DNA of 64,000 nt from Bradyrhizobium erythrophlei. GTDB taxonomy: Bacteria; Pseudomonadota; Alphaproteobacteria; Rhizobiales; Xanthobacteraceae. The first letter of the stretch is position 1. Each line of letters starts with the position of its first letter. The DNA lies in assembly GCF_900129505.1 (NCBI RefSeq), contig NZ_LT670818.1, positions 2,418,001 through 2,482,000 of the forward strand, written 5' to 3'. The translations under genes and the position numbers were made by a program. Positions 1 through 64,000 of this stretch are shown piece by piece. The notes under the pieces are model-generated. The model was not told where the DNA came from. It ran no database searches and saw nothing but the letters and a program-made list of their open reading frames with translations.

Positions 1-108
1 CATTTCGCCTTCGCTGGCCTCCAGCCGCTCGAGTTCCGTCAGAAGACAGTTCCGCGTTAGCGGCGTCAGCCGCTGCAGAAACTCCTGAATCCGATCCGCC
101 AGCTCCAT
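1..108 (-). CDS. Partial unknown protein, N-terminal 36 residues
   Basis: An open frame on the minus strand runs off the left edge. From the ATG at 108 it gives 36 residues starting MELADRIQEFLQRLTPL, an amphipathic, Leu/Arg/Glu-rich stretch that looks like a helical N-terminus. Upstream the same frame is open only to a TAG at 142-144, so the start is the ATG at 108 or, less likely, a CTG at 141. No clear Shine-Dalgarno sequence is seen. The gene is divergent from the LuxR-type gene at 457, and the dyad cluster at 229-409 lies between them. No family is recognised from so short a piece. Confidence 0.45.
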   Translation of the reverse strand, partial: MELADRIQEFLQRLTPLTRNCLLTELERLEASEGEM

Positions 109-228
109 TGCAACCGCGATCTGTCTGCGATTTTCGATCAGCTACGGCGCACCCTCCGCCTGGAGACGCGCCAATAGGATATGGAAACACAAAAACAGTT
201 TGTGCCAGATTAAGAAATAAACGCGGGC

Positions 229-409
229 CCCGTGAAACTACGGGCACCGCGGTTTAACGCCGAAAGCACTTCTACTATCCGTAGAACTACCGATGTTTTT
301 GTCACAAGCCGTGGAATCACGGCGCTTTTCGTATGTATCGGCGGGATTTTCTGCGGGCGTCGCGACAGCCCGGCATTCCAGATTCTCCAAAAAGTCCGTA
401 TTCTTACTG
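229..409. promoter_or_regulatory. Cluster of four GTA/GTG-N4-TAC/CAC dyads upstream of the LuxR-type gene
   Basis: The 348-base gap between the edge gene and the LuxR-type gene has no convincing gene. It holds four inverted repeats of one architecture. CCCGTGAAACTACGGG is at 229-244. ATCCGTAGAACTACCGAT is at 277-294. GCCGTGGAATCACGGC, with perfect 6-bp arms, is at 308-323. A weaker CCGTATTCTTACTG is at 396-409. Centre-to-centre spacings are about 49, 30 and 87 bases. The arms and the 4-bp spacer match single dyads upstream of cheY, cheA, a receptor gene and others in this window. They are read here as operators for a dimeric regulator, possibly a LuxR/FixJ-type protein; that assignment is inference. 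Confidence 0.6.
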
Positions 410-456
410 AGTAGAAAATTAACCCTCGAAGAGCACAGGCTCGTTAAACAATTCGT

Positions 457-1071
457 ATGGGACATCAAGAAAACCGAATCGCTGATTCGCCTTTCTCGAC
501 GTGGATCGAAAGCAGCGCGCCTCCCGACGACGATCTGGAAACGGTCCGGTTGTCCGCCGCACGCACGCGGGCGATGGATGAGGCAGGCGCCGCGATCGCC
601 CGGCAGCTCAACGGACCAATGACTGCGCTCTTGCTCTACATGGGCGAGATCAAGCAGCACAGCCAGCAGCTTTCGCAAGCTGCGGGTAATCGGGTCTACC
701 TGCAGCAGGTGGTCGAGAACGCCCTGCAGCAGACCGAGCGGGTCTGCGCCATGATCAAGCAGATGGCCGACACGCACGAGGAACCGGCCGCCGAGTCCGG
801 CCGCAAGACCGGGTGGGAGAAGCGAGCCGGCCGCGGCAAGGAAGGTGCCGGCGTGATGTTCGCATCAAGCGCCGGCCAGAAGCCGCTGACCAAGCGCGAG
901 CGCGAAGTGCTGAGCCTGATCAGCGAGGGCTATTCCAACAAGCAGGGTGCACTGCGGATGAATATCAGTCCGCGGACCTTCGAAAGCCACCGCGCCGAAG
1001 CGATGCGAAAGCTCGGCGCGCGAAACACCGCCGACCTCGTCCGCCTGGCACTGCTGCACCCGGCCGGCTAG
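457..1071 (+). CDS. LuxR-family (GerE-type HTH) transcriptional regulator with a kinase-like N-terminus
   Basis: 204 residues. The C-terminal ~65 residues are a LuxR/GerE helix-turn-helix: PLTKREREVLSLISEGYSNK, then a recognition segment around NISPRTFESHRAEAMRKLG and LGARNTADLVRLAL. This HTH closely resembles that of the FixJ-type regulator at 16086. Residues ~40-110 contain IARQLNGPMTALLLYMGEI and a long helix, reminiscent of a degenerate histidine-kinase dimerisation region, but no phospho-acceptor His motif or receiver domain is seen. How it senses a signal is therefore unknown. The start at 457 has a poor ribosome-binding site; ATG 574 is an alternative. The upstream dyad cluster suggests autoregulation. 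Confidence 0.75.
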   Translation: MGHQENRIADSPFSTWIESSAPPDDDLETVRLSAARTRAMDEAGAAIARQLNGPMTALLLYMGEIKQHSQQLSQAAGNRVYLQQVVENALQQTERVCAMIKQMADTHEEPAAESGRKTGWEKRAGRGKEGAGVMFASSAGQKPLTKREREVLSLISEGYSNKQGALRMNISPRTFESHRAEAMRKLGARNTADLVRLALLHPAG

Positions 1072-1079
1072 GCGGCATC

Positions 1080-1100
1080 GGCTCTGATTGAGTCAGAGCC
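1080..1100 (+). terminator. Hairpin after the LuxR-type gene
   Basis: Perfect 8-bp arms GGCTCTGA / TCAGAGCC with a 5-base loop, starting 9 bases after the LuxR-type stop codon. There is no T-run, so this is a candidate terminator or 3'-end stabiliser rather than a clear intrinsic terminator. Confidence 0.4.
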
Positions 1101-1324
1101 AGAGCGCCAAATCCCTTTCTGCCGCGTTCTTCACGCGCAGCGGTATCCGAGCCGCATCGGGCGCGGGCGCGCATGTTTCGTCCGAAAACGCGACGGCGTT
1201 GCCATCGCGCGGCGCGGCTGATGCGTGCGCCAGGCCGGATCGCTTGCCTGTCCTGAATTTTCTGGATTGCGATTTGTTGTCGGCGATGAGGCCGACGCGG
1301 GGCGCGCGCAGAGCGCGCGCCGGC

Positions 1325-1570
1325 TCAGTAGAGATCTTCCACGAATGAATGCACGCGGGGCGCGGTGGAGCGCGAGACGTCCGGTTTGGGCGGGCTCGGG
1401 ATGATCGTAACGGTCCAGCGTTGCGGGATGCTTGTCTTGCTCTCGAGCACGGCGCGAACGTGGCCGGTGACCGTCGACCCGCCCGACCTTACCGTCGCGA
1501 TTCTGCCGTTGAATTGCGCAATGCGGAGGCGCCGGACTTCTTTCTGGTCAGCCGTTTCAAACGTAAACAT
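1325..1570 (-). CDS. Small unknown protein, 81 residues
   Basis: 81 residues beginning MFTFETADQKEVRRLRIAQF. I chose ATG 1570 because GAGGGAGG lies 5-6 bases upstream. The frame is open further upstream to 1654, but that extension runs over the dyad at 1634-1649. The N-terminal ~55 residues look like a small beta-rich fold (RIATVRSGGSTVTGHVRAVLE, then RWTVTIIP). The tail is Pro/Ser-rich and ends HSFVEDLY. No signal peptide or membrane segment is present. It converges with the LuxR-type gene. No family is recognised. Its strong ribosome-binding site and a perfect dyad 64 bases upstream argue that it is real and regulated with the neighbouring signalling genes. Confidence 0.6.
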   Translation of the reverse strand: MFTFETADQKEVRRLRIAQFNGRIATVRSGGSTVTGHVRAVLESKTSIPQRWTVTIIPSPPKPDVSRSTAPRVHSFVEDLY

Positions 1571-1633
1571 GAAGCCTCCCTCCCGCTCGCGCGATTGTCG
1601 CGGTTTGTTATTAGCCATGTATGAAAATGCGAC

Positions 1634-1649
1634 GCCGTAGAAGTACGGC
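1634..1649. promoter_or_regulatory. CCGTA-N4-TACGG dyad upstream of the small gene
   Basis: GCCGTAGAAGTACGGC: perfect 6-bp arms around a 4-base spacer, ending 64 bases upstream of the ATG at 1570. It has the same architecture as the sites at 229, 2364, 9806, 15991 and 23504. Confidence 0.55.
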
Positions 1650-1795
1650 CGCAATCTTGCCGCGCAGGCTCGGTGTTGCAGGTTCTTCAGCGCTGCAGCT
1701 CCAGTGCCGCGGCCGATGAATAGGCCCTGTCCAGTTCGTCAAGCAGCGCGCGATACTCGCGAGCGCGAGCCGTTGGCGGCTTGTATCTGCGATTG

Positions 1796-2188
1796 TTAGG
1801 CGGCGGAGCCCGGGAACACCGCTTCCATTTTGGTTTTCAGGGTCGCGGCATTGAACGGCTTGACGATGTAGTTGCTGACACCGGCCTTCTTCGCGGCGAT
1901 GACGTTTTCGGTCTTCGATTCCGCCGTTATCATGATGAAGGGGGTTTGCGAGAGCTCGGGGCTGGCGCGGACTTCCCTGAGCAAATCGTAGCCGGTCATC
2001 GGCTCCATGTTCCAGTCGGAGATCACCAGGCCGTACTTCTTGCCCTGCATCTTGGCGAGTGCGGCCGAACCGTCGCTGGCATCGTCAACGTTCTCGAACC
2101 CGATCTGCTTGAGCAGATTGCGGATGATCCGGATCATGGTGTTGTAGTCATCGACCACCAGGATCGGCATCGACAAATCAAAGGCCAT
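1796..2188 (-). CDS. Single-domain response regulator, CheY-like
   Basis: 130 residues, one receiver domain. Phospho-acceptor Asp58 is in LVISDWNMEPMTG; acidic-pocket DD is at 13-14 (ILVVDDYNTM); the conserved Thr/Ser is in FIMITAES; the Lys is in NYIVKPF. The sequence style (SDWNMEPMTGYDLLREVR) is that of alphaproteobacterial CheY proteins that bind the flagellar switch or act as phosphate sinks. The start is ATG 2188, with GGAG about 8 bases upstream; an upstream in-frame start at 2224 has no such support. It lies apart from the cheA operon at 10054, so a role with the nearby flagellin locus is an inference. A perfect dyad lies 176 bases upstream. Confidence 0.88.
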   Translation of the reverse strand: MAFDLSMPILVVDDYNTMIRIIRNLLKQIGFENVDDASDGSAALAKMQGKKYGLVISDWNMEPMTGYDLLREVRASPELSQTPFIMITAESKTENVIAAKKAGVSNYIVKPFNAATLKTKMEAVFPGSAA

Positions 2189-2363
2189 GACTCTACTCCG
2201 CGCGGTTCGCAACTTGCCTGGCACGGGCGGGAGATCGCGGCATACGAAGAATTTTCGACGCTTTTTTCGAACTCGCGCTCGTCAGTATCGTGACAACTAG
2301 CAGCGGTCATTGAAGAGTGCGTTAATTCTGAACGGAATAAATCCACCGACAGCGCCGCGAGAG

Positions 2364-2379
2364 CCCGTAATTATACGGG
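2364..2379. promoter_or_regulatory. CCCGTA-N4-TACGGG dyad between crp-like gene and cheY-like gene
   Basis: CCCGTAATTATACGGG: perfect 6-bp arms, 4-base A/T spacer, 176 bases upstream of the CheY-like start and 44 bases downstream of the Crp/Fnr stop. Confidence 0.55.
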
Positions 2380-2422
2380 TGCGGCTGGCCAGAACGATCT
2401 GCCGACCGGAGGTGGCGATGGC

Positions 2423-3139
2423 TCACGACAGGCAACGAGGCCGAAGCAGCCTGTTATACTGCGCCTTTACCGTCGCGTAGCATTCGCAAGAGGTTTTGCC
2501 GAGACCTTCGAGGTTGAGGATCTCGATGTGCCCCCGGCTGTAATGGATGAAATTGGCCTGCTGCAGCGTGTTGGCCACCAGCGAAACGCTGTTGCGCCGT
2601 GCGCCGATCATCTGCGCCATCGCTTCCTGGGTAAGGATGAGCTTGGCGCCGCCGGACAGATCGTGGGCCTGCAACAGACATCGCGCCAGTCGGGATTCCA
2701 CCGTGTGCGAGGCGTTGCAGCCGGCGGTCTGCTGGATCTGCGCATAGACCGCCAGCCCGTGGCGAACCAGCGCCGCCCGAAACGTTGGGCTTTGATCGGC
2801 TGCGGCGCGGAGGCGATCGAGGTCGAGCGTCGAGGCGACGCCTGGCACCATCACCACCGCGCTGTTCAGCGCAGTCGCATCGCCGAGAGCGGAAAATGAG
2901 CCGAACACGCTGTCGCGGCCGATCATGGCGATCTGAACGTGTTCTCCCTTTGCAAGCTTCACGACGAGGGAGATCACGCCCTTGTGCGGCAGGAACGCGC
3001 GCTTGAGCGATTCACCCACTTCGACCAGCACGGTTTCCTGAACCAACTCCACGGTTCGCAGATGCGGACGGATCAATTCGAAATCATCAGCGTTGAGCGC
3101 CGACAAAAATCCGTTAGGTGAACGAGGAGCCGAATCCAA
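2423..3139 (-). CDS. Crp/Fnr-family transcriptional regulator
   Basis: 238 residues: an N-terminal cyclic-nucleotide-binding fold (~15-135) and a C-terminal winged HTH (~150-225). The start chosen is TTG 3139, because AAGGAGG ends five bases before it; the open frame extends to 3412 but has no good signal there. The sensor lacks the R-S/T cAMP pocket motif and has no Fnr-type Cys cluster, so the ligand is unknown. The HTH (LTQEAMAQMIGARRNSVSLV) lacks the RExxxR recognition helix of E. coli CRP, so it should read a different operator. A decayed paralogous C-terminus lies directly upstream at 3348-3660. Confidence 0.8.
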   Translation of the reverse strand: MDSAPRSPNGFLSALNADDFELIRPHLRTVELVQETVLVEVGESLKRAFLPHKGVISLVVKLAKGEHVQIAMIGRDSVFGSFSALGDATALNSAVVMVPGVASTLDLDRLRAAADQSPTFRAALVRHGLAVYAQIQQTAGCNASHTVESRLARCLLQAHDLSGGAKLILTQEAMAQMIGARRNSVSLVANTLQQANFIHYSRGHIEILNLEGLGKTSCECYATVKAQYNRLLRPRCLS

Positions 3140-3186
3140 AAGAGCCTCCTTCCTCACGCGAACATAACCGGTCCGGCGGTCCCTGA

Positions 3187-3209
3187 TACCGTCACGCTTA
3201 TGCACGGTA
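3187..3209. promoter_or_regulatory. Inverted repeat upstream of the Crp/Fnr gene
   Basis: TACCGT, 11 bases, then ACGGTA, 48 bases upstream of the TTG start at 3139. The spacing differs from the 4-base dyads in this window, so it may be an independent operator, perhaps for the Crp/Fnr protein itself. Confidence 0.3.
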
Positions 3210-3347
3210 CTCGACGTAGAGGATGGGCCTTGCACGCAAAGTTGGCAAGAACAAATGGCATATGGGCGCATTTTCCTGCGCCTGTTTCCTGGAACTGCGC
3301 TCACGTCACCGCCCGCCGCGAAGGAATGGGTCGTCGCTGCGGCGCGT

Positions 3348-3660
3348 TCAACAGCCGACGATGGTGTGAGCCGACGATGGTGTGAGCCGACGATGGTCTG
3401 CTTTGACAACACCGTAGCATTCGCAGGCCGTCTCTCTCAGACCTTCCGCGTTCGCGATGTCGATGTAACCCCGGCTGTATCTGATAATTCCAGCCTGCTG
3501 CAGCGCGTGGGCGACAAGGGAAATCGCGTTGCGTTGCACGCCGATCAGTTGCGCCAGGGATTCCTGCGTCAGCGGCAATGTTTCGCCGCGGGATAGATCG
3601 CATGCGCACAACAGCAAGCGCGACAGGCGTGCTTCAACCGAGTGCGAGGCGGTGCAAGGC
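3348..3660 (-). pseudogene. C-terminal remnant of a Crp/Fnr regulator
   Basis: About 90 residues on the minus strand match the last third of the intact Crp/Fnr regulator at 2423-3139. Compare ASHSVEARLSRLLL with ASHTVESRLARCLL, LTQESLAQLIGVQRNAISLV with LTQEAMAQMIGARRNSVSLV, and EGLRETACECYGVVKA with EGLGKTSCECYATVKA. The cyclic-nucleotide-binding domain is missing: at about 3660 the homology stops and the sequence becomes a receiver-domain remnant on the other strand. The 3' end runs into a 16-bp tandem repeat that alters the tail. It could not make a ligand-responsive regulator, but the HTH is intact, so a short DNA-binding product cannot be excluded. Confidence 0.7.
3353..3400. repeat. Three tandem 16-bp repeats
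   Basis: Two exact copies of AGCCGACGATGGTGTG (3353-3368, 3369-3384) and a third with one change (3385-3400). They lie at the 3' end of the Crp/Fnr remnant. A 16-bp unit is not a multiple of three, so copy-number change shifts the reading frame. Confidence 0.85.
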
Positions 3661-3930
3661 AGACAAGTCGCCACGTTTGCGATTATCGATACGAATGAGA
3701 AAATAGATCTGCTGCTTACCGACGTGATGATGGCCGGCTCGATCAACGGCCGGCAACTCGCCGTCGAAGCGATGAGCCGCAGGCCTTCGCTGAAGGTGTT
3801 GTACACCTCCGGCTGTTCGGAGGACGCCATGATTCACGATGGCTATCTCGATCCCGGCGTGCTGCTGCTCGCCAAGCCATATCGCAAAGCCGATCTGGCC
3901 AGGATGATCCGCGTCGCGCTCGAGGCCTGA
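3661..3930 (+). pseudogene. C-terminal remnant of a hybrid-kinase receiver domain
   Basis: About 80 residues (DLLLTDVMMAGSINGRQLAV ... KVLYTSGCSEDAMIHDGYLD ... VLLLAKPYRKADLARMIRVAL) match the C-terminal half of the receiver in the hybrid kinase at 16811-20320 (LFTDVIMPGAMNGRQLANEL, LLLAKPYRKSDMGAMIRKAL). The phospho-acceptor Asp and the Lys are kept. The first half of the receiver and all kinase domains are absent: homology begins at about 3690, next to the point where the Crp/Fnr remnant on the other strand ends. No start codon with a ribosome-binding site is seen. It is a fragment fused by deletion or recombination to the neighbouring remnant. Confidence 0.7.
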
Positions 3931-4195
3931 AACAAGCGAATTCCAAGATGAACTCAACGCGTTTGCGCGCTGCTTGAAGCGGCGTTGCCGCGCTTGATCG
4001 CGGCGATTTCATCGATGCGCGCGCAATCGCGTCGATGCGCGGAAGGCGTCGCGCCGATCTCGTGCGCGCTCATTTCTAGGTATTACTACTGACCGCCAAT
4101 TTAACGAACAGGTAGCACCGACAGAACAGGGTGATACGTCGCTGCCTGAAACGTGCGGCGTCGCGTCAACAGTGTTCATCCAGAAGGGTATCCAA

Positions 4196-6454
4196 ATGTC
4201 CAGTATCGTTCTCTCTGCGTCGGTTCGCCAGAACCTGCTCTCGCTCCAGTCGACCGCCGATCTTCTCGCCACCACTCAGAACCGTCTCTCGACGGGCAAG
4301 AAGGTGAACTCGGCTCTCGACAATCCCACCAACTATTTCACGGCGCAGGGTCTCGATAACCGCGCCAGCGACATCAGCAACCTGCTCGATGGCATCGGCA
4401 ACGGCGTGCAGGTTCTGCAGGCCGCCAATACCGGCATCACCTCGCTGCAGTCGCTGGTCGACACCGCGAAGTCGCTCGCCAACCAGGCGCTGCAGACCAC
4501 GGTCGGCTACTCCACCAAGTCCAACGTCTCCACGACGATCGCCGGCGCGACCTCATCCGACCTGCGCGGCACGACGACATACACAAGCGCATCGGCGATC
4601 AGCAACGTCGTTGCCAACGGCACCGCCGGCGGCGCTTCCCCGGTCACGTCAGCGATTACGCTTGGCGGCATTGCGGGATCCCTGGTTGGTACTGCGGGCG
4701 TCGACGGCGCCGGAACTGCGGCCAAGCTGGCTGCTGGCCTCACCCTGCTCGGTGCTCCGAGCGCCACCACCATCGCGGCCAATTCGGCACCATCAGACGG
4801 TGACGTCCTGATCGTCAATGGCAAGACCATCACCTTCCACGCTGGCACTGCTCCGGCCGCGGGCGGAGTTCCCACCGGCTCCGGCGTCAGCGGCAATATC
4901 GTCACCGACGGCAGCGGCAACTCCAGCATTTACCTCGGCACCACGGCTGCGCCCTTGGCAACCGTCGGTGACGTGCTGAAGGCTATCGATCTCGCCAGCG
5001 GCGTCGCCAAGACCGTGAACGTCGCAGGCGCAGCAACCATCACCGGCTCGACCGCAGCGATCTCCGCCGGCGGCGTGCTCACCCTGGCTACCACGACGGG
5101 CGCCGACCTCAGCATCACCGGCAAGGCCGATCTGTTAAAGGGCCTCGCTCTGACCACGTCGGTCGGTTCCGGCAACGTAACCGTAGGCGCAGCGCGTACC
5201 ACCGCTGCGACAACCACCGCCAACCTGATCCAGGACGGCTCGACCCTGAACGTGGATGGCCACACCATCACCTTCTCCAACGCGCACGTGCCGGCGGCGG
5301 CGCAGGTTCCGACCGGTTCGGGCATCCTCAACGCCGTCCAGACCGACGGCAACGGCAACTCGATCGTCTATCTGCAGACCGCGACCATTGCCGACACGCT
5401 GAACGCGATCGATCTGGCTTCCGGTGTGCAGACCGCAACCAACTCGGCCGGCGTTGCGGCATTCTCGACCGCGACGGGCGTTACCCCGTCGTCGGTGAAT
5501 GCGAACGGCACGCTGAAGCTCAGCACCGGTACGGTGACTGATCTCAGCATCAGCGGTGGCACCGGCAATGCGCTGGCCGCCCTTGGTCTCAACGGTCCCA
5601 CCAACAACAGCAGCAGCTTCAACGCTGCCCGTGCTGCCGGAGTCGGCGGCATCAACGGCAAGACCTTGACCTTCTCCTCCTTCAACGCCGGCACGGCGGT
5701 CAATGTCACCTTCGGCGACGGCACCGGCGGTACGGTCAAGACGCTCGACCAGTTGAACGCCCAGTTGCAGGCCAACAACCTGACCGCGACGCTCGACTCG
5801 ACCGGCAAACTGTCGATCTCGGCGAACAACGATTTCGCTTCCTCGACCCTCGGGTCGGTGACAGCGGGCGGCGCGATCGGCGGCACCATCACCAGCGCGC
5901 TGACCTTCTCGACCGCTTCGGCGCCGGTTGCCGATCCCTCGGCCCAGGCCGTCCGCAGCAACCTGGTTACCCAGTACAACAACATCCTGGCCCAGATCAC
6001 CACCACGTCCCAGGATGCTTCGTTCAACGGTGTCAACCTGTTGGGCGGCGATACGCTGAAGCTGACCTTCAACGAGACCGGCAAGTCGACCCTGGGCATC
6101 ACCGGCGTCAACTTCAATGCGGCGGGTCTTGGCCTCGCCAACCTCACCAGCGGCGTCGACTTTATCGACAACGCCGCCACCAACAAGGTCGTCGCGAGCT
6201 TGTCCGCTGCCAGCACGTCGCTGCGGTCGGAAGCTTCGGCTCTCGGTTCGAACCTGTCGATCGTGCAGATCCGCCAGGACTTCTCGAAGAACCTGATCAA
6301 CGTGCTGCAGACCGGCTCGTCCGACCTGACGCTGGCCGACACCAACGCGGAAGCGGCCAACAGCCAGGCGCTGTCGACCCGCCAGTCGATCGCGGTGTCC
6401 GCGCTGTCGCTGGCCAACCAGTCGCAGCAGAGCGTGCTCCAGCTGCTCCGCTGA
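4196..6454 (+). CDS. Large flagellin, first tandem copy
   Basis: 752 residues, about twice the size of many alphaproteobacterial flagellins and similar to the large flagellins reported for Bradyrhizobium thick flagella. Conserved D0/D1 helices lie at ~1-105 (SASVRQNLLSLQSTADLLAT, QNRLSTGKKVNSALDNPTNY) and ~600-752 (end ALSLANQSQQSVLQLLR). The central insert holds two ~120-residue repeats (201-320, 347-468) sharing VNGKTITF/VDGHTITF, PTGSG, DGxGNS, AIDLASGV and DLSI-S/T-G, plus a shorter related unit at 485-555 (INGKTLTF). The ATG at 4196 follows AGAAGGG. A 754-residue paralogue lies at 7136 with flbT between. The product is exported by the flagellar type III system as filament subunit. Confidence 0.93.
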   Translation: MSSIVLSASVRQNLLSLQSTADLLATTQNRLSTGKKVNSALDNPTNYFTAQGLDNRASDISNLLDGIGNGVQVLQAANTGITSLQSLVDTAKSLANQALQTTVGYSTKSNVSTTIAGATSSDLRGTTTYTSASAISNVVANGTAGGASPVTSAITLGGIAGSLVGTAGVDGAGTAAKLAAGLTLLGAPSATTIAANSAPSDGDVLIVNGKTITFHAGTAPAAGGVPTGSGVSGNIVTDGSGNSSIYLGTTAAPLATVGDVLKAIDLASGVAKTVNVAGAATITGSTAAISAGGVLTLATTTGADLSITGKADLLKGLALTTSVGSGNVTVGAARTTAATTTANLIQDGSTLNVDGHTITFSNAHVPAAAQVPTGSGILNAVQTDGNGNSIVYLQTATIADTLNAIDLASGVQTATNSAGVAAFSTATGVTPSSVNANGTLKLSTGTVTDLSISGGTGNALAALGLNGPTNNSSSFNAARAAGVGGINGKTLTFSSFNAGTAVNVTFGDGTGGTVKTLDQLNAQLQANNLTATLDSTGKLSISANNDFASSTLGSVTAGGAIGGTITSALTFSTASAPVADPSAQAVRSNLVTQYNNILAQITTTSQDASFNGVNLLGGDTLKLTFNETGKSTLGITGVNFNAAGLGLANLTSGVDFIDNAATNKVVASLSAASTSLRSEASALGSNLSIVQIRQDFSKNLINVLQTGSSDLTLADTNAEAANSQALSTRQSIAVSALSLANQSQQSVLQLLR

Positions 6455-6476
6455 GTTCGGCTGCAAGACAAACAAC

Positions 6477-6503
6477 GGCGGCGGGGGAAACCCCGCCGCT
6501 TTC
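6477..6503 (+). terminator. Intrinsic terminator of the first flagellin
   Basis: Perfect 9-bp G/C stem (GCGGCGGGG / CCCCGCCGC) closed by a GAAA tetraloop and followed by TTT, starting 24 bases after the stop codon. Confidence 0.8.
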
Positions 6504-6617
6504 GACCTAAGCGTTCCCCGGGTTTTATGGCGCCTCGCCTGCCGCGTATTCACGCAAGCGATGCTCCGAAAATGTCGAGGGTGGTTTTGCCCGCGTACCC
6601 TAGAAAAGGAGACGACG

Positions 6618-7001
6618 ATGCCGCTGCGAGTCGAGCTGAAGCCGTTTGAGCGGATCGTCATTGGCGAAACCGTCATTATCAATTCCGGCACCCGCACCTC
6701 GTTCCTGATCGACGGCGAGGCGCCGATCCTTCGCGAAAAGGACACCGTGACCGCCGAGACCGCCAACACGCCGGTCAAGCGGCTCTATTTCTGCGTCCAG
6801 ATGATGTACCTGAAGAACGACATTCCGAGATATCGGAATGCGTATCTCGGCTTCGTCAAGGAGCTGCGCGAAGCTCTTCCCGGCTCGCGCGATGTGATCG
6901 ACGGCGTCAACGCTCATGTCTCGGGCGGCGCCCTCTACAAGGCCCTCAAGGAACTCCGAAAGCTGATGAAGGTCGAGGAAGGCCTCTTGATGAGCGCCTG
7001 A
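6618..7001 (+). CDS. flbT: Flagellin-expression regulator FlbT
   Basis: 127 residues, the usual FlbT length. The N-terminus MPLRVELKPFERIVIGETVI and the segments LIDGEAPILREKD and RLYFCVQMMYLKND are characteristic. In Caulobacter, FlbT binds the flagellin mRNA leader and limits its translation; related proteins act as repressors or activators in other alphaproteobacteria. The start is ATG 6618, with AAGGAG about 8 bases upstream; the frame opens earlier at 6561 without such a signal. It sits between the two large flagellins, so its likely targets are their near-identical leaders (4178-4195 and 7118-7135). The usual partner FlaF is not in the window. Confidence 0.93.
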   Translation: MPLRVELKPFERIVIGETVIINSGTRTSFLIDGEAPILREKDTVTAETANTPVKRLYFCVQMMYLKNDIPRYRNAYLGFVKELREALPGSRDVIDGVNAHVSGGALYKALKELRKLMKVEEGLLMSA

Positions 7002-7135
7002 CGCCGGCGTTCGGCGTGTGAGCTGCGAACGGCATCCCGCAGCGTCTATCGGTTCAAAGTGAAAGGTATCGCGTAGCGTAAAACCCAACCCAAAAAGTAT
7101 TGCGTACAAACGGTTCAATCCAGAAAGGTACCCGA

Positions 7136-9400
7136 ATGTCCGGCATCGTTCTCTCAGCATCGGTTCGTCAGAACCTGCTCTCTCTTCAGTCGACCGCCGA
7201 TCTTCTCGCCACCACGCAGAATCGCCTTTCGACAGGCAAGAAGGTGAATACCGCTCTCGACAATCCCACCAACTATTTCACGGCGCAGGGCCTCGACAAC
7301 CGCGCCAGCGACATCAGCAACCTGCTCGACGGCATCGGCAACGGCGTACAGATCCTGCAGGCGGCCAACACCGGCATCACCTCGCTGCAGAAGCTGGTCG
7401 ACACCGCGAAATCGATCGCCAACCAGGCGCTGCAGACAACCGTCGGCTACTCCAGCAAGTCGAACGTCTCGGCAACCATCCCCGGCGCTACTCCAGCCGA
7501 TCTGCGTGGCACGACGACCTACACAAGCGCGACAGCGCTCAGCAACGTCCTCGCCAACGGTACCGCCGGTGGCGCTTCCCCGATCACGGGTGGGACCTTG
7601 CTCGGCGGCGTTGCCGCTTCGCTGGTCGGCACCGCTTCACTGGCGGGCGACGGAACGGCCAAACTTTCGGGCGCGCTGACCCTGGTCGACTCGACCGGTA
7701 CCGCGGCCACCGCGCTTCTGGGCAATGCCCAGCCCACGGACGGTGACGTCCTGGTCGTCAACGGCAAGACCGTCACCTTCAAGGCGGGCACGGCTCCGGC
7801 TCCCGGCTCCGTTGCCAGCGGCTCCGGTGTCTCCGGCAATATCGTCACCGACGGGTCTGGGAATTCCGAGGTTTACCTCGGCACGAAAGCCGCTCCGTTG
7901 GCGACCCTGAACGATGTGCTCAAGGCGGTCGATCTCGCCAGTGGCGTTGCCAAGGCCGTGAACACCGCGGGCGCCGCGGTGATCACCGGCTCGACCAGCG
8001 CCATCAACGCCGGCACCGGCGTTCTGACGCTCAACTCGTCGACCGGCGCCGATCTCAGCATCACCGGCAAGGCCGATTTGCTGAACGAGCTGGGTCTGAC
8101 CACATCGAGCGGTTCCGGCAACGTCACGGTCGGCAAGCCGCGTACGACGGCGTCGACAACCACCGCCAACCTGATCCAGGACGGCTCGACCCTGAACGTG
8201 AATGGCCACACTATCACCTTCACCAACGCGCACGTGCCGTTGCCAGCGCAGGTACCGACCGGTTCCGGCATCAGCGGCGCCGTCCAGACCGACGGCAACG
8301 GCAACTCGATCGTCTATCTGCAGACCGCGACGATTGCCGACACACTGAACGCGATCGATCTGGCTTCCGGTGTGCAGACCGCAACGAACACGGCTGGCGT
8401 CGCGGCATTCTCCCCTGCGACGGGCGTCACCCCGTCGTCAGTGGGCGCAAACGGCACGCTGAAGCTCAGCACCGGTACGGCGGCTGATCTCAGCATCAGC
8501 GGTGGCATCGGTAACGCGCTGTCCGCCCTCGGTCTCAACGGTCCGACCGGTAACAGCAGCAGCTTCAACGCCGCCCGCGCCGCGGGAGTCGGCGGCATTA
8601 ACGGCAAGACCTTGACCTTCAGCTCCTTCAACGGCGGCGCGGCGGTCAATGTCACCTTCGGTGACGGCACCGGCGGTACGGTCAAGACGCTCGACCAGTT
8701 GAACGCCCAGTTGCAGGCCGATAACCTGCAAGCGACGGTCGATGCGACCGGCAAGTTGCTGATCACGGTAAACAACGATTTTGCTTCCTCGACCCTCGGG
8801 TCGGTGGCGGCGGGCGGCGTGCTCGGCGGCACCATCACAGGTGCGTTGGCCTGGTCGACCCCTTCGACGCCAGTCGAGGACGTTGCGGCTCAGGCCGTCC
8901 GTTCCAATTTGTTGTCCCAGTACAACAACATCCTGGCTCAGATCACCACCACGGCGCAGGATGCTTCGTTCAACGGTATCAACCTGCTCGGCGGCGACAC
9001 GCTAAAGCTGACCTTCAACGAGACCGGCAAGTCGACCCTGAGCATCACCGGCGTCAACTTCGATGCGCCGGGTCTTGGCCTCGCCAACCTCACCAGCGGC
9101 GTCGACTTCATCGACAACGCCGCCACCAACAGGGCCATTACCAACCTTACCGCTGCCGACAATTCGCTCCGGTCGGAAGCCTCAGGTCTCGGTTCGAACC
9201 TGTCGATCGTGCAGATCCGCCAGGACTTCTCGAAGAACCTGATCAACGTGCTGCAGACCGGTTCGTCCAACCTGACCCTGGCCGACACCAACGAGGAAGC
9301 GGCCAACAGCCAGGCGCTGGCAACCCGCCAGTCGATCGCGGTGTCCGCGCTGTCGCTGGCCAACCAGTCGCAGCAGGCCGTGCTGCAACTCCTCCGCTAA
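7136..9400 (+). CDS. Large flagellin, second tandem copy
   Basis: 754 residues, paralogue of the flagellin at 4196. The first ~105 and last ~150 residues are almost identical to it (QNRLSTGKKVNTALDNPTNY; end ALSLANQSQQAVLQLLR). Most changes fall at ~105-250, with scattered changes elsewhere. The same internal repeats are present (VNGKTVTFKAGTAPAPG and VNGHTITFTNAHVPLPA units; INGKTLTF unit). The ATG at 7136 follows AGAAAGG; the longer frame from 7100 is not supported. Identical ends with diverged middles suggest gene conversion plus selection on the surface-exposed domains. Both copies could assemble in one filament. Confidence 0.93.
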   Translation: MSGIVLSASVRQNLLSLQSTADLLATTQNRLSTGKKVNTALDNPTNYFTAQGLDNRASDISNLLDGIGNGVQILQAANTGITSLQKLVDTAKSIANQALQTTVGYSSKSNVSATIPGATPADLRGTTTYTSATALSNVLANGTAGGASPITGGTLLGGVAASLVGTASLAGDGTAKLSGALTLVDSTGTAATALLGNAQPTDGDVLVVNGKTVTFKAGTAPAPGSVASGSGVSGNIVTDGSGNSEVYLGTKAAPLATLNDVLKAVDLASGVAKAVNTAGAAVITGSTSAINAGTGVLTLNSSTGADLSITGKADLLNELGLTTSSGSGNVTVGKPRTTASTTTANLIQDGSTLNVNGHTITFTNAHVPLPAQVPTGSGISGAVQTDGNGNSIVYLQTATIADTLNAIDLASGVQTATNTAGVAAFSPATGVTPSSVGANGTLKLSTGTAADLSISGGIGNALSALGLNGPTGNSSSFNAARAAGVGGINGKTLTFSSFNGGAAVNVTFGDGTGGTVKTLDQLNAQLQADNLQATVDATGKLLITVNNDFASSTLGSVAAGGVLGGTITGALAWSTPSTPVEDVAAQAVRSNLLSQYNNILAQITTTAQDASFNGINLLGGDTLKLTFNETGKSTLSITGVNFDAPGLGLANLTSGVDFIDNAATNRAITNLTAADNSLRSEASGLGSNLSIVQIRQDFSKNLINVLQTGSSNLTLADTNEEAANSQALATRQSIAVSALSLANQSQQAVLQLLR

Positions 9401-9424
9401 GTCGGGCGGCGAGATCAACAATCG

Positions 9425-9453
9425 AGGCGGCGGGAGAGATCCCGCCGCCCTCG
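9425..9453 (+). terminator. Intrinsic terminator of the second flagellin
   Basis: Perfect 10-bp stem (GGCGGCGGGA / TCCCGCCGCC) with a GAGA loop, 25 bases after the stop codon. It is related to the terminator after the first flagellin, but there is no long T-run. Confidence 0.7.
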
Positions 9454-9805
9454 GACCAGGCGTTTCCAGGGTTTTATAGCGCCTCGCTTGCCGCGCATTA
9501 CGGCGAGTGAAACCTCGAAAAGACCGAAAGCAGGCCGTCCACGGGTGCCTGACGCCGCGAAAATCCCGCTTGCCCATATCCGGCCTCGGGTTGCCCGGTT
9601 CGACCGCGGCTGACTTGGCCCGCGAGGTCAGGCCAGGCCGGAGAATAGCCGGAGGCATCACGACCTGTAGCCATCCGCTCAAGATTGCCGTTCATGTTCC
9701 ATGTGCCACCTTTGCAGATCGTTCAAGGCGATCCGCCAAGACGGACGAGGGCCGGCGCCGACGCATGCCGCGCCGCGTTCAGGCCCGGCGGTAACCGTCG
9801 CTTTT

Positions 9806-9823
9806 GTCCGTATTAGCACGGAC
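9806..9823. promoter_or_regulatory. GTCCGTA-N4-CACGGAC dyad upstream of cheA
   Basis: GTCCGTATTAGCACGGAC: 7-bp arms with one mismatch around a 4-base spacer, 230 bases upstream of the cheA start. Same architecture as the other CCGTA-N4-TACGG sites. Confidence 0.5.
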
Positions 9824-9841
9824 ATCGAAATTAACGTGAAT

Positions 9842-9887
9842 GAGCAACCGTGAGGGATATCGCTCGTAACGAGGGATATCCGTTGCT
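9842..9887. promoter_or_regulatory. Nested repeat structure upstream of cheA
   Basis: An inverted repeat GAGCAAC (9842-9848) / GTTGCTC (9881-9887) encloses two direct copies of GAGGGATATC (9852-9861 and 9871-9880) and a small CTCG-TAA-CGAG hairpin between them. It could be a two-site operator or a structured mRNA leader. Confidence 0.4.
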
Positions 9888-10053
9888 CCACTTCAGGTGA
9901 CCTCCCCGACCTCGTTGGTTGCTGGTTGTGTCGGCGGCACAGTCACTTCCGGCCATGGGATGTGGCAGGCTCGAGGCTGGCACGCAGCAGATCTCCGGCG
10001 CGAAGAATGGTTGACGGTCGACCGCAACGCTAATGCCCTGGAAGGCCTGTTTC

Positions 10054-12861
10054 ATGGATGATCTGTTGCGGGAGTTTCTGACGGAAACCAGCGAGAGCCT
10101 GGATACCGTCGACAATCAGCTGGTGCGGTTCGAGCAGGAACCGAACAACGCCAAGATACTCGATAACATTTTTCGCCTGGTCCACACCATCAAGGGCACC
10201 TGCGGCTTCCTGGGACTGCCGCGGCTGGAAGCGCTGGCGCATGCCGCCGAGACCCTGATGGGCAAATTCCGCGACGGAATGCCGGTGACGGGCCAGGCGG
10301 TGACGCTGATCCTGACCACGATCGACCGCATCAAGGACATCCTGGGCCGGCTCGAGGCGACCGAGGCGGAGCCCGACGGCTCCGATCAGGATCTGATCGA
10401 CGAATTACAGGCGATGGTGGAGCGCGGGATGGAAGCGATGTCAGCGTCGGCTCCGCCGATCGCGTCCGCGGCTTCGCCGGTCGCGTCGGCGTCGGCTTCG
10501 CCGGCCGAAGCGGCGCCTGCGGCTGCCGCTGAGCCTGCGGTTGCGGCGGGCTCCTTGATACCGCAGATGCTGGAGCGGCCGCTGCGTCCCGGCGAAGTGT
10601 CGCTGGATGAACTGGAGCGCGCGTTCCGCGAAACCGCGATCGAGGTTGCATCGCCGCCCACGGCGCCGGTCGCGCCAGCTGTCGCCGCGCCCGCGCCGCG
10701 GGCCGCGCCCGCCAGGGAAGCCAAGCCGGTGGCGAAAGAGGCAAAGCCGGCCGCCGCCGTAAAACCCGCGGCCAGCAAGGTGGCCGCCGCCGACGAAGTG
10801 CACGAGGCCGACAAGGTCGCCAACCAGTCGATCCGCGTCAACGTGGATACGCTGGAACATTTGATGACCATGGTGTCGGAACTGGTGCTGACCCGCAATC
10901 AGCTCTTGGAGATCTCGCGGCGCAACGAGGACACCGAGTTCAAGGTGCCGCTGCAGCGGCTCTCCAACGTCACCGCCGAACTGCAGGAAGGCGTCATGAA
11001 GACGCGGATGCAGCCGATCGGCAACGCCTGGCAGAAGCTGCCGCGCATCGTGCGCGACCTCTCGGGCGAACTCGGCAAGCAGATCGAACTGGAGATGCAC
11101 GGCGCCGACACCGAGCTCGACCGCCAGGTGCTCGACCTGATCAAGGATCCGCTCACCCACATGGTGCGCAACTCCGCCGACCACGGCCTGGAGACCCCGG
11201 CCGAGCGCGCGGCCGCCGGCAAGCCCGAGCAGGGCACCATTCGGCTGTCCGCCTATCATGAAGGCGGCCACATCATCATCTGCATCGCCGACAACGGCCG
11301 CGGCCTCAACACCGAGCGGATCAAGGCCAAGGCGGTCTCGAGCGGTCTCGTCAGCGAGGCTGAACTCGAGAAGATGACCGAAGCGCAGATCCACAAGTTC
11401 ATCTTCGCGCCCGGCTTCTCGACCGCGGCCGCGGTCACCTCGGTGTCCGGCCGCGGCGTCGGCATGGACGTGGTGCGCACCAATATCGACCAGATCGGCG
11501 GCACCATCGACATCAAGTCGGTGGCCGGCGAGGGTTCCAGCGTCACCATCAAGATCCCGCTGACGCTTGCCATCGTCTCGGCGCTGATCGTGGAAGCCGC
11601 CGGCGACCGCTTTGCCATTCCGCAGCTGGCGGTGGTCGAACTGGTGCGGGCGCGGGCCAATTCCGAGCACCGCATCGAGCGCATCAAGGACACCGCGGTG
11701 TTGCGGCTGCGCAACAAGCTGTTGCCGCTGATGCACCTGAAGAAACTGCTCAAGATCGACGACGGCTCCTCTTCCGATCCGGAGAACGGCTTCATCGTCG
11801 TGACCCAAGTCGGCAGCCAGACCTTCGGCATCGTGGTCGACGGCGTGTTCCACACCGAGGAAATCGTGGTCAAGCCGATGTCGACCAAGCTGCGCCACAT
11901 CGACATGTTCTCCGGCAACACCATCCTGGGCGATGGCGCCGTGATCATGATCATCGATCCCAACGGCATCGCCAAGGCATTGGGCGCCTCGGGTGCTGCC
12001 AGCCATGAAATCGCCGACGAGAACGCGGCTTCCCGCGCCAGCGCCGCCGATCAACTGACCTCGCTTTTGGTGTTCCGCGCCGGCAGCGCCCAGCCCAAGG
12101 CGGTGCCGCTCGGCCTCGTCACGCGTCTGGAGGAGATCGCCGCCGACAAGATCGAGCTCTCCAACGGCCGCTACATGGTGCAGTATCGCGACCAGCTGAT
12201 GCCGCTGGTGCAGATGAACGGCGTCAATGTCCAGACCACAGGCTCGCAGCCGATCCTGGTGTTCGCCGACGACCGCCGCTCGATGGGGCTGGTGGTCGAC
12301 GAGATCGTCGACATCGTCGAGGAGAAGCTCAACATCGAGGTCGCGGGCGAGCAGCTGGCCGGCATTCTCGGCTCCGCCGTGATCAAGGGCCAGGCCACCG
12401 AAGTGATCGACGTCGGCCACTTCCTGCCGATGGCGTTCCCCGACTGGTTCACGCGCAAGGAGATGGCGCCGTCGGCGTCCGCGCAATCGGTGCTTTTGGT
12501 CGACGACAGCGCGTTCTTCCGCAACATGCTGGCGCCGGTGCTCAAAGCCGCCGGCTACAAGGTGCGGGTGGCGCCGAACGCGCAGGAGGGCCTGACGGCG
12601 CTGCGCTCGGGCCAGGTCTTCGACGTGGTGCTGACCGACATCGAGATGCCCGACATGAACGGGTTCGAGTTCGCCGAAATTATCCGGGCCGACCAGCACT
12701 TAAGTGCGATGCCGATCATCGCGCTGTCCTCGCTGGTGTCGCCGGCGGCGATCGAGCGCGGCCGGCAGGCCGGCTTCCACGATTACGTTGCCAAGTTCGA
12801 CCGTCCCGGCCTGATCGCGGCGCTGAAGGAACAGACCGCCGAACTCAACCGCGCGGCATGA
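10054..12861 (+). CDS. cheA: Chemotaxis histidine kinase CheA fused to a C-terminal receiver
   Basis: 935 residues. HPt domain at ~1-105, with phospho-acceptor His44 in RLVHTIKGTCGFLGLP. Ala/Pro-rich linker ~130-250. Dimerisation helices ~262-330 (VDTLEHLMTMVSELVLTRNQ). ATPase ~335-500 (N box VRNSADHGLE ~369; GRGVGMDVV ~467). CheW-like domain ~505-640, a second CheW-like region ~665-800, and a receiver ~812-930 (SVLLVDDSAFFRNML, VVLTDIEMPDMNG). The kinase signals from receptors to CheY; the fused receiver probably acts as phosphate sink or internal control, as in other CheA-REC hybrids. The start is ATG 10054, with GGAAGG 9 bases upstream. It heads the cheA-cheW-cheY-cheR-PilZ operon. Confidence 0.95.
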   Translation: MDDLLREFLTETSESLDTVDNQLVRFEQEPNNAKILDNIFRLVHTIKGTCGFLGLPRLEALAHAAETLMGKFRDGMPVTGQAVTLILTTIDRIKDILGRLEATEAEPDGSDQDLIDELQAMVERGMEAMSASAPPIASAASPVASASASPAEAAPAAAAEPAVAAGSLIPQMLERPLRPGEVSLDELERAFRETAIEVASPPTAPVAPAVAAPAPRAAPAREAKPVAKEAKPAAAVKPAASKVAAADEVHEADKVANQSIRVNVDTLEHLMTMVSELVLTRNQLLEISRRNEDTEFKVPLQRLSNVTAELQEGVMKTRMQPIGNAWQKLPRIVRDLSGELGKQIELEMHGADTELDRQVLDLIKDPLTHMVRNSADHGLETPAERAAAGKPEQGTIRLSAYHEGGHIIICIADNGRGLNTERIKAKAVSSGLVSEAELEKMTEAQIHKFIFAPGFSTAAAVTSVSGRGVGMDVVRTNIDQIGGTIDIKSVAGEGSSVTIKIPLTLAIVSALIVEAAGDRFAIPQLAVVELVRARANSEHRIERIKDTAVLRLRNKLLPLMHLKKLLKIDDGSSSDPENGFIVVTQVGSQTFGIVVDGVFHTEEIVVKPMSTKLRHIDMFSGNTILGDGAVIMIIDPNGIAKALGASGAASHEIADENAASRASAADQLTSLLVFRAGSAQPKAVPLGLVTRLEEIAADKIELSNGRYMVQYRDQLMPLVQMNGVNVQTTGSQPILVFADDRRSMGLVVDEIVDIVEEKLNIEVAGEQLAGILGSAVIKGQATEVIDVGHFLPMAFPDWFTRKEMAPSASAQSVLLVDDSAFFRNMLAPVLKAAGYKVRVAPNAQEGLTALRSGQVFDVVLTDIEMPDMNGFEFAEIIRADQHLSAMPIIALSSLVSPAAIERGRQAGFHDYVAKFDRPGLIAALKEQTAELNRAA

Positions 12862-12878
12862 AACAAGTTCAGCCAGCC

Positions 12879-12920
12879 ATGAGCAAGCTCAGCCCGGGCA
12901 TAAGCAAGCTCAGCCCGGGC
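12879..12920. repeat. Tandem 21-bp repeat between cheA and cheW
   Basis: Two copies of AT(G/A)AGCAAGCTCAGCCCGGGC (12879-12899, 12900-12920), differing at one base, with a degenerate third copy overlapping the cheA stop codon (from 12858). It fills most of the cheA-cheW gap. Confidence 0.8.
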
Positions 12921-12935
12921 ATAAGGATCTGAAGC

Positions 12936-13409
12936 ATGACCAGCAAGACCGACTTGACCGAAGGCGCCGTCGCCGAATACGTCACCGCGATGATCGGAGG
13001 CCAGCTGTTCGGGCTGCCGATCTCCCGCGTCCAGGACGTGTTCATGCCGGAACGGCTGACGCGGGTGCCGCTGTCGCCCGGCGAGATCGCCGGTGTGCTC
13101 AATCTGCGCGGCCGCATCGTCACCGTGGTGGACATGCGCGCCCGGCTCGGACTGCCGAGGGCCGACGACGGCAAGCCGCCGATGGCGGTCGGCGTCGACC
13201 TGCGCGGTGAGTCCTACGGCCTGCTGATCGACCAGATCGGCGAGGTCCTTAGGCTTCCCGACGCGGGCCGCGAGGAAAATCCCGTCAACCTCGATCCCCG
13301 CATGGCCAAGCTCGCCGGCGGCGTGCATCGTCTCGACGGTCAGCTCATGGTCGTCCTCGATGTCGATCGCGTCCTCGAAATCGTGCCGAAAACCGTGCTG
13401 GCAGCCTAG
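12936..13409 (+). CDS. cheW: Chemotaxis coupling protein CheW
   Basis: 157 residues, a single CheW domain of normal length. Typical segments are AMIGGQLFGLPISRVQDVF, GVLNLRGRIVTVVDMRARLG and the terminal LDGQLMVVLDVDRVLEI. It tethers CheA to chemoreceptor tips such as the receptor at 21372. ATG 12936 follows AAGGATCTGAAGC. It lies 74 bases after cheA, separated by the 21-bp tandem repeats, and 43 bases before cheY. The Asn-Leu-Arg-Gly motif of the receptor-binding face is kept. Confidence 0.95.
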   Translation: MTSKTDLTEGAVAEYVTAMIGGQLFGLPISRVQDVFMPERLTRVPLSPGEIAGVLNLRGRIVTVVDMRARLGLPRADDGKPPMAVGVDLRGESYGLLIDQIGEVLRLPDAGREENPVNLDPRMAKLAGGVHRLDGQLMVVLDVDRVLEIVPKTVLAA

Positions 13410-13452
13410 CTTTGAGTTGCGATCGCAACGCCCCATTTGGGAGAAGCCCGAA

Positions 13453-13836
13453 ATGAGAACATGTCTTGTCGTCGATGACTCGACCGTCATCCGGAAAATC
13501 GCGAGGCGAATTCTGGAAGAGATGGATTTCGAGATCACCGAGGCCGAGGACGGCGAGAAGGCGCTGGAAGTCTGCAAGTGCGGACTGCCCGACGCCGTCC
13601 TGCTCGACTGGAACATGCCGGTCATGGATGGCTTCGAGTTCCTGGGCAATCTGCGCCGGCTGCCTGGCGGCGACCAGCCCAAGGTGGTGTTCTGCACTAC
13701 CGAAAACGGGATTGATCATATTGCGCGTGGGCTTGATGCGGGCGCCAACGAATACATCATGAAGCCGTTCGACAAGGACATCGTCGCCGCGAAGTTCCGG
13801 GAAGTCGGATTGATCGAGGTTACGGTGCCGGTCTAG
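13453..13836 (+). CDS. cheY: Chemotaxis response regulator CheY
   Basis: 127 residues, receiver domain only. Phospho-acceptor Asp52 in AVLLDWNMPVMDGFEFL; DD at 8-9 (LVVDDSTVIRKI); Thr in VVFCTTENG; Lys in YIMKPFDKD. ATG 13453 follows GGGAGAAG. Its place between cheW and cheR makes it the likely output of the CheA at 10054, controlling the flagellar motor. A second CheY-like protein is at 1796, and CheA carries its own receiver, so phosphate may be shared among three receivers. Confidence 0.94.
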   Translation: MRTCLVVDDSTVIRKIARRILEEMDFEITEAEDGEKALEVCKCGLPDAVLLDWNMPVMDGFEFLGNLRRLPGGDQPKVVFCTTENGIDHIARGLDAGANEYIMKPFDKDIVAAKFREVGLIEVTVPV

Positions 13837-14067
13837 GCCGGTTCCACGTCTCATAAGCCGTATCAGGTTGCGTCAAGTCATGACTATTGAACCAAACGCG
13901 GGGAAAAATCCTCGTTCCGGTTGCACCCGGAGGGGCGGCTATCCGCGCCGCCGGATGCCTTGCCCGTCATCGGCGCGCACAACCCGGAAAATTGACATTC
14001 GCGTCATGGTGAAATCGCCCAGCGATGTCCGTCCGAAATCATTACATTTCGTTTCGAGAGGCCGCCC

Positions 14068-14949
14068 GTGACCCCGCCCGACTACGAATATCTGCGCAAA
14101 CTCCTGAGAGACCATTCCGGTCTCGATCTGTCTGCCGACAAGCAGTATCTGATCGAAAGCCGGTTGCTGCCGCTGGCGCGCAAGGCCGGCATCGCCGGCA
14201 TCAGCGAACTCGTGCAAAAAATGAAGGATGGGTCCGCCTCGCTCGTCACCCAGGTGGTCGAAGCCATGACCACCAACGAAACCTTCTTCTTCCGCGATAA
14301 GGTTCCGTTCGATCACTTCCGCGATTCGATCATGCCCGAAATCCTGCAGGCTCGCGCCGGCCGCAAGAGCATCCGGATCTGGTGCGCCGCCGGCTCGACG
14401 GGTCAGGAACCCTATTCGCTCGCGATGTGCCTGAAGGAAATGAGCGGGGCGCTGAGCGGCTGGCGGGTCGAAATCATCGCCACCGACCTTTCGCAGGAAG
14501 TGCTCGAGAAGTCCAAGGCGGGCATCTACAGCCAGTTCGAGGTGCAGCGCGGCCTGCCGATCCAGTTGCTGGTCAAATACTTCAAGCAGACCGGCGAGTT
14601 TTGGCAGATCAACGCCGACCTTCGCGCCATGGTGCAGCATCGCCAGCTCAATCTGCTGCACGATTTTTCCCAGCTCGGCACGTTCGACGTGATCTTCTGC
14701 CGCAACGTTCTGATCTATTTCGATCAGGACACCAAGATCAACATCTTCAACCGGCTTGCCAAGCAGATGGAGCCGGACGGATTTCTCGTGCTCGGCGCGG
14801 CCGAGACGGTGGTCGGGCTAACTGACGTCTTCAAGCCGTTTCCCGATCGGCGCGGTCTCTATCGGCCGAGCGGCGTGCGCCCGGCGCCGGCGAAAATGCC
14901 GGCGTCCGGCGGCGCCTCGCCGAAGGTGTCGGCGGTGGCAGGGCTTTGA
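14068..14949 (+). CDS. cheR: Chemoreceptor glutamate methyltransferase CheR
   Basis: 293 residues. N-terminal all-alpha domain ~1-75 (YEYLRKLLRDHSGLDLSADK), then a SAM-dependent methyltransferase domain with TTNETFFFRD, IRIWCAAGSTGQEPYSLAM (SAM loop), IIATDLSQEVL and VIFCRNVLIYFD, all classic CheR motifs. It methylates receptor glutamates for adaptation. The GTG at 14068 is preceded by GAGAGG. A 231-base gap separates it from cheY, where many relatives have cheB; no cheB frame is present. The last ~25 residues are a Pro/Ala/Ser-rich tail. The stop is 3 bases before the PilZ-like gene, so they are probably co-translated. Confidence 0.95.
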   Translation: MTPPDYEYLRKLLRDHSGLDLSADKQYLIESRLLPLARKAGIAGISELVQKMKDGSASLVTQVVEAMTTNETFFFRDKVPFDHFRDSIMPEILQARAGRKSIRIWCAAGSTGQEPYSLAMCLKEMSGALSGWRVEIIATDLSQEVLEKSKAGIYSQFEVQRGLPIQLLVKYFKQTGEFWQINADLRAMVQHRQLNLLHDFSQLGTFDVIFCRNVLIYFDQDTKINIFNRLAKQMEPDGFLVLGAAETVVGLTDVFKPFPDRRGLYRPSGVRPAPAKMPASGGASPKVSAVAGL

Positions 14950-14952
14950 CAA

Positions 14953-15276
14953 ATGGCAGACGACGCTAAAGGACCGGAACGCGTGACCTTCAGTCGCGGA
15001 TATGGCGTCTGCATCATGGGCATCGACGGTACCTGGCGCCGCGATTGTCTGCTTAACGCCATATCGGACAATGACGCCATCCTCACCGTCGAGGGCTCGA
15101 TCCAGGGCCTCAATCTCAAGGAGTTCTTTCTCCTGCTGTCATCGACGGGGCTTGCCTATCGCCGATGCGAGCTGGTTCGCGTCAACGGCACCGAGATCGA
15201 CGTCCAGTTCCTGAAGGGCAAGAACAAGAAAAAGCGGGCGGGCGCGGCTTCGCCCCAGGACACCATGATGGCATAA
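14953..15276 (+). CDS. PilZ-like domain protein
   Basis: 107 residues. The fold pattern (GYGVCIMGIDGTWRRDCLLN, ILTVEGSIQGLNLKEFFLLL, YRRCELVRVNGTEIDVQFL) matches short PilZ-like proteins of Rhizobiales. The canonical c-di-GMP signature RxxxR...D/NxSxxG is incomplete: C-x(6)-L and the GLNLKEFFLLL segment are where the loop would be, so c-di-GMP binding is doubtful. It starts 3 bases after the cheR stop, and its Lys-rich tail (KGKNKKKRAG) is likely disordered. Its place at the end of the che operon suggests a link between second-messenger state and motility. That is inference. Confidence 0.7.
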   Translation: MADDAKGPERVTFSRGYGVCIMGIDGTWRRDCLLNAISDNDAILTVEGSIQGLNLKEFFLLLSSTGLAYRRCELVRVNGTEIDVQFLKGKNKKKRAGAASPQDTMMA

Positions 15277-15584
15277 CGCGTAGCGCGACTGCATAGCGGA
15301 ACAAGCCCGACAAATCCCGCACAATTGCTAAAGACACCGGTCGAATTTCAGCCCGTCGTTTTACGCCGCTGAAGCTCGGGGGATGAGCGGTGGCCGCTGG
15401 TATGCGGCTTTCATCGCGTCAACGTCTCGAGGCGCCTTGCGCTCGATCAAAATCTGACGCGTCTGTCCGCCGATCGCCGAGCCTAGGCAAATCCGATCGT
15501 GGCGGCGAAGGCGGCCCCGGCCGCGGTCCGGCCTGAACGAACGAAACGGGGAGCCGACATGTTGGGGCACCGTCATCGGGCGCC
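15277..15584. other. Intergenic region after the che operon, no gene recognised
   Basis: About 308 bases between the PilZ-like stop and the convergent unknown gene. A 77-residue minus frame (15361-15594, TTG start) overlaps the neighbouring stop by ten bases and has no ribosome-binding site; I do not accept it as a gene. No clear terminator is seen. Confidence 0.4.
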
Positions 15585-15929
15585 TCAGGCGCAACCGCTC
15601 CAGCGATCGAGGTGCGGCGCGGTACCGGCCGTCTTAATTCCAGGCTGCGGTGTCCTGGTAGCATGCAGTAGGAGAAAGGCTGCGCCGAGATGGGCTTCGC
15701 AGGTTTTCAATGCCGCACGCGCGCCCGCGTAACGCGGCGTGACGTCATCCAGGACGAATATATTGGTGCCGGTTTCCCAATAGCCGAGGGGAACATCGTC
15801 GGGGACGGCCTGCTCGATCCGTTGCATGCTGGCCTGGACGTGCGCGATCAGCGACATGAGATCGGAACCGATCGCCTCATGGAGGTCCTCATTACGAGCC
15901 GAGGTTCCGCCGCCTGCTGCGTTGTGCAT
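15585..15929 (-). CDS. Small unknown protein, 114 residues
   Basis: 114 residues starting MHNAAGGGTSARNEDLHEAI. The ATG at 15929 is preceded by AAAGGAG at ideal spacing, which strongly supports a real gene. The middle (DLMSLIAHVQASMQRIEQAV) is amphipathic helical, followed by a short hydrophobic patch NIFVLDDVTPRYAGARAAL. There is no signal peptide or membrane span. It is divergent from the FixJ-type regulator at 16086, and a perfect dyad (15991-16006) lies between them. No family is recognised. The regulatory context suggests it belongs to the same signalling regulon. Confidence 0.65.
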   Translation of the reverse strand: MHNAAGGGTSARNEDLHEAIGSDLMSLIAHVQASMQRIEQAVPDDVPLGYWETGTNIFVLDDVTPRYAGARAALKTCEAHLGAAFLLLHATRTPQPGIKTAGTAPHLDRWSGCA

Positions 15930-15990
15930 GAGAGGTCTCCTTTACCGGGCTTTTTATGCCTCCACCGCTACTTGTGCGTTAAGTCGCGGT

Positions 15991-16006
15991 CCCGTACAAA
16001 TACGGG
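15991..16006. promoter_or_regulatory. CCCGTA-N4-TACGGG dyad in a divergent promoter region
   Basis: CCCGTACAAATACGGG: perfect arms, spacer CAAA. It lies 62 bases upstream of the gene at 15929 (minus) and 80 bases upstream of the FixJ-type regulator (plus). The spacer is identical to that of the site at 23504. Confidence 0.6.
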
Positions 16007-16085
16007 TGGGGACGACGACTCTGATATCAGCGTATGCGTCGTTACATCAGTCCGTCATCTCTTCACTGTCTATGGACGATGGTAC

Positions 16086-16721
16086 ATGACCGAAACACCA
16101 CCCTCGCGCGGCGAAATATTCGTGGTCGACGACGATCCTGCTGTGCGCGAAACGCTTTCCGTGGTCTTGTCGGCCGGTGGCTATCAGGTGATCTGCTTCG
16201 CGGACGGCGCGGCGCTGCTCGCGGTCGCGCGCAACCGGACACCTTCCTGCATCCTGCTCGACGTGCATATTCCCGGTAAATCCGGCCTCGATATCCTGAG
16301 GGAACTTCGCGGCGAGGAGTATCCCGCGCCGATCTTCATGATCTCCGGGCAAGGCGACATCGCGATGGCGGTCTCGGCCATCAAGAACGGCGCGCTGGAC
16401 TTCATCGAAAAGCCGTTCCGCGGCAGCGAAATCGTCGGACGGCTGGACGAGGCGATCAGGGCGTATGCGCGGCGGCAGGCCGACAGTTCAGCGTCGAGAG
16501 TAGCGTCGCTGCATTTTCCGGGGCGCGAACCGTTGACGCGGCGCGAACGCGAGGTGCTGGAGCAGTTCACCTCCGGCGCATCCAACAAGGAAGCCGGCCG
16601 TCAGCTCGGTATCAGCCCGCGTACGATCGAAGATCATCGCGCCAACATCATGAAGAAGCTCGGCGCGAGGAACGCGGCCGACCTGATCCGTATCGTGATG
16701 ACCACTCCGCGCGCGTCCTGA
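16086..16721 (+). CDS. FixJ-type two-component response regulator
   Basis: 211 residues: receiver domain ~10-125 with phospho-acceptor Asp59 (CILLDVHIPGKSG) and Lys in FIEKPFRGSE, then a LuxR/GerE HTH at ~148-208 (PLTRREREVLEQFTSGASNK, ISPRTIEDHRANIMKKLGAR). This is the FixJ/TtrR arrangement; a phosphorylated dimer would bind a short inverted repeat. Its HTH resembles that of the regulator at 457 (shared SPRT-E-HRA--M-KLGARN-ADL-R). The dyad at 15991 is 80 bases upstream. No kinase is immediately adjacent on this strand; the hybrid kinase at 16811 is convergent. The start at 16086 has a weak ribosome-binding site. Confidence 0.87.
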   Translation: MTETPPSRGEIFVVDDDPAVRETLSVVLSAGGYQVICFADGAALLAVARNRTPSCILLDVHIPGKSGLDILRELRGEEYPAPIFMISGQGDIAMAVSAIKNGALDFIEKPFRGSEIVGRLDEAIRAYARRQADSSASRVASLHFPGREPLTRREREVLEQFTSGASNKEAGRQLGISPRTIEDHRANIMKKLGARNAADLIRIVMTTPRAS

Positions 16722-16810
16722 CGCCGGGCGCCGCCGCCTATCGCCGCGAACGGAACACGCGCACCCGGAGCTACCGCGATCGGCCAGGATCACGCTTGAT
16801 CATCCCGGCC

Positions 16811-19800
16811 TCAAGTGGCGAGCGCCTTGCGGATCATGGCCCCCATATCCGACTTGCGGTACGGCTTGGCGAGCAGCAGCACGCCGGTGTCGAGCCGGCC
16901 GTGATGGATGATCGCATTCTCGGTATAGCCCGAGGTGAACAGCACCTTCAGCTCCGGTTTGCGCCGTTGCAGCTCGTTGGCAAGCTGGCGGCCGTTCATC
17001 GCGCCCGGCATGATGACGTCGGTGAACAACAGATCGAATTGATTGCCGGCCTCGAACACGGTCAGCGCCTCCGCCGCATTGGCCGCATCCAGCGTGACGT
17101 AGCCCAGCGAATGCAGCTGGGTCAGCACGTAATCCCTCACCAGCTTGTCGTCCTCGACGACGAGAATGGTTTCATGTCCGCCTTGTACCGCCAGCGCGTT
17201 GGAGGCCTCGGACGCGACCAGCGCTCCGGTGCCCGGCGGCAGGTACATCTTGATCGTCGTTCCGTGACCCTCCTCGCTGTAGATCTTGATATGCCCCGCC
17301 GATTGCTTGACGAAGCCGTAGACCATGCTCAGTCCGAGGCCGGTGCCCTTGCCAGGTCCCTTCGACGTGAAGAACGGGTTGAAGACCTTGTCGAGGATAC
17401 CGGCGGGAATGCCGGTCCCGGTGTCGCTCACGGCAATCAGGGCGTAGCGGCCGGGCCGGACGTCGCCGTGGATGTTTGCGTAATTTTCGTCGAGGAACGC
17501 CGAGCCGGTCTCCAGGATAAGCTTGCCGCCATTGGGCATGGCGTCGCGGGCATTGAGCGACAGATTGAGGATGGCGGTGGCGAGCTGATTGGGGTCGACG
17601 GTGGCTACGCAGGCTTCGTCTTCGAATACCGATTCGATCTCGATGTGCTCGCCCAGCGTGGGCCGCAGCAGCTTGGCGGTGTCGATGATCAGCGTATTGA
17701 TGTCGACCTCGCGTGGCTGCAGCGGCTGCTTGCGCGCGAACGCCAGCAGATGCTGGGTGAGGTCCGCGCCACGCGCGGCGGCGTCGTCGATCATCCTGGT
17801 GATGGCTGCGAGCTGCGGCTCCTTCTCGACCGCCTCCGCCAGGATTTCGATGGTTCCGGTAATTACCGTCAGGATATTGTTGAAATCATGCGCGATGCCG
17901 CCGGTGAGCTGGCCGAGGGCTTCCATCTTTTCGGACTGCCGGATCCGGTCCTCCGCCGCGATCTTGTCGGTGAGATCACGGTAGAATCCGTTGAACACAA
18001 TGCCCTCGCGGCGGCGTAGCGCGGTGACGCTCACCTCGGCTGTGAATTCCTTGCCGTCGCGCCGCACCGCCCTGATTTCGCGGCGGCCTCCGGAAAGCCA
18101 GTCTTGCCCAGACCGGCGAAAGCGCTCCAAGCCTGCCTTGAGCCTGTCGCGGTCCGCTTCTACGACGATCAGATCGATCAGGCTTTTCCCAAGGGCGTCC
18201 TTGCGCGGCCACCCGAAAATCTTTTCCGCCGCCGAATTCCAGTTCAGGATGCTGCTGCTCTCGTCGGTCTGGACGAAGGCGTCGAGCGCGGTTTCGATGA
18301 TGCCGCGTGCCAGTTGCTCGCTTTCGCGCAAAGTTTCCTGCGCTCGCCGGCTTTCGGTCATGTCGCGGCCGACGAAGAAATACCGCCGGACCGGCTCCGA
18401 CCAGGTGCCCATCCAGGACAGCGTCACGAGCCGTCCGTCCTTGTGGACGTAGCGTGAATCGGTGTTCTGCGCGGGCTGTCCGCGCCGGACCAGCCGCATT
18501 TCCTTGCGGCTGATTTCGAGATCGTCAGGGAGCAGGAACTCGCTGGCGTTGCGGCCGATCATTTCGTCCGGCGCATATCCCAGGATGGTTTCGGCGCTGG
18601 GGCTCACCTGGACCAGCACGCCGCTGGGATCGATCACCAGGATCAGATCCTGCGAAGTATCGAAGATGCGGCGGCGCTCCTCGATCTGCTGGCGCAGCGC
18701 GTGCTGGGTTCGCCTGCTTTCCGTAATGTCGCGGGCGGTTTTCGATGCACCGATGATCGCGCCCGACGGCGTCTTGATCGGGGAAATGCGGAGCGCGACC
18801 TCCACCAGACGGCCGTCCCTGCGCAGGCGCACCGTTTCATATTGCTCGATGGTTTCGCCCCAGTTGACCCGGCGCAGGATGTCATGCACCTCCGCGATCC
18901 GGTCGGGCGGTACGATCAGATCGATGTTCTTGCCGACCGCTTCCGCCGCGGTATATCCGAACAGCCGTTCGGCGGCCGGATTCCAGCCGGTTATCGTGCC
19001 GTCGAGGGACTTGGTGATGACGGCGTCGTTGGAGGACTCGACGGCGGCGCTGAAAAGACGCTCGCGGGCGGCGTAGTGGTCACGCGCGGCCTCGGTCCGG
19101 CGATGTTCCCGGACCTCGCGTTGCAGTGCCTCGGTCTTGGTGTTGGCCTCGCCCAGCACCCGCGCAAACGCCCGTGCCAGCACGCCGGTCTCTCCGCCCG
19201 CATCGACGGGAATGGGCGGCGGGTCGTTCTTGCCGATGCCCTCGACGGCCGCCGTCAATCGACTGATCGGCTGGGTCAGCGAGCTCGCGACGAGCACGGC
19301 CAGCGCGGCCGCGCCCAACACCGCGATCAACCCGACCAGCAGGGAGGTGTTCTGGATCGCCGCCGCCGGCGCCATGAAGACGGCGTTCGGAACGGTTTCG
19401 ATGATCCCGATCCATTCACTGCCGGCAAGAATGGCCGGAGCGAGCGCCGCCGCGCTCGGCCGCCCGGTCTGATCGGGCACGATGTTCACCACACTTTGCA
19501 ATGTCCCGGGTGACGCCGCTAAATAGGGAAAGTCGCTCTGCCAGTTGGTCGACGTGCCCAGCTCCGAGCCGAATTCGCGGCTGGGGTCGGGATGGACGAG
19601 ATAGTCCCCTCGTCCATTGACGACGTAGATCCCCCCGCCCTGCTGCACCGATGACCGGACGCGGTCAAAAGCCGGCCCTAAATCGACGTTGACGATGACG
19701 ACACCGAACGGTTTGCCGTCGGGCGTGAAAATCGGCGTCGCGACGCGTATCGTCGGTCTGTGCGGCGTCTCGATTTCCCCGTAGGACCGCCCCAGATTGA

Positions 19801-20320
19801 GCGGTGATACGTATAATTCGTCCGGGCGCAACTTGATCGAATCCTGGAAATAGGCCCGATCGTCTCTTCGTTGCAACTCCGGCTCTGCAACGATCCGAAG
19901 CGCTCCATTGGACCCGAAGCGGTCGACGCGTACGATCTCGCGCCCGCCGTCATCGAGGCCGATGATGCGAAGCATCGCATAAGCAGGGTTGGCTTGAATT
20001 TCGGCAAAGAGCCGGGCTGCGATCCGTTCCCGCCACGTTTTTTCCGAGATGCCATCAACGGGATCGACGCCACCTGCCAAATGCGCGCGGATCAAGCCGT
20101 TCAACGCGGCCGAGGATCGAAAGCCTGCGATGTCTCCCCGCGCGCCGGCCACGAAGTATTCGAGATCCGCGGCGACGAGCTGCGAATGAGCCTCGATGCG
20201 ATCGAGGACGCGCGGCAGCAGCGCCTGCTCCAGGCTGCGATAGCTCAGCCATCCGACCGCCGATACCGCGATCGCAACCAGCAAGACCATCGCGATGGCT
20301 AGTCGGGTGGCGAGCGTCAT
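16811..20320 (-). CDS. Membrane hybrid histidine kinase, dCache-HAMP-PAS3-HisKA-ATPase-REC
   Basis: 1169 residues. TM1 ~8-28, periplasmic dCache-like sensor ~30-325, TM2 ~327-350, HAMP-like ~350-400. Three PAS domains at ~420-530, 545-665 and 665-785. HisKA with phospho-His in QLTGGIAHDFNNILTVI (~806). ATPase ~915-1030 (NLSLNARDAMPNGG, GTGIPAGILDKVF, GKGTGLGLSMVYG). Receiver ~1045-1165, Asp ~1102 in LLFTDVIMPG. The dCache domain indicates a small extracellular ligand. It starts 69 bases after the single-domain response regulator at 20390 ends, so the two are likely co-transcribed. A decayed copy of this receiver type is at 3661. Confidence 0.92.
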   Translation of the reverse strand: MTLATRLAIAMVLLVAIAVSAVGWLSYRSLEQALLPRVLDRIEAHSQLVAADLEYFVAGARGDIAGFRSSAALNGLIRAHLAGGVDPVDGISEKTWRERIAARLFAEIQANPAYAMLRIIGLDDGGREIVRVDRFGSNGALRIVAEPELQRRDDRAYFQDSIKLRPDELYVSPLNLGRSYGEIETPHRPTIRVATPIFTPDGKPFGVVIVNVDLGPAFDRVRSSVQQGGGIYVVNGRGDYLVHPDPSREFGSELGTSTNWQSDFPYLAASPGTLQSVVNIVPDQTGRPSAAALAPAILAGSEWIGIIETVPNAVFMAPAAAIQNTSLLVGLIAVLGAAALAVLVASSLTQPISRLTAAVEGIGKNDPPPIPVDAGGETGVLARAFARVLGEANTKTEALQREVREHRRTEAARDHYAARERLFSAAVESSNDAVITKSLDGTITGWNPAAERLFGYTAAEAVGKNIDLIVPPDRIAEVHDILRRVNWGETIEQYETVRLRRDGRLVEVALRISPIKTPSGAIIGASKTARDITESRRTQHALRQQIEERRRIFDTSQDLILVIDPSGVLVQVSPSAETILGYAPDEMIGRNASEFLLPDDLEISRKEMRLVRRGQPAQNTDSRYVHKDGRLVTLSWMGTWSEPVRRYFFVGRDMTESRRAQETLRESEQLARGIIETALDAFVQTDESSSILNWNSAAEKIFGWPRKDALGKSLIDLIVVEADRDRLKAGLERFRRSGQDWLSGGRREIRAVRRDGKEFTAEVSVTALRRREGIVFNGFYRDLTDKIAAEDRIRQSEKMEALGQLTGGIAHDFNNILTVITGTIEILAEAVEKEPQLAAITRMIDDAAARGADLTQHLLAFARKQPLQPREVDINTLIIDTAKLLRPTLGEHIEIESVFEDEACVATVDPNQLATAILNLSLNARDAMPNGGKLILETGSAFLDENYANIHGDVRPGRYALIAVSDTGTGIPAGILDKVFNPFFTSKGPGKGTGLGLSMVYGFVKQSAGHIKIYSEEGHGTTIKMYLPPGTGALVASEASNALAVQGGHETILVVEDDKLVRDYVLTQLHSLGYVTLDAANAAEALTVFEAGNQFDLLFTDVIMPGAMNGRQLANELQRRKPELKVLFTSGYTENAIIHHGRLDTGVLLLAKPYRKSDMGAMIRKALAT

Positions 20321-20389
20321 CTGTACTCTCGCGTCGCCTGGTGATCCTTTGGCGCATAGCCGGGCAGGATAGACGACGCTGTGTTGGCA

Positions 20390-20824
20390 TTATGGGCCGG
20401 GCGCAATATTCCCCGCTGGAACCGATGATGACGATGAGCGCTTCGCGGCGTCAAGACAATCTGCGACCGCCGCCATCAGAGCGGCTGGCTTGAAGGGCTT
20501 TTGCAGGCTGCTGACGGCGCCGAGCTTGGTCGCCATGGTCAGAAAGTCCGGACCCGCGGCGGGATCCGGCTCGATCGGGCGGCCGGAGATCACAATGATC
20601 GGCATCAGCGGCTGCTGTTGGTGAATGAGCCGCATCGCTTCCAGCCCATCCATTCCCGGCATGAAAATATCGAGAAACAACATGTCGAATTTTCCGGATT
20701 CGATGATCGCCAGGCCCTTGCGGCCGTCATTGGCGACGAAAACGCTGTGGCCGGCCCGCTCCAGCAGAAGTCGGATGGTGGTCTGGACGGCAATGTCATC
20801 GTCGACGATCAGAATTTTTGCCAA
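20390..20824 (-). CDS. Single-domain response regulator
   Basis: 144 residues: a receiver with Asp52 (MLFLDIFMPGMDGLEAM), DDD at 8-10, Ser in IIVISGRP and Lys in SSLQKPFKPAAL, followed by a ~20-residue Ser/Pro-rich tail. The start is TTG at 20824 (LAKILIVDDD). There is no output domain, so it is a CheY/Spo0F-like relay or sink. It immediately precedes the hybrid kinase at 20320 on the same strand and is its likely partner. A weak dyad (21058-21073) lies 234 bases upstream. Confidence 0.87.
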   Translation of the reverse strand: MAKILIVDDDIAVQTTIRLLLERAGHSVFVANDGRKGLAIIESGKFDMLFLDIFMPGMDGLEAMRLIHQQQPLMPIIVISGRPIEPDPAAGPDFLTMATKLGAVSSLQKPFKPAALMAAVADCLDAAKRSSSSSVPAGNIAPGP

Positions 20825-21342
20825 GAGCGAATCTTTCGCGGTGCATGAAATATGTCAATGTTGAGTTGTGAATCCGTTGCCTGCCACGCGCAAGCCATTC
20901 TTCGGCGACGCGCGCGCCATATTGTTGAAAAAAAGCGACGCATCGCGCTGCTGCTATTCCCGATACAGTGCAGACGACGCCGGACGTGGCTTCGCAACGG
21001 ATGATTCGCGTCGCTTCAGCCAATGATGGAACCCGCGCCGGTGATTTCATACCGCATCCGGTATTTGCACGGGTTTCTGTTTCACTCCCGATTAAACCTC
21101 GGGGATTCTCCCGGAGTTGACGGGCCTTTCTTCACGCAGCATGGCCTGCGCATTTGTCTGAAGGCGGAAACTTCGTTCGCCGATACGGCGGCGCATGGCA
21201 GCGGGGATCCGAAGGCGGCGGCGCATCGGGGCTATGAAGGTGGGCAGGTCGACAAGGCGGCTGTGATCTGGAAGCGGCCCTCGTCAACGGCGAGGCTTAC
21301 AGGATGATGATCGGCGAACGGCGCTTTGCCGTTGCATAGGCT
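20825..21342. other. Intergenic region, no gene recognised
   Basis: About 520 bases between the response regulator start and the receptor hairpin. Frames here (for example plus 21023-21307) lack a ribosome-binding site and a recognisable family. One imperfect dyad CCGGTA-TTTG-CACGGG is at 21058-21073. Confidence 0.4.
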
Positions 21343-21360
21343 CGGCTCGATAACGAGCCG
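21343..21360 (-). terminator. Hairpin after the chemoreceptor gene
   Basis: Perfect 7-bp arms CGGCTCG / CGAGCCG with an ATAA loop, 12 bases downstream of the receptor stop. No T-run. Confidence 0.4.
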
Positions 21361-21371
21361 GGCCTCGTTGA

Positions 21372-23375
21372 TCAGGCCGCACGCACGGTGTTGAGAAACT
21401 TGCCGACCTCGAGCTTGAGGCGGTTGCTGTCGCCGGACAACGACTGCGCCGCCGCCAGAACCTGCGACGAGGCGGATCCGGTCTCGCCGGCGCCGCGCTG
21501 CACGTCGACGATGTGGGACGAGACCTGCTGGGTACCTTGCGCCGCCTGCTGCACGTTGCGGGAAATTTCCTGCGTCGCCGCGCCCTGCTCTTCCACCGCC
21601 GCCGCGATGGTCGAGGAGATTTCCGACAGTCTTTCGATGGTGCCGCTGATCTCCTTGATCGCGCCGACCGACTCGTGGGTCGCCGCCTGGATGCCCGAGA
21701 TCTGCTGGCCGATCTCGCCGGTCGCCTTGGCGGTCTGCTCGGCCAGCGCCTTCACCTCGGATGCCACCACCGCGAAGCCACGTCCGGCCTCACCGGCTCG
21801 CGCGGCCTCGATCGTGGCGTTCAACGCCAGCAGGTTAGTCTGGCCCGCGATGGTGTTGATCAGTTCGACGACGTCGCCGATGCGCGCGGCGGCCTTCGAC
21901 AATTCGCTGACGCGGTCGTTGGTCTTGCGCGCCTGATCGACGGCCTCGCCCGCCATCCGGGCAGATTCCTGCACCTGGCGGCTGATCTCGTTGACGGACG
22001 ACGCCATTTCTTCGGTAGCCGAGGCCACCGACTGCACGTTGGTGGAGGCTTCTTCCGAAGCGGCGGCAACCATGGTGGTGAGCTCCTGCGCCCGCGCCGC
22101 GGTCGAGGTCAGCGTGCCGGCGGAGGCTTCCAGTTCGGTCGAGGCCGAGGATACGGTCTCGACGATCTCGCCAACGGCGGCTTCGAAGCCATCGGCGAGC
22201 TTGATCATGTCCGCCTTGCGCTGCTTGGCGGCGATCTGGTCCTGTGTGGCCTTGGCCTCGGCTTCCTCGCGGGCCTTCTCCTCAGCCCTGACTTTGAAGG
22301 TCTCGACCGCCTGCGCCATGTCGCCGATCTCGTCCTTGCGATCGAGACCCGGGAGCACAACGCCGAAATTGCCGCCCGCGAGTTCTTTCATGCCGGAGGT
22401 CAGTCCCGACAGCGGCTTGATGATGCCGCGCGCGATCAGGAACGCGATCAAGAGGCCAATCACGACGGCTGCGCCGGCCACCACTTCCTGCATGGTGATG
22501 GTGCCGCTGATGAGACCTTCGGTATCTGCGGTCGTCTTGGCGAAAGCCCTCCCGATCGATTCCCTCACCCCGTCGAGTTTTCCAACTGCGTCGACGGTCA
22601 GGGGCGTGATGGCCTTGTAGTAAATGTCATCGCCCGCCACCAGATTGGGCCCGGTCTTGTTGAAGGCCTCGGCGTATTTGGCAACACCGGTCTTGACGTT
22701 CGCCAGCAGCGCCGCGAGATTCGGGGGCAGGTCGGCTTTCTCCAGAACCGCGATCTGCGCCTGGGCCTTTTCGGTGTTGGCCTTGAAAGTCGCGAGCCCC
22801 TTGGCGTCACGGGTCGCCAGCATCCGCCAGTTCGCGACGCGAACCAGAAGTACCTTGGCTTCAAGGAAGGCTGCGCCCGGGGCAGAATCGGTTTTTGCTA
22901 TGGCATCGACGAATTTCTGGACGTCCTCCGCCATCTTGTCGCCGTCGGTGAACAGGGACGCCTGACCGGCAACCACCTGCTTGACGGCCTCGCCGAGCGC
23001 GAGGCGCTTAGCCTTCAGTTCCTCGATATCCTTGCCGATCTCTTTGTAGGTCGCACGCCGTTCTTCGGACCGGGTCGTCTTGTCGGCTTCCACCAGAAGA
23101 TCGCCCGCCGTCTTCAACCGCGTTTCGGCTTCGGTGTAGGATTTCTCGTCGTGATCGAATGCGTAGCGGAGGATCGCGCGCCGAATCGCCTGGAGGTTCG
23201 CGGCGATTTCGCCCACCCGGATCGTGTTCTCGGACTGCAGCGTCATCGCCGCGACCTGGGTGCGGAGTTCTCCCAGTTGCCATACCGCGAAGCCGGCAAG
23301 GCCCACGCAGAACAGCAGCAGTGCAGCGAATCCGCCATAGAGCCGGCCGCTGATTCGAAGATTCAGAAATGACAT
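21372..23375 (-). CDS. Methyl-accepting chemotaxis protein
   Basis: 667 residues. TM1 ~12-34, a long all-helical periplasmic sensor ~35-297, TM2 ~300-322, HAMP ~320-375, and a methyl-accepting cytoplasmic domain ~410-660 with the conserved hairpin tip around [20 protein letters not shown] and [16 protein letters not shown]. The helical sensor looks like a four-helix or HBM-type ligand domain; the ligand is unknown. There is no C-terminal NWETF-type pentapeptide, so CheR would need to act without that tether. ATG 23375 follows GAGGA at about 9 bases. A dyad (23504-23519) lies 129 bases upstream. Confidence 0.93.
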
Positions 23376-23503
23376 TGAATCCGTCCTCGCAAATGCAGCA
23401 ATTTGGAAATGCGAGGGGAAGCTGCTCCCCCGGCGAAATGGCGCATTTGCGCGGCCACTGCCAATGAATAGCAGCTCGAAGATATGACACCCTTAATATA
23501 CCC

Positions 23504-23519
23504 CTCGTACAAATACGGG
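23504..23519. promoter_or_regulatory. CTCGTA-N4-TACGGG dyad upstream of the chemoreceptor
   Basis: CTCGTACAAATACGGG: one arm mismatch, spacer CAAA identical to the site at 15991. It is 129 bases upstream of the receptor start on the minus strand and 271 bases upstream of the dehydratase start on the plus strand. The rest of the 23376-23789 gap (about 410 bases) has no recognisable gene. Confidence 0.55.
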
Positions 23520-23789
23520 AAATTGGATGATAACCCGCCGCGCCGGCGGCGCTGTTCCAGCGTCCGCGTCATCTCGTGCCACACGGCGGAATCGACCTGA
23601 CCGCCGCGCTTGCACGAAAATGCCAGGGCGGCCCCTAAGCCGTGCCGGTACATTTCCGCAGCGCGGTGCTGGCGGCGACCGCGCTGGTTTCCTGACGACT
23701 GGCCGCCATGCGCCGGTACCCGTGAAAGCGGGCTTGCCCGGCATAGACCGCCTGTGAGATGACCTGAGCGGTCTCGAACAGGTGTGATC

Positions 23790-25529
23790 ATGGCAGACAA
23801 GAAAAAGCCTCAGGAAACGCTCCGCAGCGCGCGCTGGTTTGCGCCCGACGACCTCCGTGCCTTCGGCCACCGCTCGCGTGCGATGCAGATGGGCTACGCG
23901 CCCGAGGAGTGGAAGGACCGCCCGGTCATCGCGATCCTCAATACCTGGTCCGACGCGCAGCCCTGCCACATGCATTTCAAGAGCCGCGTCGACGATGTCA
24001 AGCGCGGCGTGCTGATGGCCGGCGGCTTTCCGATGGAATTGCCGGCGCTGTCGCTGTCGGAATCGTTCCTGAAGCCGACCACCATGCTCTATCGCAACAT
24101 GCTGGCGATGGACGCCGAGGAGCTGTTGCGCGGCCATCCCGTCGACGGCGTGGTGCTGATGGGCGGCTGCGACAAGACCACGCCGGGCCTGCTGCTCGGC
24201 GCCACCAGCATGAACTTGCCGGCGATCTATCTGCCCGCGGGACCGATGCTGCGCGGCAACTGGAAGGGCAAGACACTGGGCTCGGGGTCGGATGCCTGGA
24301 AATACTGGGACGAGCGGCGCGCCGGGAAAATCTCCGACAAGGACTGGGTCGATGTCGAGGCCGGCATCGCGCGCAGCTACGGCACCTGCATGACCATGGG
24401 TACCGCCTCCACCATGACCGCGATCGCCGAGGCGATCGGCATGACGCTGCCCGGCGCCTCGTCGATTCCGGCCGCCGACGCCGGCCATATCCGTATGGCC
24501 TCTGAATGCGGCCGCCGCATCGTCGAGATGGTCTGGGAAGACCTGACGCCGAGACGGATCCAGACCCGCAAGGCGTTCGAAAACGCCATTACGGTGGCGA
24601 TGGCGATGGGCTGCTCGACCAATGCGATCATCCATTTGATCGCGCAGGCGCGCCGCGCCGGCCAGGACATTGGATTGGAGGATTTCGAGATCGCCAGCCG
24701 CAAGGTGCCGGTGGTGGCCAACGTGCGGCCGAGCGGCGACAAATATCTGATGGAGGATTTTTTCTATGCCGGCGGATTGCCGGGCCTGATGAGCCGGATC
24801 CGGGACCATCTGCATCTCGATTGCCTGACGGTAACCGGCCGGACGCTCGGTGAGAATATTGCGGGCGCCGAGGTCTACAATGACGACGTCATCCGCTCCT
24901 TCGAAAATCCGATCTATGCCGAAGGCGCGCTCGCGGTGCTGAAGGGCAATCTCGCCCCCGATGGCTGCGTGATAAAACCGTCAGCCTGCGAGCCGCGCTT
25001 CCTCAGGCACACCGGCCCGGCTCTGGTGTTCGACGACTATCCCGCGATGAAAAAGGCGATCGACGATCCCGATCTCGACGTCACGGCCGATCACGTGCTG
25101 ATCCTGCGCAACGCGGGGCCGCAGGGCGGGCCGGGCATGCCGGAATGGGGAATGCTGCCGATCCCTACAAAACTCGTGAAGCAGGGCGTGCGCGACATGG
25201 TACGGCTGTCGGACGCGCGCATGAGCGGCACCAGCTACGGCGCCTGCATCCTGCATGTGTCACCGGAATCCTATATCGGCGGGCCGCTGGCGCTGGTGAA
25301 GAACGGCGACAGGATCACGCTGGACGTCGCCGCGCGTACCATCAATCTCGACGTCCCGGAAGCGGAACTGGCCAAACGGCGCGCCGCATGGCAGCCGCCG
25401 GAGCCGCGCTACGAGCGCGGCTATGGCTGGATGTTCACCAAGCATATCAGGCAGGCCAATGAGGGCTGCGACTTTGACTTTCTCGAAACGTCGTTCGGCG
25501 CGCCGGTCGACGAGCCGTCGATTTATTAA
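23790..25529 (+). CDS. IlvD/Edd-family sugar-acid dehydratase, L-arabinonate dehydratase-like
   Basis: 579 residues, the length of characterised L-arabinonate dehydratases. These are [2Fe-2S] enzymes that convert an aldonic acid to its 2-keto-3-deoxy form. Candidate cluster cysteines are in SDAQPCHMHF, LMGGCDKTTPG and SYGTCMTMGTASTM. Mg-site and active-site segments AMGCSTNAIIHL and LSDARMSGTSYGACILHV are intact. The N-terminal motif HRSRAMQMGY is typical of the pentonate branch rather than true dihydroxy-acid dehydratase. The ATG at 23790 is preferred over the in-frame GTG at 23784. The RraA-like gene 130 bases downstream suggests a catabolic pair. The exact substrate (arabinonate, xylonate, fuconate or other) cannot be read from sequence alone. 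Confidence 0.88.
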   Translation: MADKKKPQETLRSARWFAPDDLRAFGHRSRAMQMGYAPEEWKDRPVIAILNTWSDAQPCHMHFKSRVDDVKRGVLMAGGFPMELPALSLSESFLKPTTMLYRNMLAMDAEELLRGHPVDGVVLMGGCDKTTPGLLLGATSMNLPAIYLPAGPMLRGNWKGKTLGSGSDAWKYWDERRAGKISDKDWVDVEAGIARSYGTCMTMGTASTMTAIAEAIGMTLPGASSIPAADAGHIRMASECGRRIVEMVWEDLTPRRIQTRKAFENAITVAMAMGCSTNAIIHLIAQARRAGQDIGLEDFEIASRKVPVVANVRPSGDKYLMEDFFYAGGLPGLMSRIRDHLHLDCLTVTGRTLGENIAGAEVYNDDVIRSFENPIYAEGALAVLKGNLAPDGCVIKPSACEPRFLRHTGPALVFDDYPAMKKAIDDPDLDVTADHVLILRNAGPQGGPGMPEWGMLPIPTKLVKQGVRDMVRLSDARMSGTSYGACILHVSPESYIGGPLALVKNGDRITLDVAARTINLDVPEAELAKRRAAWQPPEPRYERGYGWMFTKHIRQANEGCDFDFLETSFGAPVDEPSIY

Positions 25530-25532
25530 GCC

Positions 25533-25641
25533 CCGTCGTTCCGGGATGGTCCGAAGGACCAGACCCGGAGCTTCGAGAGATTCCCCGATGCGCAATTGCG
25601 CATCTGAGGTTCGATGCTTCGCATCGCGCCGGAATGACGGA
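25533..25641. repeat. Dispersed palindromic repeat, family A
   Basis: Starts CGTCGTTCCGGGATGGTCC and ends CGCCGGAATGACGG. The ends are complementary, with internal hairpins (GGTCCGAAGGACC; GATGCTTCGCATC). Relatives are at 42431, 61222, 62748 and, degenerate, 58388. Confidence 0.8.
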
Positions 25642-25659
25642 CAACCAGGATAAGGCCAC

Positions 25660-26379
25660 ATGACAAAACTCAGCGATACCACCCGCACTAAATTAAAGTC
25701 CGTCTCCACCGCCACGGTCGCGACCGCGCTGTTCAAGCGCGGCTTTCGCATCCAGATGATTCAGGACGTGCATGCGCTTGGCGCCGATCAGCCGGTGCTG
25801 GTCGGCGAGGCCTTTACCCTGCGCTACATGCCGGCGCGCGAAGACCTCAACAAGCTCGAGGTGTTTCGCGACCGCGCTCATCCGCAGCGCAAGGCGATCG
25901 AGGACTGTCCGCCCGGCGCGGTGCTGGTGATGGACAGCCGCAAGGATGCCCGCGCGGCCTCGGCCGGCGCGATCCTGGTGACGCGGCTGATGCAACGCGG
26001 TGTCGCCGGCGTCGTCACCGACGGCGGCTTTCGCGATTCAGCCGAGATCGCAAAACTCGGCTTTCCCGCCTACCATCACCGCCCGAGCGCGCCGACCAAC
26101 CTGACGCTGCATCAGGCGATCGAGATCAACGTCCCGATCGGCTGCGGCGACGCGCCAGTGTTTCCCGGCGACGTCATCCTCGGCGATGGCGACGGCGTCA
26201 TCGTGATCCCCGCGCACCTCGCCGACGAAATCGCCGTTGAGGCCGTCGAGATGACCGCGTTCGAGGATTTTGTCACGGAGGAGGTGAAGAAGGGCCGCGG
26301 CATTTTCGGTCTTTATCCCGCCACCGACGAGCAGACGCTGGTGCAGTTCGCGGCGTGGCGGAAGAAGATGGGGAGGTAG
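25660..26379 (+). CDS. RraA-like / HMG-aldolase-fold protein
   Basis: 239 residues. RraA fold with AGAILVTRLMQRGVAGVVTD, GGFRDSAEI and FPGDVILGDGDGVIVIP. The Arg-Asp pair in GGFRD and the GDGDGV segment match the divalent-metal and substrate site of the 4-hydroxy-4-methyl-2-oxoglutarate aldolase / oxaloacetate decarboxylase members. Databases often name such proteins RNase regulators, but at this length and beside a sugar-acid dehydratase, an aldolase or decarboxylase role on a keto-acid is more likely (inference). It is separated from the dehydratase only by repeat A, so the two could share a transcript. Confidence 0.82.
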   Translation: MTKLSDTTRTKLKSVSTATVATALFKRGFRIQMIQDVHALGADQPVLVGEAFTLRYMPAREDLNKLEVFRDRAHPQRKAIEDCPPGAVLVMDSRKDARAASAGAILVTRLMQRGVAGVVTDGGFRDSAEIAKLGFPAYHHRPSAPTNLTLHQAIEINVPIGCGDAPVFPGDVILGDGDGVIVIPAHLADEIAVEAVEMTAFEDFVTEEVKKGRGIFGLYPATDEQTLVQFAAWRKKMGR

Positions 26380-26396
26380 GCGCACCATAAGACACG

Positions 26397-26536
26397 TCGT
26401 CCCGGACAAGCGAGCGGAGCGAGCGCGATCCGGGACCCATAACCACAAGCGCTCGTTATTGCCAGGATGTTGCCCTAGCGTGCCTGAAACCGTCGTTCGG
26501 TGGTTATGGGTCCCCGCTTTCTCGGGGACGACAACC
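26397..26536. repeat. Dispersed palindromic repeat, family C
   Basis: CGTCGTCCCGGACAAGCGAG at the left end and a complementary TCTCGGGGACGACAACC at the right, with inner inverted GGGACCCATAACCAC / GTGGTTATGGGTCCC arms. It lies between two convergent genes. Shorter relatives are at 35866, 39327 and 44388. Confidence 0.8.
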
Positions 26537-26549
26537 TGGATGACCTGGG

Positions 26550-28652
26550 CTACGACGTTCTCTCCACCATTCCCACCGCCCACAGCGCGAACGCATAGGC
26601 GATCGCGACCTCGTCGAGCCGGTTGAATCGACCCGATGCGCCGCCGTGGCCGGCGCCCATGTTGATCCGCAGCAACACCGGTCCGCCGCCTGTCATGGTG
26701 GCGCGCAGCCGCGCGATCCATTTGGCCGGCTCCCAGTAGGTGACGCGCGGATCGGTCAGGCCGCCCATCGCGAGAATCGCCGGATAATCCCTGGCCGCGA
26801 CGTTGTCGTAAGGCGAGTATGACAAGATGGTCTTGAAGTCCCTTTCGCTCTCGATCGGGTTGCCCCATTCCGGCCATTCCGGCGGCGTCAGCGGCAGCGT
26901 GTCGTCGAGCATGGTGTTGAGCACGTCGACGAACGGCACCTCGGCGACGATGCCGGCGAACAATTCGCCAGCGCGGTTGGCGACCGCACCCATCAGCATG
27001 CCGCCGGCGCTGCCGCCATGGGCGACAATGCGTTTGGTCCCGGTATATTTGGCTGCGATCAGCGCGCGCGCGCTGGCGGCGAAATCGTCGAAGCTGTTGG
27101 TCTTCTTCTCGCGCTTGCCGTCCAGATACCAGCCCCAGCCCTTGTCGGTGCCGCCGCGGATATGGGCGATGGCATAGACAAAGCCGCGATCGACCAGCGA
27201 CAGTCGGTTGGCCGAGAACGACGCCGGCATCGCCATGCCGTAGGAGCCGTAGCCATACAAAAGCAGCGGCGCGTTGCCGTCGCGCGTGAGGTCTTTGCGG
27301 TGCAGGATCGATACCGGCACCTCGGCGCCGTCATGCGACTTCGCCATGATTCGGGTGGTGACGTAGTCGGCGGGGTTGTGGCCACTGGGAATTTCCTGGC
27401 GCTTGCGCAACACCCGCGTGCGCTTCGCCATGTCGTAGTCGTAGACCTCCGACGGCGTCGTCATCGACGAATAGGAAAAACGCAGATTCGTCGTGTCGAA
27501 TTCATAGGAGCCCATGGTGTCGAGCGAATAGGCCGCCTCGTCGAAGGCGATGGCGTGCTCGTCGCCTGTGCCGAGATCGCGGATGATGATGGACGGCAGC
27601 GCATTGGCGCGCTCCAGCCGCACCATGTGGCCGGCATAGAGCTCGACATCGAGGATGTAGATGCCGGCGCGATGCGGGATCAGCTCGCGCCAGTTGGCGC
27701 GCTCGGGGGCGGCGAGCGGCGCGGTCACGACCTTGAAATCGATCGCGCCGTCGGCGTTGGTGAGGATGAACAATTCCTCGCCGCGGTCGGCCAGCGAATA
27801 TTGCACGCCGCTCTGGCGCGCGGCGACCAGCCGCGGCGGCGCCTCGGGACGGGCGAGATCGATCAGCCGCTGCTCTGACGTTTCGTGGTCGCCGCCCGCG
27901 ATCACGCAAAAACGCCCGCTGGAGCTCTCATGGATATGCGTGAACCAGCCGGCATCGTGCTCCTCATAGGCCAGACTGTCGTCCGCCTGCGGCGTGCCGA
28001 GGCGATGGCGCCAGACCTGCATCGGGCGGTGGTTGTCGTCGAGCTTGACATAGAAGAAGCTCTTGCCGTCAGTGCTCCACACCACCGCGCCGTCGGTTTC
28101 CTCGACCAGATCGTCGAGGTCCTTGCCATCAGCCCAGTCGCGCACGCGGATGGAAAAATATTCCGAGCCCTTGATATCGGCGCTCCAGGCCTCGAGTCGA
28201 TGATCCGGCGAATGCCGGGCGCCGCCGAACTTGAAATATTCCTCGGATGCCGCGAGCTGGTCACCATCGAGCACGATCCGGACCTCGCCGCCGTCGCGCG
28301 GCATGCGGCCGAACAGTTCGTGCTGGCCGCCCTCGCGGAACTTGCGCAGATAGGCGTAAGGACCGTCCGGCGAGGGCACGCTGGAATCGTCCTCCTTGAT
28401 CCGCCCGCGCATTTCCGCAACCAGCGTCTTCTGCAGGGCGGCGGTGTGGCCGAGCAGGCTCTCGGTATAGGCGTTCTCGGCTTCGAGATATTTCCTGATA
28501 TCCGGATCGAGCACGGCGGGATCGCGCAACACTTCCTGCCAGTTTTGATCCTTCAGCCAGGCGTAGTCGTCCACCACCGTGATGCCGTGGGTGGTGAACG
28601 GATGCGACCGGCGCGGCGCGACCGGCGCGGGGAGGGAGGTCTTTTGATCCAT
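26550..28652 (-). CDS. Prolyl oligopeptidase-family (S9A) peptidase, oligopeptidase B-like
   Basis: 700 residues, normal for oligopeptidase B. N-terminal seven-bladed propeller ~75-420 and a C-terminal alpha/beta hydrolase domain. The catalytic triad is visible: Ser ~549 in AHGGSAGGMLMG, Asp ~632 in GGLTDPRVTYW, His ~666 in NMGAGHGGASG. The N-terminus (RRSHPFTTHGITVVDDYAWL) is the typical S9A opening. There is no signal peptide, so it is cytoplasmic and cleaves short peptides, probably after basic residues if it is a true oligopeptidase B. ATG 28652 follows GTGAG. It is convergent with the RraA-like gene across repeat C and divergent from the MBOAT gene. Confidence 0.92.
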   Translation of the reverse strand: MDQKTSLPAPVAPRRSHPFTTHGITVVDDYAWLKDQNWQEVLRDPAVLDPDIRKYLEAENAYTESLLGHTAALQKTLVAEMRGRIKEDDSSVPSPDGPYAYLRKFREGGQHELFGRMPRDGGEVRIVLDGDQLAASEEYFKFGGARHSPDHRLEAWSADIKGSEYFSIRVRDWADGKDLDDLVEETDGAVVWSTDGKSFFYVKLDDNHRPMQVWRHRLGTPQADDSLAYEEHDAGWFTHIHESSSGRFCVIAGGDHETSEQRLIDLARPEAPPRLVAARQSGVQYSLADRGEELFILTNADGAIDFKVVTAPLAAPERANWRELIPHRAGIYILDVELYAGHMVRLERANALPSIIIRDLGTGDEHAIAFDEAAYSLDTMGSYEFDTTNLRFSYSSMTTPSEVYDYDMAKRTRVLRKRQEIPSGHNPADYVTTRIMAKSHDGAEVPVSILHRKDLTRDGNAPLLLYGYGSYGMAMPASFSANRLSLVDRGFVYAIAHIRGGTDKGWGWYLDGKREKKTNSFDDFAASARALIAAKYTGTKRIVAHGGSAGGMLMGAVANRAGELFAGIVAEVPFVDVLNTMLDDTLPLTPPEWPEWGNPIESERDFKTILSYSPYDNVAARDYPAILAMGGLTDPRVTYWEPAKWIARLRATMTGGGPVLLRINMGAGHGGASGRFNRLDEVAIAYAFALWAVGMVERTS

Positions 28653-28821
28653 TGGTGCTCACCCGGTTCCGCTCGCGGACCTTGCCGCGGTTGTCAACGC
28701 TATATCGGCGCTCGCCAGCGGATTGCCAGATATGGCGCCCCTGCGCCAGTGCCGCGCACGGCTTGTTGACTGCCGGGTTGTGTGGTTAGGGTTTTTCGGC
28801 CCTGCGCCCGGGAAAGGCCTG

Positions 28822-30257
28822 ATGCTCTTCAATTCCTATCCCTTCATCTTCCTGTTCCTGCCGGTCGCCCTGTTCGGCTATTTTGCGCTCGGCCGGTTCG
28901 GCAATCCTTTGCCCGTGATCTGGCTGGCGCTGGCGTCGCTGGCCTTTTATTCCTTCAGCAACTGGCAATTCGTGGGCCTGCTGCTGGGCTCGATCGCGTT
29001 CAACTATTTCATCGGCCTGTTGTTGATCGCAAGGCGGCTGCGCGCGCGGATGCGATTGGCGGTTCTCACGATCGGCGTCACCGGCGATCTCCTGGTGCTC
29101 GGCACATTCAAATATGCCGGCTTCCTCGCCGCCAATCTCGATGCGCTGTTTTCCACCGGCCTCGCCGTGAACATCCTGCTGCCGGTCGGGATATCCTTCT
29201 ACACCTTCACCCAGATCGCCTTCCTGGTGGATGCCTATCGCGGCAAGGTCGCGGGTTACGCGCTGCCGCGTTACGCGCTGTTCGTGACCTACTTCCCGCA
29301 TCTGATCGCCGGGCCGATCCTGCACCACCGGGACATGATCCCACAGTTCGAGCGAAGCGAATCGAAGCGGCCGGATCCGCATCTGATCCTGTGCGGCCTG
29401 ATCATTTTCGCGATCGGCCTGTTCAAGAAGACCTGCCTCGCCGACGGCATCCAACCCCTGGTCGCGCTCGCCTTCGGCCCCACGACACCGTCGTTTGACC
29501 AGGCCTGGATCGGCGCGCTGGCCTACACCTTCCAGCTCTATTTCGATTTCTCCGGCTATTCCGACATGGCGATCGGAATCTCCCTGATGTTCGGCATCTT
29601 CCTGCCGCTCAATTTCAATTCGCCGTACAAGGCCCGAAACATCATCGACTTCTGGCGGCGCTGGCACATGACGCTGTCGCATTCCTGCGCGACTATCTCT
29701 ATATCCCGCTCGGCGGCAATCGCGGCGGGCCGGCGCTGCGCTATGTCAACCTGATGATTACAATGGCGCTCGGCGGGCTCTGGCACGGCGCGGCCTGGAC
29801 GTTTGTCATCTGGGGCGTGCTGCACGGCTGCTATCTTTGCATCAACCACGCCTGGAACAATTTTGGTCCGGCGATAACGCCGCGCCTGGCGTCCCTGGCA
29901 AATCTTGCCGCGTTCGCACTCACGTTCCTCGCCGTCGTCGTCGCCTGGGTGTTCTTCCGCGCCGACAGCCTGTCAAGCGCGCTTTACGTGCTGTCGAAGA
30001 TGGCCAGCCCTGCGCAAATCGCCTTCGGCCGTGGCGAAATGGCCGACGCAGTCTTCATCGGCATCTATGCCGCCATCGCGTGGTTCGCGCCGAACACGCA
30101 AACCATCATGGGTTACGATCACGCCAATAGAACTGTCGGAGGGACGCTCGACGGCTCGCGGCTGCGGCCGCTCTTCCTTTACGCCACCGCGGCGGTGCTG
30201 GCTTTCGGGATTCTCGGAATCCAGCAGCACAGCGAATTCATATACTTCAGGTTTTAG
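28822..30257 (+). pseudogene. MBOAT-family O-acyltransferase (AlgI-like), broken by a one-base frameshift
   Basis: Two adjacent frames together form one ~478-residue polytopic MBOAT protein. Frame one (from ATG 28822) runs through LPVGISFYTFTQIAFLVDAY, FPHLIAGPILHH and IIDFWRRWHMTLS. At 29680-29682 one base is missing: the sequence reads CTG TCG CA TTC CTG, where the family has a full codon. Frame two then continues FLRDYLYIPLGGNRGGPALR and ALGGLWHGAAWTFVIWG, with the catalytic His. The first frame alone would stop at 29754, before the catalytic His. The start has GGAAAGG upstream. Intact relatives acetylate exported polysaccharide together with an SGNH-like partner such as the next gene. The deletion may be real or a sequencing error. 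Confidence 0.85.
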
Positions 30258-30305
30258 AGCATGACCCGGAAAAGTGGGAACCGGTTTTCCGAAAAGGTCA
30301 TGCTC
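30257..30305. repeat. 49-bp palindromic repeat after the MBOAT gene
   Basis: Perfect 10-bp outer arms GAGCATGACC (30257-30266) / GGTCATGCTC (30296-30305) with inner CGGAAAA / GTTTTCCG arms. This kind of palindrome is common between genes in Rhizobiales. It overlaps the MBOAT stop codon and the nearest possible start codons of the next gene. Confidence 0.8.
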
Positions 30306-30314
30306 AAGCAAAGA

Positions 30315-31430
30315 ATGAGTGCACCTGCCAAGGATCTGCTGCGGTTTCTGGGCGCCACCGCACTGGTCATTTTTGCGGCGTCCGCGCTCACTTTCATCGT
30401 CGACCCGCTGCAGTTGTTCAGGCCGGCGCGGCTGGTTGCGGCGATGTATTCGCCTGACAGCCGGATGCAGGACGCCGGCCTGATCAGCAGCCAGGAATTC
30501 GACACCGTCTTCATGGGCACCTCGCTGGCGATCCACTTCCGGCAGAGCGACATCGACCGCCTGCTCGGTGGGAAGTCGCTGAAGCTTTCGATGACGGGGT
30601 CGACGTCGCATGAGCAGAGTTTTGTCATTGCCTCGGCGCTCGAGCGCCATCCCAGGCGGGTGATCTGGGAGATGGACGACTGGATCTTCCGCGATTCGCC
30701 GGATGTCGATCACGACATCTATCTTCCGGCCGATCTTTATCGGCGAGACATCAAGGGCTTCGCCGGTTACCTGTTCAGCGGCGCGATGGCGCGCGAATCG
30801 GCGTGGATCATGGTGCGCTCGATTCCGCCGCTTGCGCCGCTCGTCGCGCGGCTGACCAACGGCGTCATGTTCAAATTTCCGATTTCCCGCGTCGACGACA
30901 TCAACATCCTCCGGCCCGAGATCGACGTCCAGGAAGCCTATAACGCGAAAAAGGCCGTGGATGCTTTGAGGTCCATCACCGATCCCGTGCGCAGTGCCTA
31001 TCTGGCCGAAGGATACAGCTTTGAACCGATGGTGAAGAATTTCGAGCAGGATGCGGTCGGCCTGATCGCGAAAAACCCGGATATTCTGTTCGACATCTAT
31101 TTTCCCCCGTACTCGATCCTGCAATGGGCCGCGATGAGGGACGCCTCGCCATCGACGCTGCAGCTCGTCTACGATTTCTCCGCCTATGCCGCCCAGCGGC
31201 TGGCGGAGTACCCAAACGTCCGCCTGCACGACTTTCGCGCGGTCAGTGAGGTCACCCACAACCTCGGCAATTATGCCGACGTGATCCATCATTCGCCTGA
31301 CGTCGATCTGAAGATCCTGTCGTGGCTGGCCGCAGGCACCTACGTCGTCGACCGCGCTGCGCCGCTGGCTTCGCTGGAACGGCTCGAGGCGCAAGTCGCG
31401 GCGTATCGGGTCGACAGTATCGAACGGTAG
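30315..31430 (+). CDS. Membrane-anchored SGNH/AlgX-like partner of the MBOAT acyltransferase
   Basis: 371 residues from ATG 30315; earlier ATGs at 30261 and 30300 fall inside the palindromic repeat. One N-terminal membrane segment (~10-30, FLGATALVIFAASALTFIV), then a periplasmic domain with an SGNH-like layout: block I FDTVFMGTSLAIHF (GTS in place of GDS), block II-like KLSMTGSTSHEQSFV, and a late block YADVIHHSPDVDLKI with the DxxH-type Asp/His. Proteins of this type take acyl groups from an MBOAT pump and add them to exported polysaccharide. It is directly downstream of the broken MBOAT gene, so function may be lost or supplied by another MBOAT protein. Confidence 0.72.
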   Translation: MSAPAKDLLRFLGATALVIFAASALTFIVDPLQLFRPARLVAAMYSPDSRMQDAGLISSQEFDTVFMGTSLAIHFRQSDIDRLLGGKSLKLSMTGSTSHEQSFVIASALERHPRRVIWEMDDWIFRDSPDVDHDIYLPADLYRRDIKGFAGYLFSGAMARESAWIMVRSIPPLAPLVARLTNGVMFKFPISRVDDINILRPEIDVQEAYNAKKAVDALRSITDPVRSAYLAEGYSFEPMVKNFEQDAVGLIAKNPDILFDIYFPPYSILQWAAMRDASPSTLQLVYDFSAYAAQRLAEYPNVRLHDFRAVSEVTHNLGNYADVIHHSPDVDLKILSWLAAGTYVVDRAAPLASLERLEAQVAAYRVDSIER

Positions 31431-31448
31431 GCGCATTAACTCGCAGCA

Positions 31449-31564
31449 TGCTCCGTTTCACCTCTCCCATGGGGAGAGGTCGGCGCGCAGCGCCGGGTGA
31501 GGGGTCACAGCCTAACGATGAACCGTAATCCCTCACCCCAACCCTCTCCCTCTGGGAGAGGGAG
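31449..31564. repeat. Dispersed palindromic repeat, family D
   Basis: CACCTCTCCCATGGGGAGAG with GGTGAGGGGTCACAG, then TCCCTCACCCCAACCCTCTC and TCTGGGAGAGGGA. The two halves are inverted relative to each other. Relatives are at 33368, 38285 and 42550. Confidence 0.8.
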
Positions 31565-31614
31565 CTCACCGCCGTTGTCGCGGGCAGATCAAATTGGGGG
31601 CGCGTTGCGGCTAG

Positions 31615-33333
31615 CTAATTCCTTAACCGCGCATCGGCGTTGGCGCCGAATACCGGGATCCGGTTGACCGCGAGCACGACCGCGAACGTGATCACCAGCA
31701 TCGCGATGCCCAGCACCGAGATCGCGGCGAGGTCGCCGCTTTCATTGAGGTCGTAGATCAACACGCTGATTACCTTGGTCTGCGAGGTGAACAGCACGAT
31801 CGCCGCCGACAGCTCCCGCATCACGCCGATGAAGATAAAACACCAGGTCGCGATCACGCCGGTGCGCAGCAGCGGTGCGGTGATCTGGCGCAGCGCCTGC
31901 AGCCGCGTTGCGCCGAGAATGCGGCTGGCGTCCTCGAGTTCCGGATGAATGGTGGCGAACGCCGCCTGCAATTGCTGATAGGCCGAGGGCAGGTTGATGG
32001 TGAGGAAGGCGATCAAGAGGATCCACAGCGTGCCATAGAGCACGAAAGGCGGCCGCGTGTAGCTGAGGAACAGCCCGACGCCGAGCACGATGCCGGGCAC
32101 CGCGACCGGGGCGGTGGCGAGAAAGCCGAGCATGCGATGGCCCAGGATTACCCGGCGCGTCGTGACATAGGCGATCACCAGCGCCAGCATCGTACCGATG
32201 GTCGCGGTCGCGGTGCCCAGGATGACGGTGTTCTTCAGCGCGAGCTGGGTCGAGGACAGTTCCGTGAACACGAACACGATGTTCTTCAGCGTCAGCGTCG
32301 ATGGCGTCACCAGCGTGGTCGCGTTCGGCGAGAAGGCCGCGTTGAGCAGCGCGAAATAAGGCAGGAACACCGGGTTGAGCAGCACGATCAGACAGAAGCC
32401 CAGCGCCGCCCAGCGCCATTTCCTCAGTTCGACCTGGCGCGGTGCGCCGTATTTGCCGCCGACGACAGAGTAGCCGCGGCGGCCGAGGATGAATTTTTGC
32501 GCTTGCAGCAGCAGGATGGTCAGCAGCAACAGCGGCACCGCAGCGGCGGCGGCGAGCTCCAGCTTCGGCGGATACTGGAACAGGCTCCAGATCTTGGTGG
32601 TCATGGTGTGGAAGCCGGCCGGCAGCGCCAGGATCGCCGGCGATCCGAACAGGGTCATGGCCTGCAGGAAGGCGATCAGCGCGCCGGCGACGAGAGCAGG
32701 CAGCGCCAGCGGAATGGTGACGCGCCGTGCCGTGGTCCAGGCCCTGCCGCCGAGGATCGCGGACGCATCCTCGAGTTCGCCCGGCATGTTGTCGAGCGCG
32801 TTGGCGACCAACACGAATACGAAGGGGAAGGTGTAGCAGGAAATCACAAAAATGATTCCGGTCAGCGAGTAGATATTGAACAGATGATCGTCGGAGTCGG
32901 CGCCGGTGAGACAACGAAACAGCTGGTTCAGCAAGCCGCTGTTCGGCGCCGCCAGCAGTTCCCAGGCCACCGCGCCGAGAAACGGCGGCGTCACGAAAGA
33001 GGCGGTGACCAGTGCCCGGATCAATTGCCGCCCCGGCATGTCGGTGCGCGACACCAGCCACCCCATCGGCGCCGCCACCGCGCAGCAGATCACGGCCGAA
33101 GTCGTGGCGATGATCGCGGTGGTCAGCAGCGGATCGAGAAAATCGGGATTGGTGAACAGCGTGACGAAATTGTGCAGCGTCACGTGATTGGCCTTGTCGG
33201 TGAAGGCGTAGACGGCAAGCCACGACATCGGCAGCGCGATCAGCAATATCAGGCAGGCCGCGAACAGTCCCAGCATCGGCTTGGTCCAGTCGAATCTGCC
33301 GCGGGTGCCGTCGATGGGGGTGGTGATGGTCAT
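31615..33333 (-). CDS. ABC transporter permease, two fused Fe3+/phosphonate-type domains
   Basis: 572 residues with about 12 membrane segments in two homologous halves. Each half has the cytoplasmic EAA-type loop (ELEDASAILGGRAWTTARRV and ELEDASRILGATRLQALRQI). Fused permeases of this size are typical of FbpB-like ferric and of some putative 2-aminoethylphosphonate importers. It follows the binding-protein gene (33577) after a 243-base gap filled by repeat D; together with the ATPase at 34677 it makes a complete importer. The substrate is not determinable from the permease. Confidence 0.9.
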   Translation of the reverse strand: MTITTPIDGTRGRFDWTKPMLGLFAACLILLIALPMSWLAVYAFTDKANHVTLHNFVTLFTNPDFLDPLLTTAIIATTSAVICCAVAAPMGWLVSRTDMPGRQLIRALVTASFVTPPFLGAVAWELLAAPNSGLLNQLFRCLTGADSDDHLFNIYSLTGIIFVISCYTFPFVFVLVANALDNMPGELEDASAILGGRAWTTARRVTIPLALPALVAGALIAFLQAMTLFGSPAILALPAGFHTMTTKIWSLFQYPPKLELAAAAAVPLLLLTILLLQAQKFILGRRGYSVVGGKYGAPRQVELRKWRWAALGFCLIVLLNPVFLPYFALLNAAFSPNATTLVTPSTLTLKNIVFVFTELSSTQLALKNTVILGTATATIGTMLALVIAYVTTRRVILGHRMLGFLATAPVAVPGIVLGVGLFLSYTRPPFVLYGTLWILLIAFLTINLPSAYQQLQAAFATIHPELEDASRILGATRLQALRQITAPLLRTGVIATWCFIFIGVMRELSAAIVLFTSQTKVISVLIYDLNESGDLAAISVLGIAMLVITFAVVLAVNRIPVFGANADARLRN

Positions 33334-33367
33334 GCTGGGTTCAATCTTGGTTATCTTTTATCACCGG

Positions 33368-33543
33368 CTTGCATCTTTCGCTCCCTCGCCCCGCTCTTGC
33401 GGGGTCGAGACGAGCAAGCTCGCTCTGAGAGGGTTGGGGTGAAGGGCTCTATCGGCAAGTTCGACCCGCGGAGAGTCCCCCTCACCCGTCGCGCATCTGG
33501 CGATGCGCGCCGACCTCTCCCCGCAAGCGCAGGGCGAGGTGAA
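33368..33543. repeat. Dispersed palindromic repeat, family D
   Basis: CTCCCTCGCCCCGCTCTTGC, then TGAGAGGGTTGGGGTGAAGG and GAGTCCCCCTCACCCGTCGC with TGGCGATGCGCGCC and CTCTCCCCGCAAGC. It lies inside the ABC operon between the binding-protein and permease genes, where it could differentially stabilise the upstream mRNA. Confidence 0.75.
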
Positions 33544-33576
33544 GAGCGCGCCGCCGCCCTACCGCGAGGATGGGCA

Positions 33577-34656
33577 TCACACCCGAAACAGTTTCGCATA
33601 GCGCGTCTTGATTTCCTCGGCCATCTGCTCGACGCCGGCCGCATCTTCCTTCATCAGCTTGATGTCGGATATTTTCCGCCGGCCCGGCTTCGATTGCACC
33701 TGCGCATGCACCGAATATTGCGCGGTGAAATCGATGAAGAATTGCTGGGTTTCGCGGGTGTGCAGCCATGCCTGGAACAGTCGTGCGGCATTGGGATGCG
33801 GCGCGGCGGCGAAGATGCCCGTCGGCCCCGAAATGGTCGGCGTGCCCTCGGCCGGATAGACCGGTTCGACCGGCTGGCCGGCCTCCTTCAGCAGCACGAT
33901 GCCATATTCGTTGCCGTCGGCCATCACCGCGCGCTCGCCGAGCGACAATTTCTTCGGTGGATCGGTTGACGACTGCACCTGCATGACGCGCTGCTTCGAC
34001 AGCTTCTCGTAATAATCCCAACCCAGTTCGCGCACCGTCTCGAAGGTCGCGGTCATGATGGTGCCGCTATAGGCGGGATGCCCCTTGACCATCTTGCCGG
34101 CCCATTTCGGATCCAGCAGGTCGGCGAAACTTTTCGGCGCGTCCTCGGGCTTCACCAGATTGGTGTTGTAGGCGATCGACGACAACCAGATCCGCGACGT
34201 CGCGAACATGCCGTCGGGGTCGCGATAGTCAGCCGGAAAATATTTAGCGATTTCTTCCGACACGAACGGCGCCAGCCAGCCGTTCTTCTTCCAGGGAATG
34301 AAGTGCGAGGCGTCGGAGCTGTTGATCACGTCGACGGCGTGGATGTTGCTCGCGGCTTCCTGCGCGACCCGCTGAAACAGCCGCTCCGAGCCGGAGCGCT
34401 CGATCTGGACGGAAATCCCCGGATAGTGCGCCTCGAACGCCTTGCCGAGCTTTTCGCCGACGGGAAGATCCATGGAGGAATACAGGATCACCGTGCCTTC
34501 CTTTTTCGCCGCGTCGATCAGTTGCGGCGTGATGGATTCGGCCGGCGGGGCTTGCGCGCGCGCAGGCTCGGCGAACACGCTTGCCATGGCCAGCGCGGCC
34601 GAGCCCTGCAGCGAGGTTTTGAGAACGTCGCGCCGGGAAAGTCGTTTGCCTCTCAT
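33577..34656 (-). CDS. Periplasmic substrate-binding protein of an Fe3+/phosphonate-type ABC importer, Tat-exported
   Basis: 359 residues. ATG 34656 is preceded by AGGAGG at five bases; an in-frame ATG at 34680 is rejected. The N-terminus carries a twin-arginine signal (LSRRDVLKTSLQGSAALAMA, cleavage near ARAQA). The mature protein is a two-lobed type 2 binding protein (TVILYSSMDLPVGEKLGKAF, RIWLSSIAYNTNLVKPEDAP, YGIVLLKEAGQPVEPVYPAE). The tandem Tyr pair of classical ferric-binding proteins is not evident, so iron is not assured. It lies 20 bases after the ATPase gene. Tat export may suit folding with a cofactor or simply reflect lineage habit. Confidence 0.9.
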   Translation of the reverse strand: MRGKRLSRRDVLKTSLQGSAALAMASVFAEPARAQAPPAESITPQLIDAAKKEGTVILYSSMDLPVGEKLGKAFEAHYPGISVQIERSGSERLFQRVAQEAASNIHAVDVINSSDASHFIPWKKNGWLAPFVSEEIAKYFPADYRDPDGMFATSRIWLSSIAYNTNLVKPEDAPKSFADLLDPKWAGKMVKGHPAYSGTIMTATFETVRELGWDYYEKLSKQRVMQVQSSTDPPKKLSLGERAVMADGNEYGIVLLKEAGQPVEPVYPAEGTPTISGPTGIFAAAPHPNAARLFQAWLHTRETQQFFIDFTAQYSVHAQVQSKPGRRKISDIKLMKEDAAGVEQMAEEIKTRYAKLFRV

Positions 34657-34676
34657 CGCGTCCTCCTGTTGGCGGT

Positions 34677-35738
34677 TCACCGGCTCAGCGCGCGGCAGCG
34701 TTCGGGCGGAAGATAAAGCCAGACCTCCGTGCCCACGGGCACGGCGTTATCGATCGGGGTGACCACCCGCAAGGTCGTACCGTCAGGAGTTTCGACCATG
34801 TAGTCGCGGTTGGCGCCGAGAAACACCTGGCGCGTCACCCTGGCCTTGACCGCATTGCCGGGCGCGGGCGGCGGCTGCGTCGAAAGCTGGATGTCGTGCT
34901 GGCGGATGGCGACGATGGCTTTCTGGCCGGGATCGAGTGTCGCGCCCACCACCTGCAGGATCGCGCCGGCGAACGCGACATGATTGCCGTCACGGGCGGT
35001 GCCGGCGATCACATTGCTGGCGCCGATGAAGCGTGCGACGAATTCCGACTGCGGCCGGTCATAGATGTCTTCCGGCGTGCCGAGCTGGTCGATCCTGCCG
35101 CCGTTCATCACCGCGATCAGATCGGCGGTGGTCATGGCCTCGGACTGGTCGTGGGTGACATAGACCGTGGTGTAGCGATATTCGTCGTGCAGGCGGCGGA
35201 TCTCGAACCGCATCTCCTCGCGCAGATTGGCGTCGAGGTTGGACAGGGGTTCGTCGAGCAGGAGCGTCTGCGGCTCGACGATCAGCGCGCGCGCCAGCGC
35301 CACCCGCTGCTGCTGGCCGCCGGACAATTCGCCGGGATAGCGCTGCGCGAGAATCTCGAGTTTTGTGGTGGCCAGGATTGCCGCGAGCTTCTTCGCGATG
35401 GTGTCGCGGTCGAGTTTGCGCAGGCGCAAGCCATAGACGATGTTTTCCGCCACCGTCATATGCGGCCACAGCGCGTAGCTCTGGAAGATCATCGACATCT
35501 TGCGCTGTTCGGGCGGCAGCGTGCGCGCGCGCGACGACACTACGCGGTCGCCGACATGGATCTCGCCGTCGGAAGGTTCGAGGAACCCCGCGATCAGCCG
35601 CAGCGTGGTGGTCTTGCCGCAGCCGGAGGGCCCGAGCAGGCAGACCAGCTGCCCATGATCGATCCGCAAAGATACATCATCGACCACCGCAAGCGATCCA
35701 AATCGCTTGGTTAAGCCGCGCAATTCAACGGACGCCAA
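34677..35738 (-). CDS. ABC transporter ATP-binding protein, PotA/FbpC type
   Basis: 353 residues. Walker A GPSGCGKTT (~36-44), Q-loop FQSYALWPHM, signature LSGGQQQRVALARAL (~138), Walker B LLLDEPLSNLD (~157), H-loop VTHDQSEAM, then a TOBE domain (~240-350). The start is TTG 35738, with GGGAGG eight bases upstream. It is first gene of the importer operon; the binding-protein gene follows after 20 bases. The length with TOBE is typical of spermidine/ferric/phosphonate-type importers. Confidence 0.92.
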   Translation of the reverse strand: MASVELRGLTKRFGSLAVVDDVSLRIDHGQLVCLLGPSGCGKTTTLRLIAGFLEPSDGEIHVGDRVVSSRARTLPPEQRKMSMIFQSYALWPHMTVAENIVYGLRLRKLDRDTIAKKLAAILATTKLEILAQRYPGELSGGQQQRVALARALIVEPQTLLLDEPLSNLDANLREEMRFEIRRLHDEYRYTTVYVTHDQSEAMTTADLIAVMNGGRIDQLGTPEDIYDRPQSEFVARFIGASNVIAGTARDGNHVAFAGAILQVVGATLDPGQKAIVAIRQHDIQLSTQPPPAPGNAVKARVTRQVFLGANRDYMVETPDGTTLRVVTPIDNAVPVGTEVWLYLPPERCRALSR

Positions 35739-35865
35739 TCAAACGCCTCCCCAAATCCGGTTCCCGCCTGCCGCGGAATACACGTCGCGCCGTTGTCGGC
35801 TTATTTATCGCTGGATCAATATAAGCACGAATGGAGGGCCGGCGAAAAGACTTGGCGTTCAACTA

Positions 35866-35908
35866 TCGTCGTCCCGGCCTTGAGCCGGGACCCATAACCA
35901 CAGGCTTT
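35866..35908. repeat. Dispersed palindromic repeat, family C (short form)
   Basis: CGTCGTCCCGGCCTTGAGCC and CGGGACCCATAACCACAGGC, between the ABC operon start and the aminotransferase stop. Confidence 0.7.
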
Positions 35909-35945
35909 AGCGGCTGCGCGGGCCCGATGATTCCGAACCCGTGCC

Positions 35946-37130
35946 TTACGCACTCACGCTTTCGCCGAGCCAGTCGATCGCGGCTTCGGTGCCGCCGTTG
36001 CCATGGGGGATTTGAAGCGCGTTGAGGCCGACTTCGATGACACCGAGTGTGCCTAAGATCATCGGCGCGTTGACGTGCCCCATATGGGCGATCCGGAACG
36101 CCTGGCCCTGCAAATCGCCGATCCCGACGCCCAGCACCACGCCGCATTTTTCCTTGCAGTATTTATGCAGCTCCACCGGGTCGTGGCCGTTCATGACCAC
36201 GGTTGTGACGGTGTTGGAGCGTTCGCTCGCTTCCGCGATATTGAAGCCGAGCACCTGGCCCTCGGCCCAGACCGCGACTGCGCGGCGCACCGCTTCGCCG
36301 AGCAGGCGATGGCGCAGGAACACGTTTTCGAGTTTCTCCTCGAACAGCATGTCGACCGCCTGGCGCAGCGCGAACAACAGATGCACCGGCGCAGTGCCGG
36401 CATATTTGCGGTAGTGCTCGGAGCCCTCGCGCTCGGTCCAATCCCAATAGGGCGTCCGCAGTCCGGCGGTCTTGTGCACCTTGCGCGCGCGATCGTTGGC
36501 GGCAACAAAGCCGAGGCCCGGCGGGGTCATCAGGCCCTTCTGCGAACCGGACATCGCGACGTCGATGCCCCAGGCGTCCATCTCGAACGGCATGCAGCCC
36601 AGCGATGCCACCGCATCGACCATGAACAACGCCGGGTGGCCGGCGGCCCTGATCGCCTTGCCGATGGCTTCGATGTCGTTATAGGCGCCCGAGGCGGTGT
36701 CGACCTGCACCGCGAGGATCGCCTTGATGCTGTGCTCCTTGTCCTGCCGCAGGCGTGCTTCGACCTCGGCGGGACGGATGGCGCGGCGCCAGTCGCCCTT
36801 CAGCACCTCGACCTCGACGCCCATCGCGGCGGCGGCGTCGCCCCAGCCGATCGCGAACCGGCCGCTCTCCAGCACCAGGATCTTGTCGCCGCGCGACAGC
36901 ACGTTGGTGAGCACCGCTTCCCAGGCGCCATGGCCGTTGGCGATATAGACATAGGATCGGCTTTTGGTGGCGAACAGTTTCGACAGGTCGCGATGCAGGC
37001 TGTCGCTCAGCTCGATCATCTGGTCGGAATAGATGTCCAGCGCCGGACGATGCATCGCCCGCAGCACCTCGTCGGGCATCGTGGTGGGACCGGGGATCGC
37101 CAGGAATTCCCGGCCCGCGCGAACGGTCAT
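35946..37130 (-). CDS. Class V PLP aminotransferase, serine-glyoxylate aminotransferase-like
   Basis: 394 residues, the usual length. N-terminal FLAIPGPTTMPDEVLRAM and YIANGHGAWEAVLTNVLS, and the PLP-binding Lys in DVAMSGSQKGLMTPPGLGF, are typical of serine-glyoxylate / alanine-glyoxylate aminotransferases of the serine cycle and photorespiratory-type glyoxylate removal. 2-aminoethylphosphonate aminotransferase belongs to the same fold class, but this N-terminus fits SGAT better. ATG 37130 is chosen with AAGGA about 10 bases upstream. It lies upstream of the ABC importer on the same strand with a 207-base gap; a shared substrate is possible but unproven. Confidence 0.85.
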   Translation of the reverse strand: MTVRAGREFLAIPGPTTMPDEVLRAMHRPALDIYSDQMIELSDSLHRDLSKLFATKSRSYVYIANGHGAWEAVLTNVLSRGDKILVLESGRFAIGWGDAAAAMGVEVEVLKGDWRRAIRPAEVEARLRQDKEHSIKAILAVQVDTASGAYNDIEAIGKAIRAAGHPALFMVDAVASLGCMPFEMDAWGIDVAMSGSQKGLMTPPGLGFVAANDRARKVHKTAGLRTPYWDWTEREGSEHYRKYAGTAPVHLLFALRQAVDMLFEEKLENVFLRHRLLGEAVRRAVAVWAEGQVLGFNIAEASERSNTVTTVVMNGHDPVELHKYCKEKCGVVLGVGIGDLQGQAFRIAHMGHVNAPMILGTLGVIEVGLNALQIPHGNGGTEAAIDWLGESVSA

Positions 37131-37224
37131 TTTTGTTGTTCCTTCTTGGGTGGGCTTCAAGGGGAGGGATGCAGGGAAATGAGGAGGAATTCAAGGTTGA
37201 AAGTCATCATAATCAATTGAAACC

Positions 37225-37354
37225 GTCATTGCGAGTCAACGGGTCGGCGCGAAGCGCCGCCCGATGACAGGCTCCGCGAAGCAATCCATTTTTGCCGTAC
37301 GTCACTTGCGCTCCCTTGCGCATGCGCTTCGCGTTTGTCGCAGGCAATGACGAC
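37225..37354. repeat. Dispersed palindromic repeat, family B
   Basis: CGTCATTGCGAGTCAACGGG, GCGCGAAGCGCC, CGATGACAGGCTCCGCGAAG and a closing GCAATGACGACAAAA; the ends are complementary. Relatives are at 58255-58535. Confidence 0.8.
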
Positions 37355-37376
37355 AAAATGCGGCCCGCGGTCCATC

Positions 37377-38216
37377 CTACTTCGCCAGCGCGTCGGCGAT
37401 GCCGTGCCAGATCTGGTCCTTGATCTCGGTGGCCGACGGGCTCGGGATGACGGTGGCGGGGCCGGTCCGTTTCTGGCACGCCACGACCAGGCGCAGGATC
37501 CACACCTCGCCGTCGGTGTAATAGGGATCGCCGCCGCCGTTGCGCCCGGTCATGGTGGGGCCGATGCCCGTGACCTGGTATTTGGCGTCGACCATGCCGG
37601 CGGCTTCGAGGTCGGTTGTCAGCAGCAGGCGCTCGGCGTCGATATCGGCACCGATGTGGTGGGTGATGGCGCCGGTATAATGGCTGACGCCGACGCTGCG
37701 GTCATAGGTCACCGCGCCGAGCCAGACCGGCCGCTGTTCGTCACCTTTGTCCAGCACCTTCCAGAACCGCACATGATGGCGATGATCGGGGCTGTTGCCG
37801 TCGGGCTTTTCGAACGCGAGATCCTCGCGGCGGCCGAGATAAAACAAAGGACTCACCGGCGCGTCGCGATAGGGCCGGTCCAAGAGCACGCTGCCGGCGA
37901 TCTCGATCGAGGAGCGCAGCGTGACGGGATCGGCCGGAAACCAGCCGGCGGCCGCCATGGCGCAGAGCACGTCCTTGTCGTCGCCGACCAGGCCGACATT
38001 GATCGGATCGCCGGGAATGCCCTGCGCGGTGCGCGTTACCATCGGCAAATTGGCGAGCTTCTTCTGGTGCTCGTGATGGGTCCACAGCGCCGGCAGCGCC
38101 AGATAAGCGAGGAAGGTGTAGGCGAGCACGACCGCCATCGCGGCCACAAGAAAGCGCTGCAGCCGCGAACGGTCCGGCAGTGGCTGCGATTCCAGGTCGT
38201 CGTAAAGATCAGCCAC
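37377..38216 (-). CDS. LssY C-terminal domain protein, single membrane anchor
   Basis: 279 residues. One N-terminal membrane segment (~22-45, FLVAAMAVVLAYTFLAYLAL), then a domain with LVGDDKDVLCAMAAAGWFPA, SPLFYLGRREDLAFEKP, RHHVRFWKVL and ITHHIGADIDAERLLLTTDL. These are the hallmarks of the LssY_C domain, found alone or fused to PAP2 phosphatases. The domain's biochemical role is not established. No neighbouring gene suggests a pathway. Start at ATG 38216; repeat D lies upstream. Confidence 0.8.
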   Translation of the reverse strand: MADLYDDLESQPLPDRSRLQRFLVAAMAVVLAYTFLAYLALPALWTHHEHQKKLANLPMVTRTAQGIPGDPINVGLVGDDKDVLCAMAAAGWFPADPVTLRSSIEIAGSVLLDRPYRDAPVSPLFYLGRREDLAFEKPDGNSPDHRHHVRFWKVLDKGDEQRPVWLGAVTYDRSVGVSHYTGAITHHIGADIDAERLLLTTDLEAAGMVDAKYQVTGIGPTMTGRNGGGDPYYTDGEVWILRLVVACQKRTGPATVIPSPSATEIKDQIWHGIADALAK

Positions 38217-38284
38217 GGCGCGCTCGTAAATGCATTCGCGGAGCTTAGCTCATGGTGGCCTTGAGTTGAATCGGCGATGTGCCG

Positions 38285-38422
38285 GCTCGTTCCACCTCGC
38301 CCCGCTTGCGGGGAGAGGTCGCCGCGCTCTTGGCGCGGCGGGTGAGGGGGACTCTCGGCGTGTCCGGCTTGCTGAGGCAGCCCCTCACCCCAACCCTCTC
38401 CCCGCAAGCGGGGAGAGGGAGA
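38285..38422. repeat. Dispersed palindromic repeat, family D
   Basis: CACCTCGCCCCGCTTGCGGG, GGTGAGGGGGACTCTCGGCG, CCCTCACCCCAACCCTCTCC and GCAAGCGGGGAGAGGGA. Nearly the same as the copy at 42550. Confidence 0.85.
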
Positions 38423-38443
38423 AGCAAACGACCGCTGTTGCGA

Positions 38444-39178
38444 CTACCGTCTCGTCTCGCGGCAGCCGGCGGCTTCGGCGTCTTCCTTCGAGCAGAACCA
38501 GCGCGTGCCCTTGCTGATCGTCATCTTGATCTGCGCATACCAGCGGCTGGCGGGCGTGTGGTAGATGCATTCGCCGGAGCCGTTGACATTGCCCTTGATG
38601 GTGCAGTCGGGCGATGGCGCGACCGATCCCGAGGCCGATGCCAACAGGATCGCATGCGCGTTCGGCGGCGGCTTGGCGGCGCCGAGGATGGTGGTCTTCT
38701 TGTTGCGGACGCGCCAGTCCCACGGCGCGATGAAGGCGCCCTGCCACATCCCGGCCTTGGCCTCGCGCGCGGCTTTCTCGTCGGAATCGTAGTCATGGGA
38801 AAACCGCGCATAGGACAGCGCCCAGCCGCTCGCCACCAGCCATTTCTGGATGTCCTCGCCGTCGACCTCGCAGTGCGCCACGACCCGGCCGCGGCGGTCG
38901 GCGGCCTGGCGTTGGTGGCAGGTCCAGCTCTTGTCGCCGACATGTTTTGTCAGCTCCTCGCGCGCGGCGACGCCGCAGGCCCAGCGCTCGCCTGAATTGT
39001 TGAGGCAGAGCTGATCCACCGACGGCGCGTCGATGCCGCCGAGGCGAATCCGGGTCGAGCCGATCTGGATCGAATCGCCCTCGCGGATTTTTGGCACGCC
39101 GGTGATGTCAGCCGCCTGCGCCAGCGCCGGCAAGAAAGCTGATATGAACAATAATGCGATAGCCGGCAGGAACTTCAT
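38444..39178 (-). CDS. Secreted thermonuclease-fold (SNase-like) protein
   Basis: 244 residues from ATG 39178 (an ATG two codons earlier is equally possible). Sec signal peptide (MKFLPAIALLFISAFLPALA, cleavage after AQA). SNase-like OB-fold: IRLGGIDAPSVDQLCLNNSG, AAREELTKHVGDKSWTCHQ, RRGRVVAHCEVDGEDIQKWL and GWALSYARFSHDYDSDEKAA. The Arg-x-x-Gly-Ile-Asp motif and the later DRRGR and Glu match the nuclease catalytic set. The C-terminal ~70 residues form an extra Cys-rich domain (CTIKGNVNGSGECIYH ... WYAQIKMTISKGTRWFCS) resembling excalibur-like or SH3-like additions in rhizobial homologues. It is probably a periplasmic nuclease. Confidence 0.82.
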   Translation of the reverse strand: MKFLPAIALLFISAFLPALAQAADITGVPKIREGDSIQIGSTRIRLGGIDAPSVDQLCLNNSGERWACGVAAREELTKHVGDKSWTCHQRQAADRRGRVVAHCEVDGEDIQKWLVASGWALSYARFSHDYDSDEKAAREAKAGMWQGAFIAPWDWRVRNKKTTILGAAKPPPNAHAILLASASGSVAPSPDCTIKGNVNGSGECIYHTPASRWYAQIKMTISKGTRWFCSKEDAEAAGCRETRR

Positions 39179-39326
39179 GCGCATGCAATGACGCCGCCTT
39201 CAATGGAATCGGTTCGGTATTGCCGCCGATTGTGGTGCGGATGCGGCCAAAGCACCAGCGGCGCGAGACGATGGGTGTTTTCAACTTAACGCTACCGCGA
39301 CGGCCGCCGGCTTGGGGCTGCCTCCC

Positions 39327-39362
39327 ATCGTCGTCCCGGCTTAAGGCCGGGACGACGACCTT
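39327..39362. repeat. Dispersed palindromic repeat, family C (short form)
   Basis: CATCGTCGTCCCGGCTTAAG and GCCGGGACGACGACC form a near-perfect hairpin just downstream of the 578-residue gene; it could also terminate that gene. Confidence 0.7.
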
Positions 39363-39364
39363 TG

Positions 39365-41101
39365 TTAAGCCGAGCCAACCCCCATCATCGCCCGCCGCGC
39401 CAGCGCCAGGCCCATCAGCACGAAGGCCGAGGTGACCTCGGGGCCGCCGACCAGGATACGGGTCGGTGTCTTCATCTTGTTCCACTCATAGGCCCGAAAC
39501 GGCCCGCGCCTTCCGCCTTCGCCTGTGTGGGCGATGATGCAGTGCAAGGCCGGCGTGAAGGTCGCGACATCTGCGCCGAGATGGCCGAGCGCGATCAGCG
39601 CCAGTGCGGCGTCGAAGACGTTCATCTCGCGCGCGATCAGCTCGGTCTGCACATAGGCCAGCACCTTGGCGCGGATGAAAGCGAACGCGCCGCCAGGATC
39701 GATCAAGGCCTGGGCGGCCAGCGGCAGCGCGATGAAGGCCGCGTAGCAGCGGCCGAAATAGGCGCAATAGAGCTCCGGCAGATAATAGATATGCGAGCGC
39801 GGATCGGCGATCGCGCCGCTTTCGGCGAGCCGCCGCTGGAACGAAATGATGCGGTGCACGGTGTCGAGCCGCGCCGGCGTCTCCAGCACCTTCCAGCGCA
39901 CCAGGTTGCGGAAGGAGACCTCGAGGATGTCGAGATTGAGCGTCGGATCGAGGTCGTTGCCGAATGGGCGCTCGCCGGCAAAACTGTCGATCCAGGTGGC
40001 GACGCCGCCCTCGTAGTCGATGTTGTCGTTGATCGGCACGGTGACCTTGGGCTCGTTGGCGCCTTCGCGGACCTGGTAGCCGGCGTAGAAGTCCAGCAGC
40101 GGCTGGTCCAGCATCGGATCCTCGGAGCCGGCCTGCGTGGCGGCCGAGAACGAGCACGCCGTGGTGTCGCAATCCGGCACGTAGACGCCGAAGCCGAGAT
40201 CCTGCTTGATCTGGGCGAAGAAGCGGGAAAAGCGCGGATGCGGCAGCGGCGCCAGCGCGGTGACGACATCGAAGGGTGATCCATCCTGCGCGCGCACCTG
40301 CTCGCGGCTGGTGACGAGGCAGAACTCGACCATCGCGGAAATCGCGCCGCGCGCCGCCGCGGTTTCGCCTGATGAGGCGAGGCCAGTCTCGACAAAACTC
40401 AGCAGCGCCTCGGTGAAGAACGCGTCGTAATAGGCCGAGCGGTGGCGGATCTGCACCGGCTCCCACATCGGCTCGGCGATGCCCTTCCACGGCGGGTTGA
40501 CCAGGTCGCGCACCGGCGAGCGGGCGATGAAGACCCGCGCCAAATTGAACAACAAGGTCGAGTTCTTGTAGCCGCGCGAATTCAGCCCCGTCAGCGCCAT
40601 CAGGAATTCGCGGCCGCGCAGATCGGGATCGCCGAGCAAATTGAAGGCGGCATAGGTCGGGATGAACCCGTTCTTGCGAAACGAGCCCAATAGATGCACC
40701 CCGCAGGCCCGGATCGCCTGCTCGATCTCGGGCACATCAGGCGCGCGGCCGGGTGCGGTGACCGGCTTCGGCCGGGGATGGCTGAGCTCGATCGTATCCA
40801 TGAGCGCCACCACCGGGGCGCCGATCGCGGCCCAGTCCGGCGTCGCCTGGTCGCGCGCGCTGATGAGCGCCTCGCGCAAGCCGGCCAGCCGGCTCTCGTC
40901 GCGCAATTCCATCAACCCGGTCCGGCACAACAGCGGGCGCAGTGCCGGATTGCCGAGCGCGGTCCGGTAGAATTTTGCAAGATGCGGGTCGCCGCCGGAT
41001 GGCTTAGCGAGCAGGGGATCGCAGACGTCGTACAGCGACGGGCCGTCTTTCCGGACTGTCAATGCGCGGTAGGCGGCCCCGGCGAAATGCTGAAAACCCA
41101 T
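39365..41101 (-). CDS. Conserved unknown protein, 578 residues, mostly helical
   Basis: 578 residues from ATG 41101, with GGAAAG six bases upstream. The sequence is rich in predicted helices with repeated hydrophobic and aromatic patterns (PELYCAYFGRCYAAFIALPL, FDAALALIALGHLGADVATF), suggestive of an alpha-alpha barrel such as those of terpene cyclases or prenyltransferases. No DDxxD, DXDD or QW motif is found, so I do not assign an enzyme. There is no signal peptide or membrane span. The gene stands alone: a perfect TGTGA-N6-TCACA box lies 132 bases upstream, and the caspase-fold gene is divergent. cAMP-CRP control is a strong candidate. Confidence 0.6.
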   Translation of the reverse strand: MGFQHFAGAAYRALTVRKDGPSLYDVCDPLLAKPSGGDPHLAKFYRTALGNPALRPLLCRTGLMELRDESRLAGLREALISARDQATPDWAAIGAPVVALMDTIELSHPRPKPVTAPGRAPDVPEIEQAIRACGVHLLGSFRKNGFIPTYAAFNLLGDPDLRGREFLMALTGLNSRGYKNSTLLFNLARVFIARSPVRDLVNPPWKGIAEPMWEPVQIRHRSAYYDAFFTEALLSFVETGLASSGETAAARGAISAMVEFCLVTSREQVRAQDGSPFDVVTALAPLPHPRFSRFFAQIKQDLGFGVYVPDCDTTACSFSAATQAGSEDPMLDQPLLDFYAGYQVREGANEPKVTVPINDNIDYEGGVATWIDSFAGERPFGNDLDPTLNLDILEVSFRNLVRWKVLETPARLDTVHRIISFQRRLAESGAIADPRSHIYYLPELYCAYFGRCYAAFIALPLAAQALIDPGGAFAFIRAKVLAYVQTELIAREMNVFDAALALIALGHLGADVATFTPALHCIIAHTGEGGRRGPFRAYEWNKMKTPTRILVGGPEVTSAFVLMGLALARRAMMGVGSA

Positions 41102-41232
41102 CGAAGTCTTTCCGCGGGCCGTTGACGGCAGGCAGCGGCGATCCGCCGAAAAGCGGTGGCCATTCCCTCCCGAACGCCCCCAATGCGCCCTCAAGTGCTT
41201 GAAAAACTACACGGAAAGACGGGGAATACAAA

Positions 41233-41248
41233 TGTGACTGAAGTCACA
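41233..41248. promoter_or_regulatory. Perfect CRP-type box, TGTGA-N6-TCACA
   Basis: TGTGACTGAAGTCACA matches the E. coli CRP consensus in both 5-bp half-sites with a 6-base spacer, extended by A/T on each side. It lies 132 bases upstream of the 578-residue gene (minus) and 302 bases upstream of the caspase-fold gene (plus), inside a 448-base divergent gap with no other recognised gene. The CRP-type protein at 49373 is the likely reader. Confidence 0.7.
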
Positions 41249-41549
41249 TGAAAGCACGGCGGGTTTTTTCTGATCCGCACGCCGGGCAAGCTCGCTGGAG
41301 GCCGTCTTAAGTATCGGGCCGAACGAGCGAAAATCGTCGCGGCCCAGATGCCGCAACGGAGTTTGTCAAGGGGTTTTAGTATTCCATTAAGGTTGCCCGG
41401 CTTCTCCCTTCCGGTTAATGCTTTGTTTGCTGCGGTGCCGCAAATTGAGCGCAATTGGACGTCACACGTCCGGCACTCCCAAAAAACCAGAACGGCGTAG
41501 GGCGCGACCAACTTTCGCGCTGTCTTGAGTGACGAGGAAACGACCTGCG

Positions 41550-42422
41550 ATGAATGTAACCCCCCTTCGCATCTCCGGCCGCCCGGTCGCTGTTGCCGCT
41601 GTGCTGGTCGGCATGGTGTCGCTGGCGATCGGCGCGCATGCCGCGCTCAACATGCGCAACCTCGACGCCGACAAGGCGGTCGCCGCCGCGAGCAGCGTCG
41701 ATTTGTCCAAGAAGGGTTCACGGATCGCGCTCGTGATCGGCAACGGTCATTATCCCGACGCCAATGTGCCCCTCGCCCAGCCGATCAACGACGCCCGCGA
41801 ACTTTCCGCCGAGCTGCGCCGCGACGGTTTTGACGTCGATGTCATCGAGGATGCCAGCAAGGACGACATGACCCGCGCGGTGGCGCGGCTGCGGACCAAG
41901 ATCCGTCCCGACAGCGTGGTGATGCTGTTCTTCGGCGGCTACGGCATCCAGGTGGGCAGCGAGAGCTACATGATCCCGGTCGACGCCGCGATCTGGAAAG
42001 AGGGCGATGTCCGCCGCAACGGCGTCTCGATCGAATCCGTGCTGGACGTGATGAAAGAGCAGGGCGCCTGCGCCAAGCTGGTCGTCGTCGACGCCTCCCG
42101 CCGCAATCCCTATGAGCGCCGCTTCCGCGGCTTCTCCCACGGCCTCGCCCCGATCGCAGCACCCGACAACGCCCTGATCCTGACCTCCGCGACGCCGGAC
42201 AAGGTCGCCGATGACGGCAAGGGCCAGCACAGCGTGCTGGTCACCGAGCTCCTCACCAACATCGGCGCCCGCGATTCCGACAAGCCCACGGCGGCCGAAG
42301 CCATCTTCAACAAGACCCGCATCGCCATCGCCAAGGCCAGCGACGGCGAGCAGGTGCCGAGCGTGTCGTCGTCGCTGCTCGAAGACGTCAGCTTCGCCGC
42401 GACGGACAAGGCCGGCAGCTAA
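41550..42422 (+). CDS. Caspase-fold (peptidase C14-like) protein lacking the His-Cys dyad, YS variant
   Basis: 290 residues. An N-terminal hydrophobic segment (~15-33, VAVAAVLVGMVSLAIGAHAA) is a signal or anchor. The caspase p20-like domain follows: SRIALVIGNGHYPDANVPL, INDARELSAELRRDGFDVDV, VVMLFFGGYGIQVGSESYMI, KLVVVDASRRNPYERRFRGF. In active orthocaspases the third block has GHG and the fourth DACR. Here they are GYG (~Tyr130) and DASR (~Ser182), so both catalytic residues are replaced. Such Tyr-Ser variants are known in bacterial genomes and are presumed non-proteolytic, perhaps binding or scaffold proteins. ATG 41550 follows GAGGAAA. A second pseudo-caspase is at 59448. Confidence 0.85.
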   Translation: MNVTPLRISGRPVAVAAVLVGMVSLAIGAHAALNMRNLDADKAVAAASSVDLSKKGSRIALVIGNGHYPDANVPLAQPINDARELSAELRRDGFDVDVIEDASKDDMTRAVARLRTKIRPDSVVMLFFGGYGIQVGSESYMIPVDAAIWKEGDVRRNGVSIESVLDVMKEQGACAKLVVVDASRRNPYERRFRGFSHGLAPIAAPDNALILTSATPDKVADDGKGQHSVLVTELLTNIGARDSDKPTAAEAIFNKTRIAIAKASDGEQVPSVSSSLLEDVSFAATDKAGS

Positions 42423-42430
42423 GGCCGATC

Positions 42431-42509
42431 GTCATTCCGGGGCGCGCGTCAGCGCGAACCCGGAATCTCGAGATTCCGGGTCTGGTCCTTCGGACCATCC
42501 CGGAATGAC
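42431..42509. repeat. Dispersed palindromic repeat, family A
   Basis: GTCATTCCGGGGCGCGCGTC, GGAATCTCGAGATTCCGGG and GGTCCTTCGGACCATCCCGG with AATGAC at the end. Inverted relative to the copy at 61222. Confidence 0.8.
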
Positions 42510-42549
42510 AAAAGTTGAGCTCTCCCCGTTACATCACAGCGCCGCCCGC

Positions 42550-42693
42550 TCGGTGCACCTCGCCCCGCTTGCGGGGAGAGGTCGCCGCGCTCTTGCGCGG
42601 CGGGTGAGGGGGACTCTCCGCGAGTCCGCTGCTGCGGAATTTGCTGAGGCGGCCCCTCACCCCAACCCTCTCCCCGCAAGCGGGGCGAGGGGG
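42550..42693. repeat. Dispersed palindromic repeat, family D
   Basis: GCTCGGTGCACCTCGCCCCG, GAGGTCGCCGCGCTCTTGCG, GGTGAGGGGGACTCTCCGCG and CCCCTCACCCCAACCCTCTC. With repeat A it fills most of the 315-base gap between the caspase-fold and adaptor genes; no gene is seen here. Confidence 0.85.
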
Positions 42694-42737
42694 CTCATTG
42701 CCGCTGCTGAAGCACCACGACTTCTCAAACGCCGCCC

Positions 42738-43622
42738 CTACTTCCGCTCCCCGCTCGCCGTCACCGCGCGCACCGGATCGCCCTCGCGCAGCAGCGCGCC
42801 GGCGCGGGCCACGACGATGTCGCCTTCGTTGAGCCCGCTCTTGATCTCGACCTGGCCGCCCGCCATCAGCCCGACCTCGACCTGCTTGGTTTCGACCCGC
42901 GCGCGCCGCACCACCTGGACCACGGTGCCGGCGTCGCCGTAGAGCACCGAGGTCAGCGGCACCGCGATGTTGCAGCTCTGCCCGATCGTGATCAGCGCGC
43001 GCCCGGAGGAGTTCACCAAAAGCGTCCGGTTGGTGGTGATGCCGAGGAAGACCTGGCCGAGCTGGCTGTTGGGCTCGACCGTCGGCGCGATCCGGCGCAC
43101 CCTGGCGTCGACCTCGCCGGCGCCGGGGATCTTGATCTTCGCGGTCTGGCCGACCTTGAGTTTTGCGATGTCCTGCACCGGCACGAGGCCAACCAGGTCG
43201 AACTCGCCGCGCGCGATGATCGTGAACAGCGCCTCGCCCTTGGCTGAGGCCATCGCGCCGATCGTGGCCGTGGAGGTCTCGACCAGCCCCGCCACCGGCG
43301 CCTGCACCTGGGCGACGCCGCCCTCGGGCAGCGTCAGCCGCGCCAGCGTCTGGCCCGCAGTGACGGTATCGCCGGCCTCGGCCAGGATTTCCGAAACCTT
43401 CAGCCCCATCCGTTCGGGGCGCACCATTGTTTCCTCGCGCGCCAGCACGAGGCCGGACACCTCGACGATATCCCCGAAGCAGGATTTCGCCGCCGTCAGC
43501 ACCGTGACGGTAGCGCCCTTGGGGGCGTCGGGATCGTCGGCGGCGAAGGCGGGGGAGGCGAGGGAAAGGAGGAGGGCGGCCGAGGCGAGGAGGTTTCGCG
43601 AACGCGCGAGGAAAGGAGGCAT
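42738..43622 (-). CDS. Orphan HlyD/RND-type membrane fusion protein
   Basis: 294 residues. Sec signal (LLASAALLLSLASPAFAADD). Then the adaptor order: biotinyl-lipoyl-like half-motifs MGLKVSEILAEAGDTVTAGQ and APVAGLVETSTATIGAMASA, and beta-barrel segments KVGQTAKIKIPGAGEVDARV, SVLYGDAGTVVQVVRRARVE and VGLMAGGQVEIKSGLNEGDI. The spacing between the lipoyl halves is short, so the coiled-coil hairpin is nearly absent, as in the adaptor at 57285. No RND, MFS or ABC pump gene adjoins it, so its partner is elsewhere, possibly the pump at 54136. The 302-base region upstream (43623-43924) has no recognised gene. Confidence 0.83.
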   Translation of the reverse strand: MPPFLARSRNLLASAALLLSLASPAFAADDPDAPKGATVTVLTAAKSCFGDIVEVSGLVLAREETMVRPERMGLKVSEILAEAGDTVTAGQTLARLTLPEGGVAQVQAPVAGLVETSTATIGAMASAKGEALFTIIARGEFDLVGLVPVQDIAKLKVGQTAKIKIPGAGEVDARVRRIAPTVEPNSQLGQVFLGITTNRTLLVNSSGRALITIGQSCNIAVPLTSVLYGDAGTVVQVVRRARVETKQVEVGLMAGGQVEIKSGLNEGDIVVARAGALLREGDPVRAVTASGERK

Positions 43623-43924
43623 CGGAATTCCTGTTCCGGTTGGGTGTCTATCGATACCAGAAGGTAGCCGCCAGCGCCAAGCGGGGAAGCATCGTCAGAC
43701 ATTAGAGCGGATGGGCGTGGTTTGGTTCAACGGACAAGCGGGCGTACAACGGTCGTCATGCCCGCCTTGTGCCGCGCGTCAGGTAGGGTTGGGATATCAA
43801 AAGGCAGGAGGCCGTGGCGTTGTGCCCAAGATCGATATGATGTAGCTCGCCTATGGCGGGAATTACGTTGTATCACTCGGCGGATCGTTGCGAACATTGA
43901 GGCCTTGCGAGGAAACTCCATAAT

Positions 43925-44403
43925 ATGCCGACCCTGCATTGGCTCACCCGCGACCAAGACCTGACTGCCGCCGATAAAGTTCCATATCGCCTTTTGGAGG
44001 AAGTGCCGGATCTCGCCATCGGCGACCGCCAAACCGGCAACATGCTAATACAGGGCGACAACCTTGATGCACTGAAAGCGCTGCTGCCGTTCTACGCCGG
44101 TCAAGTGAAGTGCATCTACATTGATCCTCCCTACAACACGAGGTCCGCTTTCGAGCACTACGACGACAATCTGGAGCACACGAAGTGGCTATCCACAATG
44201 TGGCCAAGGTTGGAATTGTTGCGTGATCTGTTGTCCGAAGACGGGTCGATTTGGGTTTCGATCGATGACAACGAAGCGCACTACCTCAAGGTCGTGATGG
44301 ATGAAATCTTCGGTCGCTCGAATTTCATTGCGAACGTGTTGTGGCAGAAGGTGTTTTCCCCCAAAAATACGGCGAAGCATTTTTCCGAGGACCACGACCA
44401 TAT
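43925..44403 (+). pseudogene. N-terminal remnant of a type III restriction-modification DNA methyltransferase (Mod)
   Basis: About 158 residues from ATG 43925 (GAGGAAA upstream) match the start of type III Mod proteins: NMLIQGDNLDALKALLPFYA, the adenine-methylase motif CIYIDPPYNT, FEHYDDNLEHTKWLSTMWPR, GSIWVSIDDNEAHYLKVVMD and NVLWQKVFSPKNTAKHFSED. Homology stops at DHDH, where a family C repeat begins (44388-44430). The frame stays open antisense to the cyclase gene, but that part is not Mod. The target-recognition and SAM-binding (FxGxG) regions are missing, and no Res subunit is present. Base composition is less GC-rich than the neighbours, which suggests acquired DNA. Confidence 0.85.
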
Positions 44404-44430
44404 GGGTCCCTGCGTTCGCAGGGACGACAG
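44388..44430. repeat. Dispersed palindromic repeat, family C (short form)
   Basis: ATGGGTCCCTGCGTTCGCAG with GGGACGACAGGG. The element forms the break point of the Mod remnant, directly before the cyclase stop. Confidence 0.65.
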
Positions 44431-44464
44431 GGTGCTTGGGGTTGGTAGCGTGCGCCACTCGCAT

Positions 44465-46915
44465 CTACTGCTTCCGTCGCCGCGTTGCCGCCGCGGCCAC
44501 CGCCGCCTGCTCGCCCTCGCGCCAGCGCAGGATCTCCACCGCGAGCACGGGATGATTGAATCCCTTCAGCTGCAGGTCATCCAGCGGCTTGCCGTCGACC
44601 CATTGTTCGACCATGCCGTAGACGCGCCGGCTCACCACGATCTGGCCGGCCTTGGCTTCGTCGCACAGGCGCGAGGCGAGGTTGGTGACGCTGCCGATCG
44701 CGGCGTATTCGAGCCGCTGCTCGAAGCCGATCTGGCCGAGCGTCGCGTAGCCGAGCGCGATGCCGACGCCGAAACCCAAACTGTGCCCGCGGTTGCGCCA
44801 GCGCTCGGTCAGCGCGCCGATGACGTCGCGCATTTCCACCGCCATCTGCACCGCACGCTTGACGTGGTCTTCGAGCTGCAGCGGCGCGTTGAACAGGATC
44901 ATCACGCCGTCGCCGGCATAGCGGTCGAGGGTGCCCTCGTAGCGGAAGATCAGCTCGCCCAACGCGGCGTGATATTCGCGCAGCACGTTCATCGCCTCTT
45001 CCGGCTCGGTGCTCTCGGTAAAGGAAGTAAAGCCGCGCAGATCGCAAAACACCACCGTCACCTCGCGGCGGTGGCTGTCGAGCAGCGCGTCGTGGCCGTC
45101 GGACGAGGCGATCAGCTGCGCCACCTGCGGCGCGAGGAAGCGCTCGAGTTTCCGGATGCGCTCGATCTCGGCGAGCTGTTTCTCCACCCGCTCTTCCAGC
45201 GACTTGTTCCAGTTCTTGAGCTGGTCGGTCTGCTCCTGCAGTTTGGCGGCCTGCTGCTGCACGGTGGAATGCGCGGACGACAACTCGCGGCCCTTCTGGT
45301 CGACTTCCGAGAACAGCCGCGCGTTGCGCATCGCCAGCACCGATTGATGCGCAAACGTGCGCATCAGCCCGATCAGATTGCTGGAGAATTCGCCGGCCTC
45401 CTTGCGCAGCACCACCAGCGAGCCCAGCACGCCCTGCTGGTCGACCAGCGGCACCACCAGCACCGAACGAAAACCGGCAGTCACCGCGACGTCGCGCAAC
45501 AGCTGATCGGCGGCGGTGGCGAGATCGGGGATCGCGACCGGCTCGCCGGAGGAAGCGGCCTCGCCAAGCACGCTGGAGGCCTCATCGATCACGAGGTGGG
45601 CGCCTTCGGCGCTGCGGTCGATGCCGATCGCCTCGCTCAAATTGAACTGATGGCTTGCCGCGTCATAGCCATAGATCAGGACCGCGTCGGCCTGCGTGAT
45701 TTCCAGCGCGCGCGCCGCCACCGTCGGCAGCACGGCGTTGAGATCGAGCGAGGCGGCGACCGCGCGGCCGACTTCCTCCAGCACCTTGAGCTCGTTGATG
45801 GAGCGCGCCAGATCCCGCGTGCGCTCCTCGACCTTGGTCTCCAGCCCCGAATAGGTTTCCTGCAGCTGGCCGGCCATGCTGTTGAACTGGTCGGCGAGTT
45901 CTTCCAGCTCGTCCTTGGTATGCACATCGATGCGATGGCTGAAATCGCCGGCACCGAGCCGCCGCGCGCCGGCGCGCAGGGCCGTGATCGGGATCAGCAT
46001 CCGCCGCGCCATCAAGGTGCCGGCGAGGATCGCGACCAGAAGCCCGAGCCCGATCAGAAGCGCGATCCGCACCAACTGATCCCGGATCGGCGCCAAGGCC
46101 TGCGCGGTCGGCTGCTCGAACAGCACGAACCAGCCGAGTTTCGGGATGGCGTTGGACGCCGTCATCACCGCATGGCCGTCGGCATCCTTGCCCGATTCCG
46201 GCTCCTCCTTGCCCTTCAGCAGCGCCTCGACCTGCGGCAGTTTCGCCAGATCCGCGGCCAGCTCCGGCCCCTTGGCGGACGTCGCCAGCACCCGGCCGTG
46301 CGGATCGACCACATAGGCGGAGGTGGCCTTGCCGACCTGGGCGTCGCCGAGGAAGTCGGAGAGAAACGCCAGATCGATATCGGCGACGGTGACGCCGCCA
46401 TTGAGGCCGGCATGCGACACCGCGATCGACATGACCGGACGCGAGCCGCGGAAATCCGCCGGCGAAAAACTCAACCCGCGGGTGACGGTCTCGATGAAGC
46501 GGATGTCGCGGGAAAAATCCGCCTTGCTGCCGACCACCGGCGGCGCGCCGCGCGACGCCTTCAGCTGCTCGCGGCCGGTGCCGTCGAGCAGCGAGAGCTG
46601 GGTGACGGGCGCCACCTGGTTGAGGAGCTGGGCGTAGTCGGCATTGTGCTTGGCCAGCGTATCGGCGCTCGCGCGGGTCACCCAGCTGATCTGCCGCTCC
46701 AGTTCCGCGACCGACTGTTCGATCCGCCGGGCGCTCGCTTCGGCCCTCTCGCCCATCGCGTCGGTGAGGCTGGCCTTGGTGGCGCGGTAGGAGATCCAGG
46801 TCTCCATCGCGCCGTTGACCGCCAGCACGAAGATCACGAGGCCCACCAGCGCGAACACGTATTTGGCGAACAGGCCCTGCCGGAGCGACCCAATCTTGTC
46901 CGTAACCGCGATCAT
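44465..46915 (-). CDS. Membrane-bound class III adenylate/guanylate cyclase with sensor, HAMP and GAF domains
   Basis: 816 residues from ATG 46915 (GAGGG six bases upstream; ATG 46957 is an alternative). TM1 ~18-38, periplasmic dCache-like sensor ~40-285, TM2 ~288-312, HAMP ~310-362, GAF ~375-530, coiled coil ~540-600, class III cyclase domain ~615-800. Metal-binding aspartates are in TVVFCDLRGFTSF (~623) and RYAGDGVMILFNAP (~663). The substrate-specifying positions cannot be judged confidently by eye, but proteins of this architecture are usually adenylate cyclases. A CRP-type regulator is at 49373. Two inputs, periplasmic and cytoplasmic, would feed one cyclic-nucleotide output. Confidence 0.9.
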   Translation of the reverse strand: MIAVTDKIGSLRQGLFAKYVFALVGLVIFVLAVNGAMETWISYRATKASLTDAMGERAEASARRIEQSVAELERQISWVTRASADTLAKHNADYAQLLNQVAPVTQLSLLDGTGREQLKASRGAPPVVGSKADFSRDIRFIETVTRGLSFSPADFRGSRPVMSIAVSHAGLNGGVTVADIDLAFLSDFLGDAQVGKATSAYVVDPHGRVLATSAKGPELAADLAKLPQVEALLKGKEEPESGKDADGHAVMTASNAIPKLGWFVLFEQPTAQALAPIRDQLVRIALLIGLGLLVAILAGTLMARRMLIPITALRAGARRLGAGDFSHRIDVHTKDELEELADQFNSMAGQLQETYSGLETKVEERTRDLARSINELKVLEEVGRAVAASLDLNAVLPTVAARALEITQADAVLIYGYDAASHQFNLSEAIGIDRSAEGAHLVIDEASSVLGEAASSGEPVAIPDLATAADQLLRDVAVTAGFRSVLVVPLVDQQGVLGSLVVLRKEAGEFSSNLIGLMRTFAHQSVLAMRNARLFSEVDQKGRELSSAHSTVQQQAAKLQEQTDQLKNWNKSLEERVEKQLAEIERIRKLERFLAPQVAQLIASSDGHDALLDSHRREVTVVFCDLRGFTSFTESTEPEEAMNVLREYHAALGELIFRYEGTLDRYAGDGVMILFNAPLQLEDHVKRAVQMAVEMRDVIGALTERWRNRGHSLGFGVGIALGYATLGQIGFEQRLEYAAIGSVTNLASRLCDEAKAGQIVVSRRVYGMVEQWVDGKPLDDLQLKGFNHPVLAVEILRWREGEQAAVAAAATRRRKQ

Positions 46916-47076
46916 CCAGACCCTCGGCAGCAGCCCCCCTCGGCCGCCTTCGTTCATGGCCGTCCCGGCCCAGGCCTGTTTAGCACAATTCGGGGGGTGC
47001 GGACGGGGCCTCTGCCAGCGTGGTTAGCCGCGATTTTGGGCAGCTTCTCCCTCCCTCGACGCGCGCAGCGTGGTGT

Positions 47077-47103
47077 GGGGAGGGCCGGGGTGGGGTGGGG
47101 TGG
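47077..47103 (+). other. G-quadruplex-prone tract
   Basis: Five consecutive G-runs of 3-4 bases with 1-2-base loops (GGGG-A-GGG-CC-GGGG-T-GGGG-T-GGGG) between the AsmA-like stop and the cyclase start. It may be a decayed family D repeat. Confidence 0.6.
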
Positions 47104-47118
47104 CGCAGCTACGATGGC

Positions 47119-49134
47119 CTATCGATTGAACAACTGCCGCAGCACGTCGTTCATCGCCGGGCTGTCCTGCGGTGGCGGGGGAGCCGAGTCGTTCGGCGCG
47201 GGCGGCGAGGGGCTAGTAGGAGCAGGCGAACCGGGCGCGGGAATGCTCCGGCCCTGGCCCGTTCCCTGGCTCCGCCCCAACCCCTGCTGCAGCAGATTAC
47301 CGATGGTGTCACCAAGCGTGCCGCCGAGCGGATTGGACGAATTGCCGCCGCCGTTGGTGTCGCTGTCCTGTCCGCCGCCGAGCAGTCCACCGAGCCCGCC
47401 CAAGCCGCTGCCATTGCCGCCGAACAGGCCCTTGCCCATTTCCTTCAGCTTCGCATAGGCCGCGTCGGGATTGTCGAGGATGCCCTGCATGTCCGGATAG
47501 ATCCGCGGCTCGGCCCAGGGGCCGTCGATGACCACGGGAATGCCGAGCCCGACCGGATCGGAGGCGCGGCCCTGGCCCTCGGTGGTCAGCACCAGTTTCG
47601 GTTCGACGCGAAACGCCAAGGTCTGCGCGCCGAGATCGACAGTGCCCGCGCCGGTCATCTTCACCAGCGGGCCGACCAGATTGAGATCGCTGGTCGTGGC
47701 CTGGCCCTTCTCGACGCGGAACGACGCGCCGAGTTGCGTGAGATCCGTGGTCTGCTCCTTGCCCTCCTGCCAGCCCGACAGCGTGCCTGATGTCAGCGAG
47801 CGGATCATCTGCGCGACGTTGAGGCCGCGAATGGCGCTGTCCTGGAACACCGCGAACACGGTGCCGTCGAGGTTGGACATGATGGCACGCTGGCTGTTGC
47901 CGGCCGAACGCAGCGCGAGCTTGGCCTGCAATTTGCCATCGAGCTTGTCGAAATTGGCCGCGCTCCGCAGCAGCGGCAACGCGCGTACGCCGGCAAGATC
48001 GCTTTGCAACGTATAGGTCGGGCTTCCCATCGAGGCATCGACGATCAGATCGCCGCTGGCCTGGCCGCCATAGGCGCCGAGATTGGCAAACCGCGCCTTC
48101 AGAACGCCGGCGGCGAGCGCACCGTCGATCGCAGCCGGCGCGATATGCGCCTCGCCGATATTGATCTCGGCGGCAGAGATGCGGGCCTGGACGTCGACAT
48201 AGTTCAGCCCGGTGAGGTCGATCGTCGTGTTGCTCCAGGAATTCTGCGGGCCTTGCGCCGGCGATGCGCCACCCTTGGCGGCGCCGGCGACGTCAAGCCG
48301 CTGGAAATCCAGATCGAGTTTTATCAGCGGCTTGCTGGAAAGGTCGGCCGCCGCCCAGCCGTTGAAGGCGCCGTCGCCGAGCGTGCCGGAGACGCCGTTG
48401 ATCATCACCACCGCGCCGTTGAGCCGCACCTCGGCCTTGGCCGACAGCGGCGCCTGCAGCGCGCCGGGCGCCTTGAGCTTGAGTTCGACCGGAATATTCT
48501 GCCGTTCGCCGGGATGCGCAGGCGCGGTGGCGTCGATATCGAAGGTGAGCGTCTGCTCGCCCGACTTGGCGCTGCCGGTGATCTTGATCTTGCGGTCATC
48601 CGACATCACGGCGTTGGCGTTGATGCCGTCGATGCGGGTGTTGACGCGGTCGCGCAGATTGGAAAATTCCACCGCGCCGTCGGCCACCCTGACGCGCTCG
48701 ATGATCGGCGTGGTCGCGTCCGGCTCGCCGCTTGCGGGTGCGGGGGACCGCGAAGGGGCGAGCGGCCCAGTGCGTTCGCGCAGCAGCGGCACATGCAGCA
48801 CCGGGCGGGTGATGACAAGCTCGGTGACTTGCGGATGGCCCGACCAGACGCTGCCAAGGGTTACGTCGGCCTGCACGCTGCCGACGGTCAGGCGGCTCGT
48901 GCCGTCGCGATCCTTGGGATCCTGCAGGGTGACGTCGTTCAGCGTTACATTCAGCGACGGCCACACGCCGACCTTGGTCGCGCCCGCGATCGTCAGCCGG
49001 TAGCCGGTGTCGCGTTCCACCCGCGCCTGGATCGCCGAGGTCAGGAATCCCGAGGGGATCCCGACGATCGCGAGCAGCGCGAGTACGACGATGACGGCGG
49101 CAACGGCGCTGCCCGCGATTTTCAAGGCTCTCAT
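47119..49134 (-). CDS. AsmA-family protein
   Basis: 671 residues from ATG 49134 (ATG 49164 is an alternative). N-terminal membrane anchor ~5-28 (AGSAVAAVIVVLALLAIVGI), then the AsmA opening (TSAIQARVERDTGYRLTIAG, WPSLNVTLNDVTLQDPKD) and a long beta-rich body. The C-terminal AsmA_2-like core is FDKLDGKLQAKLALRSAGNS, IRGLNVAQMIRSL and TSDLNLVGPLVKMTGAGTVD. The last ~110 residues are low-complexity Gly/Ser then Pro-rich. AsmA-like proteins are implicated in outer-membrane lipid transport and assembly. It is divergent from the CRP-type gene. Confidence 0.87.
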   Translation of the reverse strand: MRALKIAGSAVAAVIVVLALLAIVGIPSGFLTSAIQARVERDTGYRLTIAGATKVGVWPSLNVTLNDVTLQDPKDRDGTSRLTVGSVQADVTLGSVWSGHPQVTELVITRPVLHVPLLRERTGPLAPSRSPAPASGEPDATTPIIERVRVADGAVEFSNLRDRVNTRIDGINANAVMSDDRKIKITGSAKSGEQTLTFDIDATAPAHPGERQNIPVELKLKAPGALQAPLSAKAEVRLNGAVVMINGVSGTLGDGAFNGWAAADLSSKPLIKLDLDFQRLDVAGAAKGGASPAQGPQNSWSNTTIDLTGLNYVDVQARISAAEINIGEAHIAPAAIDGALAAGVLKARFANLGAYGGQASGDLIVDASMGSPTYTLQSDLAGVRALPLLRSAANFDKLDGKLQAKLALRSAGNSQRAIMSNLDGTVFAVFQDSAIRGLNVAQMIRSLTSGTLSGWQEGKEQTTDLTQLGASFRVEKGQATTSDLNLVGPLVKMTGAGTVDLGAQTLAFRVEPKLVLTTEGQGRASDPVGLGIPVVIDGPWAEPRIYPDMQGILDNPDAAYAKLKEMGKGLFGGNGSGLGGLGGLLGGGQDSDTNGGGNSSNPLGGTLGDTIGNLLQQGLGRSQGTGQGRSIPAPGSPAPTSPSPPAPNDSAPPPPQDSPAMNDVLRQLFNR

Positions 49135-49267
49135 GACGACATTCCAGAAACCGGCTGACTGCATTCGGCGGCGCCATCGCGGGGCGCGCGCGCTTCTTCT
49201 TGAGCTTATCCCGGAAGCGGAAGCCGCTCAAAGCCGCCAAAAATAGCCCGGGGGTGCTGCAAAGTTA

Positions 49268-49283
49268 TGTGACTTATGACACA
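49268..49283. promoter_or_regulatory. CRP-type box upstream of the CRP-like gene
   Basis: TGTGACTTATGACACA: TGTGA-N6-ACACA, one mismatch from the CRP consensus. It lies 90 bases upstream of the CRP-like ATG (49373) and 134 bases upstream of the AsmA-like start. Autoregulation is the simplest reading. Confidence 0.5.
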
Positions 49284-49372
49284 CTTCAGGGCGATACCGA
49301 TTTGAAGACGACCCCACTTTGAACGATTTTTAGCCGGCTCCGGTTCGAGCTGGCCCCAAGGAAGGCATTGCC

Positions 49373-50047
49373 ATGAGCAAAGCGGCCGAATTTGCCGTCA
49401 TTTTGAAGATGAATCCGATGTTCGCGGATCTGGGCGCCGACGAACTGGCGCGGATTTCGAGCCTTTGTCACACCCAGCATCTGGGGCTGGGCGAAATGCT
49501 GTTCCAGAAAGGCGACCCCGGCGACGCCCTGTTCGGGGTTCGCCGCGGCCAGATCCGGATCGAGACCGGGGTGTCCGATGGCAGCCGCCTGACCCTGAAT
49601 TTCATGGGCCCGGGCGAACTGTTCGGCGAGGTCGCAGTCCTCGACGGCCAGAGCCGCACCGCCGATGCCACCGCGGGCGAGCCCTCCGAGCTGTTCGTGC
49701 TGCGGCGCGAGGACTTCCTTTCGCATCTCGAACGCGAGCCGAAGGTGGCGATCAAGATCATCATGCTGTTGTGCCAGCGCATCCGCTGGCAGAGCGAGCG
49801 GATGGAGGAATCGATGCTGCAGCCGCTGCCCGTGCGGCTCGCGCGCCGGCTCTGCGCGCTGGCATCCGATTTCGGCTCCGAGGTGCACATCTCCCAGGAG
49901 CAGCTCGGCGTCTTCGTCGGCGCCGCGCGCGAGAGCGTCAACCGTCAGCTGCAGCTATGGCGCAAGGATGGCATTCTGGACCTGCAGCGCGGCCGCATTC
50001 TGCTGCAGAATATGGGCAAGCTGACGGCGGTGGCGCGGAACGAGTAG
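49373..50047 (+). CDS. CRP-type cyclic-AMP receptor-like regulator
   Basis: 224 residues. Cyclic-nucleotide-binding domain ~10-125; the phosphate-binding cassette GELFGEVAVLDGQSRTADA has Gly-Glu and the Arg-Thr that parallels Arg82-Ser83 of E. coli CRP. C-helix ~125-150, winged HTH ~160-215 with recognition helix GAARESVNRQLQLW. This keeps Arg, Glu and Arg in the RExxxR arrangement that reads TGTGA. ATG 49373 follows AAGGAAGG. With the class III cyclase at 44465 and the two CRP-type boxes, a cAMP circuit is likely. This sensor and HTH differ clearly from the Crp/Fnr protein at 2423. Confidence 0.88.
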   Translation: MSKAAEFAVILKMNPMFADLGADELARISSLCHTQHLGLGEMLFQKGDPGDALFGVRRGQIRIETGVSDGSRLTLNFMGPGELFGEVAVLDGQSRTADATAGEPSELFVLRREDFLSHLEREPKVAIKIIMLLCQRIRWQSERMEESMLQPLPVRLARRLCALASDFGSEVHISQEQLGVFVGAARESVNRQLQLWRKDGILDLQRGRILLQNMGKLTAVARNE

Positions 50048-50179
50048 GGCCGGCTTCGGAGCTCTCGAAGGCAGCCCATCCTCTGATATGCCCCGGGCTT
50101 TTCAGCATGGGCTCTATCGAAGGAACTATCCCTCCCTCTGGGTGTTTAAGTTGGTTATGGTCCAGCCAGGATAATATTC

Positions 50180-52138
50180 ATGCAGCAAAGAGAGCGGCCC
50201 CATGCATCGTCGCCGGACGATGGCCGCTACCGGATGCTGATCGAAGCCGTCAACGATTACGCCATCTACATGCTCGATCCGGACGGACGCGTATCGAGCT
50301 GGAACCCCGGCGCGCGGCGTTTCAAAGGGTACGAAGAGTCCGAAATCCTGGGCGAGAACTTCTCGCGCTTTTACACCGAGGCCGATCGCGAACAGGGCTT
50401 GCCCCGAAGAGCGCTCGAGATCGCCGCGCGCGACGGAAAATTCGAAGGGGAGGGCTGGCGCTGCCGAAAGGACGGCACCCGGTTCTGGGCCCTTGTCGTC
50501 ATCGATCCAATCAAGGATGCCTCCGGCAATCTGATTGGCTTCGCCAAAATCACCCGCGATCTTACCGAGCGAAAGCTTGCCGAAGAGGCGCTTCGGAAAA
50601 GTGAGGAACAGTTCAGGCTGCTGGTTCAGGGCGTTACGGATTACGCCATCTATATGCTGACGCCGGCCGGCCAGGTTTCAAGCTGGAACGCCGGTGCGGA
50701 AAGGATCAAGGGCTATCGTCCGGAAGAAATCATCGGCCAGCATTTTTCAAGATTCTATACCGAGGAAGACCGACAAGCGGGCGCGCCGCGGGTCGCGCTC
50801 GAGACGGCCGCGCGAGAGGGGCGATTTGAAAAGGAAGGCTGGCGCATCCGCAAGGATGGCAGCAGATTCGTGGCTCATGTCATCATCGATCCGATCCGCG
50901 CGCCCGACGGAACGATTCTGGGTTTCGCGAAGATCACCCGCGATATTACCGAGCGTAGAGAAACCGAGCGCGCCCTTCAGGAGGCGCGCGAAGCCTTGTT
51001 CCAGTCCCAGAAGATGGACGCAGTCGGGCAGCTTACCGGCGGGGTCGCGCATGATTTCAATAATCTCTTGATGGCGGTTCTCGGCAGCCTCGAACTTCTG
51101 CGCAAGCGTCTGCCTGCCGACCCCAAAATGACGCGTCTCATCGATAACGCGATACAAGGCGCGCAACGCGGCACCGCGTTGACGCAGCGCATGCTTGCCT
51201 TCGCCCGCCGGCAGGAACTCAAGCCGGCGCAGATCGATGTGGCGGATCTTGTTGGCGGCATGACGGATCTCCTGCACAGTTCTCTCGGAGCAATCGTTCA
51301 GATCCAGACGGATATTCCCCGGGGGATCAGAAAAGTACTGGTCGATCCGAATCAGCTGGAACTCGCCATCCTGAATCTGGCGGTGAACGCGCGCGACGCG
51401 ATGCCCAAAGGTGGATCCATTTTCATTGCCGCGCGAGAAGAGAACGTCGCCAATATGCCGAGCCTGAAGGCCGGACGTTATGTCTGTCTTTCCGTGACCG
51501 ATGAGGGGTGCGGGATGGATGAAGCGACACAGCGGCGCGCGCTGGAGCCGTTCTTCACGACCAAGGGCGTTGGCAAGGGAACAGGGTTGGGCCTGTCCAT
51601 GGTTCACGGCATGATCGATCAATCCGGCGGCAAGCTCGTCCTGAAGAGCCGGAAGGGCGAGGGTACGACCGTTGAACTCTGGCTGCCCGTTGCGGCAACC
51701 GGCTTGGGATCTGTGTCGGGAGAGGAAAAGGACGTAAGGGAGTTTGAGCGAAGAGAAGGGCCGCTTGTGATCCTCGCAGTGGACGACGATGCACTGGTGC
51801 TGCTCAATACAGTGGCCATGCTGGAAGACCTCGGCCACACCGTCCTGGAGGCGACGTCCGGCAAGGAAGCCCTCGATATCATCCGGCGCGAAGGGGGCGT
51901 GGATCTCGTGATAACCGACCAGGCCATGCCGCACATGACGGGCTCCGATCTGGCCGCTGCGATCAGGGCCGAAAGGCCGGACCTACCGATTATCCTGGCG
52001 ACCGGATATGCGGAGCTTCCGCCTGGCACGGACAAGGGTCTTCCAAAGCTGTCGAAGCCGTTTCGCCAGCAACAGCTTGCGGATGCCATCGTGGAAGTCC
52101 TTGCGCCCGAAGCGCCGCGCGTCGCGAGTTTCGGTTAG
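50180..52138 (+). CDS. Cytoplasmic hybrid histidine kinase, PAS-PAS-HisKA-ATPase-REC
   Basis: 652 residues, no membrane segments. Two very similar PAS domains at ~18-135 and ~145-265 (VNDYAIYMLDPDGRVSSWNP and VTDYAIYMLTPAGQVSSWNA; both have FSRFYTE-D) suggest an internal duplication. HisKA phospho-His in LTGGVAHDFNNLLMAVLGSL (~290). ATPase ~390-510 (NLAVNARDAMPKGG, GKGTGLGLSMVHGM). Receiver ~530-645, Asp ~580 in LVITDQAMPHMTG. The start is ATG 50180, with AGGAT upstream. The sensory cofactor is not evident. It lies 132 bases after the CRP-type gene on the same strand; co-transcription is possible but not shown. Confidence 0.9.
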   Translation: MQQRERPHASSPDDGRYRMLIEAVNDYAIYMLDPDGRVSSWNPGARRFKGYEESEILGENFSRFYTEADREQGLPRRALEIAARDGKFEGEGWRCRKDGTRFWALVVIDPIKDASGNLIGFAKITRDLTERKLAEEALRKSEEQFRLLVQGVTDYAIYMLTPAGQVSSWNAGAERIKGYRPEEIIGQHFSRFYTEEDRQAGAPRVALETAAREGRFEKEGWRIRKDGSRFVAHVIIDPIRAPDGTILGFAKITRDITERRETERALQEAREALFQSQKMDAVGQLTGGVAHDFNNLLMAVLGSLELLRKRLPADPKMTRLIDNAIQGAQRGTALTQRMLAFARRQELKPAQIDVADLVGGMTDLLHSSLGAIVQIQTDIPRGIRKVLVDPNQLELAILNLAVNARDAMPKGGSIFIAAREENVANMPSLKAGRYVCLSVTDEGCGMDEATQRRALEPFFTTKGVGKGTGLGLSMVHGMIDQSGGKLVLKSRKGEGTTVELWLPVAATGLGSVSGEEKDVREFERREGPLVILAVDDDALVLLNTVAMLEDLGHTVLEATSGKEALDIIRREGGVDLVITDQAMPHMTGSDLAAAIRAERPDLPIILATGYAELPPGTDKGLPKLSKPFRQQQLADAIVEVLAPEAPRVASFG

Positions 52139-52209
52139 CGCTGCTGCCTTTGCTGGTTTTGGCACGCCGCGTCTCTCGGCGAGCAGCACGTCCCCTCCTT
52201 GCGGGGAGA

Positions 52210-52400
52210 GCTGCGAGTGCGGAAAGTCGTTGACTCAAATTGTTTTTTGGCACCTGCGGACGGCGAGTGCAGTTTGGCGAACATTTTTTTGAGCGCACAT
52301 GATCTCAATTGAGACACCAAAAATTTTGAATTGGAACATGAACATCTTTTAACAATCAGAAACACGACGCGCAGCAGTGCTCGATCGGTTTTGCCAGCTT
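52210..52400. promoter_or_regulatory. AT-rich intergenic island with a 12-bp palindrome
   Basis: The 287-base gap before the glycosyltransferase is unusually A/T-rich for this window, with runs such as TTGTTTTTTGG and ACATTTTTTTGAG. It has a perfect palindrome TCTCAATTGAGA at 52303-52314. No gene is recognised. It may hold the glycosyltransferase promoter, and AT-rich stretches of this kind are typical targets of MucR/H-NS-like silencers in alphaproteobacteria. Confidence 0.45.
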
Positions 52401-52425
52401 CGCTCCCAGCGCGGAGGCGGACCGA

Positions 52426-54108
52426 TTGCGTTTGCCTGCTGCGCGCCGCGAGTCACTGTGTGTGGGTTTCTGGGCCATGTGTATTGCGTTCTCAGAGATG
52501 GCCGCGCGTTCGGAAATTTCCCCGGCGCGCTGGCGAAGACCGTTTCTGGTCTGGATGGACGGGATCGAAGCGGGCTGGGCCATTCCGCTCCTGCTGATCG
52601 GATTTATCGCGGTTTGGCAGGCGTTTCTGGTCATCGCCTATCTCGGCGGCGATCTGCATCCCGACGTTCTCGAGACATGGACGCTCGGACGCGGCATCGA
52701 ATGGGGCTACTCCAAACATCCCCCGCTGATGGGATGGGTCGCACGCGCATGGACGTCGGTCTTTCCGCTCAGCAATTGGTCGTTTCAGTTGCTGGCGGTG
52801 ACCAATTCGGCGATTGCGCTGTGGGCCGTCGATCTCATCACGCGCCACTTCGCAAGGGGCGACAAGAGAATTGTCGTGCTGTTGCTCCTCATGCTGCTGC
52901 CGGCGTACCAGTTTCACGCCCAGCGCTTCAACGCCAACGCGGTTCTGCTGGCGGCGTGGCCGATCGCCACCTATTGCTTCCTGCGGTCGTTTGAAACCCG
53001 CGAGATCGGATGGGCCGTCGCCGCCGGCGCAACCGCCGCGCTCGCGATGCTGGGCAAATACTATTCGGTGTTTCTCATCACAAGCTTTCTTCTCGCCGCG
53101 ATGTGTCATCCGCAGCGCCGCGCCTATTTCGGCTCGTGGGCTCCCTGGATTTCGACGATCACAGGAATGGCCGCGCTCGCGCCGCATTTGGTCTGGCTGG
53201 CGACGACCGGAGCACAGCCGTTCGCCTATGCGCTTGAACGACATGCCGGCAAGGCCCATGTCCCTCCGCTGATTGAACCGCTTCTCTTTATTCTCGGCGT
53301 TGCGCTCGTGCTGGTGATCCCGACCGCGGCATGGATTCTGATAGCGGGCGACCGTCTCAAGAAGTTTCCGCAGGATTTTCGCAACCTGAACCCCGGCCTG
53401 TTGCTGCTCTTCCTTGTCAGCGTCGGGACACTCGTTCTTCCAGCCATCGCGGCGGTCGGGCTGGGCGCCGATATGCCTCCGATCTGGGCGCTGCAGGGGC
53501 TTTTCCTGTTCGCCATTCTGATTGTCTGCGGCGCAAGCTATCCGATCGAACGCTTTTATTCGGTCAATCTGGCGGTCGCTGTCATTGGCATCGCGGTGCT
53601 TGCCGCCGTCGTGGTGGCGCCGGTTCACGCGCTCTATCGGAACTTCCATCCCCTGAACGAGGGACGCAATTTCTATCAGGCGTCCGCGATGGAATTGACC
53701 CGGCAATGGCATCAGCAGTCTCGTGCGGCGCTTCCGGCCGTCGGCGGCGACGATGGCCTCGCCTTCGCCATGGCTTTCTACAGCCCGGACCATCCTGTGT
53801 ATGACGTGCGGCTTGTCCACCCCCATACCGAGAGTTTGCCGCCGCAGACCAAGTTCGAACGGGGATGGGCGGCCCTGTGCTTCGATGGCGACGAGCATTG
53901 TGTCGCCGCGATGGAAGCCGCCGCGGCACGGGCTTCCCGCTATGTCAGAACCGAGTTCGTGCTGGAGTCGACGCTCTTGGGCCAGCCCGGTGCGACGCAG
54001 GGTTTTGTCGCCCTGATCGTTCCGCCTTCCGCCGAGGACGCCGCCCCGCCCACCGGCATGGCCGAAGATATCAGCGCGATGCGGCGCGGCCCTGTGGAAT
54101 CGTACTGA
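52426..54108 (+). CDS. Polytopic glycosyltransferase, GT39/ArnT-like (GT-C fold)
   Basis: 560 residues from TTG 52426, which has GGAGG eight bases upstream; ATG 52498 (536 residues) is the main alternative. About 10-12 membrane segments. The first periplasmic loop carries LGGDLHPDVLETWTLGRGIE and the GYSKHPPLMGWVAR motif, where acidic and His-Pro-Pro residues mark GT39-type transferases that use polyprenyl-phosphate sugars. Further segments include QRFNANAVLLAAWPIATYCF and MLGKYYSVFLITSFLLAAM. The C-terminal ~130 residues form a soluble periplasmic domain. Its acceptor, lipid or polysaccharide, is unknown. It converges with the RND pump gene. Confidence 0.85.
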   Translation: MRLPAARRESLCVGFWAMCIAFSEMAARSEISPARWRRPFLVWMDGIEAGWAIPLLLIGFIAVWQAFLVIAYLGGDLHPDVLETWTLGRGIEWGYSKHPPLMGWVARAWTSVFPLSNWSFQLLAVTNSAIALWAVDLITRHFARGDKRIVVLLLLMLLPAYQFHAQRFNANAVLLAAWPIATYCFLRSFETREIGWAVAAGATAALAMLGKYYSVFLITSFLLAAMCHPQRRAYFGSWAPWISTITGMAALAPHLVWLATTGAQPFAYALERHAGKAHVPPLIEPLLFILGVALVLVIPTAAWILIAGDRLKKFPQDFRNLNPGLLLLFLVSVGTLVLPAIAAVGLGADMPPIWALQGLFLFAILIVCGASYPIERFYSVNLAVAVIGIAVLAAVVVAPVHALYRNFHPLNEGRNFYQASAMELTRQWHQQSRAALPAVGGDDGLAFAMAFYSPDHPVYDVRLVHPHTESLPPQTKFERGWAALCFDGDEHCVAAMEAAAARASRYVRTEFVLESTLLGQPGATQGFVALIVPPSAEDAAPPTGMAEDISAMRRGPVESY

Positions 54109-54135
54109 AAAGCGTTGAGGAGTGCGGCGGAAATG

Positions 54136-57100
54136 CTACTCCGCCGCCGGCGAACGCACGATGGTCGGCGGCGGGGGCGGCTCGCGGTGGTCGCCGCCAT
54201 GGTCGTTCGCCTGCTCGCTCTCGGGGTGTGAGACGATAAGCTTCTTGCCGAAGTGCCAGAACAGCGCGCCGATGTCGTCCATCAGCATGAACATCGCCGG
54301 CACGAACACCAGCGACAGTGCAGTCGAAAACACCAGGCCGCCGATCACGGCGAGCGCCATCGGCGAGCGGAATTCGCCGCCGGCACCGAACGCCAGCGCC
54401 GAGGGCATCATGCCGGCGGCCATCGCGATCGTGGTCATGACGATCGGGCGCGCGCGCTTCATCCCGGCGTCGATGATCGCCTCGTGGCGCGGCTTGCCTT
54501 CGCGCATCGATTCGACCGCGAACTCCACCAGCATGATGGCATTCTTGGTGACGATGCCCATCAGCATCAGGATGCCGATCCACACCGGCGTGGTCAGCTG
54601 CTTGCCGGTGACGAGCAGTGCCGCGATCGCGCCGCCGATCGACAGCGGCAGCGAGAACAGGATCGTGATCGGCTGGAGGAAGGTGCCGAACAACAGCACC
54701 AGCACCGCATAGACCATCATCAGGCCGGCGGTGATCGCGGTGGCAAAGCCTTCCGACAATTCGTTCAGGCTTTCGGCGTCGCCGGAGGGGCTGACCTTGA
54801 CCCCCTTGGGCAGCGTCTTCATCACAGGCAGTTCGTAGATCTTCTTGGTGGCGTCGCCGAGCGCGGCGGAGCCGACGAGGTCGGCGGCGACGGTCGCCTG
54901 ACGTTCCCGGTCGTAGCGGTTGATGCTGGTCGGGCCCTGGTCGAGCTTGATGTCGGCGACCACCGACAGCGGCACGCCGCCCTTTTCGCCGTGCTGGCCG
55001 AGCGGCACCCGCAGCTGTTCGAGCAAGGCGAGATCGCCGCGCGCAGTGTCCTCGAGCTGGACCCGGATCGGCACCAGCCGATCGCCGGCGTCGAACTTCG
55101 CCAGCGCCGGGCCGACGTCGCCGATGGTGGCGACGCGGATGGTCTGCGACAGGCTCTCGGTGGAGACGCCGAGCCGGGCGGCGAGATCCGCCTTCGGCTG
55201 GATGCGCAGTTCGGGCCGGTCCAGCGCGGTCTCCGAAATCACGTCGGAGATGATCGGAATCCGCTTCATCTGGGTCGCCAATTCGCTGGCGACGTTGTTG
55301 ACGATATTGCTGTCGGTCCCCGTCACCACCAGCGAGATGGCGCGCAGGCCGTTTTCGTCGAGGAACCAGTAGCGGATGTCGGGGACGCCCTCGAGTTCCT
55401 GGCCGATCTCCAGCTCGAGCTGGCGCTGGGTGATCTTGCGCTCGGTCTTCGGGGTGTAGTTGATGATCAGCGCGGCGCGGCGCACCTCGAAGGTGCCGGG
55501 CGGCACCCTTCCGCCGTCGACGAAGATGCTCTTGACCTCCGGCCGCTGGCGCAGGCGCGCGACGATGTCCTCGGTGACCTTTTCGGTAAAGGCGAGTTGC
55601 GTGCCCGGCGGCAGTTCCATCGCCAGCAGCGAGCGCGCCGAGTCCTGCGCCGGCAGGAAGCCTTGCGGCAGCAGCGTGATGCTCCAGATCGAGGCGGCGA
55701 AAATGCCGAAGCCGATCAGCACGGTGATGAAATAATGGTTCACCGACCAGGTGACGAGCCTGACATAGGCGTGCATGGCGCGGCCCGGCGGCGGATCGTC
55801 GTGGTCATGATGCTTGAGAAAATATGCCGCCAGCACCGGCGTGACGAAGCGGGCGGCGAGCAGCGAGAAGAACACCTGCACCGACACCGTGATGCCGAAC
55901 TGCTTGAAGAACTGGCCGGCGATGCCCGACATGAAGCTGGCGGGCGCGAAGATCGCGATGATGGTCAGCGAGATCGCGATCACGGCAAGGCCAATTTCGT
56001 CGGCGGCCTCCAGCGCCGCGCGATAGGGCGACTTGCCCATCCGCATATGGCGCACGATGTTCTCGATCTCGACGATGGCGTCGTCGACCAGAATGCCGGT
56101 CGACAGCGTAATCGCGAGGAAGCTGACCAGGTTGAGCGAAAATCCCAGGATGTCCATCGCCCAGAACGCCGGGAAGATCGACAGCGGCAGCGAGATCGCG
56201 GCGATGACGGTGGCCCTGATGTCGCGCAGGAACAAAAGCACGATGATGACGGCGAGGATCGCGCCCTCGAACAGGGTGGAGATCGCGGCTTCGTAATTGC
56301 CTTTGGTGTACTCCACCGAGGTGTCGATCAGTTTCAGGTCGACATCGGGATAGGCCGCCTTCAGCGCGTCGATCCGCTTCTGCACGGCAGCAGCAACCAC
56401 CACGTCGCTGGCGCCCTTCGAGCGCTTGATGCCGAGCGCCACCACCGGCTCGCCGTTGAAGCGGGCGAAGGTGCGGCGGTCGGCGATGGTGTCGGTGACG
56501 GTGCCGAGATCGTCCAGCCGCACTTCGCCGCCGCCGAACAGCGGGATCATGGTTCCCGCCAGATCGTTCAGCGTCTTGGCGCCGGCCAGCGTGCGGATCG
56601 CCTGGTCGTTCTTGCCGATCTCGGCGCGGCCGCCGGCGAGGTCGACATTGGTGCCGCGCAGGCTCTGGCTGACATTGACGGCGGTCAGCCCCGCGGCCTG
56701 CAGCCGGTCGGGGTCGAGCGAGACCAGGATCTCGCGCTCGACACCGCCGATGCGCTCGACCTGGGCGACGCCGCGCACGCCCTGCAGCGCGCGTTTGACG
56801 ACGTCGTCGACGAAATAGGACAGTTGCTCGGGCGTCTTGCCCGGCGAGATCGCGGCATAGGTGACGATCGGCAGGCCGATCACGTCGACGCGCTGGATCA
56901 GCGGCTCGGTGACGTTCTGCGGCAGGTTGGCGCGCACCCGCGTCACGGCGTCCTTGACATCGTTCAGTGCGCGGTCGGTGTTGGTCTCGAGCGCGAACTG
57001 GATCGTGGTGAGCGACAGCCCGTCGGTGATCGACGATGAAATATGCCGCACGCCCTCGACGCCGGAGACGCCGTCTTCGATCGTCTTGGTGACCTGCGAT

Positions 57101-57285
57101 TCCAGTTCCGCCGGGGCCGCGCCGAACTGCGAGACCGCGACCGAGATCACCGGGATGTCGGCCGACGGCAGCCGCGTCACCGCGAGTTTGGTGAAGCTGA
57201 CCCAGCCGAGCACCAGAAGGATGATCGAAAAGACGATGGAAGGCAGCGGATTGCGGATCGACCATGACGAAACATTAAGAGCCAT
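54136..57285 (-). CDS. RND-family efflux pump (HAE1/AcrB-like)
   Basis: 1049 residues, full length. Twelve membrane segments in the 1+5+1+5 pattern with two large periplasmic loops. The TM4 proton-relay aspartates are in STGILVDDAIVEIENIVRHM (~399-400). The opening (SIRNPLPSIVFSIILLVLGW, RLPSADIPVISVAVSQFGAA) is like multidrug and hydrophobe exporters. The C-terminus is His/Pro-rich. Its ATG overlaps the stop codon of the adaptor gene (TGATG), giving translational coupling. No outer-membrane factor gene is present, so a TolC-like protein encoded elsewhere must complete the pump. Confidence 0.95.
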   Translation of the reverse strand: MALNVSSWSIRNPLPSIVFSIILLVLGWVSFTKLAVTRLPSADIPVISVAVSQFGAAPAELESQVTKTIEDGVSGVEGVRHISSSITDGLSLTTIQFALETNTDRALNDVKDAVTRVRANLPQNVTEPLIQRVDVIGLPIVTYAAISPGKTPEQLSYFVDDVVKRALQGVRGVAQVERIGGVEREILVSLDPDRLQAAGLTAVNVSQSLRGTNVDLAGGRAEIGKNDQAIRTLAGAKTLNDLAGTMIPLFGGGEVRLDDLGTVTDTIADRRTFARFNGEPVVALGIKRSKGASDVVVAAAVQKRIDALKAAYPDVDLKLIDTSVEYTKGNYEAAISTLFEGAILAVIIVLLFLRDIRATVIAAISLPLSIFPAFWAMDILGFSLNLVSFLAITLSTGILVDDAIVEIENIVRHMRMGKSPYRAALEAADEIGLAVIAISLTIIAIFAPASFMSGIAGQFFKQFGITVSVQVFFSLLAARFVTPVLAAYFLKHHDHDDPPPGRAMHAYVRLVTWSVNHYFITVLIGFGIFAASIWSITLLPQGFLPAQDSARSLLAMELPPGTQLAFTEKVTEDIVARLRQRPEVKSIFVDGGRVPPGTFEVRRAALIINYTPKTERKITQRQLELEIGQELEGVPDIRYWFLDENGLRAISLVVTGTDSNIVNNVASELATQMKRIPIISDVISETALDRPELRIQPKADLAARLGVSTESLSQTIRVATIGDVGPALAKFDAGDRLVPIRVQLEDTARGDLALLEQLRVPLGQHGEKGGVPLSVVADIKLDQGPTSINRYDRERQATVAADLVGSAALGDATKKIYELPVMKTLPKGVKVSPSGDAESLNELSEGFATAITAGLMMVYAVLVLLFGTFLQPITILFSLPLSIGGAIAALLVTGKQLTTPVWIGILMLMGIVTKNAIMLVEFAVESMREGKPRHEAIIDAGMKRARPIVMTTIAMAAGMMPSALAFGAGGEFRSPMALAVIGGLVFSTALSLVFVPAMFMLMDDIGALFWHFGKKLIVSHPESEQANDHGGDHREPPPPPTIVRSPAAE

Positions 57286-58205
57286 CAGCGTACCCGCGTC
57301 CGATCGAGGTCCTCGGCGAACACGGTCTTGATCTGGTCGCCGTCATGCAGCGAAGAGCCAGCATCGGCCACGACGATTTCGCCGACGTCGAGGCCTTCAA
57401 GGATTTCCGTCGAGGTATCGGACACGAGGCCGGTGCGGACCTTGCGCGTTTCCACCGTGTTTCCTTTGACCACCTGGACCGTCAGATGGTCAATGGCGGT
57501 GCGAGGCACGGCGACACCGCAGCTGCGCTTGGCGTCGATATTGGCCCGGGCAAACATGCCGACCTTGAGCGAGGGATTGTTGCCCAGGGCTATCCGGACG
57601 TGGCCGAGTTGCGTCGAGCGATCGATCTGCGGCGAAACCAGCCGCACCCGTCCGACGAGATCGGGCGCGTTGTCGCGGCTTATTCTCACCGTCGCGCCGG
57701 GACTGAGTTTCAGCATGTGGACCGCCGGCACCTCGGCGTCGAGCTCGAGCTCGTTATTGACGGCAATGCGGAACATCGGCCCGGCCTGGGGCGAGGCCGG
57801 TGCGCCGACGACGGTCCTGACCTCGGTGACGAGGCCGGCCGCCGGCGCGCGCAGCGACACCGGTGCGGCTGAGGATCTGCCGCCGGGCTGCTGCGGCGGC
57901 GCCGTCAGCCGGGCCAGCTCCTGATTGTCGGTGACCAAATCGCCTTCGCGGACGAACACGTCGGTGACCTTCGAGCCTTCCTGATCGACCCCAACCACCG
58001 CTTCCCGGCGTGGCACGACGTAGCCGGTACCGCGGACCATATCGGAGAAGCAGGCATTGGTCGATTTCGTCACCACGACGAGGGCGGTACCCGGCGTTTC
58101 CTTTACCTCCGGATGGGAGCGATGCTCGAACCAGTACCATACGCCGCCCAGAGCGGCGAAGAAGACCACGGCGAGCGCCGGTTTTACATATTCGGTGAGC
58201 GTCAT
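57285..58205 (-). CDS. RND efflux periplasmic adaptor (membrane fusion protein)
   Basis: 306 residues. N-terminal membrane anchor ~8-25 (VKPALAVVFFAALGGVWYWF); lipoyl halves GSKVTDVFVREGDLVTDNQE and APAAGLVTEVRTVVGAPASP separated by a very short linker; barrel segments SPGATVRISRDNAPDLVGRV, VGMFARANIDAKRSCGVAVP and VRTGLVSDTSTEILEGLDVG. The structure is close to the orphan adaptor at 42738: both have a Cys near the first strand (STNACFSDMVRGTGYV, AKSCFGDIVEVSGLV). It is the first gene of the adaptor-pump pair, and family B repeats lie upstream. Confidence 0.9.
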   Translation of the reverse strand: MTLTEYVKPALAVVFFAALGGVWYWFEHRSHPEVKETPGTALVVVTKSTNACFSDMVRGTGYVVPRREAVVGVDQEGSKVTDVFVREGDLVTDNQELARLTAPPQQPGGRSSAAPVSLRAPAAGLVTEVRTVVGAPASPQAGPMFRIAVNNELELDAEVPAVHMLKLSPGATVRISRDNAPDLVGRVRLVSPQIDRSTQLGHVRIALGNNPSLKVGMFARANIDAKRSCGVAVPRTAIDHLTVQVVKGNTVETRKVRTGLVSDTSTEILEGLDVGEIVVADAGSSLHDGDQIKTVFAEDLDRTRVR

Positions 58206-58254
58206 CGCCGGATCATTCCAGACCTGTTTGGCTGATACGATAGGGGATTTAGGC

Positions 58255-58535
58255 CGTCATTGCGAGCCACCGGGTCGGCGCGAAGCGCCGCCCGATGACA
58301 GGCTCCGCGAAGCAATCCGGCTTCGGTCATTCCGCGGCGATGCCAACGGGTCCGCGCAAAGCGCGGCCCGATGACAGGCTCCGCGTCGAACTCTGTTGCA
58401 CATCGGAAAATCTCGAGATTCCCGGTCTGACCCTAACGTACCATCCCGAAATGACGAAAAGCTGGATTGCTTCGTCGCGGAGCCTGTCATCGGGCGCGCA
58501 TTCGCGCGACCCGTTGGCTCCTCGCAATGACGAGA
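58255..58535. repeat. Composite repeat cluster: family B twice, degenerate family A, family B inverted
   Basis: The 394-base gap between the adaptor and OmpA-like genes contains a family B element (58255-58323), a second partial one (58340-58385), a degenerate family A piece (~58388-58454, TCTCGAGATTCCCGG) and an inverted family B element (58459-58535). No gene is seen. The nested arrangement suggests repeated insertion into the same intergenic site. Confidence 0.75.
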
Positions 58536-58599
58536 AAAGCGTCCCGCGGTGGTGCGGGACGCCTCGGTGCTGCGGAACCTCACCTGGCATCCGCGCCGG

Positions 58600-59289
58600 T
58601 CACTTGGACGCGGTGGTCTTGTTGGCCATGTTCACGACCTGCACGCGGCGATTGACCTCGGCCAGGGGATTGCCGGGGTCCTTGAGCTTGCTCTTGCCGT
58701 ATCCGACGGTGACCAGATCGGAACCGGCGATGCCATATTTATCGACCAGATAGCGCTTGATCGAGTCGGCGCGGCGCTCGGACAGGTCCTGATTGTAGGC
58801 CTCGGTGCCGGCGGCGTCGGTGTGGCCGGCGACGACGAAGGTCGAGCCCTTCAGGTCGGGATTGGTCAGCGCCTTGCCGAGCGCCTGCACCGACGGCAGC
58901 GATTTCGAGCTGATATCGGCCGAGTTGTAGTCGAAGGTGATTTCCAGATCGATATTCGGCTTGTCCTTGGCGGCGGTGGCGATCTCTTCGCGCTCGGTAA
59001 CCGAAAGCGAGCGGGTGGCCCGGCCGCGGACGCTCTGCAGTAGACGCCCTTCGGCAGCGTCCGCGGCCGGGTCGGTCTGGGTCTGCGGACCGAACGACAG
59101 GCCCCGGGTCAGCGGCCTCTTGGCCGGCGCCAGGGCGCGAACGATCTGATCCTCGGTGACATTGTCATCGCCGGCGACCGCGGTCGCCACGCCAAAGGAA
59201 AGTGCTGCGCCGATCGTCAGCAACGAAAGCATCGCAACAAGGGTTTGCCTTCCGAGAAAGGCCGTTCCCTTTCCAGAAAATATCGACAT
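58600..59289 (-). CDS. OmpA-family peptidoglycan-binding protein
   Basis: 229 residues from ATG 59289, with GGAGG eight bases upstream (the frame from 59364 is not supported). Hydrophobic N-terminus ~12-38 (LGRQTLVAMLSLLTIGAALS) acts as signal or anchor, then a ~60-residue linker (APAKRPLTRGLSFGPQ). The OmpA-like domain ~110-225 has IDLEITFDYNSADISSKSLP, FVVAGHTDAAGTEAYNQDLS, RRADSIKRYLV and NPLAEVNRRVQVVNM. The Asp and Arg that grip diaminopimelate (TDAAG..., NRRVQ) are present. It is 158 bases downstream of the pseudo-caspase/TPR gene on the same strand. Confidence 0.9.
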   Translation of the reverse strand: MSIFSGKGTAFLGRQTLVAMLSLLTIGAALSFGVATAVAGDDNVTEDQIVRALAPAKRPLTRGLSFGPQTQTDPAADAAEGRLLQSVRGRATRSLSVTEREEIATAAKDKPNIDLEITFDYNSADISSKSLPSVQALGKALTNPDLKGSTFVVAGHTDAAGTEAYNQDLSERRADSIKRYLVDKYGIAGSDLVTVGYGKSKLKDPGNPLAEVNRRVQVVNMANKTTASK

Positions 59290-59447
59290 TGCCAGTCCCT
59301 CCTGCGCTGACCGCGCCGTTCCAATCAATGTTCCGAAAAAGCCGCGCACCCCAAACAAGGACAAGCCGGTCGCGGCGTCTCTCCTTGTGTCTCCAGAGCT
59401 CGCCTTGGGGTTCGAGGAAAGGCCGGCTTTTTCGGCCTAAATTGCCG

Positions 59448-60917
59448 TCAATTTACCCCGTAATCCGCGTATTCCTTGACAATATTGGGGTCCATCGCCT
59501 TGGCGTTGGCGATATCCAGATCCCCTTCGGAACCAGCGCCATTGCGCTTCTTGGCGAGGCCGCGCCCGTACAGCGAGGAGGTCAATCGCGGGTTGATCTT
59601 CAGCGCGGCGTCGAAATCGATAATGGCGTTCTTGATCTGGCCGCTCTTCAGGTTGACGAGGCCGCGGCTGTCCAGCGCGTCGACGAAGTTCGGGCGCAGG
59701 CGAAGCGCCTCGTTGCAATCCCTCAGCGCCGCCTGCAGGTCGCCGATCACGGTGCGCGCCCAGCAGCGGTTGTTGAGGGCTTCGACATCCTTGGGGTTGA
59801 GCCGGATCGAGCCATCGAAATCCTTGATGGCGAGATCGTACGCCCCCTTGGAGGCATAAACCTGCCCGCGCCGGTACAGCGCGTTCTGATCGTCGGGATT
59901 GGCGTTGAGCTTGTCGGTCAGGCTCTTGATGGTCGGGTCGTCGGCGAGCGCGAGTTGTGGCGAGCTCTCACTCTTCGGCACCGGCTTGTCGGCCGGAGGC
60001 GGAATCTCGACCTTTGGCGGCGGCAACGGGTCCTGGCGCGGCAAGGGCGGGAGCTGCGGCGGCGCGGGATCGGGGGCGGCGGGCTGGGGCAGCGCCGCAA
60101 CCGCAGGACTTGGCATCGCAGGACTTGGCTTCGCAGGGCCCGGCGACGGGTGCGCGCCGGTGCCGGGGATGAACGAGAAATCCTCGGCCAGCGAGGAGGA
60201 AATCCACGGCACCTGCTCCTGGCGCGAGGCGCGGGTGACGCCGACGCGGGTGCGGTTGAGCGTCTCCTCCGCCATCAGATCGGGAACGCGGATTTCCTTG
60301 AGCAATTCCTGCACGAACAGGCTGCGGTCGCTGCCATTGTCCGAGACGACGGAGGAGAGCGCGGCCGAATACATCACCAGCGTGCCGTTCGGCGCGATCA
60401 CCGGCGCCAGCCCCGCCGAAAAGCTCCGGAAGCGGCGCTCGAACGGGTTGCGCCTGGAGGCATCGATCAGGGCGATCTTGACGCCGGCGCCGCGGCTGTT
60501 GATTTCACCCAGCACCGTTTCCAGGCTGAAGCCGTCGCGGCGGATGTCGGCCTCGGTCCAGATCTGGGCGTCGACCGGGATCATGAAGCTCTGGCGGTTG
60601 GATTGGACGCCAAAGCCCGAGAAGAAGATCAGCGCGACCGAGCCGGGCTTGATGCGGCCGTAAAGGCGGTCGAAGGCGCGCCGCATCGCGTCGCCGGTCA
60701 GGTTCTCGCCGATCTCGACATTGAAGCCGTCGCGCTTGAGCTCGTCGGCGACGTCGCGGGCGTCGTTGATCGGCTCTTTCAGCGGCGCGTCGGCGTCGGG
60801 ATATTTCGAATTGCCGATCACCAGCGCGATCCGGTCGCCGCGATCCGCAGCCGCCGACGGCACGGTCGGCGTGACCGAAACGAGCAAGGTCACAAGCAAG
60901 ACGAATGGAATTTTCAT
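59448..60917 (-). CDS. Caspase-fold protein lacking the His-Cys dyad, with C-terminal TPR repeats
   Basis: 489 residues from ATG 60917. Sec signal (IPFVLLVTLLVSVTPTVPSA). Caspase-like domain ~22-245: DRIALVIGNSKYPDADAPLK, VALIFFSGFGVQSNRQSFMI, VKIALIDASRRNPFERRFRS. The expected GHG is GFG and DACR is DASR, so the catalytic His and Cys are Phe and Ser. A Pro-rich linker follows (~255-330), then four TPR units ~345-480 (ALYRRGQVYASKGAYDLAIK, ALNNRCWARTVIGDLQAALR, ALDSRGLVNLKSGQIKNAII, SLYGRGLAKKRNGAGSEGDL). It is probably a periplasmic protein-binding factor rather than a protease. The start has a weak ribosome-binding site. Its relative is at 41550. Confidence 0.87.
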   Translation of the reverse strand: MKIPFVLLVTLLVSVTPTVPSAAADRGDRIALVIGNSKYPDADAPLKEPINDARDVADELKRDGFNVEIGENLTGDAMRRAFDRLYGRIKPGSVALIFFSGFGVQSNRQSFMIPVDAQIWTEADIRRDGFSLETVLGEINSRGAGVKIALIDASRRNPFERRFRSFSAGLAPVIAPNGTLVMYSAALSSVVSDNGSDRSLFVQELLKEIRVPDLMAEETLNRTRVGVTRASRQEQVPWISSSLAEDFSFIPGTGAHPSPGPAKPSPAMPSPAVAALPQPAAPDPAPPQLPPLPRQDPLPPPKVEIPPPADKPVPKSESSPQLALADDPTIKSLTDKLNANPDDQNALYRRGQVYASKGAYDLAIKDFDGSIRLNPKDVEALNNRCWARTVIGDLQAALRDCNEALRLRPNFVDALDSRGLVNLKSGQIKNAIIDFDAALKINPRLTSSLYGRGLAKKRNGAGSEGDLDIANAKAMDPNIVKEYADYGVN

Positions 60918-61413
60918 GCAACGGCGGTCCAGCAAACGGGCGCCGATCCCAGCTCGCGCCTCGGCGACCCTACTCTACGCAATCCGCATTATCAAACCGG
61001 GCCGGCATGCCCTGTCAACTGTCGAAAGCTCCGCCCATTCCGTCAATTAGCCGCAACAAAACTTTCAAATCCAGCCGCCGTGTTGGGCTCGGCGCCAACG
61101 CTGCCGTCGGGGTGGTTGGGCAACGACGCGAGTTCCCTTTCGGGTAGTGGGGTGGTTCGGGAGCGGAGCCTAGAGTCAAAACGCGGTCGTAACGAGGCGC
61201 GACGCGACGTAGCCCTCCAAGCCCGTCATTCCGGGATGGTGCGCTAGCACCAGACCCGGAATCTCGAGATTCCGGGTTCGACGCTTCGCATCGCCCCGGA
61301 ATGACGGCGGCTGGACACGCCCCGCCCGGTTTGACCTTTTGCCGTGGCGATGGCTTGTTGCGGGCCAAGCCACTCGCTCGACCCCGCAACCCAACCAGCA
61401 AGAAGTGGAACCG
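60918..61413. other. Intergenic region with a family A repeat, no gene recognised
   Basis: About 496 bases between divergent genes. The family A element at 61222-61307 is the main feature. Open frames crossing it have no start signal or family match. Confidence 0.4.
61222..61307. repeat. Dispersed palindromic repeat, family A
   Basis: CCCGTCATTCCGGGATGGTG, GAATCTCGAGATTCCGGG, GACGCTTCGCATCGCCCCGG and AATGACGG. It is the clearest full copy of the family. Confidence 0.85.
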
Positions 61414-62220
61414 ATGGGACACGCCTACGAAATCTTCGCGCTGCGCTATGCCACCATGTCGCCGCGCACGCCCCACCTCAATTACCTCGTGCCTGATCCG
61501 CATGAGACCACCGCCCAGGACCTCGATTATTTCGTCTGGCTGATCCGAGGCCACGGCCGCGACATCCTGGTCGATACCGGCTTCAACGCGGCCGAGGCGC
61601 AATTGCGCAACCGCAAGCTGACGCTCAACCCGGTCGAGGCGCTGGCGCGCTTCGGCGTCGCGGCTGACGCGATCAAGGACGTCGTCGTCACCCATCTGCA
61701 TTACGACCATGCCGGCAATCTCGATCTGTTTCCGAACGCGCGCTTCCATCTGCAGGACCGCGAGATGAGCTATGCCACCGGGCGCTGCATGTGTTTTGGC
61801 GCGCTGCGGCATCCGTTTTCGGTGGAGCATGTGACGTTGATGGTGCGCCACGTCTTCAGCGAGCGTGTCACGTTCCATTCCGGCGATGGCGAGGTCGCGC
61901 CCGGCGTGACGCTGCACCGGGTCGGCGGCCATTCCGACGGGCTGCAGGTGGTGCGAGTCGAGACCGCGCGCGGGCCGGTAGTGCTGGCGTCGGACGCCCT
62001 GCATTTCTTCGGGAATCTGCATCGCCGCAGTCCGTTTCCGATCGTCTACAATGTCGGCGACATGTGCGTGGGCTGGGAGACCGTCGAGCAGCTCGCGGGC
62101 CATCCCGACCGCATCATCCCCGGACACGATCCGATCGTCAGCGACATCTATCCGCGCGCCAGCGACAGGGGCGATGCATTCGCGCTGCATTTACCGCCGT
62201 CGCGCTCGTTCGTGAAATAG
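61414..62220 (+). CDS. Metallo-beta-lactamase-fold hydrolase, lactonase-like
   Basis: 268 residues from ATG 61414. Zinc motif HLHYDHAGN (~93-100), second-metal His in RVGGHSDGLQVV (~171), Asp in VLASDALHF (~190) and His in IIPGHDPIV (~240): the set found in N-acyl-homoserine lactonases and related glyoxalase-II-like hydrolases. The opening (YEIFALRYATMSPRTPHLNY) resembles AHL-lactonase-family proteins. There is no signal peptide. Upstream AGAAGTGGA could serve as ribosome-binding site. Substrate not determinable; quorum quenching is possible but unsupported by neighbours. The RidA-like gene follows after 156 bases. Confidence 0.85.
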   Translation: MGHAYEIFALRYATMSPRTPHLNYLVPDPHETTAQDLDYFVWLIRGHGRDILVDTGFNAAEAQLRNRKLTLNPVEALARFGVAADAIKDVVVTHLHYDHAGNLDLFPNARFHLQDREMSYATGRCMCFGALRHPFSVEHVTLMVRHVFSERVTFHSGDGEVAPGVTLHRVGGHSDGLQVVRVETARGPVVLASDALHFFGNLHRRSPFPIVYNVGDMCVGWETVEQLAGHPDRIIPGHDPIVSDIYPRASDRGDAFALHLPPSRSFVK

Positions 62221-62243
62221 CAACGCTTATTCGAGCGAAGCAT

Positions 62244-62264
62244 GCCCCGGATGCGATCCGGGGC
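62244..62264 (+). terminator. Hairpin after the metallo-hydrolase gene
   Basis: Perfect 9-bp arms GCCCCGGAT / ATCCGGGGC with a 3-base loop, 24 bases after the stop. No T-run. Confidence 0.45.
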
Positions 62265-62376
62265 GCCAGCGTCGAGATCCGCCACGCCGGACTGATCGGC
62301 AGGGTGTTGCAGGAAGCGAGCGATGCCGGACTCTAATTCCCGTGATCGCGAAGCATATCGATGGAGGTAAACAGCC

Positions 62377-62721
62377 ATGATCAAACGCTTTCCCGGCCTG
62401 ACGCCGACCCGCAGCCGCGCCGTCGTGCACGACGACCTCGTTTTCACCGTGGCGGTTGCGCCCGATCCGGTAACCGCCTCGATGTACGAGCAGAGCGTCA
62501 AGGCGCTCCATCGCATCGACGAGAGCCTCGCTTTGTGCGGCACCGACAAGAGCAAGATACTCTCGGCGATCGTCTACATCGCCGACATGAAGCGGAAAAG
62601 CGAGATGAACCGCGCCTGGGACGAATGGGTCGATACCGCCAACCCGCCAATGCGGGTTTGTATCGGCGTCGATCTCGAACCGCCGCATATCGTGGAAATC
62701 GTGGTGACGGCCGCAAAGTGA
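62377..62721 (+). CDS. RidA/YjgF-family protein
   Basis: 114 residues, slightly shorter than typical RidA. The pattern (VVHDDLVFTVAVAPDPVTAS, HRIDESLALCGTDKSKILSA, IVYIADMKRKSEMNRAWDEW, NPPMRVCIGVDLEPPHIVEI) is that of the Rid superfamily. The Arg in PPMRVCIGV corresponds to the conserved Arg that binds the carboxylate of imine intermediates. It could be an enamine/imine deaminase, but distal Rid subfamilies vary. ATG 62377 has GGAGGT eight bases upstream. Confidence 0.87.
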   Translation: MIKRFPGLTPTRSRAVVHDDLVFTVAVAPDPVTASMYEQSVKALHRIDESLALCGTDKSKILSAIVYIADMKRKSEMNRAWDEWVDTANPPMRVCIGVDLEPPHIVEIVVTAAK

Positions 62722-62747
62722 GTGGTTGCGGGGACTGAAACGCTTCT

Positions 62748-62829
62748 GTCATTCCGGGGCGATGCGCAGCATCGAACCCGGAATCTCGAGATTCCAGGTC
62801 TGGTCCTGCGGACCATCCCGGAATGACGG
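62748..62829. repeat. Dispersed palindromic repeat, family A
   Basis: GTCATTCCGGGGCGATGCGC, GGAATCTCGAGATTCCAGG, GTCCTGCGGACCATCCCGG and AATGACGG, between the convergent RidA-like and MarR genes. Confidence 0.8.
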
Positions 62830-62841
62830 CAGTTGAAGCAA

Positions 62842-63402
62842 TCAATACTCCCCGGTCTTCCCGGCCTCCTTGCTGGTTTGCACCAGCCCGAGGCTCTTCT
62901 CGATCTTGCCGAGCGCATTTGCGAATTGCCCGCGCTCCTGCACCGACAGGCAGGACAGGATCTCCTGCTCCCGGCGCAACAACCGCGGGATCAATTGCTG
63001 GTACAGCGCGCTCCCCTTCGGGGTCATCCGCAACTGGAACTCGCGGCGGTCGTCCTGGTTCTCGACGCGTTCGACGAGTTGACGGTTCATCAGCGTGGTG
63101 ACGGCGCGGCTGATGGTGGATTTGTGGGTTCGGGTGCAACGCGAAATGTATTGCGCGCTGCACGCTTCGTTGCGGAAGCCCAGCGTCGCCAGCACCCGCC
63201 ATTCCGGAATGTCGAGCCCGTAGCGCTCGCGGTACTCGCTCGACAGCGCGGCGGAGACCTCGGCCGCCAGCCGGTTCAGCCGGAAGGGCGCAAATTTGAA
63301 CAGGTCGAGGCTGGCGGCCGGTTTGGACGCGCTTTGCTGGCGCGAGCCAGTACCCACGCCAGATCGCCGTTCCGATCGCTTCTCCACCCGCTTCCCGGCC
63401 AT
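62842..63402 (-). CDS. MarR-family transcriptional regulator
   Basis: 186 residues from ATG 63402, preceded by GAGAG; the frame opens earlier at 63483, but that would run through the operator palindrome. Lys/Arg-rich N-terminal tail ~1-35, then the MarR winged HTH: LNRLAAEVSAALSSEYRERY, IPEWRVLATLGF, SAQYISRCTRTHKSTISRAV (recognition helix), QLVERVENQDDRREFQLRMT (wing) and dimer helices. It is divergent from the flavin monooxygenase at 63551 and shares the palindromic operator. This resembles aromatic-acid regulators, where an aromatic ligand or CoA thioester releases repression. Confidence 0.88.
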   Translation of the reverse strand: MAGKRVEKRSERRSGVGTGSRQQSASKPAASLDLFKFAPFRLNRLAAEVSAALSSEYRERYGLDIPEWRVLATLGFRNEACSAQYISRCTRTHKSTISRAVTTLMNRQLVERVENQDDRREFQLRMTPKGSALYQQLIPRLLRREQEILSCLSVQERGQFANALGKIEKSLGLVQTSKEAGKTGEY

Positions 63403-63448
63403 GCTCTCGCTTGAAACCACCCTTGGCAAAAAATCGCTCCAATTTGAG

Positions 63449-63516
63449 TTGACGGCGGATGCCGGTAGGCTAGATAGTTGCATATGCGACTATCTAGCGG
63501 AATGACTATCTAGCGG
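63449..63516 (+). promoter_or_regulatory. Promoter and MarR-type operator of the monooxygenase gene
   Basis: A sigma70-like -35 TTGACG (63449-63454) and -10 TAGATA (63471-63476) are 16 bases apart. A 28-bp near-perfect palindrome covers the -10: arms CTAGATAGT (63470-63478) and ACTATCTAG (63489-63497) around TGCATATGCG, one mismatched pair in all. A second half-site with the same ACTATCTAGCGG follows at 63505-63516, 16 bases after the first. The layout fits repression of the monooxygenase by the divergent MarR protein. Confidence 0.75.
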
Positions 63517-63550
63517 GAACGGAGCCGCTTTGCCAGGGCAGACTGAGCGC

Positions 63551-64000
63551 ATGGCGCCATCCAAAATCCAGTTCGGCTATCGGCGCCACGCCGATCAGGA
63601 TCGGGCCGGCGCCGATATCGCCGAGCATCCGGTGGTCGTGGTCGGCGCCGGACCGGTTGGGCTGTCGTTCGCGATCGATCTGGCGCAGCGCGGCCAGCCC
63701 GTATTGCTGCTCGACGACGCGGACCGGATCGGCGAAGGCTCGCGCGCGATCTGCTTTTCCAAGCGTTCGCTGGAGTATTGGGACCGGCTCGGCATCGGCC
63801 AGCGCATGGTCGACAAGGGCGTGGTGTGGAGCGTCGGCAAGATCTTTCACGGCGCTTCGCTGCTCTACCAGTTCAACCTGTTGCCGGAACAGGGACACAA
63901 GCGGCCCGCCTTCATCAACCTGCAGCAGTTCTATGCCGAAGCCTATCTGGTCGACCGGGTGCGCGAGCTTCCCGCGATCGACCTGCGCTGGCGCAACAAG
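63551..64000 (+). CDS. FAD-dependent monooxygenase, N-terminal 150 residues (right edge)
   Basis: The gene is cut by the window end. From ATG 63551, 150 residues are visible: a ~27-residue leader, then the FAD Rossmann motif VVVVGAGPVGLSFAIDLAQR, LLLDDADRIGEGSRAICFSK (Arg after the GS-type loop) and LEYWDRLGIGQRMVDKGVVW. This matches class A flavoprotein hydroxylases of the MhpA / 3-(3-hydroxyphenyl)propionate hydroxylase kind, which add oxygen to aromatic rings using NAD(P)H. The divergent MarR gene and shared operator fit an inducible aromatic-degradation locus that continues beyond the edge. Confidence 0.85.
   Translation, partial: MAPSKIQFGYRRHADQDRAGADIAEHPVVVVGAGPVGLSFAIDLAQRGQPVLLLDDADRIGEGSRAICFSKRSLEYWDRLGIGQRMVDKGVVWSVGKIFHGASLLYQFNLLPEQGHKRPAFINLQQFYAEAYLVDRVRELPAIDLRWRNK

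Follow-up and report, generated by a model that had tools for sequence, protein, structure and literature searches.

The window, which is the whole stretch of Bradyrhizobium erythrophlei DNA that was analyzed (64,000 nucleotides), contains a number of chemotaxis and regulatory genes in its first 24 kb. Two of them encode proteins with a helix-turn-helix (HTH) domain. P0001 (457..1071, forward strand) appears to consist of a FixL-like helical hairpin that does not have the phosphoacceptor histidine and a GerE/FixJ-type HTH. P0002 (16086..16721, forward strand) is a FixJ-type response regulator. PF00072 and PF00196 were both over the cut-off, which gives it the N-terminal receiver and the C-terminal GerE domain of the NarL/FixJ regulators. 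A protein of 81 amino acids that has no Pfam match and belongs to an unknown family (1325..1570, reverse strand), a CheY-like single-domain response regulator (1796..2188, reverse strand, Response_reg), and a chemoreceptor (MCP; 21372..23375, reverse strand) are putative targets. For the CheY-like gene, the Pfam search was run on 1796-2170 and the start at 2188 was taken from the sequence. A Crp-like protein is encoded at 2423-3271. The copy of cheA that is linked to P0001 (10054..12861, forward strand) possesses Hpt, H-kinase_dim, HATPase_c, CheW, and Response_reg domains, and cheW, a receiver gene, and cheR are found downstream (12936..14949, forward strand), probably in one operon with it. 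An ORF of unknown function (15585..15929, reverse strand), whose only match is to a DUF and below the cut-off, is divergent from P0002. A hybrid histidine kinase (16811..20320, reverse strand) has a PF21623 sensor domain, PAS, HisKA, HATPase_c, and a receiver over the cut-off, with HAMP and dCache_1 matches below it. By proximity only, it is a candidate partner of P0002.

The palindrome CCGTA-N4-TACGG occurs upstream of many of these genes. Three exact copies were found in the window (mean 0.00 in 100 shuffles) and eight with at most one mismatch, starting at 230, 279, 396, 1635, 2365, 9808, 15992, and 23505 (shuffled mean 0.71, maximum 3). With up to two mismatches there are 21 copies against 15.3 expected, and at least as many turned up in 5 of 100 shuffles, so copies of the two-mismatch class, which includes those at 309 and 21059, are inseparable from noise by pattern alone. 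The cluster at 230-409, upstream of P0001, has three one-mismatch copies and one two-mismatch copy. These putative operators in the regulator's own promoter are 230..243 (CCGTGAAACTACGG, one mismatch, weight-matrix score 17.9), 279..292 (CCGTAGAACTACCG, one mismatch, score 17.3), the weaker 309..322 (CCGTGGAATCACGG, two mismatches, score 14.4), and the promoter-proximal 396..409 (CCGTATTCTTACTG), which is 61 bp before the ATG and keeps its position in relatives. The exact copy before the small gene (1635..1648) is kept in relatives as well. The one upstream of the CheY-like gene (2365..2378) has an exact counterpart at the corresponding position in 18 of 80 related loci, and the third lies between the divergent ORF and P0002 (15992..16005). 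The putative operator of the cheA operon (9808..9821, CCGTATTAGCACGG, one mismatch) has 60 related copies. The MCP has a copy at 23505..23518 (TCGTACAAATACGG, one mismatch, score 13.0, unrounded 12.95), and a weak operator-like site is present at 21059..21072 (CGGTATTTGCACGG, score 13.4).

A first-pass annotation of this DNA had described the motif, both HTH genes, and the absence of copies beyond 24 kb. The motif turned out to be stronger than that annotation could tell, and both genes are real (GerE with no receiver found at 457-1071, receiver and GerE at 16086-16721). All copies with at most one mismatch end by 23518. Its coordinates were one base low, or two for cheA, and the weak copy that it had placed at 21058 exists at 21059 with two mismatches.

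Position and conservation were explored in the 80 related loci (1.28 Mb). Exact copies were intergenic in 163 cases and coding in 3; the motif is thus not equally frequent in coding DNA, which the first-pass annotation had named as a refutation of its proposal. Thirteen control palindromes gave 3 intergenic copies altogether in the same loci. Conservation extends to both half-sites, and the spacing is strictly N4; intergenic variants with N3, N5, or N6 were not found in these loci, and N2 was found once. The promoter of P0001 has a site in 75 of the 80 loci, the small-gene promoter in 68 of the 68 relatives where the gene was recognized, the P0001-linked cheA promoter in 41 of 42, and the P0002 promoter in 8 of 8 recognized relatives and in 5 of 5 same-genus genomes. 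For the last three genes, the counts out of 68, 42, and 8 refer to genes recognized by sequence pattern in the 80 loci. These promoters have in common an operator-like site that is rare in coding DNA, as would be found in a single regulon. It appears most likely, from the sequence evidence, that CCGTA-N4-TACGG is the operator of a taxis/motility regulon kept across Bradyrhizobium.

The whole 9.18-Mb genome has 15 exact sites, whereas the reversed control occurs 22 times. Seven of the exact sites adjoin genes that have no evident motility link as judged from their translations. Genome-wide counting of the exact pattern was discarded as uninformative evidence since the reversed control is commoner. 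Such counting also gave 156 sites, about the first third of which were among the matches listed. Enrichment is visible only with intergenic position, conservation, and the weight matrix. When 2 Mb of the same genome were sampled systematically, sites scoring at least 13 were 5.6 times denser between genes (9 in 484 kb) than inside them (5 in 1516 kb). Of 20 chemoreceptor genes genome-wide, 7 carry a site, as compared with 13 of the 1642 genes sampled (p = 8e-10). This test is quoted at a threshold of 12, as one chemoreceptor counted at 13 scores 12.95, and it is conservative because the background still contains at least three chemoreceptors. The other 13 MCP genes of the genome have no site. 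An equal frequency upstream of unrelated genes, which the first-pass annotation had also named as a refutation, was not borne out by this comparison. The seven exact sites named above speak against the regulon.

The regulon extends past the first 24 kb, as chemoreceptor, flagellin, and GGDEF genes in other parts of the genome have sites as well. The two flagellin sites score 20.9 and 18.4, and that of the GGDEF gene scores 22.1. The two flagellins of the window itself have no site (8.8 and -5.3). The genome-wide exact counts, which do not exceed the reversed control, could be taken to mean that the palindrome is due to chance or is a repetitive element with no function. The positions are nevertheless fixed over 80 loci despite diverged promoters and with a second conserved box alongside, and this explanation is hardly credible for the motif as a whole. 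It is refuted for the conserved sites and may still hold for some that are not conserved.

The second box is TTAA. A TTAAC box, which is a CtrA-type half-site by sequence, is present at 419..423 (forward strand), 9 bp after the promoter-proximal copy, and another at 9831..9835 (forward strand), 9 bp after the cheA site. TTAA is also found at 23493..23496 (reverse strand), 8 bp after the MCP site. In relatives, TTAA lies 9 bp downstream of the regulator-promoter site in 69 of 70 cases, with 1.6-2.0 bits per column over 69 aligned promoters. It lies 9 bp downstream of the cheA site in 59 of 60, the remaining one being at 10 bp. Only 6 of 20 sites of the genome itself have TTAA at +7 to +10, and in relatives the small-gene and CheY promoters all lack it at that spacing. 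TTAA beside the P0002 site, on the divergent side in this genome, was rejected; the same-genus promoters listed do not preserve it as TTAA. A TTAA half-site at a fixed place, as CtrA would use, is therefore a feature of the regulator and cheA promoters only. The CtrA regulon has a TTAA half-site and a TTAACCAT variant, which lie near -35 when CtrA activates (PMC6180460). The box described here fits the half-site and reads TTAACCAT in several relatives among those listed, and the factor that recognizes it at these two promoters may be CtrA.

The nearly invariant spacing at the regulator and cheA promoters could also be expected if the palindrome and TTAA together were a core promoter, the -35/-10 of an alternative sigma factor, with the left half-site beginning about 17 bp before a possible -10. 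The conservation of both half-sites with a strict N4 spacing does not favor this, and neither do the small-gene and CheY promoters, which have the palindrome without TTAA at that place. A core promoter is a very improbable explanation, and the palindrome is treated as a putative operator in what follows.

P0001 was identified in 9 of 297 genomes of the order, all of them in the genus of the window. GerE and Sigma70_r4_2 are its only Pfam matches, and the receiver of NarL/FixJ response regulators is not among them. No PAS or ATPase domain was detected with Pfam either, so the catalytic part of a kinase was not found. Neither P0001 nor P0002 has an autoinducer-binding domain of the quorum-sensing LuxR type according to Pfam. 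In the structure model, the N-terminus of P0001 is a predicted two-helix hairpin. HisKA was the best Pfam match of this region in 4 of 4 pieces, below the cut-off each time, and the first matches among PDB profiles were FixL constructs, which were weak (E 0.025). The best PDB profile match of the HTH was FixJ. At the hairpin position aligned to the phospho-accepting histidine of FixL, arginine replaces histidine in 80 of 80 sequences, so the residue required of a FixL-type kinase is not present. With Foldseek, the best 50 of 457 matches to the P0001 model were GerE-type HTH proteins, which were uninformative about the N-terminus, and no kinase hairpin or DHp was among them. The profiles and the model suggest that P0001 joins a degenerate, FixL-like kinase hairpin to an HTH of the FixJ type. 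The first-pass annotation had noticed similar recognition helices in the two HTH proteins. The HTH domains of P0001 and P0002 are 52% identical, and the next best match to the P0001 HTH in the genome is 43%.

P0002 is present in 44 of 119 genomes of the family. When one mismatch is allowed, its own promoter contains YCGTA-N4-TACGR in 5 of 5 genomes of the same genus and in 7 of 7 near relatives that belong to three other genera. For 23 permuted controls, the same promoters gave 1 copy (same genus) and 2 (other genera) together. Among P0002 relatives at 61-67% identity, only 1 of 18 has the palindrome in its own promoter. P0002 is likely the older reader of the operator, since close relatives from three other genera preserve the variant palindrome in their own promoters. 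P0001 as the sole reader was dropped, given that P0002 promoters carry the palindrome in the same genus and in other genera.

These promoters also raise the possibility that P0002 is the only reader and that P0001 reads something else or is only a competitor or partner of P0002. In the genomes from the three other genera, matches to P0001 were absent at E 1e-20 or were only weak. In genome G398, where the match to P0001 is limited to the HTH, 7 of the 19 chemoreceptor promoters have sites, with one further match in coding DNA; the 23 permuted half-sites gave 0-6 there (6 for GATC and at most 2 for the others). P0001's own promoter nevertheless carries up to four copies. The AT-centred exact motif, obtained with a central NWWN filter, occurs 5-9 times in five same-genus genomes, all of which carry P0001, and at most 4 times in 114 others. 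This count separates the genus only moderately, as 43 of 119 genomes have at least one copy. P0002 as the only reader seems rather unlikely, and P0001 is likely a second reader that is restricted to this genus. Genome G343, which has P0002, showed a site in only 1 of 20 MCP promoters (permuted half-sites 0-3). Ancestral control of chemoreceptors by the palindrome is only suggested, since the trend is positive in G398 and there is none in G343. These samples comprised 20 of 28 chemoreceptor matches in G398, one of which was dropped because it had no gene start, and 20 of 31 in G343.

Linkage and autoregulation are not binding, and another regulator could read the motif, such as the Crp-like protein (2423-3271) or an unlinked factor, with the two HTH proteins being only neighbors and targets. 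With P0002 as the query, 89 places in the genome gave a match at E 1e-5 or better, and for many of these the match was confined to the receiver part. The HTH common to P0001 and P0002 stands out in the genome, though, and the palindrome of the P0002 promoter is kept in three other genera where the neighboring genes differ in the loci examined. A reader other than P0001 and P0002 is thus improbable.

The motility/signaling regulon with two FixJ/LuxR-type candidate readers, as put forward in the first-pass annotation, is supported by these results, with binding predicted from sequence. Quite probably, a taxis/motility regulon that is conserved in Bradyrhizobium has CCGTA-N4-TACGG as its operator, and P0001 and P0002 read this operator as sister HTH proteins. 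The regulon would include the P0001-linked che operon, a CheY, about one third of the chemoreceptors, two flagellins, and its own regulators, and probably also the diguanylate cyclase encoded by the GGDEF gene. P0002, the older reader, would control its own gene. P0001, with a kinase-type dimerization hairpin that has lost the histidine and is joined directly to a P0002-like HTH, would not need phosphorylation to bind the operators of P0002 as a dimer, and as many as four operator copies would serve to control its own gene. In the regulator and cheA promoters, this dimer would be placed immediately before the CtrA-type half-site at the fixed 9-bp spacing and act with CtrA, presumably to activate rather than to repress. 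The complete version is tentative and somewhat doubtful. It holds that a new kind of one-component regulator, which arose in Bradyrhizobium by fusion of a dead FixL-type hairpin and a FixJ-type HTH, shares the operators of P0002, is wired to CtrA by the 9-bp spacing, and switches one che operon, many chemoreceptors, and flagellins. Another possibility is that the dead hairpin binds a receiver, either that of P0002 or that of a CheY, in which case the fusion would sense the phosphorylation state of another protein.

Compared with FixL/FixJ, P0002 has the same receiver and GerE make-up, the HTH of P0001 is closest to FixJ, and its N-terminus first matches FixL constructs. P0001 differs in having no detected receiver, PAS, or ATPase domain and in the arginine, and the putative targets here are taxis genes. 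AcfR of Azorhizobium caulinodans is likewise a FixJ-family receiver-HTH regulator, and its deletion lowers swimming; no operator is described in the accessible part of PMC7945327. LafR/Rem and VisNR also regulate rhizobial motility genes. LafR controls the lateral and not the polar flagellum of B. diazoefficiens, though, and visNR is absent from that species (PMC8429497). The accessible part of PMC8585493 does not report any flagellar or chemotaxis gene with a motility-linked mutation. A literature search, mostly without full text, found no paper naming this operator or regulon, in agreement with the first-pass annotation.

In B. diazoefficiens, the two cheA proteins are more than 99% identical. 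Gene swaps between che promoters demonstrated that the importance of each cheA differs through regulation or downstream partners and not protein sequence, and the factors behind the differential regulation are described as not known in the accessible part of this study (PMC13390405, 2026). In the present analysis, all 11 genomes tested have the site at exactly one of their two cheA copies. In B. diazoefficiens USDA110, the P0001-linked copy may be cheA2 (blr2192), judging by strand letters and map order. The promoters, including those of genome G035, were grouped by linkage to P0001, as grouping by motif presence would be circular. With the operator at one of two cheA promoters, the question of differential regulation becomes testable by mutation of a single site. 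The regulon also provides candidate regulators for chemoreceptor genes in a genus for which the accessible part of a review covers only the lateral-flagellum regulator LafR (PMC8429497). If P0001 is as it looks, a kinase dimerization module has been reused as a dimerizer for a DNA-binding domain. If the proposed control is true, a dedicated switch would explain the dominance of one che operon in chemotaxis.

The palindrome CCGTA-N4-TACGG appears to be a candidate operator for motility and taxis genes in Bradyrhizobium erythrophlei. In the window (bases 2,418,001-2,482,000 of a one-contig genome of 9.18 Mb), there are three exact copies (shuffled mean 0.00) and eight with at most one mismatch (shuffled mean 0.71, largest 3). 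When two mismatches are allowed, the 21 copies are near the 15.3 expected. Every site listed in the first-pass annotation was present, though with coordinates off by a base or two, and, as seen there by eye, no copy with at most one mismatch lies past 23.5 kb.

The best 80 of 165 loci encoding a relative of the first regulator, P0001 (457-1071, plus strand), were also explored. These loci total 1.28 Mb; 76 carry Bradyrhizobium in their titles, and the other four are bins assigned only to a higher rank. Genes were called with a custom hexamer-based caller, so gene starts and the division into coding and intergenic DNA are approximate. The caller assigns 26% of these loci as intergenic, an unusually large share for bacterial DNA; missed genes must be part of it. 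In keeping with the regulon proposed earlier, exact copies are not equally frequent in coding DNA; 163 are intergenic versus three in genes, a count that gauges conservation and not independent events since the loci are orthologous. The control patterns (eight palindromes with scrambled sequence, four with altered spacers, and one everted) gave three intergenic hits summed over the 80 loci and 35 coding hits, 24 of these from a single pattern.

A site with no more than one mismatch lies within 260 bp in 75 of the 80 P0001 promoters. The remaining five have a two-mismatch version, located at -62 in four of them. The small gene (1325-1570, minus strand) encodes an 81-aa protein with no Pfam hit, and it has a site within 160 bp in all 68 loci where it was recognised. 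A site was also found for the cheA copy linked to P0001 (41 of 42, slightly looser pattern, within 300 bp) and, within 250 bp, for the FixJ-type response regulator P0002 (8 of 8 among the 80 loci). When 69 distinct P0001 promoters were aligned on the proximal site, the palindrome and a TTAAC box were conserved and the DNA between and around them was variable; the search itself constrained most columns of the palindrome but not those of the TTAAC box.

Among promoters with a matching palindrome, TTAA begins 9 bp past it in 69 of 70 for P0001 and in 59 of 60 for cheA; the one other cheA promoter has it at 10 bp. The box is mostly TTAAC, and TTAACCAT is found in several P0001 promoters. TTAA is the CtrA half-site and TTAACCAT a variant, according to the excerpted text of PMC6180460. 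In the bacterium's own genome, 6 of 20 sites have TTAA 7-10 bp away towards the gene, and some chemoreceptor promoters have it at 7-8 bp. The small-gene and CheY promoters contain no TTAA at that place after the palindrome. Since TTAA has a fixed spacing in some promoters and is absent in others, it is proposed that CtrA may act jointly at certain promoters only.

The own genome was searched with a weight matrix built from the relatives' sites only (59 distinct 14-mers). In 100 tiles of 20 kb, spaced evenly and with one overlapping the window, nine sites scoring at least 13 were found in 484 kb of intergenic DNA versus five in 1516 kb of coding DNA. Chemoreceptor genes are putative targets. 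Of the 20 that pass the family threshold (a further match under it was excluded), seven have a site scoring at least 12 within 400 bp upstream, versus 13 of 1642 tile genes (p = 8e-10), a contrast that is understated because the tile background includes at least three chemoreceptors. The exact palindrome is not enriched over the genome (15 copies versus 22 for the reversed control), and seven of the 15 copies adjoin genes without an evident motility link. Among these, judged by translation, the copy at 8375314 adjoins recA, that at 8859564 an SCO1-like gene, that at 6939767 a short DUF1127-like ORF, and that at 566802 a transporter-like gene; they could be either chance occurrences or additional targets. 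Another copy, at 246274 (L116 12275), is 71 bp before a 199-aa ORF, and a chemoreceptor with its own weaker site is about 700 bp downstream.

Both flagellin genes near 8.458 Mb have high-scoring sites (20.9 and 18.4). The window's two flagellins (4172-6454 and 7100-9400, about 760 aa each), which have an FlbT gene between them (6618-7001), have no strong operator upstream by weight matrix (scores 8.8 and -5.3). A domain scan, of the first of these only, identified DUF1522 stretches. A Crp-like regulator (2423-3271) separates the CheY-like gene from the flagellin region. In related loci L033, L044, L045, L048, and L052, a flagellin is preceded by the operator. One of the best operator scores, 22.1, is about 55 bp upstream of a gene identified by domain match as a diguanylate cyclase (GGDEF; own genome 4563320, L183 10320-11552), a possible link to c-di-GMP.

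Two proteins are candidate readers of the operator. P0002 (16086-16721, plus strand) is a receiver and GerE protein with relatives at E <= 1e-60 in 44 of 119 family genomes, spread over 18 of 47 genera. In 30 relatives' loci, the 160 bp before the gene was searched for YCGTA-N4-TACGR with at most one mismatch. The motif was present in 5 of 5 same-genus promoters and in 7 of 7 from three other genera at 75-79% identity, where its distance to the start is invariably 57-63 bp. At 61-67% identity, just 1 of 18 has it. The 23 permuted half-sites summed gave 1, 2, and 6 promoters in these groups. From these promoters it is concluded that the putative self-control of P0002 predates the genus, yet is not universal. 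The recognition helix contains Asp in Bradyrhizobium P0002 (SPRTIED) and Ser in P0001 (SPRTFES). Among P0002 relatives (L242-L255), six near ones have Tyr (SPRTIEY) and one distant relative has Val, and in the near ones the operator's outer base pair moves from C-G towards T-A.

Among 297 genomes of the order, P0001 was found at E <= 1e-20 solely in the nine of the same genus. Matches into its N-terminus come from just two further genomes of the family set, G343 and G339 (39-41% identity); these are distant hairpin-HTH proteins (L271 and L272) carrying Gln at the position of the kinase His. The L271 gene adjoins an apparent PAS histidine kinase gene. A protein search returned 3079 relatives at E <= 1e-15, and the 120 listed have GerE/Sigma70_r4 domains only and are either unnamed or generically named (as CsgD family, NarL/FixJ family, or response regulator transcription factor). 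The P0001 HTH shares 52% identity with its P0002 counterpart; the second-best match in the own genome reaches 43%. The N-terminal half is predicted to be a two-helix hairpin (helices 24-69 and 78-106; mean pLDDT 72.5, pTM 0.34). HisKA was the top Pfam match in 4 of 4 N-terminal pieces, below the cut-off (E 0.001 to 0.086), and the best PDB profile matches outside the HTH were FixL constructs (E 0.025). Arg is opposite the active His of FixL in the alignment of one P0001 relative, and it occupies that position in 80 of 80.

The simplest account is that P0002, an autoregulated FixJ-type regulator, would have come first. Later, in Bradyrhizobium, a P0002-like HTH would have been joined to a dead kinase hairpin to form P0001, and both would act through shared operators at genes for taxis and motility. 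Activation is assumed because it agrees with the CtrA-type box and with several sites lying upstream; repression is also possible. Chemoreceptor control may predate P0001: promoters with a site number 7 of 19 in genome G398 but 1 of 20 in G343.

In literature searches, which covered open-licence full texts and few subscription papers, none of the papers listed names such an operator or regulon. In the excerpted sources, the nearest leads are AcfR of Azorhizobium, a FixJ-family regulator required for full swimming (PMC7945327), and LafR/Rem, a motility regulator with lateral flagella as its target (PMC8429497). An iModulon study describes a Flagella module of 46 genes, and no operator for it was seen in the excerpts of that study (PMC10454721).

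The own genome possesses two cheA genes that are 99% identical. The P0001-linked copy has the operator, and the promoter of the second (694339-697143, L141) is without the palindrome; a TTAACCA box is present there. Thirteen further genomes with two cheA copies were listed, and both promoters were taken for ten. In every one of these, a single copy bears the site (scores 13.3 to 17.9 versus at most 6.3), with a TTAAC box 9 bp after it in 10 of 10. In G035, one of the ten, the site-bearing cheA is about 3.4 kb from the P0001 relative. For USDA110, PMC13390405 attributes the ranking of the two genes to which promoter drives cheA rather than to the protein itself, and describes the responsible factors as unknown. 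The occurrence of the operator at one of two cheA copies, read in sequences other than those of USDA110, bears on that result.
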